This document shows positions 1 through 52,676 of a DNA stretch of 52,676 bases, piece after piece. Every line of letters starts with the position of its first letter. Position 1 is the stretch's first letter. The stretch comes from Thermoanaerobaculia bacterium (GTDB taxonomy: Bacteria > Acidobacteriota > Thermoanaerobaculia > Multivoradales > JAIOJS01): the NCBI GenBank assembly GCA_030429235.1, contig JAUIDB010000007.1:1-52676 (forward strand), read 5' to 3'. The notes beneath the pieces are model-generated. The model was not told where the DNA came from. It saw nothing but the letters and a program-made list of their open reading frames with translations, and searched no databases. The translations under genes and the position numbers were made by a program.

Positions 1-96
1 GGCGAGGACCCGTCCCGCCCCGTCGAGCAGGGCGCAGGCGGTGTCGTCGCAGGAGCTCTCGATGCCGAGGGTGATGGGTGGGTCGGGTTTGGACAC
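1..96 (-). CDS. tsaD: tRNA threonylcarbamoyladenosine synthase subunit TsaD, N-terminal part
   Basis: Only the first 32 codons lie in the window; the gene runs off the left edge. Reading the minus strand from a GTG at 96-94 gives a short N-terminus followed by TLGIESSCDDTACALL. This is the hallmark first strand and Asp-rich loop of the Kae1/TsaD family, which with TsaB and TsaE transfers threonylcarbamoyl to A37 of ANN-decoding tRNAs. The fragment is too short to check the metal-binding histidines. It diverges from the gap operon, and the roughly 120 bases between them must hold both promoters. The identification rests on the N-terminal motif alone, but that motif is very characteristic. Confidence 0.85.
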   Translation of the reverse strand, partial: MSKPDPPITLGIESSCDDTACALLDGAGRVLA

Positions 97-150
97 GATG
101 TGATTCTAGGTCGAATCCGGGCCTTGCCCGCTGGGGATGACGGGTCGAGG

Positions 151-159
151 TGGTACAAT
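151..159 (+). promoter_or_regulatory. Probable extended -10 promoter element of the gap operon
   Basis: TGGTACAAT is an extended -10 element (TGn followed by TACAAT, one mismatch to TATAAT). No good -35 hexamer is visible 16-18 bases upstream, as is common for extended -10 promoters. Transcription would start near 166, leaving a leader of about 50 bases before the gap ATG at 219. Confidence 0.45.
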
Positions 160-218
160 GCACGGCCGCCGCGAGGAGACTGTCGCACTCCGGCCTCCCA
201 GACCACGAGAGAACACTG

Positions 219-1241
219 ATGACGACCCGATTGGCAATCAACGGGCTCGGCCGCATCGGTCGAGCCGTTCTGCGCATCGCTGCCCAGCGTGAGGATGTGC
301 TCGTGGTGGCGGCCAACGACGTGGCCCCCGCCGATCAGTTGGTTCCGTTGCTGCGTCGCGACAGTGTCCACGGACGGTTTTCCGGTGAGGTCGAGACCGT
401 CCCCGGAGGGATCCTGCTCGATGGCCGGCGCCTACCCCTGTGGCGGCAGAATGACTGGACCAAGATCGACTGGAGCCGGGAGCGACCGGACCTGGTGCTG
501 GAGGCCTCGGGACTCTGCCGATCCCGCAGCGATGCGGCCCAGCACCTGGCCGCCGGTGCCCCGCGGGTCGTGGTCTCGGCCAATCTCGAAGACGCGGACC
601 TGACGGTCTGTCTCGGCGTCAACGATCATCGACTGGACCTCGAGGCCCATCAGGTGATCTCGAACGCGTCGTGCACCACCAACTGCATGGCGCCGGTGGC
701 TCGGGTGCTCCACCGCTCCTTCGGTCTGCGCCAGGGGCTGCTCACGACCATCCACTCCTACGCGCGAGGGCAAGAGCTGCTCGACGGCCCCCACCAGGAT
801 CCACGTCGGGCCCGGGCAGCCGCGATCAATCTCGTTCCGGCCACTACCGGGGCCGCGCGGGCGATCGATCTCGTGCTGCCCGAACTCGCGGGCAAACTCG
901 ACGCCCAGGCGGTACGGGTACCGGTACCCAACGCTTCGATGGTGCAGTTCGTGGTCCGGTTGGAGGCCGATCCCGGGCTCGAGGAACTGGCCGAGGTCTT
1001 TCGTCAGGCGGCCGAGAGCGACCTGGCAGGGATTCTCGCGGTGACCGAGGAGGAGCTGGTCTCGAGTGACTTCATCGGCGATCCCCACTCTGCCGTGGTC
1101 GATCTGCCCCTGCTGCAGCGGCTGGGGGACGGGATGGTGCGCGTGGTCGCGTGGTACGACAATGAGTGGGGGTACGCCAATCGCCTGGTCGACCTGGCGG
1201 CCCGGCTGGTAACCGACGGACGGCAGGAGGTAGAGCGATGA
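219..1241 (+). CDS. gap: Glyceraldehyde-3-phosphate dehydrogenase (type I)
   Basis: 340 residues, normal for the family. It oxidises and phosphorylates glyceraldehyde 3-phosphate to 1,3-bisphosphoglycerate in the cytoplasm. The N-terminus has the Rossmann motif INGLGRIGR, and an Asp in ANDVAP suggests NAD as cofactor. The catalytic loop SNASCTTNC places the nucleophile at Cys152, with the partner histidine in TTIHSY at His179; the C-terminal WYDNEWGY motif is present. The frame is open upstream to a GTG at 150, but the ATG at 219 fits the family N-terminus and follows a purine-rich GAGAGAA. The stop overlaps the pgk start in ATGA, so gap, pgk and tpiA form one translationally coupled glycolytic operon. 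Confidence 0.96.
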   Translation: MTTRLAINGLGRIGRAVLRIAAQREDVLVVAANDVAPADQLVPLLRRDSVHGRFSGEVETVPGGILLDGRRLPLWRQNDWTKIDWSRERPDLVLEASGLCRSRSDAAQHLAAGAPRVVVSANLEDADLTVCLGVNDHRLDLEAHQVISNASCTTNCMAPVARVLHRSFGLRQGLLTTIHSYARGQELLDGPHQDPRRARAAAINLVPATTGAARAIDLVLPELAGKLDAQAVRVPVPNASMVQFVVRLEADPGLEELAEVFRQAAESDLAGILAVTEEELVSSDFIGDPHSAVVDLPLLQRLGDGMVRVVAWYDNEWGYANRLVDLAARLVTDGRQEVER

Positions 1242-2446
1242 CGACACGACGACTGGCGACGTTGGAGGATCTGGACCTGGCTTCGGCGCGAGGCCTTCGG
1301 GCCCTGGTGCGCGTCGACTTCAACGTTCCACTGGATGGCGACCGGGTCCTCGACGACACTCGGCTCGTCGAAGCCCTACCGACCCTGCGAGAGCTGTCCG
1401 CGGCGGGCCTGCGCGTGGTCCTGCTGTCCCACTGTGGTCGTCCCAAGGGGGCGCCGGATCCGGCCTTCAGCCTCCGACCCGCGGCTCGCCGCCTCGAGGA
1501 GTTGCTCGGTACTTCGGTGCTCTTTGCCGACGATTGTGTCGGGGCGGTGGCCCGGGAGGCGATTGGTGCGACCGCGCCCGGGGGCTACTGCCTGCTGGAG
1601 AATCTTCGGTTCCACCCCGGCGAGAAGGCGAACGAACCGGCCTTCGCCGACCAGCTGGCGGCATTGGGAGACCTCTTCGTCGGTGATGCTTTTGGTGCCG
1701 CCCACCGGGCTCACGCCTCGGTCGTGGGCATCGCCGAGCGCTTGTCTCGGCACGCCGCCGGCCGGCTCCTGGTGCGCGAAGTCGAGGCCCTGGGTGGATT
1801 ACTGCGCGGAGCTCGGTCCCCCTTCGTGGCGGTGATCGGTGGGGCCAAGATCTCCGGCAAGATCGACGTGCTCGAGAATCTCGTCCAGCACGTCGACGGC
1901 CTGGTGATCGGGGGCGGGATGGCCAACACCTTCCTGGCGGCCCAGGGGGTCGAGATGGGAGCGTCGTTGGTCGAGGAGGACCGCTTGTCGACGGCTCGCA
2001 GTTTGCTGTCGGTGGCGGCCGAGCGCGGGATCGCCGTCCACCTCCCGAGCGACCTGGTGATCGCCGACGACTTCGCGGCGCCTACCGATACTCGCGTGGT
2101 GGCCAGCCAAGAGGGGGTGCCGGCGGGTTGGATGGCCCTCGACATCGGGCCGCAGAGCGGCCAGAGCTTCGCCGCGGCCATCGCCGCGGCCCGCAGCCTC
2201 TTCTGGAACGGACCCATGGGGGTCTTCGAACGTCCCGCGTTCGCCGCTGGGACCCGGGCAGTCGGCACAGCGGTGGGGGCCTGCCCCGGCTTCACGGTGA
2301 TCGGGGGCGGCGAGACCGTCGCTGCCGCCAACCTCGCCGGAGCCGTAGATTCGATCGACCACGTCTCGACCGGGGGCGGCGCCTCGCTGGAGCTTCTGGC
2401 TGGCCGTACCCTGCCGGGGGTCGAGGTCCTGGAGGTGTCGTCGTGA
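1238..2446 (+). CDS. pgk: Phosphoglycerate kinase
   Basis: 402 residues, a full-length PGK that transfers phosphate between 1,3-bisphosphoglycerate and ADP, making ATP. Visible signatures are the N-terminal substrate motif RVDFNVPLDG, the GGAKISGKIDVLENL segment, the hinge-region VIGGGMANTF, the nucleotide-binding FWNGPMGVFE and the C-terminal VIGGGETVAA. The start is the ATG at 1238 that overlaps the gap stop and has AGGAGG at 1225-1230; the open frame further upstream runs inside gap and is not used. It ends in GTGA, overlapping the tpiA start by four bases. The order gap-pgk-tpiA is a common bacterial glycolysis operon. Confidence 0.96.
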   Translation: MTTRRLATLEDLDLASARGLRALVRVDFNVPLDGDRVLDDTRLVEALPTLRELSAAGLRVVLLSHCGRPKGAPDPAFSLRPAARRLEELLGTSVLFADDCVGAVAREAIGATAPGGYCLLENLRFHPGEKANEPAFADQLAALGDLFVGDAFGAAHRAHASVVGIAERLSRHAAGRLLVREVEALGGLLRGARSPFVAVIGGAKISGKIDVLENLVQHVDGLVIGGGMANTFLAAQGVEMGASLVEEDRLSTARSLLSVAAERGIAVHLPSDLVIADDFAAPTDTRVVASQEGVPAGWMALDIGPQSGQSFAAAIAAARSLFWNGPMGVFERPAFAAGTRAVGTAVGACPGFTVIGGGETVAAANLAGAVDSIDHVSTGGGASLELLAGRTLPGVEVLEVSS

Positions 2447-3204
2447 GTTGCCGGGTACCGATTGCCGCCGGCAACTGGAAGATGAACCTGCGCCGTGACC
2501 AGGCGCTGGCGCTGGCGGAAGGCCTGGCCCGGGGGCTGGCACCGCAGGGAGCGGTCGAGGTGCTGCTCTTCCCGGCTCATCCCCTGGTCGAGGTGGTGGC
2601 GGCCGCCTTGCGAGGGCGTCCGCTCGAGGTGGGCGGCCAAGATCTGCACCCCGAGGAGTGGGGAGCCCACACCGGCGACGTTTCGGCCTGGCAGCTGGTC
2701 GACAGCGGCTGCACCTGGGTGCTGGTCGGGCACTCGGAGCGACGTAGCGACCACGCGGAAGGCGACGAACTGGTGGCGGCCAAGGTGGCCCGCGCCGCCG
2801 ACGCCGGCCTGCTTCCCATCCTCTGCCTCGGCGAAACGCTGGCCGAGCGACAGCAAGAGCGGACCCTCGAGGTGCTCGATCGGCAGCTCACCGCCGTGGC
2901 CGACGTCGCGCCGACCGAACTCGTAGTCGCCTACGAGCCCGTCTGGGCCATCGGCACCGGCGAGACCGCTTCACCCGAACAGGCGCAGGCCGCGCACGAG
3001 TTCCTGAGAACACGGGCTGGAGAGCTGTGGGGAGCGACCCGCGCCGACCAGTTGCGACTTCTCTACGGGGGCTCGGTCAAGCCCGACAATGCACCCGATC
3101 TGATCCGCTGTGAGGACATCGACGGCTTCCTCGTGGGGGGGGCTAGCCTTGACGCGGAGAAATTCCTGGCTATCATCCACGCCTGCGGCGCCAGCGCCGC
3201 CTAG
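2443..3204 (+). CDS. tpiA: Triosephosphate isomerase
   Basis: 253 residues. It interconverts dihydroxyacetone phosphate and glyceraldehyde 3-phosphate. All active-site elements are visible: Lys13 in AAGNWKMN, His97 in LVGHSERR, the catalytic base Glu165 in AYEPVWAIGTG, and the phosphate-binding LYGGSVKPDNA near the C-terminus. Translation starts at GTG 2443, which overlaps the pgk stop (GTGA) and has GGAGG at 2431-2435. The frame is open for another 300 bases upstream inside pgk, but that part is only shadow. secG follows after about 40 bases and is probably in the same transcript. Confidence 0.96.
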   Translation: MSCRVPIAAGNWKMNLRRDQALALAEGLARGLAPQGAVEVLLFPAHPLVEVVAAALRGRPLEVGGQDLHPEEWGAHTGDVSAWQLVDSGCTWVLVGHSERRSDHAEGDELVAAKVARAADAGLLPILCLGETLAERQQERTLEVLDRQLTAVADVAPTELVVAYEPVWAIGTGETASPEQAQAAHEFLRTRAGELWGATRADQLRLLYGGSVKPDNAPDLIRCEDIDGFLVGGASLDAEKFLAIIHACGASAA

Positions 3205-3243
3205 CGGAGACGTCCTGTCTCTGCCCTTTCGGAGGTACTTCCA

Positions 3244-3693
3244 TTGCTCTTCCTACTGTACACAATTCACGTCATCGTCTGCATTTTTCTCATCCTCGTC
3301 ATCCTGCTGCAGCAGGGCTCGGGGGCCGATCTTTCCGTCTTCGGTGGCGGTGGCACCCAGACTGCGTTCGGAGCCCGTGGGGCCACGCAGGTCATTCACA
3401 AGCTCACGGTATGGGGTTTCGTCGGGTTCATCGTGTTGACCTTCGGAATCGCCATGCTGCAGGGTTCGAAGAACTCGTCCTCGGTCATGTCGGGTGTCGA
3501 CGATGCGGCCACCGAGGAGGTGGCCGGCGAAGCGGCGGAGACGGCGCCGGCGTCGACCAGTGACACGAGCGACAGTGCCTCGGAGGCTCCGATGGCCGAA
3601 GAACCGGCGCCGATGGAGGACGCTGGGACCACCAGCGAGGCGGCGGGAGACGGCGATCCCAGCGACGATTCCGAGAGCGATTCCGGTTCCTGA
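3244..3693 (+). CDS. secG: Preprotein translocase subunit SecG with long acidic tail
   Basis: 149 residues. SecG is the small, non-essential third subunit of the SecYEG channel and eases SecA-driven translocation. The first half is typical: a membrane helix at about residues 3-24, the conserved LLQQGSGADLS and FGGGGTQTAFG loop, then a second helix at about 56-76. Translation starts at TTG 3244, eight bases after GGAGG at 3231-3235. Residues 77-149 form an unusually long tail rich in Glu, Asp, Ser, Ala and Pro with no recognisable fold. tpiA-secG adjacency is common in bacteria. Confidence 0.93.
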   Translation: MLFLLYTIHVIVCIFLILVILLQQGSGADLSVFGGGGTQTAFGARGATQVIHKLTVWGFVGFIVLTFGIAMLQGSKNSSSVMSGVDDAATEEVAGEAAETAPASTSDTSDSASEAPMAEEPAPMEDAGTTSEAAGDGDPSDDSESDSGS

Positions 3694-3735
3694 TCCGACC
3701 CCTGGCGCGAGGGTAGCGTCCGCGAACCGGACCTG

Positions 3736-3741
3736 CTACAC
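3736..3741 (+). promoter_or_regulatory. Possible -10 element of tRNA-Leu
   Basis: TACACT ends 11 bases before the first base of the tRNA, which is the spacing expected for a tRNA promoter. No convincing -35 hexamer is seen, so the tRNA may also be co-transcribed with secG. Confidence 0.35.
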
Positions 3742-3752
3742 TGCGCCGCGCT

Positions 3753-3840
3753 GCCGAAGTGGCGAAATTGGTAGACGCGCACGGTTGAGGGCCGTGTGGG
3801 CGTTAAGCCCGTGCCGGTTCGAGTCCGGCCTTCGGCACCA
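3753..3840 (+). tRNA. tRNA-Leu (anticodon GAG), CCA encoded
   Basis: The 88-base cloverleaf has acceptor strands GCCGAAG (3753-3759) and CTTCGGC (3830-3836), discriminator A and an encoded CCA (3838-3840). The anticodon stem CACGG/CCGTG encloses the loop TTGAGGG, giving anticodon GAG at 3787-3789, which reads CUC and CUU leucine codons. The long variable arm (class II) fits tRNA-Leu. The T-arm GGTTCGAGTCC is canonical. Confidence 0.97.
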
Positions 3841-3867
3841 TCCCCTCCTTCTGAAGGCCTCTTCCGC

Positions 3868-4206
3868 ATGACTGAGCCCCAACCGATCGAGGTTCGTCGG
3901 CTCCCGGAAGAAGCCGCTCTTCGCCTGACCTGGACCGATGGCCGAGTCGACGTACTCGACTATCAGACTTTGCGTGGCTACTGTCCCTGTGCCGGCTGCC
4001 AGGGGCACGGTGGCGGTCCGGTCCAGTTTTTTCGTCCCACCACGGCCGTGACGCTCCGTCACATCGAGCTGGTGGGGAACTACGCCCTGTCCTTCCTCTG
4101 GTCGGACAATCACTCGACGGGAATCTACCGGTTCGACTTTCTGCGGGAACTGGCCCGGTCGTCGAACCGTGAGGCCGAAGAAGAGCCTCCCACCACAACC
4201 GCATAG
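3868..4206 (+). CDS. DUF971 / GBBH-like N-terminal domain protein
   Basis: 112 residues, the usual size of stand-alone DUF971 proteins. The fold matches the N-terminal domain of gamma-butyrobetaine hydroxylase, where it binds zinc. Family signatures are LRLTWTDGRVDVLDY, the Cys pair in LRGYCPCAGCQGH, and VGNYALSFLWSDNHSTGIY followed by FDFLREL. The two cysteines plus a histidine suggest a small metal site; the bacterial stand-alone members have been linked to iron-sulfur metabolism, but no reaction is established. The start is the ATG at 3868; the frame open upstream runs through the tRNA. It ends 11 bases before the cyclophilin gene. Confidence 0.88.
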   Translation: MTEPQPIEVRRLPEEAALRLTWTDGRVDVLDYQTLRGYCPCAGCQGHGGGPVQFFRPTTAVTLRHIELVGNYALSFLWSDNHSTGIYRFDFLRELARSSNREAEEEPPTTTA

Positions 4207-4217
4207 GAGCTACCACC

Positions 4218-4799
4218 ATGAAGCGAATCCTCTGGACCTTGACCGCACTGCTCGTACTGACCCAGGGTGCCAGCGCCGAAGAGAGCGCCACCACCGATAC
4301 CAAGGTCGAGATCGTCACCTCGATGGGCACCATCGTGGTGGCCCTCGATGCGCAGCACGCCCCCAAGACGGTCGAGAACTTCCTCGGCTACGTCGACGAG
4401 TCCTTCTTCGACGGCACCATCTTCCACCGGGTGATCCCCGGCTTCATGATTCAGGGTGGCGGGTTCACGCCCGACATGAAGAAGAAGGACACCCGAGCCG
4501 GTATCCAGAACGAGGCCGACAACGGTTTGCAGAACACCCGAGGCACGATCGCCATGGCCCGCACCATGGACCCCCACAGTGCCACCGCGCAGTTTTTCAT
4601 CAACCACGTCGACAACCGCAACCTGGATCACACGGCCAAGAACCCCCGCGGCTGGGGCTACACCGTCTTCGGAACGGTGGTCGAGGGGCTCGAGGTGGTC
4701 GACGCCATCGCCAAGGTCAAGACGGGCAACGTCGGCCCCTTCGCCAACGTGCCGAAGGACACGGTGACGATCGAGACCATTCGCCGCGTCGCCGACTGA
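4218..4799 (+). CDS. Secreted peptidyl-prolyl cis-trans isomerase (cyclophilin type)
   Basis: 193 residues: a signal peptide (residues 1-20, cleaved after GASA) and one cyclophilin domain covering the rest. It should isomerise Xaa-Pro bonds in periplasmic proteins, like PpiA. The domain is recognised by FHRVIPGFMIQGG (with the catalytic Arg), the MAR and QFFI active-site segments, and GYTVFGTVVEGLEVVD. AGGAG at 4205-4209 sits eight bases before the ATG. It is probably co-transcribed with the DUF971 gene. It converges on yidD, with stop codons only three bases apart and no terminator hairpin visible between them. Confidence 0.94.
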   Translation: MKRILWTLTALLVLTQGASAEESATTDTKVEIVTSMGTIVVALDAQHAPKTVENFLGYVDESFFDGTIFHRVIPGFMIQGGGFTPDMKKKDTRAGIQNEADNGLQNTRGTIAMARTMDPHSATAQFFINHVDNRNLDHTAKNPRGWGYTVFGTVVEGLEVVDAIAKVKTGNVGPFANVPKDTVTIETIRRVAD

Positions 4800-4802
4800 C
4801 GG

Positions 4803-5153
4803 TTAGGGAGGGTCCTCGGTGCCCGCGGGGGTCCAGGGGCCGCAGCGGGCAATTCGCCATGCCGCTTTGGCGGTGCCGACCAGCGCTCCGTGCTGGCGGA
4901 TGACGCTTGCCCCGTAGCGGCTACAGGTCGGCTCGAAGCGACAGCGCACACCGGCCTGCGGCAGCAGCGGCGACAGCGTGCGTTGGTAGAGGTGGATCCC
5001 GGCGAGGAGGAAACGCGTCGACAGCTGCGCCTCCGGTGGGCGCACCAGATCGAGGCAAAGCAGGAGCGTGGCGGCGGCGAGGAAGATCCTCCTCCTCCGT
5101 CGCCGCCGCGTGCGATCGAGTTCGGCCTCGGGCCCTGGGGCACTCTCTACCAC
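4803..5153 (-). CDS. yidD: Membrane protein insertion efficiency factor YidD
   Basis: 116 residues from a GTG at 5153 that overlaps the stop of the upstream DUF2752 gene (GTGGTAG), suggesting translational coupling. YidD is a small membrane-associated protein that helps YidC insert inner-membrane proteins. The signature is complete: IHLYQRTLSPLLPQAG, then CRFEPTCSRYGASVIRQHGA, then WRIARCGPW with its conserved cysteines. The N-terminal 35 residues are an unusual extension with an Arg-rich stretch before a hydrophobic helix. The frame is open further upstream to 5270, inside DUF2752, but that extension has no family support. It is not next to rpmH, rnpA or yidC as in many genomes. Confidence 0.88.
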   Translation of the reverse strand: MVESAPGPEAELDRTRRRRRRRIFLAAATLLLCLDLVRPPEAQLSTRFLLAGIHLYQRTLSPLLPQAGVRCRFEPTCSRYGASVIRQHGALVGTAKAAWRIARCGPWTPAGTEDPP

Positions 5154-5551
5154 GGGACGGTTCCCGTGGCGGTACGTCCCAGCCAGAGCGCCACGAAGGT
5201 CACCGCGTGGACGGCGAGGAACCTCTCCAGCTGGCCCCCCGTTGGTGCCGGCCAGGCCCCGCGCCGCCAACGCTGCCAGCCCGCCGCCAGCCAGAGGACG
5301 CAGGCCTCCAGGGCCACCACCGGCGCCAGCGGGTGGAGGCTCATCGCCAACCCGAGTTCACCATCGAGCAGCGCCCGCAGACCCCGCGTCAATCCGCACC
5401 CTGGACAGGGCATGCCGGCCCGCCGCATCAAGCACCACACCTCGGCCGCGTTCGAACTCGCACTCCAGACGACGAGGCCCGCCACCGCGGCGCCACCCAC
5501 CCCCAGCCAGAGGGAAAGGTCCAGGGCTTTGCGAGGGGAGGGCTCTGTCAC
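5147..5551 (-). CDS. DUF2752 membrane protein
   Basis: 134 residues from GTG 5551 (137 if a TTG at 5560 is used; neither has a clear ribosome binding site). It has the DUF2752 signature MPCPGCGLTRGLRALLDGEL, with a CxxC pair just after the first membrane segment, and three predicted membrane helices (about 15-30, 70-90 and 110-125). The family is widespread but has no established function. It overlaps yidD downstream by 7 bases, so the two are co-translated. The upstream direct repeat (5557-5586) runs right up to the start codon. Confidence 0.8.
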   Translation of the reverse strand: MTEPSPRKALDLSLWLGVGGAAVAGLVVWSASSNAAEVWCLMRRAGMPCPGCGLTRGLRALLDGELGLAMSLHPLAPVVALEACVLWLAAGWQRWRRGAWPAPTGGQLERFLAVHAVTFVALWLGRTATGTVPW

Positions 5552-5556
5552 TCGAG

Positions 5557-5682
5557 TCAACTACGAGGAGGCGATAACGGAGTCGGTCTCGCCGCCAAGG
5601 ACCGCCTCGGCGCCTTGACCAGTAGCGAGTTCTCCATTCCTATCAACTACGAGGAGGCGATATCGGAGTCGGCTTGGCCGCC
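5557..5682. repeat. Direct repeat pair, about 40 bp each, 86 bases apart
   Basis: Positions 5557-5586 and 5643-5672 match at 29 of 30 bases (core ACTACGAGGAGGCGATA). With a few mismatches the similarity continues to 5596 and 5682. Both copies carry the arm sequence found in the adjacent 16-bp inverted repeat, so the whole intergenic stretch looks like a small cluster of one palindromic unit. Confidence 0.8.
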
Positions 5683-5697
5683 TCCGATATCGCCTCC
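5653..5697. repeat. Perfect 16-bp inverted repeat (hairpin)
   Basis: GGAGGCGATATCGGAG at 5653-5668 is the exact reverse complement of 5682-5697, with a 13-base loop. Each arm itself contains the palindrome GATATC. No T-run follows on either strand, so it is not a standard intrinsic terminator. It may be a REP-like or mobile palindromic element, or an mRNA 3-prime stabiliser for the DUF4870 gene. Confidence 0.8.
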
Positions 5698-5703
5698 GAC
5701 CTC

Positions 5704-5738
5704 TTGATACTCAGCGGGCAGCGCCCGCTTGGTATCAA
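5704..5738 (-). terminator. Hairpin at the 3-prime end of the DUF4870 gene
   Basis: TTGATAC..AGCGGGC (5704-5719) pairs with GCCCGCT..GTATCAA (5723-5738), giving 7 + 7 pairs around a 2-base internal mismatch and an AGC loop. On the minus strand it overlaps the stop codon of the DUF4870 gene. No strong T-tract follows, so termination efficiency is uncertain. Confidence 0.5.
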
Positions 5739-6163
5739 AACTTTTCCGTCAGTTCGCTGACGCCCGGCACCATGAACCGCTCGTTGTTGAGCGCCTTGAC
5801 GATGCACAGGATACGGAGCACCAGGAAGACCAGCGGCACGATCATGAAGCCCAGGCTGAGGAAACACCCTAGGACCGGGATCATCGACACCACGCCGAGC
5901 ACGATGTAGGTGATGATCTCGAGGCCCAGGAGCACCAGACCGTGCTTGGCGTGCCACTGGATGTCGTTGTCGTCCTTCTCGACGATGAGGGGCACGATGG
6001 CGAGGATCCAGAGGTAGGCCAGGGCGATCATCAGTCCGCGATTGCCGGAACCCCCGGCGGCCGAGGGAGCCGTGGCCGGAGGTGGAGTGGGGGGCGGAGC
6101 CGCAGCCGGAGGCGGGGGCGGCGCAGGGGTTTCCGGGGTGGGAGGCGTCTCTTGGTCGCTCAT
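5735..6163 (-). CDS. DUF4870 domain membrane protein with Pro-rich N-terminus
   Basis: 142 residues from ATG 6163, preceded by GAGGAG. Residues 1-50 are a low-complexity Pro/Ala/Thr stretch that probably lies in the cytoplasm. Residues 52-142 form a DUF4870 (Tic20-like) domain: a helix in LMIALAYLWILAIVPLIV, the typical polar loop DNDIQWHAKHGLVL, then two more hydrophobic segments. The function is unknown; such proteins are small inner-membrane proteins. The frame is open to 6220, but the internal ATG has the ribosome binding site. It follows yigZ by 78 bases on the same strand and may be the last gene of that operon. Confidence 0.85.
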   Translation of the reverse strand: MSDQETPPTPETPAPPPPPAAAPPPTPPPATAPSAAGGSGNRGLMIALAYLWILAIVPLIVEKDDNDIQWHAKHGLVLLGLEIITYIVLGVVSMIPVLGCFLSLGFMIVPLVFLVLRILCIVKALNNERFMVPGVSELTEKF

Positions 6164-6241
6164 TGGGCTCTCCTCGTCAGATGCTATCGCTCGTTGGGGG
6201 CAGCGAGTCTGCCCGGCCACCGAGACCAGTTCACGATCGGG

Positions 6242-6892
6242 TCACGAAGTTGGGTCCAGTCTACTCGCTCCTTCGCTCGAGGCCAAGCGATCCTGCGGTG
6301 CGACCGCACAGCGGAAACCCAGTCCGGCGGCGAGTTCCTGCAGCTGCTCGAGCTTGCCGGAAGTCGCAGCGAGGGTCATCGTGATCTCGGCGCCGTAGCT
6401 GGCGGACAGGATCTCCAGCTGAGGCGGTTGGACGAGCCGCTCGACCGCTCCCAGATGCTGGTACGCCAGAGTGAGGTCGACCTGCTCCCGCAGCAGCTGC
6501 TCCGTCGTGGGCAGGGTCTCGAGTGCCTGCCGGACGGCCCCGGCGTAGGCCCGCGCCAGGCCTCCCTTCCCGAGTTTGGTGCCGCCGTACCAGCGCACGA
6601 CGACCGCCACCACATCCTCGACCGCGGCGCCCTGCAGCACCCGGAGCATCGGGAGACCCGCGGTGCCCGAAGGTTCTCCGTCATCGTGGCTGCGCTCGAA
6701 AGGCTCGGTTCCCACCCGCCAGGCCCAGCAGTGGTGGGTAGCGTCGGGAAACCGCAGACGGTAGCGCTCCACCGTGGCGCGGGCCGCCTCTTCGTCGGTC
6801 GCCGGGTCGAGCAGACCGAGGAAGCGGGATCCCTTCTCCTTGAACTCGGCGGCGCTCGAACCGGCCGCGACGGTGCGAGATGGGGTCGACAC
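6242..6892 (-). CDS. yigZ: YigZ / IMPACT family protein
   Basis: 216 residues from GTG 6892, five bases after the bshA stop. The N-terminal domain has the UPF0029 signature: FKEKGSRFLG, THHCWAWRVG, DDGEPSGTAGLPML and VVRWYGGTKLGKGGLARAY. The C-terminal part (about 140-205) is the ferredoxin-like DUF1949 domain. Eukaryotic IMPACT proteins regulate the Gcn2 kinase; the role of bacterial YigZ is not settled, though a link to ribosomes or nucleic acid is often suggested. The open frame continues far upstream through bshA and must be shadow. Placement at the end of the bacillithiol operon may be only transcriptional convenience. Confidence 0.9.
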   Translation of the reverse strand: MSTPSRTVAAGSSAAEFKEKGSRFLGLLDPATDEEAARATVERYRLRFPDATHHCWAWRVGTEPFERSHDDGEPSGTAGLPMLRVLQGAAVEDVVAVVVRWYGGTKLGKGGLARAYAGAVRQALETLPTTEQLLREQVDLTLAYQHLGAVERLVQPPQLEILSASYGAEITMTLAATSGKLEQLQELAAGLGFRCAVAPQDRLASSEGASRLDPTS

Positions 6893-6897
6893 GGCTC

Positions 6898-8034
6898 TCA
6901 GCCGGCCAGGACGTCGGTGTACACCTGGCGGTAGCGCGACACCACATGATCGTAGGCGAAGCGCTCGATGGCGTCGCGCCGCGCTGCCTCGGCCATGGCT
7001 CCTCGACCCTCGTCGTCCGCCAGCAGCGCGGAAGCCGCCTGGGCCATGCCTTCGACGTCGCCCTTGGGGAGCAGGTAGCCCGTCTCGCCGTGGCGTACCA
7101 CCTCGGGAAGTCCTCCGACGTCGGTCGCGATGACGGGGACCTTGCAGGAGAGGGCCTCCAGCGCGGCGAGACCGAACGATTCGGTCTCGGACGGTAGGAG
7201 GAAGAGGTCCGCCCCGACCAGGATCTCCTCGACCAGTGGTAGGTTGCCGATGAAGCTGATGCGATGGCAGATTCCGAGTTCGCGACAACGTTGCTCGACC
7301 CGTGTCCGTTCGGGTCCGTCGCCGACCAGAAGAAGGCGGGCCTCGTGCTGGTCCAGCAGGCGTCGGAAGACCTCGACCACGTCGTGGACCCGTTTGACGG
7401 GTCGGAAGTTCGAGATATGGACGATGATCTTCTCGCCGGGGCTGGCCCAACGGCGGGCTCCTTCGCTTTCGGCGAAGCGCAGGTAGCGCTGAGGGTCGAT
7501 GAAGTTCGGGACCACCGTGATCGGAGTCTCGAGGTCGAACGTATCGTGGGTAGACCGTTTCAGTGATTCCGAGACCGTGGTCACTGCGTCGCTCTGGGCG
7601 ATCCCCCAGCGGGTGGTTTCGAGGTAACTGGGATCGTTGCCCACCAGGGTGATGTCGGTGCCGTGTAGGGTGGTGACCAGGGGCAGGGGCCGCGGGGCCA
7701 CGATCGAGCGAGCCAGTACGCCCGAGACGGCGTTGGGCACGGCGTAGTGCACGTGGAGGAGATCGAGGTCGTGGTGGCGGGCGACCTCGACCATCTTGGT
7801 GGCCAGGGCCAGCGAGTAGGGGGGGTACTCGAAGAGTGGGTAGTGCGGCACCACCACCTCGTGGTAGTGGAGCCGAGTCTGCTGGGGGTCCGCGTGGGCC
7901 TGGACCAGGCGGGAGGGCAGGGCGTAGCTGATGACGTGGACCTCGTCGCCCGAGGCCGCGAGAGCCAGGGCGAGTTCACTGGCCACCACCCCCGAGCCAC
8001 CGTAGGTGGGATAGCAGCTGATCCCGATCTTCAA
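6898..8034 (-). CDS. bshA: N-acetyl-alpha-D-glucosaminyl L-malate synthase BshA
   Basis: 378 residues, the typical length. It is a GT4-family retaining glycosyltransferase joining GlcNAc from UDP-GlcNAc to L-malate, the first step of bacillithiol synthesis. Family marks are the N-terminal IGISCYPTYGGSGVVASELA, LLHVHYAVPNA, TLHGTDITLVGNDPSY, the GT4 motif PSETESFGLAALEAL and VIATDVGGLPEV. Translation starts at TTG 8034, overlapping the bshB1 stop (TTGA), with GGAGG six bases upstream. It is coupled to bshB1 in the order of the pathway enzymes. Confidence 0.95.
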   Translation of the reverse strand: MKIGISCYPTYGGSGVVASELALALAASGDEVHVISYALPSRLVQAHADPQQTRLHYHEVVVPHYPLFEYPPYSLALATKMVEVARHHDLDLLHVHYAVPNAVSGVLARSIVAPRPLPLVTTLHGTDITLVGNDPSYLETTRWGIAQSDAVTTVSESLKRSTHDTFDLETPITVVPNFIDPQRYLRFAESEGARRWASPGEKIIVHISNFRPVKRVHDVVEVFRRLLDQHEARLLLVGDGPERTRVEQRCRELGICHRISFIGNLPLVEEILVGADLFLLPSETESFGLAALEALSCKVPVIATDVGGLPEVVRHGETGYLLPKGDVEGMAQAASALLADDEGRGAMAEAARRDAIERFAYDHVVSRYRQVYTDVLAG

Positions 8035-8783
8035 CGCACACCTCCCGGACGCAGGTCGAGCGGATTCGCGACCGCCAGTGGCAGCGGGCTCCAGAAAGGC
8101 TCGCCGTAGGCCGCGCCGATCATCTGTCCGAAGTGCTGGGCTCGGCCCCGGACTGCGAGACGAAACTCGGGAGTTGCCACCTTGGTGCTCGGTCCGCGGG
8201 CAGACGGACCCGTGGACCGATGGAGCTGACTGGCGTAGGCGTCGAGCGCCCGTTCCTTGATCTCCCAGGTCGAGGTGACATCGACGACGAAACTCGGGGC
8301 AAACGGGTGGTGCTGCATGTAGGAGAATACGGCCGCCGGACGAAACGGTTCACCGCTCTCTGCGATCTCGCGCTTGGTGAGTCCGGAATAGAAGCACGCC
8401 TCGCGCACCAGGGTATGGGCTCTGACGTGGTCGGGGTGACGGTCGGAGGGGGTCGGTCCGAGGACGACGTCGGGTCGGTAGCGTCGCAGCAGCGCGATCA
8501 ATGCGTCCTGCTCGGGTCGGCCGTGGCGCAGATCGCCGTCACCGCAGTCCAGAATGTCCAGCGTCGAGGCTCCCAGGGTGTGGGCGGCGCGCTCGGCCTC
8601 CTGTCGGCGCTCGGTCACGCTGCCTCGCGTGCCCATCTCTCCGGCTGTGAGATGGACGATTCCGAAGCGGTGGCCCAGCGCCTGCAGCTTGGCCAGGGTC
8701 CCGCCGCAGGCGAGTTCCACGTCGTCGGGATGAGCCCCGACCGCCAGCACGTCGAGCGTGGTGGAGTCGCGGTCAGTTCCCAT
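8031..8783 (-). CDS. bshB1: Bacillithiol biosynthesis deacetylase BshB1
   Basis: 250 residues. This LmbE/PIG-L-type zinc hydrolase removes acetyl from GlcNAc-malate to give GlcN-malate, the second step of bacillithiol synthesis. The metal site is visible in VGAHPDDVELACGGTLAKL (His and Asp ligands) and the third histidine region in PSDRHPDHVRAH; LTAGEMGTRGS is also a family mark. The ATG at 8783 is preceded by GGAGGAG, and its first 11 bases overlap the end of bshC. The C-terminus overlaps the bshA start. The B1 subtype is assigned from the sequence and the direct linkage to bshA. Confidence 0.94.
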   Translation of the reverse strand: MGTDRDSTTLDVLAVGAHPDDVELACGGTLAKLQALGHRFGIVHLTAGEMGTRGSVTERRQEAERAAHTLGASTLDILDCGDGDLRHGRPEQDALIALLRRYRPDVVLGPTPSDRHPDHVRAHTLVREACFYSGLTKREIAESGEPFRPAAVFSYMQHHPFAPSFVVDVTSTWEIKERALDAYASQLHRSTGPSARGPSTKVATPEFRLAVRGRAQHFGQMIGAAYGEPFWSPLPLAVANPLDLRPGGVR

Positions 8784-10422
8784 GATTCTCCTCCTCGAGG
8801 GCCAACAGCTGGATGGCGGCGGGTCGGCGGTTCAGTCGCTCGAGTAGCTGAGGCACGAGGCCCGGCCCGAACCGGCCCTGGAAGTAGGCGGTACTGAGCC
8901 GTCTCTCGTTCAGCGTTCCGTGGGGGGCCGACCAGGAGCGCAGCGCGTCCAGTCGACCCCGCCGAACCGAGTCGCGTTGGGCGGCCGCCCTCACGATGCG
9001 GTCGCCAAACCGATCGAGGGCACCGAGGATCTGATCCCGGGTCTTCTCCCAGGGGCGGGCCAGCGTGGCGTCGAGGGCCAGCGCCTCCCCTTGGAGGGCC
9101 TCGAGCGCGTGGGCGATCGAGCCGCGAGCCGACTCGATGGTGGGAGCGTCCGCCGCCGCGGCCAGCGCTTGGTCGACGGCGGCGTCGTCGGCCAGAAGCA
9201 GTGCAACCGGGACCGAAAGCTGCTCGAAGTGTTCAGCCTGCCGAGCGTCGAGGAGCAGGGCCTGAGGTCGGAGGACGAGGTGCGGCGGCTCCACCCCGAG
9301 GTGCTCGTAGAGCGGTACGGTCTGGGCGAAGTAGGAGAGCTCGCCGGGACCCAGGACCTGGAGTCCGGTCCCGAACAGGGCATCTTGGAGAACCGGACGA
9401 GCGAGCACGTTCGGAGTGACCGCGGCGGGATCGGCGTCGAGTTGCTCGAGGAGATCCCTCACCGGGCGGATCTGGTCGTCGCCGCGCAGCGAGTAGTGGT
9501 CGTCCCCCTGCCACAGCACGCGACGTCGGACGCCGTCCTCGACCACGAGGAGCGGGGCGGCGCCAGGCGCCAGGTGGACCTGGGGTTCGAAGCCGGCGGA
9601 CTCGATCTTCTCGGTGTGGGCGAGCAGGGACCGATCGATCGGGGCGCGGTCTTCGATCAGGCGCCGCAGCCACGGCTGCTGGGCTCGCTTCACCGCCGCG
9701 AGGGCCGAATCGACCAAGAGGGGGGCTCGCTCTCCGAGGAGACGGCAGGAGTACGTCATGAAGGCACGACCGAAGTCGACGTCGGCGCGATAGCAGTGCT
9801 GCAGGTCCTCGACCATCGCCGGGAACGATCCCCATCCGAAGTCTTCACGCAGACGATCGATCAGTCCGTCGATGGCGGGACCGAGGGGGCGCTGGCCCAC
9901 CGGCCGTCCATCCTGGCCGTCGTCCGGCAGCTGGAGGCCGACCGGCTCGCGAAGCCAGAAGTGGCTGGTGGCCACCTCGGCAAAGTCGTGGTCTTCGGTA
10001 GCGACCCAGAACAGGGGTATGGCCGGAGTGCCGTCGGCCTCGAGCGCCTCGGCCCAGAGCACGGCACCGAGCATCTTGAGCAGACTGTAGAGGGGGCCGC
10101 CGAACAGGCCAGGTTGTTGGCCGCTGATGACGACCCGCACCTCGGGGTCCGCCAGTCGAGCCGCGAGGGCCTCGGCGCGCGGGTGGCCGTACCCTCGATT
10201 GGCTTCGGCCAACGCGGCCGCCAGGGCCGAGCGGTCGAGCGGTCCCTCGCTCGCACCGGGGAGGCCCAGACGAGGGGGCGTGGGGTCGGTCAGCAGACGC
10301 AACCCTCCGAGAAGATCGAGGTGGTCACCCCGGTGCCAGGCAGCCAGCTGCGGGGCCAGGGGGGACGGCAGGTCAGGAAGCCTTGGAGCCGACGAGGATG
10401 AGGCGTGGGCTGTTCGGTCCAT
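8773..10422 (-). CDS. bshC: Bacillithiol biosynthesis cysteine-adding enzyme BshC
   Basis: 549 residues from ATG 10422, which has GGAGA seven bases upstream. BshC catalyses the last step, adding cysteine to GlcN-malate to form bacillithiol. The Rossmann-like core shows VVISGQQPGLFGGPLYSLLK and the family motif FWVATEDHDFAEV; SYFAQTVPLYEHLGV and the C-terminal coiled segment with NERRLSTAYFQGRFG also fit. Other in-frame starts (10455, 10446) add a few residues but lie deeper in the upstream methyltransferase gene. With the chosen start the two genes still overlap by 50 bases, implying coupled translation. Confidence 0.93.
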   Translation of the reverse strand: MDRTAHASSSSAPRLPDLPSPLAPQLAAWHRGDHLDLLGGLRLLTDPTPPRLGLPGASEGPLDRSALAAALAEANRGYGHPRAEALAARLADPEVRVVISGQQPGLFGGPLYSLLKMLGAVLWAEALEADGTPAIPLFWVATEDHDFAEVATSHFWLREPVGLQLPDDGQDGRPVGQRPLGPAIDGLIDRLREDFGWGSFPAMVEDLQHCYRADVDFGRAFMTYSCRLLGERAPLLVDSALAAVKRAQQPWLRRLIEDRAPIDRSLLAHTEKIESAGFEPQVHLAPGAAPLLVVEDGVRRRVLWQGDDHYSLRGDDQIRPVRDLLEQLDADPAAVTPNVLARPVLQDALFGTGLQVLGPGELSYFAQTVPLYEHLGVEPPHLVLRPQALLLDARQAEHFEQLSVPVALLLADDAAVDQALAAAADAPTIESARGSIAHALEALQGEALALDATLARPWEKTRDQILGALDRFGDRIVRAAAQRDSVRRGRLDALRSWSAPHGTLNERRLSTAYFQGRFGPGLVPQLLERLNRRPAAIQLLALEEENHGN

Positions 10423-11092
10423 AGGGTTCTCCGTCGAAGTTGCCATAGACCTCACGCACCTCCAAACCGGCCCAACGTAGGCCGATCGTCACTTCATCGT
10501 AGGTGTAGGCGCGCACGCTCTCCAGGAAGGTGCGGTCCTCCTGTCCGGGGGAGATCAGTCGAATGTGCTTGGTGATCCGTCGGGTGTCCTCGTTCCAGGC
10601 GCGACGAATCTCGACCCGCCGTGCACCCTGCTGTTGGGTTTCCTCGGCGCGCAGGCCGGCCAGGGTGGCGTCGCGGTTCATCAGGTCGATCAGGAATCGA
10701 CCGCCGGGTTGGAGTACTCGCACGATCTCTTCCAGGACCTGGAAGTTCTCGCGCTCGCGTTCGAAGTAGCCGAACGAGGTGAAGAAGTTCAGTACCCAGT
10801 CGAAGGAGCCGCCGGCAAAGGGAAGGCGGCGCATGTCGGCGGCGACCCGGGGTAGATCCGGGTCCTGAGCCAGCAGGGTCAACGACAGGTCGGTGCCGAG
10901 GGTACGGATGCCGGCGGCCCGCAGCGCCGCGGTGTGGCGCCCCGCGCCGCAGGCGAGATCGAGCACGGCCCGGGGAGGCTCGTCCAGTAGCTGGCGCACG
11001 AACTCCACGTGGCGGACGGCTTCGCCGGTATCGCGGTGGGCGTAGAGGTCCAGATAGTCGGTTCGGAACCACTCCTTGTACCACGCCGCCAT
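10373..11092 (-). CDS. Class I SAM-dependent methyltransferase, first gene of the bacillithiol operon
   Basis: 239 residues. The fold is a stand-alone class I methyltransferase: motif I is VLDLACGAGRHTAALRAAG, the acidic residue of motif II is in TLGTDLS, and VLQPGGRFLIDLMNRD follows; the substrate-binding C-terminal half is beta-rich. It overlaps bshC by 50 bases, so the products are probably made together. In green sulfur bacteria bacillithiol is N-methylated by a SAM methyltransferase (NmbA). By position this protein is a candidate for the same step, but that is inference; tailoring of another small molecule is possible. No ribosome binding site precedes the ATG; a TATCAT hexamer lies nine bases upstream, so the mRNA leader may be very short. 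Confidence 0.85.
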   Translation of the reverse strand: MAAWYKEWFRTDYLDLYAHRDTGEAVRHVEFVRQLLDEPPRAVLDLACGAGRHTAALRAAGIRTLGTDLSLTLLAQDPDLPRVAADMRRLPFAGGSFDWVLNFFTSFGYFERERENFQVLEEIVRVLQPGGRFLIDLMNRDATLAGLRAEETQQQGARRVEIRRAWNEDTRRITKHIRLISPGQEDRTFLESVRAYTYDEVTIGLRWAGLEVREVYGNFDGEPYGPNSPRLILVGSKAS

Positions 11093-11213
11093 AGGCTGCG
11101 AATGATAGCGGACGCAAACCCGCGAATGACGGATCCGACGTCCGCTGGTCGGCGACGTCGAGAGCCGGGCGGCATCTCTTTACCCAGGGCCTCGAAGGCG
11201 TCAGGATCGAGGC

Positions 11214-11780
11214 ATGGATTCGGTACCCTTCAAGATGGCGTTCATCGGCACCCACGGGGTGGGGAAGACGACCCTCTGCTACGGCCTGGCGGCGCGACTC
11301 AAGCGGCGCGACGTCGCCCTCCAGGTCGTGCACGAGGTGGCCCGTCGCTGCCCCTTGCCGGTCAACCAGGAGACGTCGCTCGGCTCCCAGACCTGGATTC
11401 TCAGCACCCAGATCGCAGAGGAGGCGGTGGCGACGGCGCGCTACCCTGTCGTTCTGTGCGACCGCAGCGTGCTCGACAACTACGTCTACCTGCTGACGGC
11501 GGTGGGGCCCCAGGTCGAGTTCGAAACCCTGGTCGATCGCTGGACCGCCACCTACGACTTGCTGGTCCACGTGCCGGCCGTCGCCGAGCCTTCGGCTGAC
11601 GGTTTCCGGGCCCACGACCCGGTCTTCCAACGCCTGATCGAGGAGCGCCTCGACCGTGAGCTCGCGGAGCGGGGCTTCGAGGCTCTTCGGCTCGATCCTC
11701 GAGAGCGCGGGCTTTGGGTCGAGAAGGTGGAGACCGAGGTCTGGAACCGGCTGCAGCCGGCACAGATGTCGTTGCTCTAG
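11214..11780 (+). CDS. P-loop NTPase / kinase-like protein (AAA_28, NadR-like)
   Basis: 188 residues. The Walker A motif is FIGTHGVGKTTL (residues 10-21). A DRSVLDNYVY segment resembles the Walker B / lid region of thymidylate- and NadR-type kinases, and a short Arg-containing region follows. The domain resembles AAA_28 proteins, described as small-molecule kinases or ATP-binding proteins of unknown substrate. The start may be ATG 11214 or an internal ATG at 11235, just before the P-loop. It stands alone on the plus strand between the divergent bsh operon and the convergent PilZ gene. Specific substrate: unknown. Confidence 0.8.
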   Translation: MDSVPFKMAFIGTHGVGKTTLCYGLAARLKRRDVALQVVHEVARRCPLPVNQETSLGSQTWILSTQIAEEAVATARYPVVLCDRSVLDNYVYLLTAVGPQVEFETLVDRWTATYDLLVHVPAVAEPSADGFRAHDPVFQRLIEERLDRELAERGFEALRLDPRERGLWVEKVETEVWNRLQPAQMSLL

Positions 11781-11824
11781 TCGGACCCCGTACGAGGCGC
11801 CACGGTGGCACCCGCGATCGGGCT

Positions 11825-12514
11825 TCAGTTCGGCTCGGTCGACTCGATCAGGCGCCGCAAGTACCCGGACAGGATCTCGCCGTGCTGCGGCGAGGTGTCG
11901 AGGAACTCGAGGCCGACCACGAAGGCCCGATCGTCTTCGGCCGCTTCGACCGAAGCGACACGAGCCAGCGACCGGAAGGGGACGCCGTCGAGGTTGAGTT
12001 CGAGTTCATGCTCCTCACCGGCGGCCAACGGTTGCCGCATGCGGACCCCTAGGCCACCGGAACTCAGGGTCTCGACCGTGAATTCGTAGTCCGACTCGAG
12101 ATCGGCCTGGGCGTCGTGCGCGAGCTCCAGCCGTCCGAACAGTTGGTGATCGACCGCCAGGTCGATGTTGCGCTCGATGAAACGGAGCAGGCTCTGGGCG
12201 CGATCGGTCAGGATGTCCGAGAACATCAGGCCCGAGCGGTAGGTGGAGCGAAGGTTGGGAGCACTCAGGGAGTCTTCCGCCAGTCGGGACCAGCAGACGG
12301 TCCCCTGAAACTCGAGGTTCTCGTCGTTGGAACCGATGCGCACCGCAAACTTCTTGCCGGTGGGCAGGGGCACGCTGGTCGTGACGGCGCAGCCGGCCAG
12401 ACTGAGGTTGACGATCTCGGCTCGCGAGTTGAACGCCAGGCTCCCGGGTACGCTCTTGACGGGGAAGCGTCGATAGCGCCGGCGTGGGTGGTAGCGGTGG
12501 CTATCACTCGTCAT
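11825..12514 (-). CDS. PilZ-domain protein (possibly tandem PilZ)
   Basis: 229 residues from ATG 12514. The N-terminal domain begins with the Arg-rich switch HPRRRYRRF and continues with NLSLAGCAV, which together match the c-di-GMP-binding pattern RxxxR ... [D/N]xSxxG. The second half has a similar beta-barrel pattern (ETLSSGGLGVRMRQPL ... VVGLEFLD) but no Arg switch, so it is probably a degenerate second PilZ domain. The start overlaps the FHA gene stop by 11 bases, and both follow a Ser/Thr kinase, linking possible c-di-GMP sensing to phosphorylation signalling. Binding is predicted only from the motif. Confidence 0.86.
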   Translation of the reverse strand: MTSDSHRYHPRRRYRRFPVKSVPGSLAFNSRAEIVNLSLAGCAVTTSVPLPTGKKFAVRIGSNDENLEFQGTVCWSRLAEDSLSAPNLRSTYRSGLMFSDILTDRAQSLLRFIERNIDLAVDHQLFGRLELAHDAQADLESDYEFTVETLSSGGLGVRMRQPLAAGEEHELELNLDGVPFRSLARVASVEAAEDDRAFVVGLEFLDTSPQHGEILSGYLRRLIESTEPN

Positions 12515-12998
12515 CGTCGGGCTCCTGGACAAAAACGAGGCGGGTCGTGCCGGCCCGAACCACGTCGCCGACCGCGAGTTCGCACGAGCGGATCCGACGA
12601 TCGTTGAGATAGGTGCCGCTGGGACTGTCGAGGTCGCACAGGAAGTAGGCGCCGGCGGTGCGGTCGACCGCAAAGTGGGGACTCGACAGGGCGGGGTCTG
12701 GGAGGTTGACGTCGGCACCGTGGCGGCCGAAGGTGGTACGTTCACCGAAAAGGGGAATCTGCTGCGTCGGGTCCTCGACCGGAGCCAGGGCCCCGAGGTC
12801 GGTGGGCGCGGTCAGGTCGGCATCCCCCTCTTCACCGAGGAGCCGAGGCTGGAAGAGCGTCGTCGACTCTCCTGGCGGGTTGGGGTGGGCGACCCGGGTG
12901 TCGTAGCCGGCACTGGCCGAGATGGCAGCCCCACACTGGGGGCAGCTCGTTTCGTTGGTGGCAGCACCGCATACGCCGCAGGTCGAGGGGAACGCCAT
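12504..12998 (-). CDS. Zinc-ribbon and FHA-domain protein
   Basis: 164 residues. It starts with a short zinc ribbon (CGVCG ... CPQCG, residues 7-24), then a flexible Pro/Thr linker, then an FHA domain at about 80-160: TTFGRHGADVNLPD, LSSPHFAVDR, and SPSGTYLNDRRI, including the conserved Gly-Arg, Ser-x-x-His and Asn. FHA domains bind phosphothreonine peptides. The kinase gene sits 54 bases upstream on the same strand, so the linker or another operon product is a likely phosphorylated partner. It is co-translated with the PilZ gene downstream. Confidence 0.92.
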   Translation of the reverse strand: MAFPSTCGVCGAATNETSCPQCGAAISASAGYDTRVAHPNPPGESTTLFQPRLLGEEGDADLTAPTDLGALAPVEDPTQQIPLFGERTTFGRHGADVNLPDPALSSPHFAVDRTAGAYFLCDLDSPSGTYLNDRRIRSCELAVGDVVRAGTTRLVFVQEPDDDE

Positions 12999-13052
12999 AC
13001 CAGGATTGTAGCGGAGATCCCGTCCTCGAACGTCCGTGCGCCGGGCCCAAAG

Positions 13053-14192
13053 CTAGAGCAGGAAGATCACCAGCAGGAGGCAGAGAACCCCGAGCACGGC
13101 CAGCCACTGAATCCGTCGCCGGTCGCGGTGGCGGCGAGGACGGTGGCGGGCGCGGGTCTCCGGCGACAGGGTCTCGGCTCCGTGGCCGGTCATGTACTTC
13201 CGGGCGTAGACGCGGTGGGGCCGTCGTTTCGTCTCGGCAGCCCCCTCCTCTTTCGCTGGCTCGTCTTCGGGCCCGGCCGTTTCTTCCGGCTCCGAGTCAG
13301 TGGGCGCTGGGTCCTGCGACGAGGTCTCGGCCGCCACCACAGGCGCCGCTTCTTGCCCCACCAGGCGGAGCGCGCGCGCCATCTCGGTGGCACTCTGGAA
13401 CCGTTCCTCGGGGGCTTTGGCCAGGGCGCGATCGACCAATGCGACCAGATCGACCGATAGGTCGTCGCGGTCGAGGTCGGCCGGCCGGGGGTCGACATTG
13501 AGGATCTTGTAGGTGGTGGCGGCCAGGGTGTCGCCGACGAAGGGTGGTCTTCCGGTCAGCACCTCGTAGAGCACGATGCCGAGCGAGAAGAGGTCCGAAC
13601 GAGCGTCGGCCGGCTCGCCGCGGACCTGTTCCGGCGACATGTAGAACGGACTGCCGAGGATCATCCCGGTGCCGGTGAGACTCTGCGAGACCAGTTTGGC
13701 GATACCGAAGTCGGTCAGCTTGACCCCACCCTCGCGCGAGATCAGGATGTTGGCTGGTTTGACGTCGCGATGGATCACTTCGTTCTGGTGCGCGTAGGCC
13801 AGGGCGTCGCCGATCTTGGCCGCCATCGAGGTCGCGGCGTCGGCGGGGAGCGGCCCGTGGTGCCGGAGAAACTCCTGCAGCGATTCGCCGTCGACCCACT
13901 CCATAGCGATGTAGGGAGCTTCGGTCACCGGGTCGGTATCGGCGTCGAGCACCATGACGATGGCCGGATGGTTCAGTCGACCCGCGGCCCGGGCCTCCTG
14001 CAGGAACCGGTTCCGCAGACGCTCGCGCTCGGTGTCGTCGTCGACGTCCCGCTTCGGGTCCAGGACCTTCAGGGCGATCTGGCGGTCGGTGTTGGGATCC
14101 TCGGCCAGGTAGACCCGTCCCATCGAACCCCGCCCGAGCTGGCGGACGATGCGGTAGCGGTGGATCTGTTTCGGCAGGGGGGCCGGTTCCAT
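13053..14192 (-). CDS. Tail-anchored Hanks-type Ser/Thr protein kinase
   Basis: 379 residues from ATG 14192. The kinase domain covers about residues 13-285 and is intact: glycine loop LGRGSMGRVY, Lys42 in ALKVLD, catalytic HRDVKPANIL at 141-150, DFG at 161-163 and the MSPEQVRGE activation segment. A Glu/Pro/Thr-rich linker (about 285-335) and a basic stretch lead to one C-terminal membrane helix with no extracytoplasmic sensor domain, so it is tail-anchored with the kinase in the cytoplasm. It heads the kinase-FHA-PilZ operon. No ribosome binding site lies at normal distance. A TACGAT hexamer seven bases before the ATG would place the transcription start at or near the A of the ATG. Confidence 0.93.
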   Translation of the reverse strand: MEPAPLPKQIHRYRIVRQLGRGSMGRVYLAEDPNTDRQIALKVLDPKRDVDDDTERERLRNRFLQEARAAGRLNHPAIVMVLDADTDPVTEAPYIAMEWVDGESLQEFLRHHGPLPADAATSMAAKIGDALAYAHQNEVIHRDVKPANILISREGGVKLTDFGIAKLVSQSLTGTGMILGSPFYMSPEQVRGEPADARSDLFSLGIVLYEVLTGRPPFVGDTLAATTYKILNVDPRPADLDRDDLSVDLVALVDRALAKAPEERFQSATEMARALRLVGQEAAPVVAAETSSQDPAPTDSEPEETAGPEDEPAKEEGAAETKRRPHRVYARKYMTGHGAETLSPETRARHRPRRHRDRRRIQWLAVLGVLCLLLVIFLL

Positions 14193-14240
14193 GGCGCCTA
14201 TCGTACTCCGCTCCTCCTGCGGGGCGGCGGGTCGGGGGAG

Positions 14241-14246
14241 TATGAT
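14241..14246 (+). promoter_or_regulatory. Probable -10 element of the DUF885 gene
   Basis: TATGAT (one mismatch to TATAAT) lies 30 bases before the ATG at 14277 and is followed by GAGGAG at 14264-14269. No matching -35 hexamer is visible. Confidence 0.4.
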
Positions 14247-14276
14247 GCGGGGCTCGAGCCCAAGAGGAGCCCCATC

Positions 14277-16409
14277 ATGTCCCGATCCGCCCGCATCCTG
14301 CTTTCCTTGACGATCCTGGCGACCGCGGTCGCCGCCGCCGCGTCGGCCAACCCCACCGCGAGTGAGCAGCTGTCTCAACTCTCCGACGAGGTCTGGCAGC
14401 AGTGGATCGAGGAGAGCCCCCTGTTCGCGACCCAGGTGGGAGAGTCCGGCTACGACCACCTACTGCCCCGCACCCGGCTGGTGGACATCATGGCGTCCTA
14501 CGAACGGAGTGCCGGCTACCTCGCGCGGTTGGAGGAGATCGACCGCTCGACCCTCCCGCGGCCGGAGCAGATCGACTACGACCTGCTGCGGCGGTCCCTG
14601 GAGTTGAGTCTGTCGCGGGTCGACGTCGGACACCATCTGATGCCGTTTACCACCTACGCCGGGTTCTACCTGAGCTTTCCGGGCCTGCCCGACGACGTGC
14701 CGCTCGAGACCTGCGAGGACTACGAGAACTACATCGCGCGTCTGGCCGCCTTCGCCACCTACGTCGACGATCACCTGGAGCTCCTGCGCGCCGGAATCGA
14801 ACGCGGCCTGGTGCTGCCTCGCAAGGTCCTCGACGGCTGGGAGGGTTCGGTCGAGCCCCATATCGTCGACGATCCGACCGAGAGTCTGCTCTGGGCCCCA
14901 CTGGAAGAACTGCCCGCATCGATCACTCCGGCCGAGGCGGAGACCCTACGGGCCGCCGCCCGCACGGCGATCACCGATTCGGTCTCGGCGGGTTACCGGA
15001 CCTTCTTCGAGTTCATGCGCGACGAGTACCTTCCGGCCACGCGCGACAGCGTGGGGGCCTCGGAGCTCCCGGGGGGCGACGCGCTCTACGCGCGGGCGAT
15101 CCGCCAGTACACGACCACGACCCTGTCGGCCGACGAGATCCACCAGATCGGCCTCGCCGAGGTGCAGCGGATTCGGGGCGAGATGCTCGAGGTCATCGCC
15201 TCCACCGGATTCGAGGGTGACTTCACGGAGTTCGTCGAGTTCCTCCGCACCGATCCACAGTTTTACGCCGAGACACCGGAAGAGCTCATGGAGAAGGTGT
15301 CGCGCGTGCTCAAACGGATGGACGGCAAGCTGCCCGAGCTCTTTCGGGTCCTGCCCCGGATGCCCTACGGTATCCAGGAGATCCCCGACTACCTGGCACC
15401 GAAGACGACGACCGCCTACTACGGTCGCCCCGCCGGTGACGGAACGCGGGCCGGTACCTATTGGGTGAACACCTACGATCTGCCCAGTCGGCCGCTGTAC
15501 GAGATCGAAGCGCTCTCCCTGCACGAGGCGGTTCCCGGACACCACCTGCAGATCGCGCTGGCGCAGGAGTTGGAGGGCCTCTCGAAGCTTCGCCGTTTCG
15601 CCGGAGTGGGGGCGTTCGTCGAGGGTTGGGCGCTCTACTCCGAACGGCTCGGGCTGGAGGTCGGTTTCTATCAGGATCCCTACAGCAACTTCGGTCGCTT
15701 GTCCTACGAGATGTGGCGTGCACTGCGGCTCGTGGTCGACACCGGACTGCACGCCAAGGGGTGGAGCCGACAGCAGGCCATCGACACCATGGCCGCCAAC
15801 AGTGCCCTGACATTGCACAACATCACGGCCGAGGTCGATCGCTACATCTCCTGGCCGGGCCAGGCGCTGGGTTACAAGATCGGCGAACTGAAGATCCGCG
15901 AACTGCGCTCGGACGCCGAGGCGCGGCTGGGCGAGGCGTTCGACCTGCGGGAGTTCCACGAGGTGGTGCTGCGGGATGGCCCCGTCCCCCTCTCGATCCT
16001 CGAAGATTCCGTCGAACTCTGGCTGGCCGAGAAGGAGGAACCGATGCTCGACGATAGCGACCGACTCGCCCAGGGAGAACCTCCCGCCGCCTTCGACAAG
16101 TACTGGATCGTCTTCTTGATGCGAGGCGACAAGGCCGCCGACTTCAGCTCGGAGGAGCTGGCAGATCTCCAGCGCCAGCACCTCGCGCACCTGGGATCTC
16201 TGGTGCAGGCAGATGCCTTGACTGCCGGACCCTTCGAGGTCGGCGAGACCGAACCGATGCGGGGCATCGTCCTGTTTCCCGGTGACCTGGAGGAGGCCGA
16301 CGTGCGGGCGGCAGCCGAGCGGGATCCGATGGTCCAGGCGGGCCGCCTGCGGGTCGAACTGCGCCGCTGGTGGACCCCCGCCGGGGCGGTGGCGTTTCCC
16401 GGTCAGTAG
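14277..16409 (+). CDS. Secreted DUF885 (M32-like metallopeptidase-type) protein fused to a YCII domain
   Basis: 710 residues from ATG 14277 with GAGGAG upstream; earlier in-frame codons run opposite the kinase gene. A signal peptide (1-24) is followed by a DUF885 domain (about 30-590). Its metal motif is LHEAVPGHHLQ with His416, followed by a downstream VEGWALYSERLG segment; the family is related to zinc carboxypeptidases but substrates are mostly unknown. Residues 606-705 look like a YCII-type domain: FLMRGDKAADF, LQRQHLAHLGSLVQ, a TAGPF-like strand, VLFPGDLEEAD, then DPMVQAG. DUF885 and YCII are normally separate proteins, so this is a notable fusion. The end overlaps the convergent methyltransferase gene by 7 bases. 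Confidence 0.88.
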   Translation: MSRSARILLSLTILATAVAAAASANPTASEQLSQLSDEVWQQWIEESPLFATQVGESGYDHLLPRTRLVDIMASYERSAGYLARLEEIDRSTLPRPEQIDYDLLRRSLELSLSRVDVGHHLMPFTTYAGFYLSFPGLPDDVPLETCEDYENYIARLAAFATYVDDHLELLRAGIERGLVLPRKVLDGWEGSVEPHIVDDPTESLLWAPLEELPASITPAEAETLRAAARTAITDSVSAGYRTFFEFMRDEYLPATRDSVGASELPGGDALYARAIRQYTTTTLSADEIHQIGLAEVQRIRGEMLEVIASTGFEGDFTEFVEFLRTDPQFYAETPEELMEKVSRVLKRMDGKLPELFRVLPRMPYGIQEIPDYLAPKTTTAYYGRPAGDGTRAGTYWVNTYDLPSRPLYEIEALSLHEAVPGHHLQIALAQELEGLSKLRRFAGVGAFVEGWALYSERLGLEVGFYQDPYSNFGRLSYEMWRALRLVVDTGLHAKGWSRQQAIDTMAANSALTLHNITAEVDRYISWPGQALGYKIGELKIRELRSDAEARLGEAFDLREFHEVVLRDGPVPLSILEDSVELWLAEKEEPMLDDSDRLAQGEPPAAFDKYWIVFLMRGDKAADFSSEELADLQRQHLAHLGSLVQADALTAGPFEVGETEPMRGIVLFPGDLEEADVRAAAERDPMVQAGRLRVELRRWWTPAGAVAFPGQ

Positions 16410-17197
16410 GCGCGAGTGGCGGGATCGGACGCCGAGTCCGGCGGCGACGGTTTGCGGCCAGCGTAGAGGACCACCGGCCAGCGGACGCTCCACGCGGCGG
16501 CCGGCTCGGTCAGCGCCTCGAGGTCCCGGACGAGGGCGGGCACAGGATCGGCTGAGTGGCGGCGTCGAAACTCTTTGACCGCCGACCAGGTCCCCAGGTA
16601 GCCCGCCAGCTGCTGATTCGTCCAGCGCGCCGCCATCGAAAACGTCGGGGTGGTCAGAGGATCGTAGGGGAAGGAGATGCCCTGGTAGCTCTGGTCCAGG
16701 ATCGCTCGCTGCGGAGGCCAGTACGACCCCACCCGGGCGCGGAAGCGCCGCAGGACCGCCTCGAGTTCTTCCGCCTCGGCCACCAGACCCTGGTAACCCC
16801 AGGCGGCGAGCACTCCGCCGGGGCGCAGCACGCGGTCGACTTCGGCAAAGAACCTGGGACCCGCGAACCAGTGGATCGCCTGGCCGACGGTGATCAGGTC
16901 GGCGGTGGCGTGGTCGGCGGGGAGCCGTTCCGCCGGGGCGACGTGGTAGCGAACCCGCGGTGTCGCTTCGGCTTCGGCGATCTGGGCCGCGGAGGCGTCG
17001 GCGGCTTCGACCTGGGCAAACGACTCGGCCAGCACCTTGGCGACCTGGCCGTTGCCGCAGGCCACGTCCAGGGCCAGCGTGCGGCCGGGGGCGAGACCGA
17101 CGACGAAGTCCAGAAGGGGTTTCGGGTAGCCAGGGCGGTAGCGAGCGTAGGAGCTCGCCACGCTCGAAAAGTGGTCGGGGAAAGGGGTCGATGGCAT
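16403..17197 (-). CDS. Class I SAM-dependent methyltransferase (type 11, UbiE-like)
   Basis: 264 residues. Motif I is ALDVACGNGQVAKVLAESF, the motif II acid is in EAADASAAQ, and the motif IV region is ADLITVGQAIHWF, where the HWF triad is typical of a broad family of methyltransferases of unknown substrate, including fungal trans-aconitate methyltransferase-like proteins. VLRPGGVLAAWGYQG completes the fold. It lies 25 bases downstream of the FAD oxidoreductase gene on the same strand and is probably in its operon. Substrate cannot be told from sequence. Confidence 0.87.
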   Translation of the reverse strand: MPSTPFPDHFSSVASSYARYRPGYPKPLLDFVVGLAPGRTLALDVACGNGQVAKVLAESFAQVEAADASAAQIAEAEATPRVRYHVAPAERLPADHATADLITVGQAIHWFAGPRFFAEVDRVLRPGGVLAAWGYQGLVAEAEELEAVLRRFRARVGSYWPPQRAILDQSYQGISFPYDPLTTPTFSMAARWTNQQLAGYLGTWSAVKEFRRRHSADPVPALVRDLEALTEPAAAWSVRWPVVLYAGRKPSPPDSASDPATRAY

Positions 17198-17222
17198 GGC
17201 GTTCCGTGCGGGGACTGAGGAG

Positions 17223-18377
17223 TCAGGGGGGGGTCGACGAGGAGGAGGTGCGCGGTGGGACGGTCGGATCGAAGGGCGGAAACCGTTCGACGAAGCGACG
17301 GTCGATGCGGTCCTTGAGCCACAGGACCCAGCGGCCGGCGAACGTCATCCCGAAACGAGCTCCGACCGCGCGGCCGTCGCCGAGGTTGAGGAGGGTCAGG
17401 AAGTCGTTCTGGGGTGTGTAACGGCGGAGCGGCTTGCCGCTCACCAGGGCCTGGAGGTTGCCGGCGAGAACCGGCCCCTGGCGTACGGCGTAGACCCCGG
17501 CTTTGGGGGTTTGTGGGGAGTTCCTCAGGGTGGCGCAGTCGCCGGCGGCGAAGAGGTTGGGATGGTCCACCACCTGGAGGGTGTCCTCCACGAGCAGGAA
17601 CCCGCGGGCGTCGGCCGGCAGGCCCGAGTCTCGGGCCAGGGGAAAACTCGCCGCCCCGGTAGCCCAGACCAGCAAGTCGAAGGGGAGAGCGCTGCCGTCG
17701 CGGGTGGAGGCCAGGCCTTCGGCCACGGAGGTCACCTCCGTGTCGTAGAGCAGGTCGATCCCTCGACGGCTGGCGAGTCGGGCCACGCGTTGGGCGAGTC
17801 GCGATCGGCGCGGAGAGAGAAGCTGCGCAGCGGCGGTGACCACCCGGACCCGTCGCGGTCGATCCACCGGCCGCGCTGCCAGGCAGAAGGCGAGCTCGAC
17901 CCCACCCGCGCCGCCGCCGACCACCAGAATCTCCGCCGGTCTGGCGTCACGCTCCAGTGTCTCGGGGGCCAGGCGAGCGACCAGATCGGCGATCGGTCGC
18001 GTGCTCACCGCGTACTGCCGCACCCCGGGCAGGTCGAGGCCGGCCACCGTCGAGCCGATATTGAGAGACGCGAGGTCGTATTCGAGTGTGCTTCCATCGT
18101 GCAGGTGGAGCCGCCGATTCGAGGCGTCGACTCGGTCCACTCTCGCCTCGACGAAGTGCGCACGGGAGCGACGGCAGAGGGCCTCGAGATCCACCGTGAG
18201 CTGCGAGGGGCGGTACGAACCCGCCACCAGGCCGGGTACCATGCCGGAGTAGACGGCTCCCTGCCGGTCGGCGACGACCGTGACTTCGAGGTCGACCTTG
18301 CGGTTCTGGGCCAGCTCCTCCAACACCAGCAGGTGAGCATGTCCGCCGCCCACCAGCAAGAGACGTGGCGGTGCCAT
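17223..18377 (-). CDS. FAD/NAD(P)-dependent oxidoreductase of the SelD-N-terminal type
   Basis: 384 residues, an NDH-2-like flavoprotein. It has an FAD Rossmann motif LLVGGGHAHLLVLEEL at the N-terminus, an NAD(P) motif ILVVGGGAGGVELAF near 150-165, an ATG segment and the FAD-closing NLFAAGDCATL near 300. The GGGHAHL opening and AVYSGMVPGLVAG segment match oxidoreductases found fused to the N-terminus of selenophosphate synthetase SelD; here it stands alone. Members resemble NADH:quinone or sulfide:quinone-type enzymes, but no redox-active Cys pair is evident. It is transcribed divergently from a rhodanese lipoprotein gene, hinting at sulfur or selenium metabolism, with weak support. Confidence 0.87.
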   Translation of the reverse strand: MAPPRLLLVGGGHAHLLVLEELAQNRKVDLEVTVVADRQGAVYSGMVPGLVAGSYRPSQLTVDLEALCRRSRAHFVEARVDRVDASNRRLHLHDGSTLEYDLASLNIGSTVAGLDLPGVRQYAVSTRPIADLVARLAPETLERDARPAEILVVGGGAGGVELAFCLAARPVDRPRRVRVVTAAAQLLSPRRSRLAQRVARLASRRGIDLLYDTEVTSVAEGLASTRDGSALPFDLLVWATGAASFPLARDSGLPADARGFLLVEDTLQVVDHPNLFAAGDCATLRNSPQTPKAGVYAVRQGPVLAGNLQALVSGKPLRRYTPQNDFLTLLNLGDGRAVGARFGMTFAGRWVLWLKDRIDRRFVERFPPFDPTVPPRTSSSSTPP

Positions 18378-18493
18378 CTCAGGAGGTCCTGCCGGCGGAT
18401 CGACTCATCCACGCTATTCTAGGGTCATGTGCTGCGCACCGCCGTCGCCACTTCTGAATCTGGTCCCTGGCTCGATCGAGGGGAGCTGAGCCG

Positions 18494-19036
18494 ATGCGAG
18501 GCGGGAACCCGACGACCTGGGCCGTAGGAGTCCTTCTGCTGGCGGGAGCAGCGGCCTGCGGTGGGTCTGCGGGCTCGGGCTCCGAGCTCGACGAGACCGG
18601 CAAGCGGCGCGCCATCGCCGAGCTCTACGCCGAGGACCGCCAGAGTTTCGAGACCGTAGCCGAAGTCTCGGCTGAGGCTCTGCGCGACCGGCTGCAGCGC
18701 GGCGACGACCTCGTGCTGGTGGACGTTCGCGAGCCCGAAGAGCAGGCCGTTTCCACCATCCCCGGCGCCATCCCGCTCGACGAGTTCAAGTCGCGGGCGG
18801 ATGAGTTCACCGGTCGCTTGGTGGTGACCTACTGCACGATCGGCTACCGCAGTGGCCTGGCGGCGAAGGAACTGGAAGCGCAGGGCTGGGAGGTCGCCAA
18901 CCTGGCGGGGAGTCTGTTGGCCTGGACCCACGTCGGCGGCGAACTGGTCGACGCCGAAGGCCGACCGACCCAGCGACTGCACGTGTACGGTGCGCGCTGG
19001 GATCTGGCGGCCGACGGCTACGAAACGGAGTGGTAG
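18494..19036 (+). CDS. Rhodanese-domain lipoprotein
   Basis: 180 residues. The lipobox LAGAAAC puts the lipidated Cys at position 22, so the protein is exported and membrane anchored. Residues about 50-150 form one rhodanese domain: LVLVDVREPEEQAVSTIPGA, then the active-site loop VVTYCTIGYRSGLAAK with catalytic Cys114, then VANLAGSLLAWTHVGGELV. It could transfer sulfane sulfur or act as a Cys-based phosphatase-like domain; the six-residue loop CTIGYR fits a sulfurtransferase. The ATG at 18494 follows GGGGAG. It ends 60 bases before the first CRTAC1 lipoprotein gene on the same strand. Confidence 0.92.
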   Translation: MRGGNPTTWAVGVLLLAGAAACGGSAGSGSELDETGKRRAIAELYAEDRQSFETVAEVSAEALRDRLQRGDDLVLVDVREPEEQAVSTIPGAIPLDEFKSRADEFTGRLVVTYCTIGYRSGLAAKELEAQGWEVANLAGSLLAWTHVGGELVDAEGRPTQRLHVYGARWDLAADGYETEW

Positions 19037-19096
19037 TCGGGCAGAGCTACGGCCACGGGCACGCAACCTAGGGTGCCCGTTCTACGTTCCAGGCTT

Positions 19097-20857
19097 ATGG
19101 TCTCGCCCCAACCTCTCGTACGGCCGACCGGGCCTCGCCTTCCTGGCCGCGCTCGATGTCTGGTTCTCTCTGGCCTCCTGGCAGTGGCCTCTGCCTGCGC
19201 TCCTCCGCCACCGACCACCGAGACCACGGTTGGGTCAGAGGAGCCGGAGATCGGCGCAGTGGAAGCTCCCTCCGCTCCGCTCTTCGTCGAGGCGACCGAC
19301 GACTGGGGACTGCAGTTCGTGCATCAGGCTGGCGCGGTCGAGGACTATCCGGCCGAGGCGGTGATGGGGTCGGGCTTGGCGCTGTTCGACTGTGACGGAG
19401 ATCTCGATCTCGACCTTTTTCTAGTGCAGGGCACGGCATCGGCTCCCCACCAGCTCTACCTTCAGGAGGCGGGCCGCTTCGTGCGCCAGGTCGGCGACTT
19501 CGAAGGGGAGCGGAGCGGCTACGGCATGGGCGTCGCGGTCGGCGACATCGACCGCGACGGTGACTCCGACCTCTACGTCACCCAGGTCGGCGAAGATCGT
19601 CTCTACCGTAACGACGGTGCGTGTGGTTTCGAGGACGTGACGGTCTGGGCCGGGGTCGCGGTCGACGGCTGGTCTTCATCCGCCGCCTTCTGCGACCTCG
19701 ACGCCGACGGTTGGCTGGACCTCTATGTGGCGCGGGATGTCGTCCTGGACCGCGCCCGCGAGTGCCGCGACAGCACCGGCCGGGTGGAGTTCTGCGGCCC
19801 GGAATCCTTCGCCGACGCTCAGGACGTCGTCCTCCGCAATCGGGGTGGGGGGCGCTTCGAAGATGCCACCGAAGCGTTCGGCGTCTCGGCTCGCACCGGC
19901 TCGGGCCTAGGGGTCCTCTGTCACGATCTCGACGCCGACGGCAGGACCGATGTGTACGTGGCCAACGATGCCGATCCCAACCAACTCTGGATCCAGCAGG
20001 ACGACGGGACCCTGGTCGATCAGGCGGTGGTCCTCGGGGTGGCGGTCAACGGTCAGGGCAGCCCGGAGGCCGGGATGGGAGTGGTGGCCGAAGACCTCGA
20101 CGGCGATGGCACGCTCGATCTGTTCCTGACCCACCTGGAGGACGAGAGCAACACTCTCTACCGCAACCTCGGCCGCGACCTGGGGTGGGACGATGCCACC
20201 TCGGCTCTGGGGCTTGCGGCGCCGAGTGTTCGCTGGACCGGGTTTGGCGTCGTCGCCGCCGATTTCGATCTGGACGGCTGGCGCGACCTGGCGATCGCCA
20301 ACGGCAAGGTGAAACGGGGTCGTTCGGTTCCGAACGGACTGCCAGCGCCGTGGAACGACTACGCCGAGCCCAATCTCCTCTTTCGGGGCGGGCCGGGAGG
20401 TTTCGTGTTGGCCACCACCGCGGGCGGGGCCTTTGCGGAGAGCATCGAACTGAGTCGTGGTCTGGTGGCCGGCGATCTCGACCGCGACGGGGATCTGGAT
20501 CTGGTGGTGACGAACGTCAACGGGCCTGCGCGGATCTACCGGACCGACAGTCCCTCGAACCATCGCTGGCTGGTCGTAGACCCCGTCGACTCCGGGGCGG
20601 CAGGGACCGTACTGGGCGCTCGGGTCGAGGTGGTAGCGAAGACGGGGCCGGCGACGCGGCGTCGCTGGCTGGGGGTCACCACGACCGGCGGCTCCTATCT
20701 CTCGAGCCGTCCGGGCGCCCTCCACTTCGGCCTGGGAGAGGCCTCGCGGGTCGAGTCCATCCAGGTGACCTGGCCCGATGGGTTCCGCGAGAGTTTTCCG
20801 GGCGGGGCGGTTTCAGAATTCAGGCGGCTCGAGCGTGGCGCCGGAGATCCGGTTTGA
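19097..20857 (+). CDS. CRTAC1-family FG-GAP/UnbV lipoprotein (module 1)
   Basis: 586 residues from ATG 19097 (a GTG at 19073 would add eight). Lipobox LAVASAC puts the lipidated Cys at 34. The body is a predicted seven-bladed propeller: seven DxDxDGxxDL-type calcium loops such as DIDRDGDSDLYV, DLDADGWLDLYV and DLDGDGTLDLFL. A Cys-pair insert ECRDSTGRVEFCGPESF follows the third repeat. The C-terminus is an UnbV/ASPIC domain ending in VTWPDG. Such proteins are secreted, calcium-binding and of unknown function in bacteria. The stop overlaps the next start in TTGA, so it is co-translated with a TPR lipoprotein. Confidence 0.88.
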   Translation: MVSPQPLVRPTGPRLPGRARCLVLSGLLAVASACAPPPPTTETTVGSEEPEIGAVEAPSAPLFVEATDDWGLQFVHQAGAVEDYPAEAVMGSGLALFDCDGDLDLDLFLVQGTASAPHQLYLQEAGRFVRQVGDFEGERSGYGMGVAVGDIDRDGDSDLYVTQVGEDRLYRNDGACGFEDVTVWAGVAVDGWSSSAAFCDLDADGWLDLYVARDVVLDRARECRDSTGRVEFCGPESFADAQDVVLRNRGGGRFEDATEAFGVSARTGSGLGVLCHDLDADGRTDVYVANDADPNQLWIQQDDGTLVDQAVVLGVAVNGQGSPEAGMGVVAEDLDGDGTLDLFLTHLEDESNTLYRNLGRDLGWDDATSALGLAAPSVRWTGFGVVAADFDLDGWRDLAIANGKVKRGRSVPNGLPAPWNDYAEPNLLFRGGPGGFVLATTAGGAFAESIELSRGLVAGDLDRDGDLDLVVTNVNGPARIYRTDSPSNHRWLVVDPVDSGAAGTVLGARVEVVAKTGPATRRRWLGVTTTGGSYLSSRPGALHFGLGEASRVESIQVTWPDGFRESFPGGAVSEFRRLERGAGDPV

Positions 20858-22299
20858 AAAGTGGGACGCCCCTCGTACTGCTGCTGGCTGGGGTCGCGGT
20901 GTTCGCCGCGGGCTGCCTCGGGGACCGCCCGAGCGCTGGGGGCGACGTCTCCGGGCAGCCCTCGACGGCGGTGGGTCTCGAGTCGGCACCGGCGGTCCCG
21001 AGCCCTGACCTCGACGGAATGGAACCGGCGGTGCGACGACGCCTCGACGAGCTTCGACAGGCGGTGCTTCGTCAGCCCCGTTCGGCCCGGGCCTGGGGCA
21101 GCTACGGGAAGGTCCTGCACGCCCAGTCCCTGCACGAGGCCGCCATCGAAACCTACCGTCGGGCAGCCGAACTCGCTCCCGAGGACGAGCGCTGGTCCTA
21201 CTTTCTGGGGGACGCCCTGGCCATCGAGGGCAGCGATCCCGAGGCGGCCATCGCGGCGTTCGAACGAACCCTGGAGTTGCGTCCCGAATACCCACCGGCC
21301 CACCTGCGACTCGGCCAGGTCCACGCCGCCGCCGGCGACCCGGCACGGGCGGAAACCGCGTTTCGAGAGGCGCTACGACTGCGCCCGACCCTGGCGCCGG
21401 CCCGCCTCGGGCTGGGACAGGCGCTGTTGGCCCAGGGCAAGCTGGACGAAGCCCTGACCGTGCTCGAGGAGGCGGCACGGCGCGCCCCTGAGACCGCGGC
21501 CGTCCACTTCTCGCTGAGCCGGGCGTATCGACTGAGCGGTCGCCGCGACGACGCCCGTCGATCGGCCGAGCTGGCCCAGAGGGTATCGGGTGTCGACTTC
21601 TACGACGACCCGCTACTGGCCGAGGTCGAGCGCGAGGTCGTCAGCAGCTCGGCTCTACTGGCGCGAGCCCGGGACCGGCTCGAGGCCGGTGAGGCGGGTG
21701 GCGCCTTGACCGACCTCGATCGCGCCGTGCGGTCGCGACCGGAGGACCCGGACGTGCACCAACTTCGGGGCGCCGCTTTGGCGGAGTTGGGGAGAGCCGA
21801 CGCCGCCGCGGATGCCCTCGAGCGCGCCCTCGAACTCGATCCGGCGCGGCACCCGCTGTACGCCCAGGCCGTGCTGCTCGAACTCCAGGCCGGCGATCCC
21901 CGGGCGGCCTGGGAGATGGCGCAAGCGGGCCTTGCGGTCACGCCGGAGGATCGGGAGCTCAGGGCGTTGAGGGCCCGTGCTCTACTGGCGGGAGGCCATC
22001 TGGAGACCGCCGCCGAGGAGTTTGCCGCCCTCGCCGCCGGCGGTCCGGTCGACGCCTGGCTCTACGACGAATGGGGTACGGCGGAGGCGCGCCTCGGCCA
22101 GTTCGAGCCTGCGATCCTCCGCTTCCAGCAGGCTCTGGCCCTGGAACCGGAGAACACGCTGGTCCTGTTCCACCTCGGGCTTGCCCTGGAGGGAGCGGGG
22201 CGGACGGTCGAGGCGATCGAGATGTACCGTCGAGCCCAAAGCCTGGAGCCGAGTCCGCTGGTGCAGGGACGGCTCGATCTCCTGGTGGGGGCGCGGTAG
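20854..22299 (+). CDS. TPR lipoprotein (module 1)
   Basis: 481 residues from TTG 20854, overlapping the CRTAC1 stop by four bases. Lipobox VFAAGC gives Cys21. After a Pro/Gly linker it has a conserved opening (LDGMEPAVRRRLDELRQAV) and then about nine tetratricopeptide repeats, for example AAIETYRRAAELAPEDERWSY, AIAAFERTLELRPEYPPAHL, and a final AILRFQQALALEPENTLVLF. TPRs mediate protein-protein contacts, and the obvious partner is the adjacent CRTAC1 protein. The very similar TPR lipoprotein at 32730-34169 shares the same opening and spacing. The frame is open upstream into the CRTAC1 gene, but that part is shadow. Confidence 0.9.
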   Translation: MKSGTPLVLLLAGVAVFAAGCLGDRPSAGGDVSGQPSTAVGLESAPAVPSPDLDGMEPAVRRRLDELRQAVLRQPRSARAWGSYGKVLHAQSLHEAAIETYRRAAELAPEDERWSYFLGDALAIEGSDPEAAIAAFERTLELRPEYPPAHLRLGQVHAAAGDPARAETAFREALRLRPTLAPARLGLGQALLAQGKLDEALTVLEEAARRAPETAAVHFSLSRAYRLSGRRDDARRSAELAQRVSGVDFYDDPLLAEVEREVVSSSALLARARDRLEAGEAGGALTDLDRAVRSRPEDPDVHQLRGAALAELGRADAAADALERALELDPARHPLYAQAVLLELQAGDPRAAWEMAQAGLAVTPEDRELRALRARALLAGGHLETAAEEFAALAAGGPVDAWLYDEWGTAEARLGQFEPAILRFQQALALEPENTLVLFHLGLALEGAGRTVEAIEMYRRAQSLEPSPLVQGRLDLLVGAR

Positions 22300-22308
22300 G
22301 CTCGTCGC

Positions 22309-22851
22309 GTGGAGCCTCTACGCACCGAACGACTGCTGCTTCGTCCGTTCGAACTCTCCGACGCGGCGTTCATCGAGACCTTGGTGAACGAACCTCCGTT
22401 TCTCCGGTTCGTGGGCGACAAGGGTGTCCGCAACCGTCGGGATGCGGAGCGCTACCTGCGGGAGGGGCCGATCGCGAGCTACGCCCGGCATGGTCATGGT
22501 CTGTACTGCGTCGAGCGTCAAGCCGACCGGGTTCCACTCGGCATGTGTGGCCTCGTGCGCCGGCCCGAGCTCTCCGGTCCCGATCTCGGTTACGGCTTCA
22601 GCCAGCGCTACTGGGGGCGGGGTTACGCTCGCGAGGCTGCCGTCGCCTGCGTCGAGGAGGCCCGGACGCTGGGGGTCTCGACGCTCCTGGCCATCACGAG
22701 TCCCGACAACGAGCCTTCGGCTCGGCTCCTGCGGCAGTTGGGAATGCAACGCGTGCCCGGTGGCATCGCCGTAGGAGAGGACCGCCCCGATCTCTACGAG
22801 CTTCGATTGCAAGGGGCGGCCGGCAGATCAGGGTCGGCAGAAGTCCTCTAG
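22309..22851 (+). CDS. GNAT-family N-acetyltransferase (RimJ/RimL-like)
   Basis: 180 residues from GTG 22309, nine bases after the TPR lipoprotein stop. It starts with LRTERLLLRPFELSDAAFIE, typical of the Acetyltransf_3 (RimJ/RimL) group. The acetyl-CoA motif A is visible in LGYGFSQRYWGRGYAREAAVACVEEA, with the Q/RxxGxG/A phosphate loop as RYWGRGYA; motif B is TSPDNEPSARLLRQLGMQR. It acetylates an unknown amine, either a protein N-terminus or a small molecule. Its last 24 bases overlap the 3-prime end of the convergent secreted-protein gene. Confidence 0.9.
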   Translation: MEPLRTERLLLRPFELSDAAFIETLVNEPPFLRFVGDKGVRNRRDAERYLREGPIASYARHGHGLYCVERQADRVPLGMCGLVRRPELSGPDLGYGFSQRYWGRGYAREAAVACVEEARTLGVSTLLAITSPDNEPSARLLRQLGMQRVPGGIAVGEDRPDLYELRLQGAAGRSGSAEVL

Positions 22852-24297
22852 CGACATCGACCCGGCGGCGATACCGAACCGGTCCTCGGCTCGAACGATG
22901 GGCAGCATCCAGGACTGTAGGTCCTCGATGAGGGGCACTCCGATGATGCCGTTGAAGTAGGTCGCGTCCATGTCGATCACTCCGAAGGCGCGCGGTACCG
23001 GGTTCGGTTCCCCGATCTGGAAACGGCGCACCAGTTCGACCGTGGTCAGCGATTCGTCGGCGAGCGACACGCCCTGTTCGTCGTAGAGCTGGAAGCCGAA
23101 GCTCACGAAGACGCCCTGGTTCTGAGGTTCGGTGCAGTCCGTCGGCCCGAAGTTGCCCGAGGTCCAGGCGAGGATCTCGGTCTCGGCGGCGAACGCACCG
23201 CCGTCGAGAAAGCGCGCGCGCCAGGCGTGGGGCAGGGGTCGGCGGTGGTCGTGGTCGCGATAGAAGGAGTACGAGCTGGTGCCGGTGGAGCCGGCCGGCA
23301 CACCGTAGCGCTCGGCATCGGCGAACAGCGACACCAGGGTCTCGCCTTCAGCGAGGTCCTGGCCGCTGAGGACGAGATAGAAGTCCCCCCAGAGTACGTT
23401 GTCCTGGGTCGCAATCGACGCATCCAGGTCGGATTCGAAGTAGCCGGCGTCCCAGGGGTCGACGACGACGTCTCCCGAACACTGACGGACGACATCGATC
23501 GTGACGTACCCGGTGGCCACCTCGGCGTTCTCCCCGGGACTCGAGTAGCAGAGCGAGTCGTCGGGGTTCGGCTGACCGGTGAAGAGGGCGCGGACCGCGG
23601 CGGCGTCGTAGGTTGGGTTGGTCAGGGGGGTGGTGCACCCAGAATCGGCGGCGGTCGGCAGCGAACTCTGCGGAATGTCGCCCCGCAACAGATTGGCGAT
23701 GTCGAAGGTGCGCATCCCGTCCACCGGCAACACGGTGTCGAACGAGAGCAGGGGCCATCCCCAGTTGGTCCAGAGGACGACGTGCACCAGGGTCGGCTGG
23801 TTCGCGACGGAGCCGATGGCGAACAGCGTACGTTGCCCCTCGGGGTCGTCGAGGTTGGCCTCGAAGTAGGGCAGGAGCAGGCTGGCGGCGGGGCGGTCGG
23901 CGGCGTCGCACTGTACCGCCGGCACCACTTCGAAGTCGACCGACACTCGCTCGACCGCGTTGCTGCCGAAAACAGGGGCCTCGACCGTTGCGGTATAGCT
24001 GCCCGGGTCCAAGCGGTCGATCGCGGTCAGCGCGGAGTAGGGCTGCGGACCGGGGATCGGCACGCAGTCCGGGGGAGACTCCAGCAGTACCAGGATCTCC
24101 GACCCTTCGACGGTGGTGCTGACCACCTCGGGCGGGCAGTTGTCGCCCCAGTTTGGCTCGTGGTAGCGGACTCGCGGGATGTCGCGGGTATTCGGCGTCG
24201 TCGGCAACACCGAGGTGGTGCCGGCGGACACGCCTCCAGGAGAGAACACCAGCAGCAGGATCGGGGTCGCGAGGGAGAGTAGGGTTGAGCGGGTCAT
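22828..24297 (-). CDS. Secreted protein of unknown function
   Basis: 489 residues from ATG 24297 with GAGGT six bases upstream. A signal peptide covers residues 1-25 (cleaved after GVSA). I do not recognise a named domain. Visible features are an early Pro-rich beta segment (about 60-130), then ASLLLPYFEANLDDPEGQRTLF and a VHVVLWTNWGWPLLSFD stretch. Scattered pairs of cysteines (CDAAD, SGCTTP, CYSSP, CSGD, DCTEP, FCRP) could form disulfides. A middle part discusses no metal or catalytic motif. The tail ends in SMSLEDFCRP. It probably is a surface or periplasmic beta-rich protein. About 150 bases separate it from the next gene upstream. Confidence 0.8.
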   Translation of the reverse strand: MTRSTLLSLATPILLLVFSPGGVSAGTTSVLPTTPNTRDIPRVRYHEPNWGDNCPPEVVSTTVEGSEILVLLESPPDCVPIPGPQPYSALTAIDRLDPGSYTATVEAPVFGSNAVERVSVDFEVVPAVQCDAADRPAASLLLPYFEANLDDPEGQRTLFAIGSVANQPTLVHVVLWTNWGWPLLSFDTVLPVDGMRTFDIANLLRGDIPQSSLPTAADSGCTTPLTNPTYDAAAVRALFTGQPNPDDSLCYSSPGENAEVATGYVTIDVVRQCSGDVVVDPWDAGYFESDLDASIATQDNVLWGDFYLVLSGQDLAEGETLVSLFADAERYGVPAGSTGTSSYSFYRDHDHRRPLPHAWRARFLDGGAFAAETEILAWTSGNFGPTDCTEPQNQGVFVSFGFQLYDEQGVSLADESLTTVELVRRFQIGEPNPVPRAFGVIDMDATYFNGIIGVPLIEDLQSWMLPIVRAEDRFGIAAGSMSLEDFCRP

Positions 24298-24451
24298 CGG
24301 ACTACCTCGTGGGGGCGGGTCGGAACGTGGGGCGGCTGGGACCGCCTGGCCTCTATTCTCTAACGCGCAGCCGGCGTGCTCCGAGGGTCTCGGATCGGAC
24401 CGCGTTCACTCCCGAAGTCGCCCCCACGGAAGCGGCGGCGCTGCCCTGATG

Positions 24452-24913
24452 TCACGACGGGTCCCGCGGTTCCGGGTCGGAGGTGGCCTCCGTGAGGGCC
24501 TCGATCTCGGGATGACGGTGACCGTAGAGCAAGCCGAGGAGACCGAGAAAGATCACGGCCCCCGGGGCGAGCACCGGGATCTCACCAGCTAGCGCCTGGC
24601 GGACGAGCTCGGTGCCGGTCAGGTCAGGCGCTGGTTCGAGGGCCGAGGCCAGGTTGCTCTGGTAGTGCTTCCACAGACCGGTTGCCCCGAGTGCGACCAA
24701 TCCAGCGCTGAGCAACTCGAACCACCGGAGGCGCCAGCTCCCCCGGCCCGCCAGGGCCCAGAGGCTCGACACCAGCCCCAGGGCAAGCAGGAAGAGCGGC
24801 AGTCGCTGGATGAGATCCTCATGATGGCCGATCAGCCAGAGCTCGGCGAGCAGCCCGGTGCACCCGAGGGCAAAGAGCACCAGGAGGCGATGACGGAGGC
24901 CGAGCTCCTTCAT
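24452..24913 (-). CDS. Four-helix membrane protein, function unknown (module 2)
   Basis: 153 residues. Four hydrophobic helices are visible at about 8-28, 37-56, 64-81 and 112-132, with a short polar C-terminus rich in Glu and Pro. No family is recognised. Its ATG overlaps the stop of the TPR gene (ATGA), making it the third gene of a CRTAC1-TPR-membrane protein operon. Modules 1 and 3 lack this gene, so it may be a specific addition, for example an inner-membrane anchor. Confidence 0.72.
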   Translation of the reverse strand: MKELGLRHRLLVLFALGCTGLLAELWLIGHHEDLIQRLPLFLLALGLVSSLWALAGRGSWRLRWFELLSAGLVALGATGLWKHYQSNLASALEPAPDLTGTELVRQALAGEIPVLAPGAVIFLGLLGLLYGHRHPEIEALTEATSDPEPRDPS

Positions 24914-25911
24914 CGCCGAACCCGGTCGGCGAGCGTTTGCACCCTGGGGTCGCCGGGATGGTCTCGCACCGCGGGTCCCAAGTGGATGCGCGCGGTTCCC
25001 GGCTGCCCGTTGGACAGCAGGGCCTCCACCAGGTCCAGGCGGCGCTCCAGGTTTCCGGGGTCGACCGACAGCTCGGCCTCGAGCAACCGGATCCGCTCCT
25101 CCACGGCTTTCTGGGTGCGGAAGCGTTCCACCGCCTGGCGACCGGCCTCGCGCCGACCGCTGCGCAGCAGCACCTGCGAGTAGACGTAGAGCACATCGCT
25201 GCGGTTGGAGTGCTCGTTGGCTAGTCTCTCGAGATCGGGCAGCGCGGCGGCGGCTTCTCCTCGGCGGAGCTGGATCTGGCCGAGCAGGATGCGGGTCTCG
25301 ACATCGGTCGGGGCGCGGCTCGCCGCCGCCGCGGCGTGGCCCAGGGCGGCTTCGAGGTCATCTCGCGCCAGAGCGATCTCGGCCAGTCCCCGCAGGGCGG
25401 CGGGATCGTCGCGGGCCGCTCGCCCTGCGAGATCGAGTTGCAGTTCGGCCTCGTCGAGTTGGCCGAGCCGTAGCAGCGCCAGCGCCCGGTAAATCGTCGG
25501 ATTGGGATTGTCGCGGGCCATGGTCTGGGCGCGGGCGAGCGCCTCTTCGGCTTCCGGATACCGCGCGCTCAGATAGAGGGTGTAGCCGACCATGAACGCG
25601 GCCAGTCCGTCCCCTGGGTCGGCGGCGAGGGCGGCCTCGAAGTTGCGGCGGGCCGGCACCCACAGCCCCGCCGCCAGATGCGCTTGCCCCAGAAGAACCT
25701 GGAGCTGCGGATCGTCGGGCCGAGCGAGTTCGGCGAGTCTCAACCGCTCGATCGCGTCGTAGACCTGGCCGGCGCGGAGGGCTTGGACTCCGGCCTGGAA
25801 GGCCGCCTCGGGATCCGCACCCTGGGATCGGGCCGCCGGGCTCGCGCCCAGGAGCGAGGCGACCAGAGTCAGCGCCGCGATCCAGCCCGCCGGTGAGCTC
25901 GTGCGGCTCAT
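24910..25911 (-). CDS. Secreted TPR protein (module 2)
   Basis: 333 residues from ATG 25911, overlapping the CRTAC1 stop in ATGA. It has a signal peptide (1-29, ASPAARSQG region) without a lipobox, unlike the TPR proteins of modules 1 and 3. The rest is TPR-rich: AFQAGVQALRAGQVYDAIERL, ARRNFEAALAADPGDGLAAF, AEEALARAQTMARDNPNPTIY, and further repeats to about 320. It is followed by a coupled membrane-protein gene. The shared operon layout makes it the functional equivalent of the other two TPR proteins, though it is shorter and its repeats are clearly diverged. Confidence 0.9.
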   Translation of the reverse strand: MSRTSSPAGWIAALTLVASLLGASPAARSQGADPEAAFQAGVQALRAGQVYDAIERLRLAELARPDDPQLQVLLGQAHLAAGLWVPARRNFEAALAADPGDGLAAFMVGYTLYLSARYPEAEEALARAQTMARDNPNPTIYRALALLRLGQLDEAELQLDLAGRAARDDPAALRGLAEIALARDDLEAALGHAAAAASRAPTDVETRILLGQIQLRRGEAAAALPDLERLANEHSNRSDVLYVYSQVLLRSGRREAGRQAVERFRTQKAVEERIRLLEAELSVDPGNLERRLDLVEALLSNGQPGTARIHLGPAVRDHPGDPRVQTLADRVRR

Positions 25912-27608
25912 GGCGTGGGTGCCCTGGCAACGGGATCGCCCCCCTGGACCCAGCGCCAGTCGGTACCGGCGGGGAGTGGTCCGGCCGATTGCAACGTGCC
26001 GTCCGGCCAGCGCACCGTGACCCGGTCGACCTGCGCGGCTCCGTCGAGGCCCAGGTGGAGGGTGGTGGCCGAGTGCGAAGCGTAGCTGCCCCCGGAAGTG
26101 ACCTCGCGCAGCAGCGTCCGCTCGCCGACCTCGGCCCGGACCTGGGCGCCGAATGCCGAGCTGTTGGGCTTCTCGCCCACCAGGTCGAGGGTCACGAAGT
26201 TGGCGCGCTGGCCGAGGACGTTCTCCCACACCTGCAGACCGGCCCCGCAGCCGGCGACCACGAGATCCGGGTCGCCGTCGGAGTCGAGATCGCCGCTGAC
26301 CATGCCGCGCGACGACAGGGGTGTCCCGGGGAAGGGTTCGAGGTCGAAGCGACCCCCGCGGTTGAGGAAGAGCTGGTCGGGTAGGGCAAAGGCGCTGCCG
26401 ACCACGAACTGCTCGGCGTTGTCGAAGACGTGACCGTTGGCGACCGCCAGGTCGAGGTACCCGTTCCCGGCGAGGTCGAGAGCGGCGATTCCCCACCCCA
26501 CCATCTCCTGGGAGGTCAGGCCGATGCCGGCTTGGAGACCGTGGTCGTCGAAAAAGCCCATCTCGTCGGCGAGGTACAGTCGGTTGGGCTCCTTCTGGAA
26601 GTTGGTGAAGAAGATCGCCGGGCGGAGGGATCCCGTGAGGTCGGCGATGACGGCACCCATGCCCCCCTCGGCCATGCCCGTACCGCTGTAGGCGACGCCG
26701 GCTTCGATGCCCGCTTCTCGCAAGCGGCCCCCTTCGGTGTAGTAGAGGAAGTTCGGCGAGCGATCGTTGGTGACGTAGAGGTCGAGGTCGCCGTCGTCGT
26801 CGAGGTCGCCGGTGGCGACACCCATGCCTCGACCATCGACGGCGACGCCAGCGTCGACGGCGCGTTCAAAGGTCGCATCTCCCCGGTTCAGATAGAGGGC
26901 ATCGGCGGCCGGAGGGAACTGCTCGGGACTGCAGTAGATCTCGAGATTGCCCGCCTGGCAGGGAGGCTCGTCGAGGGAGTACTCGAGGTAGTTGGCGACG
27001 TAGAGGTCGAGGTCCCCATCGCCATCCGCGTCGAAGAAGCTACCGGACACTCCCCAGCCGGGATCCTCGGCCCCACTGGGTTGGAGGCGGAAACGACCCT
27101 GGCCGTCGTTGAGGTAGAGGGCGTTGGGTCCGAAGTTGAGCACGTAGAGGTCGGGCGATCCGTCGCCGTCGGCGTCACCGACCACGACTCCCATGCCGTA
27201 GCCGCGATCGCCAGCCCGATCCTCGCCCTCGGCCCGTTCGAAGGTCCCGTCGCCCCGGTTCAGATAGAGGGCGTTGGGCGGTTTTGGCCGCTCTCGTCCT
27301 CCGGGCAGAGGGCCACCGTCCACGACGTAGAGGTCGAGGTCGTCATCGTCGTCGGCGTCGAAGAGTGCCAGTCCTGGCCCCATGGTCTCGGGGTAGTGAC
27401 GACGGCCGTCGGCTCCGTTGTCGTGTACGAAGTCGATCCCGCTGCCCGCCGTCACGTCGCGTAGCGGGAAGCTCGGTGTGGTCGACGGCTCGCTGCTCGT
27501 CGCGGGGGCGGGCGCAGGGGTGGCCGGGGCCGGCGGGTCCGCCTCCGGACCGCAACCCAGGCTCCAGAGCAGGACCCCGGCGACGAGGAGTCGACAACGG
27601 TTCGACAC
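25908..27608 (-). CDS. CRTAC1-family FG-GAP/UnbV lipoprotein (module 2)
   Basis: 566 residues from GTG 27608. Lipobox LWSLGC gives Cys19, followed by a long Pro/Ala/Thr linker. Five clear calcium loops (DADDDDDLDLYV, DADGDGSPDLYV, DADGDGDLDLYV, DLDDDGDLDLYV, DLDSDGDPDLVV) and two degenerate ones fit a seven-bladed propeller. The Cys-pair insert is CQAGNLEIYCSPEQF, and the UnbV/ASPIC end has TSGGSYASHS and VTVRWPDG. It is transcribed away from the first TonB receptor, with about 225 bases between the starts. It is the most divergent of the three CRTAC1 proteins here. Confidence 0.88.
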   Translation of the reverse strand: MSNRCRLLVAGVLLWSLGCGPEADPPAPATPAPAPATSSEPSTTPSFPLRDVTAGSGIDFVHDNGADGRRHYPETMGPGLALFDADDDDDLDLYVVDGGPLPGGRERPKPPNALYLNRGDGTFERAEGEDRAGDRGYGMGVVVGDADGDGSPDLYVLNFGPNALYLNDGQGRFRLQPSGAEDPGWGVSGSFFDADGDGDLDLYVANYLEYSLDEPPCQAGNLEIYCSPEQFPPAADALYLNRGDATFERAVDAGVAVDGRGMGVATGDLDDDGDLDLYVTNDRSPNFLYYTEGGRLREAGIEAGVAYSGTGMAEGGMGAVIADLTGSLRPAIFFTNFQKEPNRLYLADEMGFFDDHGLQAGIGLTSQEMVGWGIAALDLAGNGYLDLAVANGHVFDNAEQFVVGSAFALPDQLFLNRGGRFDLEPFPGTPLSSRGMVSGDLDSDGDPDLVVAGCGAGLQVWENVLGQRANFVTLDLVGEKPNSSAFGAQVRAEVGERTLLREVTSGGSYASHSATTLHLGLDGAAQVDRVTVRWPDGTLQSAGPLPAGTDWRWVQGGDPVARAPTP

Positions 27609-27834
27609 GGCGGGAAATCTAGCACGTCGTTCCGAGGCTGCGGCTCCGTTCTCGCCAACAGGCTGGAATTCAACGACTTGAAGCGCGGCACGAGTTCCTG
27701 AACCGAGAGCGGGCCATGGAGCACCTTGCGAAGGCGTCAGGGCCCGTGTTCATTGGCCTCTGGCGAATTGGCCCGGTTCTTGCGGTCAGATGTGGAAGCA
27801 CATGTTCCGGCAAACAACATGGAGGACAGACCAC

Positions 27835-30800
27835 ATGCGCCGAACTCTAACGTTCGCCGCCCTGGCATTTCTGCTGGCCGCAGGAGCGGCCTTCGGACAA
27901 GCCCAGCGCGGCACCATCTCGATCCAGGTCCAGGCCGACGACGGCAGCGCCCTTCCGGGTGCCACCGTCTCCGCGGCTTCCGACCAGACCCTGACTCGCC
28001 GTACGGTGATTACCGGCAGCGACGGTTCTGCCACCCTGGTAGGACTCGATCCGGCGACCAACTACGTGGTGGAGGTCTCGCTGGAGAGCTTCGGAACCGC
28101 GCGGTTCGAAAACGTACTCGTCAAAGCGGGGCAATCGACGCCACTGCAAGCTCAACTCAGCCTGGCTACGATCTCCGAAGAGGTGGTCGTCACCGGTGAG
28201 TTGCCGCTGGTCGACATCACCAGTGCCCAAACCGGCGAAGACATTACCCTGCAACTGACCGAGGCGCTACCGACGGCGCGCTCGTACCAGGACTACCTGC
28301 AGCTGGTTCCTGGTGTGCAGGCGACCATCGACGGCGAAGGCAATCCGGCCTCCCGCTCGGGCATCAACTACCGGGACGTGCTCGGTGAGGTCGGTCGCTC
28401 GACGGACAACTTCTACTACTTCGACGGGATCAACGTCACCGACAACGTGACGGGGACCTTCGGAGCCAATCTCAACACCGAGATCATCCAAGAACAGTCG
28501 GTGCTCACGGGGGGGATTCCGGCCGAGTTCGTCGGCGCTCCTGGCCTGATTTCGAACGTGGTGACCAAGTCCGGCGGCAACGACTTCTCGGGCTCGGTGA
28601 ACTACTACTTCCAGGACGACAGCCTGGTCGACGACAACGAGCACTTCGCCAACCAGAGTTTCTCGCGTTTCGATACCGCGGTCACGCTGGGTGGTCCCCT
28701 GGTGCGTGACAAGGCCTGGTTCTACGCCAGCTACCGGTTGCTCGAGCGCGAGGACGACGTGATCAGTCCCGACGACAACTCGTTGCTGCGCTCGGTGACC
28801 AACGAGTCGGACCAGGGGTTTGCGAAGTTGACCTGGGCCATTACCGACCAGGACCTCTTCTCCGGACTGTTCCTGAGTGATCCGTCCGACATCTCCGGTC
28901 GCCGGGACAACAACCTCTCGAACGCCCGCGACTTCGCTCGCGAACAGGGAGGAGAGCGCTTCTCGCTGAACTACAACCGGGTCTTCTCGAACCTGTTCGT
29001 CGAACTCGGCTACAGCGATCACGAGGGCGACCTCAACGACACGCCAACCATCCTCGAGGCCGAGAACACGGCGTCCTTCCGCAACACCGACGTCTTCCGC
29101 CAGTCCGACGAGCAACTCGGCGGTGACGGCGACCTCGACCTGGACACGCGAGGCAACGAGCTCACGCGGTTGTCCGTCGAGTGGCTGGGCGACTCGTCGT
29201 TTGGCGACCACAACGTCAAAGGTGGCTACGAGTTCGGCGAGTCGTTCCTCTTCGAGGACGAGCGCTTCGTCGATGGCGCCCAGTACGTTTCGCTGTCGAG
29301 CCGCTACACCGGCCAGGGCATCCGCCTGGGCCAGATCGACGGCACGGACGGCGGTGGTGGTTTCTCGACCACCTCGTTCGTTTCGGACAACCAGGATAAC
29401 GTCAACGGTTTGAACAACTTCCTGGCCACCCATCCGCGGCGAGGCGAGATCCTGGCGGCCCACGACCTGGACGGCAACGGCATCCTCTCGGGGGACGAGC
29501 TGGCCCAGATGCAGTTCTTCTCGACTGCCGGCAACCCACACGGACAGATCAACTACACGCGCGATCTCGAGACCGCCTCGGGGCAGCGGACGATGACCTC
29601 CGAGGTCAACGCCGCGTACGTGCAGGACCTCTGGCAGTGGAACCGCTGGAGCATCAACCTCGGGGTCCGTGCCGAGCGGTTCGAGCACTTCGCGTCGACC
29701 GGCGCTCGGGTCCACGATTTCGGCTGGGAGTACGCTCCGCGTCTCAGCGTGGCCTACGACCTGCGCGGTGACGGGCGGCAGCGTCTGTCGCTCTACTACG
29801 GTCGGTACTACGATGCCATCCGCAACAACATGACGGCCTTCGCCGGATCGTTGAACGGACAGCAGGTCGAGGAGCAGCTCTGGTTCGAGTCGATCGGTGA
29901 GTACGTCACCTATCGCGAGCGTGGTGGCCCCACCACCCAGAACGGCTTCTTTGCTCCGAACATTCGGACCCCGTACACCGACGAGCTCCAGCTCGGTTAC
30001 AAGCAGGATCTCGGCAACAACATGAGCTTCGAGGCCAACGTCATCCGTCGTGAGACGAGCGACATCATGGAGGACTTCAGCCCGACGCTCTACACCGATG
30101 CGGCCGACTACATCGCCCACGGCGGCGATCTGTCGGATCCGAACTCGCTCTTCCTGGGCGAGGACTACTTCGGCTTCGGGGCCGCCGGCCAGCCGCAGGC
30201 GAATTTCTTCATCTCCACCCTGCCGCCGGAGGCGTTCCGAGAGTGGACCGGAGTGGAACTCGTACTGCGCAAGCGCTACAGCGACAACTGGCAGGCCCTG
30301 GCCTCCTACAACTACGCCGACGCTGAAGGCAACACCAACTCCGACGGTCTCGCCGACTTCGGCGGCGACGTGCTCTGGTTGGACCCGCGGGCGCCCAACG
30401 TCGAGGGCACGCAGCCCGGACTGGTCGAGCACCTGTTCAAGGTCGCGGCATCCTACGACTGGGACAACGGCTTCCAGGTGGGTGGTGCCTACCGGTACAA
30501 CTCGGGCGTCGTGGCCAACGTTTCCGGACAGGTCGCCTTCGACCGTCACATCCCGCAGCGGGTCTCGAGTTCCTTCGAGTTCGCCGGGATCAACGATCGT
30601 TGGATCGACGCGAGTTCGGTCGGTCAGTACGAGAACCCGTCGTACGGGATCCTCGATCTGCGGGCCGCCTATCTCTGGGATATCAACGGTCGGATGACCG
30701 CCGACTTCTTCCTCGACATCTTCAACGTCTTGGACGAACAGGAGGCGGCCCGGGAGCAGACCCTGGTCGGGGGAGGCTCGGGCTTCCAATTCGGCCAGGG

Positions 30801-30855
30801 AGTCGTGTTCAACGATCCCAGACGCTACTTCCTGGGAGCGCGCTTGCGCTTCTGA
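27835..30855 (+). CDS. Oar-like TonB-dependent outer-membrane receptor 1
   Basis: 1006 residues from ATG 27835, nine bases after GGAGG at 27821-27825. A signal peptide (1-21) is followed by a carboxypeptidase-regulatory-like beta domain (about 23-105, with LPGATVSAAS), a plug domain (about 120-245, with YYFDGINVT and ISNVVTKSGGNDFSG), and a large barrel ending in RRYFLGARLRF, whose terminal Phe fits BAM recognition. Residues 544-555 form a perfect EF-hand-like loop (DLDGNGILSGDE), predicted to be in an extracellular loop. It is closely similar to the receptor at 34357. Substrate unknown; Oar-type receptors take up or display large molecules. Confidence 0.93.
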   Translation: MRRTLTFAALAFLLAAGAAFGQAQRGTISIQVQADDGSALPGATVSAASDQTLTRRTVITGSDGSATLVGLDPATNYVVEVSLESFGTARFENVLVKAGQSTPLQAQLSLATISEEVVVTGELPLVDITSAQTGEDITLQLTEALPTARSYQDYLQLVPGVQATIDGEGNPASRSGINYRDVLGEVGRSTDNFYYFDGINVTDNVTGTFGANLNTEIIQEQSVLTGGIPAEFVGAPGLISNVVTKSGGNDFSGSVNYYFQDDSLVDDNEHFANQSFSRFDTAVTLGGPLVRDKAWFYASYRLLEREDDVISPDDNSLLRSVTNESDQGFAKLTWAITDQDLFSGLFLSDPSDISGRRDNNLSNARDFAREQGGERFSLNYNRVFSNLFVELGYSDHEGDLNDTPTILEAENTASFRNTDVFRQSDEQLGGDGDLDLDTRGNELTRLSVEWLGDSSFGDHNVKGGYEFGESFLFEDERFVDGAQYVSLSSRYTGQGIRLGQIDGTDGGGGFSTTSFVSDNQDNVNGLNNFLATHPRRGEILAAHDLDGNGILSGDELAQMQFFSTAGNPHGQINYTRDLETASGQRTMTSEVNAAYVQDLWQWNRWSINLGVRAERFEHFASTGARVHDFGWEYAPRLSVAYDLRGDGRQRLSLYYGRYYDAIRNNMTAFAGSLNGQQVEEQLWFESIGEYVTYRERGGPTTQNGFFAPNIRTPYTDELQLGYKQDLGNNMSFEANVIRRETSDIMEDFSPTLYTDAADYIAHGGDLSDPNSLFLGEDYFGFGAAGQPQANFFISTLPPEAFREWTGVELVLRKRYSDNWQALASYNYADAEGNTNSDGLADFGGDVLWLDPRAPNVEGTQPGLVEHLFKVAASYDWDNGFQVGGAYRYNSGVVANVSGQVAFDRHIPQRVSSSFEFAGINDRWIDASSVGQYENPSYGILDLRAAYLWDINGRMTADFFLDIFNVLDEQEAAREQTLVGGGSGFQFGQGVVFNDPRRYFLGARLRF

Positions 30856-30879
30856 CGGTCCCTAGACCTACGGAACTAC

Positions 30880-30912
30880 GAGGGGAGCGGGCAACCGCTC
30901 CCCTCTTCTCTT
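30880..30912 (+). terminator. Intrinsic terminator after TonB receptor 1
   Basis: GAGGGGAGCGG (30880-30890) pairs perfectly with CCGCTCCCCTC (30895-30905) around a GCAA tetraloop, followed by a pyrimidine run TTCTCTT. It separates the receptor from the downstream CRTAC1 gene, so the two are likely separate transcripts. Confidence 0.85.
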
Positions 30913-30918
30913 GCACGC

Positions 30919-30947
30919 TTGGGATTTCCCGATCGGCGGGCTACGAT
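30919..30947 (+). promoter_or_regulatory. Probable sigma70-type promoter of CRTAC1 module 3
   Basis: TTGGGA at 30919-30924 and TACGAT at 30942-30947 are separated by 17 bases. Transcription would begin near 30954, only about six bases before the ATG at 30961, which has no ribosome binding site; the message would be nearly leaderless. Confidence 0.5.
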
Positions 30948-30960
30948 CCTCGCTCGCCCG

Positions 30961-32733
30961 ATGCCGCACCCACCGTCATTCGCAGACCACCGACCCGAGT
31001 GGACCCTCAGAACGCTCCCTCGGGGGTGGGCTCGGGGCGCGGTCTGGCTGGTCCTCGGGCTGGCAGCGTGTTCCAGTCCTCCCGAGGAGACGACCCTGGC
31101 GGAGCCTGCGGGAACGGTGTCGCGGGAGGCTGTCGCGCCCGACCGAGCTCCGCTGCTGGTGGCGGCTGAGGCCGGGCTCGGCGTGACCTTCCGGCACGAT
31201 GCCGGGGCCGACGGAGGCATGCGCTTCCCCGAGATGATGGGAGGAGGCGTCGCGCTCTTGGACGCCGACGGTGACTCGGATCTCGACCTCTACTTCGTCT
31301 CCGGGGCCAGCCCCAACCAGCTCTTTCTCCAGGAGACCCCAGGCCAGTTCGTCGATCGCACCGAAGTCTCGGGCCTCGGCGATACGGGGTACGGCACGGG
31401 GGTCGCCGTGGGTGATGTCGACAATGACGGGAAGCAGGATCTGTTTCTCTCCAACATCGGTCCCGACCGGCTCTATCGTGGTCTGGGCGGTGGGAGGTTC
31501 GAGGACGTCAGTGCTCATGCGGGCATCGGTGCGACGGGAACCGAAGCGGACGACTGGTCGACCTCGGCCGCCTTCTGCGACGTCGATCGCGACGGCTGGC
31601 TCGATCTCTACGTCGTGCGCTACGTGGTGTACGACCCGACCGTGACCTGTACCGATGCCACCGGACGCCGTGAGTACTGTGGTCCCGATAGCTTCGAAGA
31701 TCGTGGCGACGTGCTGCTGCGCAACCGGGGTGACGGGACCTTCGTCGATATCACCAACTCGGCGGGTATCGAGGCTGCCACCGGGGCGGGCCTGGGCGTC
31801 GTGTGCGAAGACCTCGACGACGACGGGTGGGTGGACATCTACGTGGCCAACGACGGCGACCCTAATCAACTCTGGGTCAACCAGGGGGCGACGAGGGACG
31901 GCGTGCGGTTCGTCGACGAGGCGCTGATTCTGGGGACGAGTGTCAATGCCGAAGGGCTCCAGGAAGCGGGCATGGGGGTGGTGGCGGCGGACTTCGACAA
32001 TGACGCCGACTTCGATCTGTTCCTCACCCACCTGCGCGACGAGACCAATACGCTCTACCGCAACCTCGGGCAGGGAACCGGGTTTCAGGACGAGACGCGC
32101 CGCGCCGCGCTGGGCACCGCCAGCACTCCCTTCACCGGCTTCGGGACCGCGCCGCTGGATCTCGACCTCGACGGCGACCTCGATCTGGTGATCGCCAACG
32201 GTCGGGTCAAGCGGGCGCCGCCCCTGACCGAGGACCTCGACGAACCCTGGCGCTGGTTTGCCGAGCCCAACCAGGTCTACGGGAACGAGGGGGGTATCTT
32301 CCGGCTGCTCGAGAGCGAGGTCGCGGCCTTCACGACGCCGATCGAGATCGGTCGCGGTCTGGCGTGTGGTGATCTCGATCAGGACGGTGACCTCGATCTC
32401 GTCCTCAACAACCTCGAGGGCCCGGCCCGCCTCTACCTGGGCCAGCCCGACCCCGAGCACCACTGGCTGGTGGTCGACGCCTTCGACCCGCGCCTGAATC
32501 GGCGTGCGCTGGGCAGCCGGATCACACTGCGCGGGACCCACGGCGATCAGGTTCGCTCGATCCAGAGCGCCATGAGCTACCTGTCGTCGAGCGACCCGCG
32601 GGCGCACTTCGGTCTGGGGCGAGAGGCCGGGGCCGTCGAGGTCGAGGTCCGGTGGCCCGATGGACTCGAGGAGCGGTTCGGCCCGATCGAGGTCAACCAG
32701 GCCGTCACCCTGGAGCGGGGAACGGGCCAGTGA
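30961..32733 (+). CDS. CRTAC1-family FG-GAP/UnbV lipoprotein (module 3)
   Basis: 590 residues from ATG 30961 (a TTG at 30919 would add 14 residues but falls in the promoter). Lipobox LGLAAC puts the lipidated Cys at 37. Seven calcium loops are visible (for example DVDNDGKQDLFL, DVDRDGWLDLYV, DLDDDGWVDIYV, DLDQDGDLDLVL), with the Cys-pair insert TCTDATGRREYCGPDSF and an UnbV/ASPIC C-terminus ending VEVRWPDG. It is close to the module 1 protein along its whole length, including the NDxDPNQLW and DExNTLYRNLG segments, so the two arose by duplication. The stop overlaps the next start in GTGA. Confidence 0.88.
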   Translation: MPHPPSFADHRPEWTLRTLPRGWARGAVWLVLGLAACSSPPEETTLAEPAGTVSREAVAPDRAPLLVAAEAGLGVTFRHDAGADGGMRFPEMMGGGVALLDADGDSDLDLYFVSGASPNQLFLQETPGQFVDRTEVSGLGDTGYGTGVAVGDVDNDGKQDLFLSNIGPDRLYRGLGGGRFEDVSAHAGIGATGTEADDWSTSAAFCDVDRDGWLDLYVVRYVVYDPTVTCTDATGRREYCGPDSFEDRGDVLLRNRGDGTFVDITNSAGIEAATGAGLGVVCEDLDDDGWVDIYVANDGDPNQLWVNQGATRDGVRFVDEALILGTSVNAEGLQEAGMGVVAADFDNDADFDLFLTHLRDETNTLYRNLGQGTGFQDETRRAALGTASTPFTGFGTAPLDLDLDGDLDLVIANGRVKRAPPLTEDLDEPWRWFAEPNQVYGNEGGIFRLLESEVAAFTTPIEIGRGLACGDLDQDGDLDLVLNNLEGPARLYLGQPDPEHHWLVVDAFDPRLNRRALGSRITLRGTHGDQVRSIQSAMSYLSSSDPRAHFGLGREAGAVEVEVRWPDGLEERFGPIEVNQAVTLERGTGQ

Positions 32734-34169
32734 GGGGAGGGCGCACGGCCGCTCGCGTGGTCTCGAGCGTGGCGCTGGCCGCCCTACTCGGGCTCGGAGC
32801 GGGGTGCGGAGGTGAGAGGGGAGAGGACGGGCCGCCGCCCCGCGAGGTGCCGGCGGTCATCGCTGATCTCGATCTCTCAGAGATGGAGCCACAAGTGGCA
32901 GCCCGACTCCGCCAGACCCGGCGTGCCGTGCGCTCAGAGGCCGACTCGGCCCTGGCCTGGGGCGAGTTCGGTCGGGTGGCCCATGCTCACGACCTCTGGG
33001 AGCCGGCCGCCACCGCCTACCGGCGGGCCGCCGAACTGGACCCCGAGGAGCCCCGGTGGCCCTATTATCTCGGCGACGTACTGGTCGTCCAGGGCACGGA
33101 CCCCATGGCCGCGGTGGAGGCCTTCCGCCAGGCTCTGGCGCTCGCGCCCGACTACGGCCCGGCGCACTTCCGCCTGGCCAGTGCCCTGGTCACGGCGGAC
33201 GACCCTCAGGCGGCCCGACCCCACTTCGAGCGGGCGCTGGAGTTCGCCCCCGACCTGCAGCCGGCTCGAGTCGGCTTGGCCCAGCTGCTCCTGGCCGAGG
33301 GCGACGCGGAGAACGCAGCTCGATTGCTCGAGCAGGTCCTGGAGGTTGCGCCCCGCCACGGCCAGGCGATCTCGGCCCTGGGTCAGGCCTACATGCGACT
33401 GGGTCGGCGGGACGAGGCCCGCGCCGTGGCCGAGCGAGCCAGCGAAGCGGCCGCCTTCAACCTGTTCGACGATCCTTGGATGTCTCAGGTGGTCGCCGAA
33501 GGCGTCTCGGCGGTGCTGATCTGGGATCGGGCGAAGGCGTTCCTCGACAACGGCGACAACGAGCAGGCGGTTCTCGGCCTCCGACAGGTGGTCGATCGGC
33601 TTCCGGACAACGCCGAGGCGCACCAGCAGCTGGCCGTGGCGTACGGCAATCTGGGGGAGACCAGCTCCGCCGCCCGGCATCTCGAGCAAGCCGTGGCCCT
33701 CGATCCGGAGAACCTGGCGGCAAGGGTCCAGCTGGCGACGGCCTGGCTGGAGCTGCAGCGACCTCTCGAAGCGATTCCCCATCTCGAAGCGGTGCTGCAG
33801 CAGAACCCTGAGGATCTCGACGCACCCTGGCTGATGGGGCGAGCCGAGATTCTGGCCGGCCGACTCGAGCTGGGGATTGCGACCTTCGAAGGGGCCCTGG
33901 CGGCGGGACGCGAACCACCGCCGTGGGCCCGTAACGATTGGGGCAACGGCCTCGCTCAACTGGGGAGAGTCGAACAGGCCCTGGCCCAGTTCGAGGCGGT
34001 GCTGGCCGAGCAACCCGAAGAACCCCAGGCCCTCTTTTTCAGCGGACTGCTCTACGAGGGTCGGGGCGAGCTAGCCCGAGCTCTAGAGCTGTACTGTCGA
34101 TCGATGCGCTCGGAGCCCAGCCCTCCGGCCCAGGCGCGACTCCAGGCCCATCGGTACCCCTGTCTCTGA
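32730..34169 (+). CDS. TPR lipoprotein (module 3)
   Basis: 479 residues from GTG 32730, overlapping the CRTAC1 stop by four bases. Lipobox LGLGAGC gives Cys26. It opens with LDLSEMEPQVAARLRQTRRAV, matching the module 1 protein, and then has about nine TPRs, such as AATAYRRAAELDPEEPRWPYY, AVEAFRQALALAPDYGPAHF and ALAQFEAVLAEQPEEPQALF. The same middle segment FNLFDDPW (FYDDPLL in module 1) separates two TPR blocks. The likely partner is the adjacent CRTAC1 lipoprotein. The frame is open upstream inside CRTAC1 and that part is shadow. Confidence 0.9.
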   Translation: MRGGRTAARVVSSVALAALLGLGAGCGGERGEDGPPPREVPAVIADLDLSEMEPQVAARLRQTRRAVRSEADSALAWGEFGRVAHAHDLWEPAATAYRRAAELDPEEPRWPYYLGDVLVVQGTDPMAAVEAFRQALALAPDYGPAHFRLASALVTADDPQAARPHFERALEFAPDLQPARVGLAQLLLAEGDAENAARLLEQVLEVAPRHGQAISALGQAYMRLGRRDEARAVAERASEAAAFNLFDDPWMSQVVAEGVSAVLIWDRAKAFLDNGDNEQAVLGLRQVVDRLPDNAEAHQQLAVAYGNLGETSSAARHLEQAVALDPENLAARVQLATAWLELQRPLEAIPHLEAVLQQNPEDLDAPWLMGRAEILAGRLELGIATFEGALAAGREPPPWARNDWGNGLAQLGRVEQALAQFEAVLAEQPEEPQALFFSGLLYEGRGELARALELYCRSMRSEPSPPAQARLQAHRYPCL

Positions 34170-34175
34170 TCGATC

Positions 34176-34197
34176 TTTCGCAATCCGGTTTGCGAAA
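34176..34197. promoter_or_regulatory. Perfect 8-bp inverted repeat next to the -35 box: operator candidate
   Basis: TTTCGCAA (34176-34183) and TTGCGAAA (34190-34197) flank TCCGGT. The repeat ends two bases before the -35 hexamer of the receptor 2 promoter and has no T-run of its own, so a regulator site is more likely than a terminator, although it also lies just after the TPR gene stop. Confidence 0.45.
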
Positions 34198-34199
34198 AG

Positions 34200-34228
34200 T
34201 TGAAAGAGCGGCCGGAAGTCGCTACACT
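34200..34228 (+). promoter_or_regulatory. Strong sigma70-like promoter of TonB receptor 2
   Basis: TTGAAA (34200-34205) and TACACT (34223-34228) are separated by exactly 17 bases. Transcription would begin near 34235, leaving a leader of about 120 bases before the ATG at 34357. Confidence 0.65.
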
Positions 34229-34356
34229 GACACCCATTCGTCACAGCCGTCTGCTCGAGGTTTGGCCTTGTCCGAGGTCTATTTCGGTAGACACTTTGTC
34301 GGCACTTAACCCCCGCGGGACGGCACTATTGCCGCCTCCCAAGCACAGGAGAAAGC

Positions 34357-37300
34357 ATGAAGAGAACTCTTTCCCTTGCCGTCGCCGGTCTTCTTGTCCT
34401 GGCCTCTAGCGCCTTTGGACAGGCCCAGCGCGGCTCCATCCAGGTCACGGTGACCGATGCCAGCGGCGCGGCCGTCCCTGGGGCTACGGTCAGCGTAGCG
34501 TCAGACGAGACCCTAACGCGCCGGGCCGTGCTCTCGGGTGACGACGGTGTTGCCACCGCAGTCTCGCTCGATCCGGCGGAGAACTACGTGGTGACCGTCA
34601 GCCTCGAGGGGTTCGGTACTAAGAAGGTACAGGGCGTGACCGTGCAGACGGGGCAGACGCAGGCTCTCGCCGTGCAGCTCCAGCTCGCCGAGATCACCGA
34701 GGAACTCGTGGTTACCGCTGAGGCCCCGCTGGTCGATGTCACCAAGACGCAAGCCGGCCAAAACATCACGTTGGCGCTGACCGAATCATTGCCGACGGCC
34801 CGTTCCTACCAGTCGTACCTCCAGCTCGTACCGGGCGTACAGGACAGTCTCGGTACCACCGAGAACCCGGCTTCCCGCTCCGGTATCAACTACCGGGACC
34901 TCGATGGCGCTGAGGGTGATGTCGGTCGTTCGACCGACAACCTGTACTACTTCGACGGCATCAACGTCACTGACCGCACGGCGGGCACCAACGGTGCCAA
35001 CCTCAACACCGAGATCATCCAGGAGCAGAGCGTCCTCACCGGAGCCATTCCGGCGGAGTTCGTCGGCGCACCCGGCCTGATCTCGAACGTCGTTACCAAG
35101 AGCGGCGGAAACGACTTCTCCGGGTCGGTCAACTACTACTTCCAGGACGACAGCCTGGTCGACGACAACAGCCACTTCCAGAACGAGAGCTTTTCGTCCT
35201 TCGACGCCGCGGCGACTCTGGGTGGTCCGATCGTGCGCGACAAGGCCTGGTTCTTCGCCAGCTACCGGATTCTGGAGACCGAGCGCGACGTGGTCAACGA
35301 GCAGGGTGAATACCTGCGGACCCCGAGTGCCGAGTCGGATCAGGGTTTCGCCAAGCTGACCTGGGCGATCACCAACAGCGACGTGATCTCCGGTCTCTTC
35401 CTGACCGATCCTCAGGACATCACGGGCAGCTTCAGCCGCTCGACTCCGAACTCTGCGGATTCTACGCAGGATCTTGGTGGTGATCGCTACAGCTTGGACT
35501 ACAGCCGGGTCTTCGGCTCGGCCGCGCTGGAGCTGGCTCTGACCGACCACAACGCGGACCTCAACCAGACCGGTAAAGACCGGACGCAGGCCAACGTCGT
35601 GGGTTTCGCCCCCGGCGTCTCCTTCACCTCGGCTGACGAGCGCCTCGGCGGCCTCGGCACCGACTTCGTCGAGACCCGTGAGACGTCCGCTGTGCGCGGT
35701 GCCCTCGAGTTCCTGTTCGATACCTCCTGGGGCGATCACTCGCTGAAGCTGGGTGCGGTCAGCAACGAGAGCATCCTGTTCGAGAACGATGCGACCGCCG
35801 GTGATCCGCCGGCGACCTATATCTCACTCAACTCTCGTGGCACCAGTGGCCCGATCGTTCTTTGTGAGGTCGTGGGCACTTGCACCGATTCGCCTTGGTC
35901 GACCGTCGACTTCGGTGTTTCGAGCGACGAGGTTGCTGGTTTCAACGAAGGCCTGACGGCCTCGCAGCGCACGCAGCTCCTGGCCGAATGGGACGACAAC
36001 AACAACGGCGTCCTCGATCAGGAGGAGATCCTGAACAACATGACGTTCGGAAGCACCGACGGCAACCCGCATGGGTTGGTCAACTACACCCGGGATCTGG
36101 AGACGCAGGCTGGACCGTCCAACAAGAAGTCGGAGTCGTTCCACTATTTCATCCAGGACGCCTGGCAGTGGAACCGCTGGAGTGTCAACGCCGGTGTACG
36201 GGCCGAGGAGACGACCTTCATCGACGACCTCGGCAACGACGTCGGGACTTGGGACACGGAGTTTGCTCCTCGTCTCAGCGTGGCCTACGACCTCAGCGGC
36301 AACGGCCGCAGCAGCGTCGGCCTCTTCTACGGCGAGTACTACGACGCGTTCCGTGATACGGCCATCGACTTCGCCGGTTCGCTCAACGGTCGTGTGATCG
36401 AGGAGCAGGTCTACGTCGAGGCACTCGGTGAGTGGGTCAACTTCCGCTTCCGCGGCGGTACCGCGGTGCAGGACGCCTTTTTCGCACCGGACATCAAGAC
36501 TCCGGTCACCGAAGAGCTGCAGCTGCAGTACAAGCAGGACCTCGGTCGAAACATGATGGTCGAGATCAACTACATCGACCGCGAGACCACCGACATCGGT
36601 GAGGACTACGGTTCGTTCTACTACAACATCGACGACTACGTCGGCCTGGGTGGTGATCCGAACGATCCGAACTCCTTCTTCCTCGGGCCCGAGTTCTTCG
36701 GGTTCAGTAGCCTCGGTGACATCCCGACCAACCTGAACTACCTGATCGGCACCCTGCCGGACGGGAACTTCCGCGATTGGCAGGGGGTCGAGCTCGTCTT
36801 CCGCAAGCGCTACAGCGACAACTGGCAGATGTTGGCGTCGTACAACTACGCCGACGGTGACGGCAACTCGAACTCGGATGCCAACTTCGACGGCGCCGGT
36901 GACGTGATCCTGCTCGATCCGCGGGCTCCCAACCGGACCGGTACCCAGCCTGGACTGGTCGAGCATCTGTTCAAGATGCACGGCTCCTACAGCTGGAACA
37001 ACGGCATCCAGGTGGGCGGTAGCTACCGTTGGAACAGCGGCATCATCCTCAACCGGAACGAGGGTCAGGCCTTCAGCCGGTCGTTGCCGGACCGAGTCAC
37101 CACCGACTTCGCCTACGGCGGTTGGCCGGGCGGTGGGTTCGAGGATACCTGGATCGCCGACGACGCGATCGGGTTCATCGACGGTTCCACCTACGGCGTG
37201 CTCGATCTGCGGGCGTCGTACCTGTGGGATGTCAGCGATCGGGTCGAGGTGGACTTCTTCCTCGACATCTTCAACGTCTTCGATGACCAGCAGCTGATTC

Positions 37301-37404
37301 GGGTCCAGGACCTTCTCGGCGGTGGAGGTGGCTTCGCCTACCTCGAAGGCATCGACTACGTCCAACCCAGGCGCTACTACCTGGGAGCGAGACTCCGCTT
37401 CTAG
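34357..37404 (+). CDS. Oar-like TonB-dependent outer-membrane receptor 2
   Basis: 1015 residues from ATG 34357 with AGGAG upstream. Domain order is the same as receptor 1: signal peptide (1-21), carboxypeptidase-regulatory-like domain (to about 105), plug (about 120-250), barrel, and the end RRYYLGARLRF. The plug-barrel junction shares a run of 41 identical residues with receptor 1, while extracellular loops differ, which suggests duplication followed by change of ligand. Residues 546-557 form an EF-hand-like loop (DDNNNGVLDQEE) at the equivalent position. It has its own promoter and a double terminator, so it is a single-gene transcript. Confidence 0.93.
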   Translation: MKRTLSLAVAGLLVLASSAFGQAQRGSIQVTVTDASGAAVPGATVSVASDETLTRRAVLSGDDGVATAVSLDPAENYVVTVSLEGFGTKKVQGVTVQTGQTQALAVQLQLAEITEELVVTAEAPLVDVTKTQAGQNITLALTESLPTARSYQSYLQLVPGVQDSLGTTENPASRSGINYRDLDGAEGDVGRSTDNLYYFDGINVTDRTAGTNGANLNTEIIQEQSVLTGAIPAEFVGAPGLISNVVTKSGGNDFSGSVNYYFQDDSLVDDNSHFQNESFSSFDAAATLGGPIVRDKAWFFASYRILETERDVVNEQGEYLRTPSAESDQGFAKLTWAITNSDVISGLFLTDPQDITGSFSRSTPNSADSTQDLGGDRYSLDYSRVFGSAALELALTDHNADLNQTGKDRTQANVVGFAPGVSFTSADERLGGLGTDFVETRETSAVRGALEFLFDTSWGDHSLKLGAVSNESILFENDATAGDPPATYISLNSRGTSGPIVLCEVVGTCTDSPWSTVDFGVSSDEVAGFNEGLTASQRTQLLAEWDDNNNGVLDQEEILNNMTFGSTDGNPHGLVNYTRDLETQAGPSNKKSESFHYFIQDAWQWNRWSVNAGVRAEETTFIDDLGNDVGTWDTEFAPRLSVAYDLSGNGRSSVGLFYGEYYDAFRDTAIDFAGSLNGRVIEEQVYVEALGEWVNFRFRGGTAVQDAFFAPDIKTPVTEELQLQYKQDLGRNMMVEINYIDRETTDIGEDYGSFYYNIDDYVGLGGDPNDPNSFFLGPEFFGFSSLGDIPTNLNYLIGTLPDGNFRDWQGVELVFRKRYSDNWQMLASYNYADGDGNSNSDANFDGAGDVILLDPRAPNRTGTQPGLVEHLFKMHGSYSWNNGIQVGGSYRWNSGIILNRNEGQAFSRSLPDRVTTDFAYGGWPGGGFEDTWIADDAIGFIDGSTYGVLDLRASYLWDVSDRVEVDFFLDIFNVFDDQQLIRVQDLLGGGGGFAYLEGIDYVQPRRYYLGARLRF

Positions 37405-37776
37405 GGTGACCTGGTCCGGGGCGTGAGGCCTTCGGGGCCTCGCGTCGGTGAGAAGCCCTCCTTCGGGAGGGCTTTTCTCTTTCTGGGCTCCTCGGTCGGA
37501 AAGCCCGAGCCGTACCCGGTGCCGACCGTAGAATGGGTGATCGCGCAGCCCTCGGCAGGGCAACCGCGGGCGCCAGGGGGACCTAGTACCGGTCTGCGAA
37601 TTCAGCCACACCGCGACGCCAAGCGTTTGGCGAGAGTCGGTGTCGACCTCTCGGTGCCGATCACCAGACCGAAAGCCAGGTCGGCTCCCGGAGGACGCCG
37701 ACCCGTCTCCGACGACCGACCCGACCTTGCCGATATCGAAGCGGTTGGGGCTCGGGTCGGAGAAGGAAGCCGAGGT
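37405..37776. other. Intergenic region between two convergent genes
   Basis: This 372-base stretch separates the ends of receptor 2 and the first VWFA-related gene. It holds the double terminator hairpin at its left end. In the rest I see no gene, RNA or repeat. Confidence 0.6.
37421..37482 (+). terminator. Tandem terminator hairpins after TonB receptor 2
   Basis: The first hairpin pairs GAGGCC (37425-37430) with GGCCTC (37436-37441), extended by a GCG/CGC clamp. The second is a 9-bp stem AAGCCCTCC/GGAGGGCTT (37453-37461, 37466-37474) around a TTCG tetraloop, followed by TTCTCTTTCT, a good intrinsic terminator. Confidence 0.9.
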
Positions 37777-39543
37777 CTAGAGCTGGGGCGACAGGCTCCC
37801 TACGTCCAACCGAAGAGACGAGAAGCGCCCGGTCGTATCGTCGCGAATGCCGATCGCTACCTGCTGGTCACCTGGTTGCAGCACCAGAGGCAGTTGGTAG
37901 TGCGCTGCGTTGGCTCGTGCCTCCTCGATCTTGTCGTCGGGAATGGCCAGGTGGAAGGGGATGCGCTGGACCTGACCAGGATTGCCGCGGTGGTCCTTGG
38001 TGGCCACGTAGATCGTGACCGAACCCAGATGCTGGCTAGCGTTGGGGAGGAGTTCGAGCTGGTTGATCGGAATCTCGATCGTGACCGGGAGTACCGCTTG
38101 GCCGTCGTCTCGAGTCAGGGTCTTCTGTGCCGGGAGGGCCCGAAAGCCGATCCGGTTGTCGACGCTCTGGTAGAGCAGGGCCGCGAGGGTCGCGCCGGCC
38201 TCCTCCTCGTCCTCGGCCGGCAGGACCACCTCTTCCCGGTGGCTCACGTCGAGCCCCTTGATGCGCGTCGTGACCTTGATGTCGTGCTGGGAGCCGGACT
38301 GCCAATCTGCGGGAGGAGCGAAGCCCAGGGAGTAGTAGGTCTGGAGTCCGACGATCATGTCGACCAGCTGATCGGCCAGCTGCCCCGAGGACTCGAGGAA
38401 GCGCCCGCCGGTCGCCTTGGAGGCGTACTCCAGGGGCTCCCGATAGTTCTCGTTCACCTTGGAGACCGCCTCGGACGTCGCACCCTGCTCGGTCAGTGCC
38501 GATCGAATCTCTCCACCGTGGTTTCCCCTGGCGTCGACCGAATACAGGGTCACGCCGGCGCGATTGACGGCCTTGGCGAGTTCCTTCATCGACGAACTGA
38601 GGTCGAAGCGGCCGACCGAACGGGTGTAGTCGGAGTTGAAGTCCTGGTGGGGCATTCCCATCTCGGGCCCGGAGAATCGGTTTCGATAGGCGACGTACAG
38701 ACCTTCTCCGGGGCGAGTGGGAACCCCTTCGCCGAGGTAGATCAGGAGCTTGCGGCCGGGCAAGCCGGTGAGGGTCGAGGCCACCTGCCGAATCTGGTCG
38801 AGGGTGGTGAGACCGCGATGGAACTCTCCCTCAGCGTAGGCCCGGATCTGGGAGATGATCAGCTGGTCGTTGGCCAGCGTCGACCGCGCCAGGAGGCCGC
38901 CACTCTGCCCCCGCGCCAGTTCGCCGAACAAGCGTCGACGTTCGGTCTCGCTCAGGTCGGTGCGCAGAGAGACCTTGGAGATCTCGTCCAGAATCCGATG
39001 CACGGCCTGGTGGTCGAAGAGGAAGTCCGAGTAGAAGACGATGCCACCCTCGATTCCGACCACCGAGATCAGGGCGCTATCGTCGAGGCGGTTCACGGCC
39101 TCCCGCAGCGCCTCGAACGCGCGTTTGCGGTGCGATGCACTCAGCCGCGTATGGTCGACGAGCAAGATGACATGGGCGCGTCGGGCCGAATCCGCCGCCA
39201 CCTCTTCGACGGTACGGAAGCCCTCCTCTCGACGAGGTCGCTCCGCGGCGGGCCGGGTGTCGCGGGCGCCGACGGCCAACGAATCGGCGTAGAAATTGGT
39301 GATCGGAACCACCTTGCCATCGACCCTGAGCTCGAAGTCGTCCTGGCTCAAGCCGACGACCGGTTGTCCGGAGCGATCGGTCACGACGACATCGACGTTG
39401 ACCACCTCGACGCGCACGATCTCGCCGAAGGCGTTGGTCGTTTCCTCCTGGCTGGCGGCGGGCAGGGGGCCGAACGCCGCCAGGGCCAGGAGGCTGATCA
39501 GAACGGAGAGGGGGCGGTAGGCGGCAAGCGACGGGCGGATCAT
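37777..39543 (-). CDS. Secreted VWFA-related acidobacterial protein 1
   Basis: 588 residues from ATG 39543, preceded by GAGGT. A signal peptide (1-31) is followed by the family N-terminus (VRVEVVNVDVVVTDRSGQPV, DDFELRVDGKVVPITNFYA) and a von Willebrand A-like domain from about residue 123. The metal-site loop reads DHTRLS (Asp130) instead of DxSxS, so metal binding is doubtful. GRKLLIYLGEGVP and a late ATGGRFLESSGQLADQL segment are typical of VWFA-related acidobacterial proteins. The C-terminal part (about 450-588) is beta-rich. Function unknown; probably periplasmic or surface binding. It follows the second VWFA gene on the same strand after 116 bases. Confidence 0.88.
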   Translation of the reverse strand: MIRPSLAAYRPLSVLISLLALAAFGPLPAASQEETTNAFGEIVRVEVVNVDVVVTDRSGQPVVGLSQDDFELRVDGKVVPITNFYADSLAVGARDTRPAAERPRREEGFRTVEEVAADSARRAHVILLVDHTRLSASHRKRAFEALREAVNRLDDSALISVVGIEGGIVFYSDFLFDHQAVHRILDEISKVSLRTDLSETERRRLFGELARGQSGGLLARSTLANDQLIISQIRAYAEGEFHRGLTTLDQIRQVASTLTGLPGRKLLIYLGEGVPTRPGEGLYVAYRNRFSGPEMGMPHQDFNSDYTRSVGRFDLSSSMKELAKAVNRAGVTLYSVDARGNHGGEIRSALTEQGATSEAVSKVNENYREPLEYASKATGGRFLESSGQLADQLVDMIVGLQTYYSLGFAPPADWQSGSQHDIKVTTRIKGLDVSHREEVVLPAEDEEEAGATLAALLYQSVDNRIGFRALPAQKTLTRDDGQAVLPVTIEIPINQLELLPNASQHLGSVTIYVATKDHRGNPGQVQRIPFHLAIPDDKIEEARANAAHYQLPLVLQPGDQQVAIGIRDDTTGRFSSLRLDVGSLSPQL

Positions 39544-39659
39544 CGGGTCACCTCGAAGATTCGTTGAAGGGCCAGTATGGGACGGACTCGTCCCTAGTCT
39601 ACCGCCGACAACAATCTTGCACCGGGGCTTGTTCCAGCCGACCGATCGTAGGGTCGGAG

Positions 39660-41420
39660 CTAGTCGTCGGAATCGCTGTCGGGTCCTACCTGCACGTAGC
39701 CGGTGACGATCGACGTGATGCGCCCGGCGAGGTCCACCACCGCGACACCGATCTTCTTGCGCCCGGCCGCGACCCGCAAGCGATGGTTGTGCACCATCGC
39801 TTCTCGTCGGGCCGCTTCGACGTGCTCGTCGGCGATCCGCAGCCCCAGAGGGGCCGCGTCGATCGCCGAAGCGCCTGCGTCCTTGCCCACGGCACCGTAG
39901 AACAACCGCAGGCTGATCTCGCTCTTGCCGTCGCCGCGGGGCAGGAACACCAGATTCTGCAGCGGAATCTCGATGCGGACGGGCAACAGGTAGTTCCCGT
40001 CGCTGGTGCGTTCGGCGAAGCCCGGTGTGATTCGCACCTCGAGGGGATTGGACTGGTAGGAGTAGAGCAACGCTGATTGCAGCCCCTCACGGACGCGAGT
40101 GTCCATCGTCTTGCTGCGATACCCCGGACGGTGACGAACCTGCCAACCCCGCTGCTTCTCCTTCAGCTCGACCTCGATCGAGTGGTAGCGACCGGTTTCC
40201 GCCGACACCGACTGGATCCCGAGCGAGTAGAAGGAGCGGAAGTCTTGGGCCGCTGCCTCGAGCGGCGTCAAGACGTCGTTCTGGTTGAGGATCGCCTTGC
40301 CCCCGGTCTCCAGGGCCAGCAGTCGCAGGGGGGCTTGCAGGTTCTCGGGCACGATCGAATCGAGGGTCGAGCGGATGTTGGGCGTCACGAAACCGCCGTA
40401 CTCCGCGGCTCCGAAGGCGAAGGCCTGCAGTCCGCCGGCATCGAGCGTGTAGAAGGCGACGCGGTGGGCGTTGGCGTGCCGCCCGACACTCTCGAACTCG
40501 CGGGAGGTGTCGTGACGGGGGATCTCGGCGTAGGCCTCTGACCCTCCGAACTTCTCGGCCACGACGTGGAACATCTCTTCGCCGGCTGCCATGGGGATCC
40601 CGCTCGATACGTGGAGCAGAGCTTTGCGTCCGGGCAGTCCGCCGAGGGTATCGATCATGCGGCGCAGCGCATCGACCGTGTAGCTGACGCCGTTCATCTG
40701 CTCCTCGGCGTACTGGCGGGCGTACCCCAGGGCCGCTGCCATGCCGTTGGCCTCGTCGATCCGCTTGAGGGTGTCAAAGCGAAAGCGCTGCCGAAGGCTC
40801 GCCTGACCGCTCTCCTTGTCGAGCTCTTCGATGGCGCGCTGCATCTGAGCGACGTTGTCGGTGAAGGGCTGCTGGACCTCGAGCTTCCGGTTGTAGGTGA
40901 TGAGCATCGCCTGGTCCTCGGGTCGCAAGGTGCGGCCGAGGAAGCGCCACAGATCGGGCAGGACCCGATTGCGCTGGATCGGATCGAGGTTGTAGTTGTC
41001 GATGTAAACGATCAACCAGAGCCGATGAGCGGGATCGATCGGTGCCGCTTCGCGCGGGGAGGCTCGACCGTCGTGCGGGTCGGTGGGGTCCGGTTCGGTG
41101 CTTGCCGCAGCGTCGTCGGTCGGGTCGACGGTAGGGGTTGGCTGCTCCCGTGGCCTCCCGTCGGCTACAGCGTAGAAGTTCGAGATCTCGATCGGACGAC
41201 CATCGCGCCGCACCACGAAGTCTTCGGCGGTGAGGTCGGTGACCGCCTTCCCCTCCCGGTCGGTCACCCAGACGTCGATGTTGGCCACTTCCACCTCGAC
41301 GACGTCGAAGTAGCTCAGGGCCGAGTCGGTTTCGGACGCTGCCGGGTCTTCCTGGGCGGTGCCGGGCACCGCGACGAACAGGAGGAGCGCGAGCAGACGA
41401 GGGAGGGTTCGGAAGTGCAT
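39660..41420 (-). CDS. Secreted VWFA-related acidobacterial protein 2
   Basis: 586 residues from ATG 41420; ATG 41435 and TTG 41462 are also possible and none has a clear ribosome binding site. A signal peptide (1-22) precedes the family N-terminus VEVEVANIDVWVTDREGKAV and EDFVVRRDGRPIEISNFYA. Residues 90-130 are an acidic Pro/Thr-rich linker. The VWA-like domain begins near 132 with LWLIVYIDNYNLD, so the metal-site serines are replaced (DNYNL). GRKALLHVSSGIP and LALETGGKAI also match the family. It is related to the neighbouring protein but clearly diverged, suggesting an old duplication. Both could form one complex. Confidence 0.87.
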   Translation of the reverse strand: MHFRTLPRLLALLLFVAVPGTAQEDPAASETDSALSYFDVVEVEVANIDVWVTDREGKAVTDLTAEDFVVRRDGRPIEISNFYAVADGRPREQPTPTVDPTDDAAASTEPDPTDPHDGRASPREAAPIDPAHRLWLIVYIDNYNLDPIQRNRVLPDLWRFLGRTLRPEDQAMLITYNRKLEVQQPFTDNVAQMQRAIEELDKESGQASLRQRFRFDTLKRIDEANGMAAALGYARQYAEEQMNGVSYTVDALRRMIDTLGGLPGRKALLHVSSGIPMAAGEEMFHVVAEKFGGSEAYAEIPRHDTSREFESVGRHANAHRVAFYTLDAGGLQAFAFGAAEYGGFVTPNIRSTLDSIVPENLQAPLRLLALETGGKAILNQNDVLTPLEAAAQDFRSFYSLGIQSVSAETGRYHSIEVELKEKQRGWQVRHRPGYRSKTMDTRVREGLQSALLYSYQSNPLEVRITPGFAERTSDGNYLLPVRIEIPLQNLVFLPRGDGKSEISLRLFYGAVGKDAGASAIDAAPLGLRIADEHVEAARREAMVHNHRLRVAAGRKKIGVAVVDLAGRITSIVTGYVQVGPDSDSDD

Positions 41421-41474
41421 GGGCTGGACCGGCATCGTAGGCGCCGGTCTATGGGGTGTCAATTCGAGGCCACG

Positions 41475-41505
41475 AAAAAAGGGGAGGAGTTTTCCTCCTC
41501 CCCTT
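41475..41505 (-). terminator. Intrinsic terminator of the PDZ gene
   Basis: AAGGGGAGGAG (41479-41489) pairs perfectly with CTCCTCCCCTT (41495-41505). On the minus strand the 11-bp stem is followed by a run of six T (A-run at 41475-41480), a textbook terminator just past the PDZ gene stop at 41527. Confidence 0.93.
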
Positions 41506-41526
41506 CTCTACGGACGCGCCGCGCCG

Positions 41527-42306
41527 TCAGTTGCGGTGGTGCGGCATCGAATCGGGGCACTCGACGTCGGCGTCGTTGACCACGCAGCTGCAGCCGTCGT
41601 CGGAGCAGGTGACCCGGACCTCGCACTCGTCCGAGCCCTCGCACTCGTTGCGGAAGGCGATGGCGTGTGGGCTGTCACACTCCTCGTCGCTATCGCAGAT
41701 CAGCTCCAGCCGATGCTGCATCATCATCGGCGCCTCGCGCACCTCGGCGTCGGCGGTGACGGTCATCAGCCGGCCGTTGCGGAAGAGATCGACCAGGACG
41801 ACGTCACCGTCCTCCTTGTCCATCAGGTTGTGACGTACCCCATGGGTCGAAGCGACCTTCTCGCCGTCGACGGCGATCAGAATGTCGCCGACCTCGATTC
41901 CGGCCCGGGAAGCGGCCGAGTCGTCGACGACCCGCGAGACCATGACCCCTTCGTCTCCGGCGACGCCGTAGTGACGACGCAGTTCCGGGGTCAGCTCGAT
42001 CAGCTGTACTCCGAGGACCGCGTGGCGTCCCATCCCGGCGTGGAACATGAAGTCGCCGTTGCCGAAGGCGGAAACCCAGTGGTTGCCCGACCCGCCCTTG
42101 ATTTCGTGGACCTTGCCGTCTTCGCCCACGAAAATCATCTCGCGGCCCTCGTGCTCGCCGTCGGCGTCGATCCGGATGACGCGGACGTTCTCGCCCTCCT
42201 CGCCGACCACTTCGACCACGACGTTCTTTTCGATCGTTTCGTCGTCAGCCGCCAGGGCACCCGAGACCAGCAGCGCCGCAACTCCAACCAAGAGCATCTT
42301 CTTCAT
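41527..42306 (-). CDS. Secreted PDZ-domain protein with Cys-rich tail
   Basis: 259 residues from ATG 42306, eight bases after AGGAG; a GTG at 42315 overlaps that site and is unlikely. A signal peptide (1-22) precedes an acidic beta region (23-90) and a PDZ domain (about 95-190): LGVQLIELTPELRRHYGV, EGVMVSRVVDDSAASRAGIEVGDILIAVDG. No protease domain is present, so it is probably a binding or scaffold protein. The last 60 residues contain eight cysteines (for example CSDDGCSC), enough for four disulfides, which fits oxidising conditions outside the cytoplasm. It is a single-gene transcript with its own terminator. Confidence 0.88.
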   Translation of the reverse strand: MKKMLLVGVAALLVSGALAADDETIEKNVVVEVVGEEGENVRVIRIDADGEHEGREMIFVGEDGKVHEIKGGSGNHWVSAFGNGDFMFHAGMGRHAVLGVQLIELTPELRRHYGVAGDEGVMVSRVVDDSAASRAGIEVGDILIAVDGEKVASTHGVRHNLMDKEDGDVVLVDLFRNGRLMTVTADAEVREAPMMMQHRLELICDSDEECDSPHAIAFRNECEGSDECEVRVTCSDDGCSCVVNDADVECPDSMPHHRN

Positions 42307-42445
42307 CCGTACCACTCCTTGCTTCTGGAAATCCTCGAGCCCCGGGGTTTGTGGAGAGAGGAGCGAGGGGGCTCGCGTGATTCTCGCTCGTTCTGACCTC
42401 TATAACTCCGCTGTGGGCCCGAGGTTCCCACCGGCTTCGGGGTCA

Positions 42446-42475
42446 TTGTGAAGGTGGAGTTTGGTGTGGTACCTT
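42446..42475 (+). promoter_or_regulatory. Possible promoter of the cytochrome gene
   Basis: TTGTGA (42446-42451) and TACCTT (42470-42475) lie 18 bases apart, with TGG directly before the -10 as an extended element. The match is modest; transcription would start near 42482, about 20 bases before the ATG at 42503. Confidence 0.3.
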
Positions 42476-42502
42476 GAGCGGCCTCTTCTGGAGTTCCTAT
42501 CG

Positions 42503-44641
42503 ATGTCGCGCCGTGTGGTTTTTTTCCTGTTCCTCGTCCTCTGCCTCGCCCTCGGCGCGGTGGTCTCGGGGCAGTCGTTGGGCCCCCCGGATCCGGCCGA
42601 GGCGCGGATCCGCATGCCCGGCACGCAACCCGGCCAGCTGACGGTGGCGATCACCGACGCCACCACCTGTCGCAGCTGTCACGAAGACGACGACGCGGCC
42701 AAGCCGGTACCGATGTGGCGCGGATCGATGATGTCGCAGGCGGCAAAAGACCCCCTCTTCTGGGCCGCCTTGACGGTGGCGGCTCAGGATTCGATCTGGC
42801 TCGAGGGCAGCGCCGAAGGAGCCGACATCTGCCTGCGGTGCCACATGCCCGCGGGCTGGCTCGGCGGTCGCTCGGAACCGACCAACGGCTCGGCCATGAT
42901 CGGGGCGGACTTCGACGGAGTGACCTGCGAATTCTGCCACCGCATGGTCGACCCCTTCTTCCAGGATACCTACGATCGCAACCGTGAATGCCTGGCGCCC
43001 GGTTGCGACTGGGACACCTACTGGGATGAGGCGACGGCCCTGAGCGAATCCGCCGCCATGTCGACCAAGAGTTCCGACGAGATGGTGGCCTCCCACATCA
43101 CGTACTTCGACGGAGATCCCTTCTACGGGATGGACCACCGCCCGCTCTCCGCCGACTACACCGAAAGTGCGTCGGGGCAGTACTTCGTCGCCGATACCAC
43201 CGACCGGCGCGCGTCCTTCGCCGATGCCGGCGGGATGGGTGGGCCGCCGCACTCGGTGCTCTACAGCCGCTACCACAAGAGTCGCTACTTCTGTGCGACC
43301 TGCCACGACGTGTCGAACCCCTTCCTCGCCAACCGGGGTCACGAGACCGACGATCCGCTGCCCACCGAAAGCGAGTCTGCATTCGCCTACGCCCACGCCG
43401 AGCGCACCTTCTCCGAGTTCATGCTCTCCGATTTCGGGGTCGACGGCGGGGCACCGGGCACCGGCGCCTTTGCGCCCTCCCTGTTTACGACCTCGCGCGC
43501 CGGGAACCTGATCGCGAGCTGTCAGGACTGCCACATGCCGGACGTCTCCGGCCGAGCCTGTGTGATCACGAGTTCCTCGATCTACCGGCCGGACGACAGC
43601 GTCGAGCATCCGACGAGCGGGGCTCCGAGCCACGATCTCACCGGGGCCAACGTCTGGATGTCGGAGATCCTGGCCAGCACCAAGCCGCTGTCGGCGAACT
43701 ACGACCCGACCAACGAGACCCTGCTCGACCAGGGCCCTTCGGTGCTGACCCTCGACCTGGAAGCCGGAATCGACGTTGGACACGAGGAGCTCCTGGCGGG
43801 AGCCCAGCGCGCCCTGATCAACCTGCAGCAAGCGGCGACGATCGAAGGGCTGACCTGGGACGAGGAGACCGAGACCGTGCGCTTCCGCGTGGTCAACCAC
43901 ACCGGCCACAAGCTGATCTCGGGATACCCGGAAGGGCGTCGAATGTGGGTCAACATCCGGCTCTACGACGGTGGCAAGCTGGTGCACGAGGTCAACCCCT
44001 ACGATGACATCGAGGACACCCTGCGCGGCTTGCCCCAGCGGCCCGGAGGGCCGTTCCTGGGGGCGGGACAGAGCTACGAGGACTCCCTGGTGTACGAGGC
44101 CCAGCTGGCCAGCTCGCTCACCGGGGAAGCCCATTCGCAGCACTTCTTGCTCAGCGATTCTCGCGTCAAGGACAACCGGATTCCGCCCCGTGGGTTCCGC
44201 GTCGCCGAGGCCGCGGCTCGCCTCGCCGAGCCGGTGTGGATGGGCCTTTCGGATCCCAACTACTTCACCTCTGCCGAGTACGCTGGCGGCTACGACGAGG
44301 TGGAACTGGTCTTGCCCGAGGGCGGTGTCAACACGACCCGGGTCGAAGTCCGGCTCTTCTACCAGACCACCAGTCGCGAGTACATCGAGTTCCTGCGCGA
44401 CGAGATCAACGGCACCGGTACCCTCACTCTGACCGACCCGCCCCCCGGGGGCGGCGCGACGTCCTACATTGTGCAGTCAGACCCCTTCTTCGACCAGCTG
44501 GAAGCCTGGGGCAACACGATTTGGAACCTGTGGAGCCACAACCGCGACGACCCCGGAGCCGCTCCGATCCTGATGGTCGAGTCGGCGTGGGAGGGGTTGT
44601 TCGCGGATGGATTCGAATCAGGAGACACCACGGCCTGGTAA
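42503..44641 (+). CDS. Secreted pentaheme c-type cytochrome
   Basis: 712 residues from ATG 42503 with GGAG upstream; the frame open to 42461 lacks a better start. A signal peptide (1-24) is followed by five CxxCH heme sites: CRSCH (Cys56), CLRCH (110), CEFCH (142), CATCH (264) and CQDCH (340). Distal His candidates are in CHMPAGW, YGMDHRP and HKSRYF. This half resembles the cytochrome c554-type multiheme domain. Residues about 400-690 are beta-rich without hemes (VVNHTGHKLISGYPEGRR stands out). The protein ends LFADGFESGDTTAW, a short tail motif that recurs on exported proteins. It probably transfers electrons in the periplasm or at the surface; the redox partner is unknown. Confidence 0.87.
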   Translation: MSRRVVFFLFLVLCLALGAVVSGQSLGPPDPAEARIRMPGTQPGQLTVAITDATTCRSCHEDDDAAKPVPMWRGSMMSQAAKDPLFWAALTVAAQDSIWLEGSAEGADICLRCHMPAGWLGGRSEPTNGSAMIGADFDGVTCEFCHRMVDPFFQDTYDRNRECLAPGCDWDTYWDEATALSESAAMSTKSSDEMVASHITYFDGDPFYGMDHRPLSADYTESASGQYFVADTTDRRASFADAGGMGGPPHSVLYSRYHKSRYFCATCHDVSNPFLANRGHETDDPLPTESESAFAYAHAERTFSEFMLSDFGVDGGAPGTGAFAPSLFTTSRAGNLIASCQDCHMPDVSGRACVITSSSIYRPDDSVEHPTSGAPSHDLTGANVWMSEILASTKPLSANYDPTNETLLDQGPSVLTLDLEAGIDVGHEELLAGAQRALINLQQAATIEGLTWDEETETVRFRVVNHTGHKLISGYPEGRRMWVNIRLYDGGKLVHEVNPYDDIEDTLRGLPQRPGGPFLGAGQSYEDSLVYEAQLASSLTGEAHSQHFLLSDSRVKDNRIPPRGFRVAEAAARLAEPVWMGLSDPNYFTSAEYAGGYDEVELVLPEGGVNTTRVEVRLFYQTTSREYIEFLRDEINGTGTLTLTDPPPGGGATSYIVQSDPFFDQLEAWGNTIWNLWSHNRDDPGAAPILMVESAWEGLFADGFESGDTTAW

Positions 44642-44743
44642 CCGCCGCCGCGCTCACCATGCCGCGGTGGCTCTGATTCAATCGTTGCCGTCAGCGGATG
44701 CTGACGGCGCAGGGCTAGGTCTCGAACGGCCGCAGCGGTCCTG

Positions 44744-46181
44744 ACTTCGAAGAAGTCCCTCCATCGTCTGGAGCGCCAGCTGCCCAGCTGGCAGAGTGGG
44801 CGGCGCAAACGCTCCCGAACGCCCCGAGCAGCTGCCGCCCTCGTTGCCCCATCGATCTCGAGTGCAGCGAGATTGAGCGTCGCCGAGCGGTGCTCCGGCG
44901 AGGTCGTGGAGGGCCCGCTGCTCCAGACCCTACGGAGCCGGCAGGTCCTCGGGGCCGGCGTCGGCTGGTTGCCCACCGCGAGGGAGGCCGCCGCCTGCGC
45001 TCCGCGACGCTACGGGGTCTTCCTTCCCGCCGAGTCGGCATGCCGCCGCTCGCGGAGAGCCCCCGCGGACCTGCCGGCTCCTTCGGGTGCTCCGCTACCG
45101 ATGGCGTCGGTTGGGGAGAAGGTTGAAGCGGTTGAGGTAGCTGGGTCCCTTGGCGTCGTTCCTCGACCTCTCCAGCGTTCCCGACTTCGAAGAAGGTCTT
45201 CCATCGTGTGGAGCGCCAGCTGCCTAGCTGGCACAGTGGGCGGCGCAAACGCTCCCAAACGCCCCGAGCAGCTGCCGCCCTCGTTAGCCCATCGATCTCG
45301 AGTGCAGCGAGATTGAGCGTCGCCGAGCGGTGCTCCGGCGAGGTCGCGGAGGGCCCGCCGCTCCAGACCCTACGGAGCCGCCAGATCCTCGGGGCCGGCG
45401 GCGGCTGGTTGCCCACCGCAAGGGAGGCCACCGCCTGCGCTCCGCGACGCTCTGTGGTGTTCGTTCCCGCCGGATCGACATGCCGCCGCTCGCGGAGAGC
45501 CCCCGTGGACCTGCCGGCTCCTTCGGGTCCTCCGCTACCATGTCCTCGGTAGACGAGAACGGTTGAAGCAGTTGAGATAGCTGGGATCCTTAGGCGCCGT
45601 TCCTCGACCTCTGCAGCGTTCCCGACTTCGAAGAAGTCCCTCCATCGTGTGGAGCGCCAGCTGCCTAGCTGGCAGAGTGGGCCGGCGCAAACGCTCCCGA
45701 ACGCCCCGAGTAGCTGCCGTTTTCCTTGCTCCATCGATCTCGGGTTCAGCGAGATTGAGCGTCGCCGAGCGGAGTTCCAGCGAGGCCGTGGAGTGCCCGC
45801 CGCTCCAGACCCTCCGGAGCCAGCAGCTCCTCGGGGCCGGCGTCGGCTGGTTGCCCACCGCAAGGGAGGCCGCCGCCTGCGCTCCGCGACGCTATGTGGT
45901 GTTCGTTCCCGCCGGATCGACATGCCGCCGCTCGCGGAGAGCCCCCGTGGACCTGTCGGCTCCTTCGGGTCCTCCGCTACCGTGTCCTCGGTTGGCGAGA
46001 GTGATTGAAGCAGTTGAGGTAGCTGGGGTCCCTTGACGTCGTTCCTCGACCTCTGCAGCGTTCCCGGCTTCGAAGAAGTCCGCCATCGTTTGAAGCGCCA
46101 GCTGCCTTGCTGGCAGAGTGGGCGGCGCAAACGCTCCCGAACGCCCCGAGTAGAAGCTGACCTCGTGGCTCTGTCGATCTC
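44744..46181. repeat. Tandem array of 440-442 bp units (three full, one partial)
   Basis: The anchor ACTTCGAAGAAG occurs at 44744, 45184 and 45625, and as GCTTCGAAGAAG at 46067, giving periods of 440, 441 and 442. Units are nearly identical; the fourth is cut short after about 115 bases. Every unit has the hairpin GCCAGCT-loop-AGCTGGC near its start (44775-44792, 45215-45232, 45656-45673; one base pair shorter at 46097-46114), enclosed in GGAGCG/CGCTCC in the first three, and a second stem ATCTCG/CGAGAT. Long open frames exist on both strands, but the unit lengths are not all multiples of three, so no frame is kept from unit to unit. I read it as non-coding. Confidence 0.9.
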
Positions 46182-46248
46182 CAGACCAGCCAACCCCATC
46201 GACGAAGCTGACGCCTAGGTGAACGTGAACCATCGTGACTTGGGGCTG

Positions 46249-46279
46249 TTGACATGCCGAGCTAGAGGGGGGGTAGTCT
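46249..46279 (+). promoter_or_regulatory. Possible promoter of the RHS locus
   Basis: A perfect TTGACA (46249-46254) is followed after 19 bases by TAGTCT (46274-46279). The spacing is long and the -10 match modest. The leader to the gene at 46523 would be about 240 bases and would contain the short open frame at 46337. Confidence 0.4.
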
Positions 46280-46336
46280 TTTCGTGATTCAGGGATTCAA
46301 TTCCCTTGAGCGCTAGATCAGCTGGAGAAGAGAGTG

Positions 46337-46402
46337 ATGACGCGCCCGAGCAACCAGGGTGACAGGTTTCTCAGGTTTTCGTCGCATTCATCTCTAGCGT
46401 AA
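46337..46402 (+). CDS. Possible 21-residue leader peptide
   Basis: ATG to TAA gives a 21-residue, Arg- and Ser-rich peptide (MTRPSNQGDRFLRF...). The sequence before it, GGAGAAGAGAGTG, is a good ribosome binding site and closely resembles GGAGGAGAGAGTG before the next gene at 46523, so one may derive from the other. No homology is recognised, and it could be chance. Confidence 0.3.
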   Translation: MTRPSNQGDRFLRFSSHSSLA

Positions 46403-46522
46403 CCGGAACCGACAGCTCGGACGCCGGATCGTGGCAAGAACCGTCGCCCGCAGTGATCACGACGAGACCCGTCAGGTTGCTCCGCACGGTGAGTACTGGA
46501 TCATCAATTGGAGGAGAGAGTG

Positions 46523-47245
46523 ATGTTTGGAATAGGTGGCCGAGAAGGCTCGTCTCGGATTCTGCGCAATGCGCAGAAGGTGGCAGCAGTTCTGTGGGTC
46601 ATGGCGGCTGTAGGGACTGCTCCGACCTGGGCGATGCCCAACCCAAATCAGCGTGTAGCCCCCTCCATTGCGTTCGAAGAGACGGTGGTCGTTGTCACCG
46701 TGACCCCTGGGGCGCAGATTGCGTGGACCAGTTTTGCCCGCGAGTTCGAGGATCGGATCCTCTACCGTGTTACGCGCACAGATATCTCGATCGACGAGGA
46801 CAGTGACGGGATCATCACTCTGGATCTCGAGGGTCCGGTGCCGGTCCAGTCGGTCTGGTTCGCGGCGGACCTACGTACCAGCGAGTTCGATGTGGCGATC
46901 CCTGAAGGCTCACCGGCTGAGTTGGTGGACTTCCCAGTCGGGGCCGTAAGGCCCGGGCCAGTGCTCGATGACTTTCTGTCCGAGCAGGTTGGTGTGGAGG
47001 TCCTGCTGGTTCGGGCCAGGAAGGGTGCTTGGAGTCTGCGGGTCGAGGACGGTCGTGAGGGGGACGCAGATGGAATCCGGAACGGTTCGGTGCGAGCCCT
47101 GGTCGAGCTACTCGAGCCGGTCGGCGATAGCCCTGAGCTCCATCCGGCGTTGTTCAAGCCGACTGATGTACTGGTGGTGATCGATCGAGCGACGCTCGCG
47201 ATCGCCGCATCGAGCGTCAAGGACGCTCATCGTGGTGACTCTTAG
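46523..47245 (+). CDS. Secreted protein upstream of the RHS gene, function unknown
   Basis: 240 residues from ATG 46523, after GGAGGAG at 46510-46516. Residues 1-37 are a long signal peptide with a basic n-region (cleaved near PTWAMP). The mature part is probably all-beta: VVVVTVTPGAQIAWTSFAREF, SDGIITLDLEGPVPVQSVWFAADL, then an acidic segment EDGREGDADGI. I do not recognise a family. It ends 56 bases before the RHS start and is likely in the same transcript, so a role as chaperone, anchor or partner of the RHS protein is plausible but only inferred from position. Confidence 0.8.
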   Translation: MFGIGGREGSSRILRNAQKVAAVLWVMAAVGTAPTWAMPNPNQRVAPSIAFEETVVVVTVTPGAQIAWTSFAREFEDRILYRVTRTDISIDEDSDGIITLDLEGPVPVQSVWFAADLRTSEFDVAIPEGSPAELVDFPVGAVRPGPVLDDFLSEQVGVEVLLVRARKGAWSLRVEDGREGDADGIRNGSVRALVELLEPVGDSPELHPALFKPTDVLVVIDRATLAIAASSVKDAHRGDS

Positions 47246-47301
47246 GGGCGGGATCGTCGGAATCCGACCCGCCACGTCTTAGGGAATTGAGGAGAGAAGA
47301 A

Positions 47302-50300
47302 GTGAGAAAAGAGAACAAGACTCTTGGTGCTAGTTCGTGCCGCCTGCGCCACGGCCTGGCGGCCCTTGCCATCGTGGCGGCCCTACCGGCTGCGTTGATC
47401 GCCGATCCACACCCGAACCGCCAGCGCGGCGCGGCTGGGATCTCGATGGGTCAGTTCGACTCCGTCAGCGCCTTCAACGGTAACCTCTCGATGACGATTC
47501 CTATCGGGAACGCGTATCACATCAACGATGGGCTCAGCTATCAGCTTGCGCTGCGCTACAACTCCAACATCTGGGAGTTCAGTGGATCGTCTTCGTCTTT
47601 TACGGAGTCTGGAGGCTACGGTCGGCAGGCAGCGGGCTCGAACACCCTTACCGCAACTCCGGTGGCTAATTCCAACGCCGGTCTGGGTTGGAGTCTGCAC
47701 CTAGGGCGACTGCTCCACCCCAACCATCCGGACAACACCACCAGCAGCTGGCTCTACGTCACTCCCAGCGGCGCCGAGCGCATCTTCTATCCGCGCCTCC
47801 ACCCCGAGTACAACGCGACGCCTGGCGTCCGGTATACCCGGGACGGCAGCTACCTTCGGATGAAGGAGGGAATCTTCGGAGCCGATCACACGATCGAGTT
47901 TCCCGATGGCACGATCCATAGCTTCGAGAACACAACCCAGAACCCCAAGGCCGGTTACTTGACCCGGATGGAGGACCGACTCGGAAACGCTTTGACCGTG
48001 GCGCTGTTGAGCAATCGGTGGGAACTCTCGGACGGCCATCGGACCCACAGGGTCTACTTTGCTGAGAACGATTACTCGTACGGCAAGGTGACGCAAGTCC
48101 AGCTGGCGGCTTTCGGTTCCGCTACCGCCACCTACGACTTCAACTACTCGTTGGAGACCATCGCCGACCCCTGTGACTCCGGGGGAGGCATCATCGTGGG
48201 TCAGGTACACGATCTGCTCACCTCAGTCGATATGCCACACGGTTTGTCCTACGCGATGCCGTCCTCGGACTACCACCTCGACGACTCCGGGGGCTGCCGT
48301 CTTCCGGGCAAGATCAAGGGCATCACTTTGCCCAATCTGGGGCGAATCGAATGGACCTACGGAGACTATGAATTCCCCGGGAACGATCCTTCGTGGAGGA
48401 AGACGACCGCCGGTGTGGTTTCGAGGAAGCTGATCGAGGCCAATGGAACGGTGGTCGGCACGTGGAACTACTCTCCCAACTACTCCGGAAACGAGTTCGT
48501 TAACACGATCACCTCTCCGAGCCCTGGTGGAATCAGTAAACACTACTTCTCGGTGGCCCGGGAGGACTCGGGGCTTTGGACGGCAGCCGAGTACGGATTG
48601 CCCGTGACCAAGAACACGTCGAGTGGTTCGGGTTGGCTGTCGCGTGAAGTGTTGACCAATGGCGGAACGCTCCGCAGACAGATGTATCTCGCATTTGATG
48701 TGGATCCACCGGCCAATGGTCCCGGAGGTAGCCCGCTGCCACTTCTAGACGAGGTGAATGCCAACCGCCGAGTGAAGTTTTCGCGCACGCGGTATTCCGA
48801 CGATTCCAACTACTACGCCGACGTCACCTACAGCGAGTGGGACGGTCTGGGCCATCATCGGGTCGCAACCACGGGGGGCAACTTCCCTTCGGGAGGCAAT
48901 GTCCGGACGGTGACCACCAACTACAACCCAGGTCAGGGTACCTATCCGTCCACCGGTTGGACCATGGTTGGGGCTTCTCAGGTCTGGCTGCTGAACGACT
49001 ATGACTCTAGGGAGGTCTCGGAGGCGGGGTTCACGGCTCGTTCGGAGTTCTGCTTTCATCAGTCGACCGGCTTCTTGGAACGGGTGCGGGTTCTCGAGAA
49101 CCTGTCTCAAGGTAGCGATGATCTCGTAACAGAGTATGCCCGAACAGCGTCTGGGACCAACGTGACCTTGCTCCAGAAGCACTTCGGTGGCGATACGAAC
49201 GCCGCCGAGGAGGGCGGTTGCTCGACATCGATGGGCGACTCGCCTGTGTATCAGTCCGAGACAACTTTCGTGGATGGTGGCCTACAGAAGCTCCGGCGGC
49301 GGAAGAAGAGCGGTTCCAGCACGGTCTGGTACAACGCCGTGGTCAACGTAGTGGACCCGAATACGGGCTTGCCCTCCAGGACCACCGACACGGCCGGTGA
49401 CTACATCGACTATGGCTATGATCTTCTGGGGCGCCTGGTGTCTGAGGACCCAGCCGAGGACGGCGCCATCGTCCACACCTGGACTGCGGCTACCAGTGCC
49501 TCGAGCCGAACCCGCGTGGTGAGCAAGTTCCTTGCAGAGTCCGGCGGGGGCGAGCTGGCTAGGACCCGTACCGAGTTCGACTCGTTCGGGAGGCTCCTGG
49601 TCGAGAAGCGACTCATGCCAGGCGGCGGCTTCCCAGCACGGTGGTATGGGTACGACGCGGTCGGCAATCTGGCCCACGTCTCGGTCTGGGGTGATTCGTC
49701 CGAGAAGACGACCTACTCGAACTACGATCCGTTCGGCCGGCCTGGGACCGTCAGTTCTCCCGACGGGTCGACCATCTCGTTGAACTACCTGGGCGCTCGT
49801 CGCACCCAGCGCACCTCCAAGGTATTCAACGGGTCTACCGAGGTGAACTCGACCACGACCGAGATTCGCGACCGCCAAGGACGCCTGAAGTCGGTACAGG
49901 AACCGTCGGGAGCCGGAGGATCCCAACGCACGACGAGCTACGCCTACGACGTGGGCGGAAGGCTCAAGAGCGTTTCAGGCGGTGGCCAGTGGCGGACGTT
50001 CAACTACGACAATCGAGGCTTCCTCCAGTATGAGCGGCACCCCGAAATCGGCCCTAGCGGTGAGGGCTATACGAACTACTGCAACTACGACGCTCTCGGC
50101 AACTTCGGGAAGAGTCTCAATGGGGCGGGCACCGCGGGATCGTGTCAGTCCACTGCGACGGCGCAGAGCCTGGGTTACGTTTACGATGCAGATGGGTTGC
50201 TCTTGGAGATCAAAGAGGGCGACGGGCCATTCCCAGCGACGTTGACCAAGTACATCTACGACAACTACCGTCGGGTCGAACAGGCCAGTCGCTTTCAAGT

Positions 50301-52287
50301 CTTCGAAGTCGAAGACGGAAACTCTGTTCCGAGTGAAGTCGAGGTCCGTGAGTACTACCAGTACCTCGGCGACCAGGGGCGCGTTTCGCATCGAAGCACC
50401 CAGATTCGCGTTGATGGTACGCTCAACTGGACCTTCAACCAGGGCTGGGGTTACGACGATCTAGGCAACGTCCTAACCAACAGCTATCCCGACTGCACGA
50501 CCTGTGCTGACCCCGCTCGGGTCATCACCAATCAGTACTCGAACGGCTGGTTGACCGGGGTTCAGGAGTCAGGGCCTGTACTCTCGATTAGCTACCACCC
50601 GAGTGGGATGGTTCACGAAGTAGGTCACATTGGTGGTGTCAAGCAGATCTACGAAGCGGACCCCGATGGGCTCGGGCGCCCCGAGTTGATCCGCAAGGCA
50701 GGCCCGGGCACAGCGAGCTGGGACACGGGCGACTACCTCTACGATGGCTCAGGCAACATCAAGCAGATCGGTGGTTCCGGTGGCTTGTCTACCTTTTCGT
50801 ACGATCTGGTCGGTCGGCTGACCTCGTCCCAGGTCTATAGCGGTCGCGTGGCTAACGAGCCCGGCGCCACCACGAGTTCGCAGAGCTTCTCGTACGACCG
50901 GTTCGGCAACATGACGGCGCTGACCCCGGGATACTCGGTACCGGTCGACGATGACACCAATCGCATGACCGGGGCCGGAATCGCCTACGACGCAGCGGGC
51001 AACGTCACTGAATGGGGAGGCTGGGAGTACGAGTACGACCTCCTGGGGAATATGACCCACCGGAAGACTGGCTCAGGGGTCGACCGCAAGGACTGGTTCC
51101 ATGCCTATACCGCCGACGGGGAGAGGATTCTTACCTACTACCGAGATGATCTCGATGTGGTTGGTAGCGCTCCTCTCTACCAGAACCACCAGCAGTACTT
51201 CACGCTGCGTGATCTCGACGGAAAGGTACTTCGTAGTTGGGCCGGGTTCGACTTCGAGCAGGACTACGTCTACCGGGACGGGACTCTCCTGGCTATTCTC
51301 TACCCCGAATCGACCAGCCACGTCTTCCCGGACCATCTCGGAACCCCGCGGCTGATCACCGATAGTGCGGGCAACGAACTGGCCTTTCACGTCTACCGGC
51401 CGTACGGCGAAGAACTGAGTGTGCTCGGGCAGGACGCGGAGCGGATGAAGTTCACGGGGCACGAGCGGGACATGGGATCGAATCTGACGTCAGGTCAGGA
51501 TGATCTCGACTACATGCATGCCAGGCACTACAACATGATGGTGGGGAGGTTTCTGCAGCCGGATCCGGTTCTCGGAGTCCCGGAAGCCCCTCAGTCTTGG
51601 AATCTCTACAGCTATGTCCGCGGCAACCCACTTGCCTACACTGACCCGACAGGTGAGAATGTCTACTCGATCTTCACAGCCTGGGGCCTATTGCCACAGG
51701 GGCTCGACGGTTTTTGGGGTGGAATAACGACGTTCGCTAGCGTCAACGGAGATTCTGGTCGGCCAAACAACAGCTTTGCTTACCAACTCTACCTAAGCAC
51801 GATCGGCGGAGTTAATTCTTTTGGGTCCAATCTTGTCTTAGGCTACGGTCGGGTCGAGCGGTCTGAACCTGCGTATCAGTTTGGCCAAGGGGTAGGCGAC
51901 CTATTCTCCTTCTTCGCTGGAGCCTACGAGACTGCCCTGGGACTAAGCACTGCAAGTAGCGGACTTGCGATTGCCGCGACAGGTGTTGGCGCTGCGCCTG
52001 GCTTGGCAATTGCGGCTGGAGGAGCAGCAGCCGCAACTCACGGTGTAGGTGTTGCTACCTCAGGTGCAGTCCACTTTATGGACGGCGTATCTGGAGGCGG
52101 CAAGAACGGTAGAAAGCTGAGGCGAGGAGCTAAGGAGCGTATCAACTCCCAGATCGACGCTTTGAAGGCTGAGATGGCGAAGGCGCCTACCAAAGCCGAA
52201 CGGAAGGCAAAACAGAAACAGATCGACCATCTACGTAACCAGCTATCTAAGTCGGAACCACATGGCCGGGCGAGCCGCCGGCACTGA
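47302..52287 (+). CDS. RHS-repeat protein with core domain and variable C-terminal tail
   Basis: 1661 residues from GTG 47302, seven bases after AGGAG; TTG 47287 lies within that site and is less likely. A signal peptide (about 14-34) suggests Sec export. Many YD/RHS repeats follow (for example YDLLGRLVSEDPAEDG, YDPFGRPGTVSSPDGS, YDAAGNVTEWGGWEY), then VFPDHLGTPRLITDSAG and the RHS core end GRFLQPDPVLG ... NPLAYTDPTGEN at residues 1448-1453. The 208-residue tail has a Gly/Ala-rich hydrophobic part and a basic coiled region ending HGRASRRH. Tails of this kind are often toxins, but I see no known nuclease or other catalytic motif. Base composition drops in the tail, as in exchanged RHS tips. 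Confidence 0.92.
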   Translation: MRKENKTLGASSCRLRHGLAALAIVAALPAALIADPHPNRQRGAAGISMGQFDSVSAFNGNLSMTIPIGNAYHINDGLSYQLALRYNSNIWEFSGSSSSFTESGGYGRQAAGSNTLTATPVANSNAGLGWSLHLGRLLHPNHPDNTTSSWLYVTPSGAERIFYPRLHPEYNATPGVRYTRDGSYLRMKEGIFGADHTIEFPDGTIHSFENTTQNPKAGYLTRMEDRLGNALTVALLSNRWELSDGHRTHRVYFAENDYSYGKVTQVQLAAFGSATATYDFNYSLETIADPCDSGGGIIVGQVHDLLTSVDMPHGLSYAMPSSDYHLDDSGGCRLPGKIKGITLPNLGRIEWTYGDYEFPGNDPSWRKTTAGVVSRKLIEANGTVVGTWNYSPNYSGNEFVNTITSPSPGGISKHYFSVAREDSGLWTAAEYGLPVTKNTSSGSGWLSREVLTNGGTLRRQMYLAFDVDPPANGPGGSPLPLLDEVNANRRVKFSRTRYSDDSNYYADVTYSEWDGLGHHRVATTGGNFPSGGNVRTVTTNYNPGQGTYPSTGWTMVGASQVWLLNDYDSREVSEAGFTARSEFCFHQSTGFLERVRVLENLSQGSDDLVTEYARTASGTNVTLLQKHFGGDTNAAEEGGCSTSMGDSPVYQSETTFVDGGLQKLRRRKKSGSSTVWYNAVVNVVDPNTGLPSRTTDTAGDYIDYGYDLLGRLVSEDPAEDGAIVHTWTAATSASSRTRVVSKFLAESGGGELARTRTEFDSFGRLLVEKRLMPGGGFPARWYGYDAVGNLAHVSVWGDSSEKTTYSNYDPFGRPGTVSSPDGSTISLNYLGARRTQRTSKVFNGSTEVNSTTTEIRDRQGRLKSVQEPSGAGGSQRTTSYAYDVGGRLKSVSGGGQWRTFNYDNRGFLQYERHPEIGPSGEGYTNYCNYDALGNFGKSLNGAGTAGSCQSTATAQSLGYVYDADGLLLEIKEGDGPFPATLTKYIYDNYRRVEQASRFQVFEVEDGNSVPSEVEVREYYQYLGDQGRVSHRSTQIRVDGTLNWTFNQGWGYDDLGNVLTNSYPDCTTCADPARVITNQYSNGWLTGVQESGPVLSISYHPSGMVHEVGHIGGVKQIYEADPDGLGRPELIRKAGPGTASWDTGDYLYDGSGNIKQIGGSGGLSTFSYDLVGRLTSSQVYSGRVANEPGATTSSQSFSYDRFGNMTALTPGYSVPVDDDTNRMTGAGIAYDAAGNVTEWGGWEYEYDLLGNMTHRKTGSGVDRKDWFHAYTADGERILTYYRDDLDVVGSAPLYQNHQQYFTLRDLDGKVLRSWAGFDFEQDYVYRDGTLLAILYPESTSHVFPDHLGTPRLITDSAGNELAFHVYRPYGEELSVLGQDAERMKFTGHERDMGSNLTSGQDDLDYMHARHYNMMVGRFLQPDPVLGVPEAPQSWNLYSYVRGNPLAYTDPTGENVYSIFTAWGLLPQGLDGFWGGITTFASVNGDSGRPNNSFAYQLYLSTIGGVNSFGSNLVLGYGRVERSEPAYQFGQGVGDLFSFFAGAYETALGLSTASSGLAIAATGVGAAPGLAIAAGGAAAATHGVGVATSGAVHFMDGVSGGGKNGRKLRRGAKERINSQIDALKAEMAKAPTKAERKAKQKQIDHLRNQLSKSEPHGRASRRH

Positions 52288-52299
52288 GAGACAGTCGTT

Positions 52300-52676
52300 G
52301 TGACCAAGCAGAGCAAAATGCGAGATTGGGAGATAGTTCCACTAGTTGGGCTCGGTTCTCTGACCTTTGGACTGCAGAAGGCAGAGTTGGAGCAGATTGT
52401 CGGCCCAGCTGAGGGGAGGCAGGAGTACGAAGACGGGGTTGTGCACCTCCGATACTGGGCTTCCGGTGTTACACTTTTTCTTGCTCCCTCTGATGAGGCA
52501 GAGGACAAGCTGGTTCTTGACGGCATCGAAGTCGACTCAAAGTGCAGCTGCCATCTCCTCGGCGTCCGGCCCTTTGATCTTGACCAGGAGTCAATTGCGA
52601 CCTGGTTGCAATCTGAGTGGAAGATTGCGCCGCAACTCAAGACTGACTTTGGTGAATGGCGGCGCCTGGAGTTTGG
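52300..52676 (+). CDS. Candidate RHS immunity protein, C-terminus outside the window
   Basis: From GTG 52300, 13 bases after the RHS stop, an open frame runs off the right edge (125 codons plus two bases). The product begins with a polar stretch, then LVGLGSLTFGLQKAELEQIVGPAEGR, and continues DGVVHLRYWASGVTLFLAPS and a DGIEVDSKCSCHLLGVRPFDL segment. It is a small soluble alpha/beta protein with no signal peptide. The GxLTFGxxKxExxxxxGPxE opening resembles small proteins often encoded just downstream of polymorphic toxins. Immediate position after the RHS tail and lower GC content support an immunity role; this is inference. Confidence 0.65.
   Translation, partial: MTKQSKMRDWEIVPLVGLGSLTFGLQKAELEQIVGPAEGRQEYEDGVVHLRYWASGVTLFLAPSDEAEDKLVLDGIEVDSKCSCHLLGVRPFDLDQESIATWLQSEWKIAPQLKTDFGEWRRLEF

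Follow-up and report, generated by a model that had tools for sequence, protein, structure and literature searches.

Oar-like TonB receptors kept with cognate CRTAC1 propeller and TPR gene pairs in Thermoanaerobaculia: a candidate lipoprotein-assisted transporter

Why three gene pairs, each encoding a CRTAC1/UnbV propeller protein and a tetratricopeptide repeat (TPR) protein, should lie interleaved with two Oar-like TonB receptors in a Thermoanaerobaculia genome, and whether their products act together at the cell surface, are the questions raised by this locus. The window, the whole stretch of 52,676 nucleotides that was analysed, belongs to a genome of 4.85 Mb in 92 contigs. Here, C denotes a CRTAC1/UnbV propeller protein, T a TPR protein, R an Oar-like TonB receptor and VWA a VWFA protein. 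Pfam searches confirmed the three pairs and two receptors in the predicted order, which between 19.1 and 37.4 kb reads C1-T1 (+), M2 and a small membrane protein (-), T2-C2 (-), R1 (+) and C3-T3-R2 (+). The cluster comprises two receptor units, T2-C2 divergent from R1 and C3-T3-R2, together with the orphan pair C1-T1. The TTG start of T1 (20854-22299, +) overlaps the stop of C1 (19097-20857, +) by 4 bp, T2 (24910-25911, -) and C2 (25908-27608, -) likewise overlap by 4 bp, and C3 (30961-32733, +) is followed by T3 (32757-34169, +), which is kept between C3 and R2. Five of the six pair proteins had been predicted to be lipoproteins, and this holds: a lipobox is present in C1 (ASAC), C2, C3, T1 (AAGC) and T3 (GAGC), and T2 carries a signal peptide with no lipobox. 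The membrane protein assigned to the second module corresponds to a 153-residue ORF downstream of T2 (24452-24913, -), hydrophobic by inspection. It adjoins M2 (22828-24297, -), a secreted protein of 489 residues with a homologue near C3 in a genome of the same genus (G001, locus L072); neither has a Pfam match. The 18-kb gene set stood as described, but two VWFA proteins of family TIGR03436 beside R2 (37777-41420, -) had been overlooked, namely VWA1 (37777-39543, -), convergent with R2, and VWA2 (39660-41420, -), which score 158 and 176 bits against a family cut-off of 81.

Terminator-like stem-loops lie 3' of R1 (30880-30905, +; 11-bp stem) and 3' of R2 (37450-37477, +; 12-bp stem), among terminator-like sites whose number in the region does not exceed that in shuffled sequence. 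With such a stem-loop behind it, R1 is probably not co-transcribed with C3-T3-R2. The T3-R2 gap contains a weak promoter-like site (34200-34228, +; consensus match 9/12). Alignment of the T-R gaps gave no conserved element except the ribosome-binding site, and a search for riboswitches or other known RNAs that might name a substrate returned one tRNA only.

FG-GAP_3 and UnbV_ASPIC domains score above the Pfam cut-off in C1, C2 and C3, and TPR families are found in T1, T2 and T3. The AF2 model of C3 (pLDDT 89) has murine CRTAC1 (PDB code 9etn; Z of 42, 26% identity over 458 aligned residues) as its best fold match, with BtuG and XusB absent among the matches listed. The C proteins are therefore CRTAC1-family members by FG-GAP propeller, UnbV/ASPIC domain and 9etn match. 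They share with animal CRTAC1 the propeller and the C-terminal UnbV/ASPIC domain and differ in being predicted lipoproteins paired with a TPR protein. Searches of T1, T2 and T3 gave no SusD Pfam match; in NCBIfam, weak hits to PilW, Tgl and GltE all fell below cut-off. The window's own genome contains natural fusions of TPR and FG-GAP modules, which suggests that C and T may interact. The large fusions are found at L031:6121-10443, L031:10460-13792, L029:7659-11081 and L030:10925-14293; both of those at L031 also carry UnbV, L031:6121-10443 with two UnbV domains.

R1 (27835-30855, +) and R2 (34357-37404, +) are 57% identical and contain OMP_b-brl_4 (PF25183) and CarboxypepD_reg (PF13620) domains, with a Plug domain in R1; no NCBIfam family matched either receptor at E 0.001. 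The AF2 model of R2, of moderate confidence (pLDDT 67), adopts a TonB-dependent transporter fold. BtuB, FhuA and Cir are among its top matches by Z (22-26). The matches also include BtuB-BtuG complexes of Bacteroides and one chain of a utilisome (PDB code 8a9y; Z of 22.6, level with many other matches), all Z values falling within a narrow range. Taking a plug and a 22-stranded barrel as the definition, with strands of the R2 model counted approximately, R1 and R2 are predicted TonB-dependent transporters on the basis of their Pfam domains, the R2 fold match and a C-terminal aromatic residue.

A single canonical EF-hand motif occupies an equivalent position in the receptors of the R1/R2 clade, DLDGNGILSGDE at residues 544-555 of R1 and DDNNNGVLDQEE at residues 546-557 of R2. 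The motif is present in 22 of 23 clade members, four of them from other classes of the phylum, in three of six intermediate relatives and in 0/20 distant Oar-like receptors (clade against all other receptors, Fisher 1e-9), and it thus provides a sequence marker for the clade. Asp-546 and Glu-557 of R2 are invariant across 19 orthologues. In the R2 model the loop is flanked by helices 535-545 and 555-561, with local pLDDT of about 80-88, and belongs to the longest extracellular loop, its side being assigned by strand counting in a model of pLDDT 67. The clade receptors are thus predicted to contain a calcium site of the 12-residue DxDxDGxIxxxE type between helices. Since DxDxDG-type loops also occur five or six times in each C propeller, the calcium link of the original prediction is plausible at the sequence level and gains independent backing from the receptors.

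With R2 as query, close relatives were found in 18 of 59 genomes of the order, and the surroundings of receptor relatives were mapped with the window proteins by tblastn. Wherever upstream sequence was available, C3-T3 lies directly upstream of the R2-type receptor on the same strand (9/9 genomes: window, G001, G010, G048, G044, G033, G054, G022 and G014), an order retained down to about 64% receptor identity. C2-T2 adjoins R1-type receptors, divergently or upstream, in five genomes (window, G046, G004:C17, G038 and G020); the other R1-type receptors are solo, about half of the assessable R1 orthologues having no adjoining C-T pair. In many cases orthologous receptors at 49-82% identity have the same neighbours. 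In the C tree, every C protein linked to R1 falls in one clade (100/100) and every one linked to R2 in a second (100/99), C1 being a neighbouring paralogue, sister to the C3 group. The pairings never mix: nine are C3-R2 and five C2-R1. Distances among C, T and R correlate at 0.61-0.73, a value with no species baseline and hence not counted as proof. The three pairs had been viewed as equivalent modules, a view that is ruled out, C2-T2 belonging with R1, C3-T3 with R2, and C1-T1 being an orphan paralogue with no cognate receptor. Solo R1 loci and the other classes likewise rule out C-T as a constant companion of the receptor clade: among four R1/R2-clade members in other classes, a CRTAC1 gene lies within 6 kb in one only. 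Because about half of the assessable R1 orthologues stand without an adjoining C-T pair, and three of these four members without a CRTAC1 gene within 6 kb, the receptor can work without a C-T pair.

That receptors and CRTAC1-TPR pairs belong together had been offered with its own refutation, no excess of pairs near TonB receptors over copy number; the comparison was run and an excess was found. Across 11 related genomes of the order, with expectations from gene density, hand-transcribed match lists and approximate receptor positions in the window's own genome, 21 of the 99 Oar-type receptors have a UnbV gene within 10 kb against 3.6 expected, among the matches listed (Poisson 3e-10, a significance inflated by clustering of paralogues). 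The excess stays when the R1/R2 clade is removed (15/91 against 3.2 expected, among the matches listed). Association with long-type TIGR03436 VWFA genes is also strong (22/99 against 1.8 expected), with no excess for short-type genes of the same family used as control (2 observed against 1.8 expected), and long VWFA genes lie near 14 of the 21 UnbV-adjacent receptors against 8 of the remaining 78, all among the matches listed. A VWA1 homologue lies beyond the R2 orthologue in 7 of 8 assessable genomes. Seen from the other side, about 25 of 169 CRTAC1 genes are near a receptor and the majority are not (among the matches listed); most CRTAC1-TPR pairs are not near any receptor. An integrin-like propeller/VWA pairing, that is a MIDAS-type adhesin, was rejected, VWA1 and VWA2 having no DxSxS at the expected strand end. 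A literature search found no description of a link between TIGR03436 and Oar-like receptors.

The original prediction likened the locus to SusCD with another second component. The likeness extends to an N-terminal CarboxypepD_reg receptor adjoining a putative surface lipoprotein, and receptor-lipoprotein linkage is upheld; membership of SusCD itself is ruled out, SusD (PF07980) having no match in ten genomes of the order against a positive Bacteroides control. SusD itself contains TPR units (PMC9599597), and the T proteins differ in having no SusD Pfam match. CRTAC1 is tied to TonB receptors independently in another phylum, Bacteroidota: in Tamlana fucoidanivorans a CRTAC1/UnbV gene lies directly beside SusC-SusD (sulfatase-SusC-SusD-CRTAC1); in a second locus, close to a hybrid sensor gene, SusD-SusC and CRTAC1 are divergent; and CRTAC1/UnbV is also found among sulfatase and glycoside hydrolase genes in a locus of this species. 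In mechanism, a better parallel than SusCD is the propeller lipoprotein lid, proven in Bacteroides for BtuB-BtuG (vitamin B12) and XusA-XusB (siderophore), where a TonB-dependent transporter is combined with a seven-bladed BtuG or XusB (PMC10404256, PMC13142918). In the window, too, a propeller lipoprotein is encoded with the receptor, as judged from the C3 model, lipobox and linkage, and is predicted to be surface exposed. Compared with those systems, the window propeller is of FG-GAP/CRTAC1 type with UnbV, has a TPR partner, belongs to an Acidobacteriota genome, would form its complex with an Oar-like receptor, and that receptor has an EF-hand motif. CRTAC1, TonB and tetratricopeptide were not found together in any paper, and in the available text of the Solibacter paper ASPIC/UnbV, TonB receptor and VWA appear as families of paralogues that are not combined into a system. 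The gene system is real and conserved, and it has apparently not been described before.

We propose, at a probability of roughly one half, that the locus encodes two lipoprotein-assisted TonB-dependent transporter units (C2-T2-R1 and C3-T3-R2) and a receptor-less pair C1-T1. Each of two lipoprotein gene pairs, kept by its own receptor, probably forms a lidded uptake device like those of gut Bacteroides but with no SusD. R would be an outer-membrane channel opened by TonB, and C, a seven-bladed lipoprotein propeller of CRTAC1 type stabilised by calcium, would trap ligand at the surface and sit over the receptor as a lid in the manner of BtuG and XusB. T, translated together with C, would tie C to R, the role of the TPR-bearing SusD in SusCD; the long extracellular EF-hand loop may bind Ca2+ and so order the docking surface, and VWA1 and VWA2 would be secreted accessory proteins. 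Gene content, cognate linkage, the predicted C and R folds, the EF-hand motif and the absence of SusD are directly supported, and we infer that the proteins bind one another in a complex, that C and T are surface exposed, that C serves as a lid, that Ca2+ is bound and that transport is inward, not outward. By analogy, an oligosaccharide or similar oligomer is the favoured substrate because flavobacterial CRTAC1 genes sit in glycan loci; the locus itself contains no enzyme or inner-membrane transporter pointing to import. More tentatively, and with rather less conviction than for the lidded units, there may be a class of lipoprotein-assisted TonB-dependent transporter outside Bacteroidota that lacks SusD: its CRTAC1 propeller and its TPR lipoprotein would dock on an Oar-like receptor via the EF-hand loop, with extracellular calcium controlling assembly or transport. 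Such a system would extend the lipoprotein-lid idea for TonB-dependent transporters past Bacteroidota, and the cognate receptor link gives a testable role to the CRTAC1/UnbV and TIGR03436 families, abundant and unexplained in Acidobacteriota.

The same proteins could serve export. Oar of Myxococcus xanthus shares with R1 and R2 the N-terminal CarboxypepD_reg-type extension, plug and barrel, and is needed for secretion of the protease PopC; the authors of that study state that no sequence features are known by which exporters can be told from importers (PMC6434023). Oar differs in lying in a Ton gene cluster; the neighbours of the window receptors are CRTAC1, TPR and VWFA genes. A receptor of this kind would secrete protein, with CRTAC1, VWFA or a transglutaminase-like TPR protein as cargo or surface partner, a reading compatible with the linkage to secreted VWFA proteins (22/99 against 1.8, among the matches listed), with transglutaminase-like TPR genes near receptors (9/26 against 0.5 expected) and with a locus devoid of import genes. 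Nevertheless, inspection of the locus revealed no protease like PopC, five of the six C and T proteins have a lipobox, and the Tamlana CRTAC1 genes occupy SusCD glycan loci, an import setting; export appears unlikely.

It is equally doubtful that lipoproteins and receptors are co-located simply as envelope functions duplicating in the same region, with no complex between them. UnbV, VWFA and Oar-like genes are numerous in the genome, and many R1 loci, as well as receptors beyond the order, no longer show the linkage, which would fit this reading; yet cognate pairs are unmixed, the short-type VWFA control shows no excess (2 against 1.8, among the matches listed) and C3-T3-R2 order persists to about 64% receptor identity. 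Animal CRTAC1 is an extracellular matrix protein, and TPR lipoproteins often serve assembly, so that C and T might be envelope assembly or adhesion proteins in which calcium loops merely stabilise folds, a reading to which the sub-threshold PilW, Tgl and GltE matches could be added. One specific pair per receptor and the association with SusCD in another phylum make this improbable, and the lidded transporter remains the preferred reading.

Several other genes recur around these receptors. A transglutaminase-like TPR protein with a possible conserved catalytic triad of Cys, His and Asp is found at L074:1566-2657, L075:2183-3157, L079:15245-16357, L078:6893-7948, L084:13104-15206 and L088:6347-7660, with 9/26 copies lying no more than 7.5 kb from a receptor; it is absent from the window, and the only copy in the same genome, a weaker one, lies on contig C33. 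A second Oar-type receptor subfamily, with no EF-hand motif, also adjoins CRTAC1 and VWFA genes (L105-L111, L043) in G029, G004:C1, G014:C142, G022:C53, G007, G025 and contig C90 of the window's genome. Secreted proteins combining TPR with CarboxypepD_reg, the domain type of the receptor N-terminus, lie near VWFA genes (L043:3544-4485, L073:3206-4480), and L072:13875-15170 resembles them by sequence only. Another Oar-like receptor of the same genome adjoins a sulfatase-TPR protein (L045:3015-4832). A multihaem cytochrome-like ORF (L081:11903-14095; CxxCH by eye) separates two R1-type receptors in G004, and in the window a c554-type cytochrome (42461-44641) is encoded some 5 kb downstream of R2. 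A minus-strand ORF with Arg/Ser-rich repeated units (44715-46199) is probably repeated non-coding DNA preceding an RHS gene (47287-52287).
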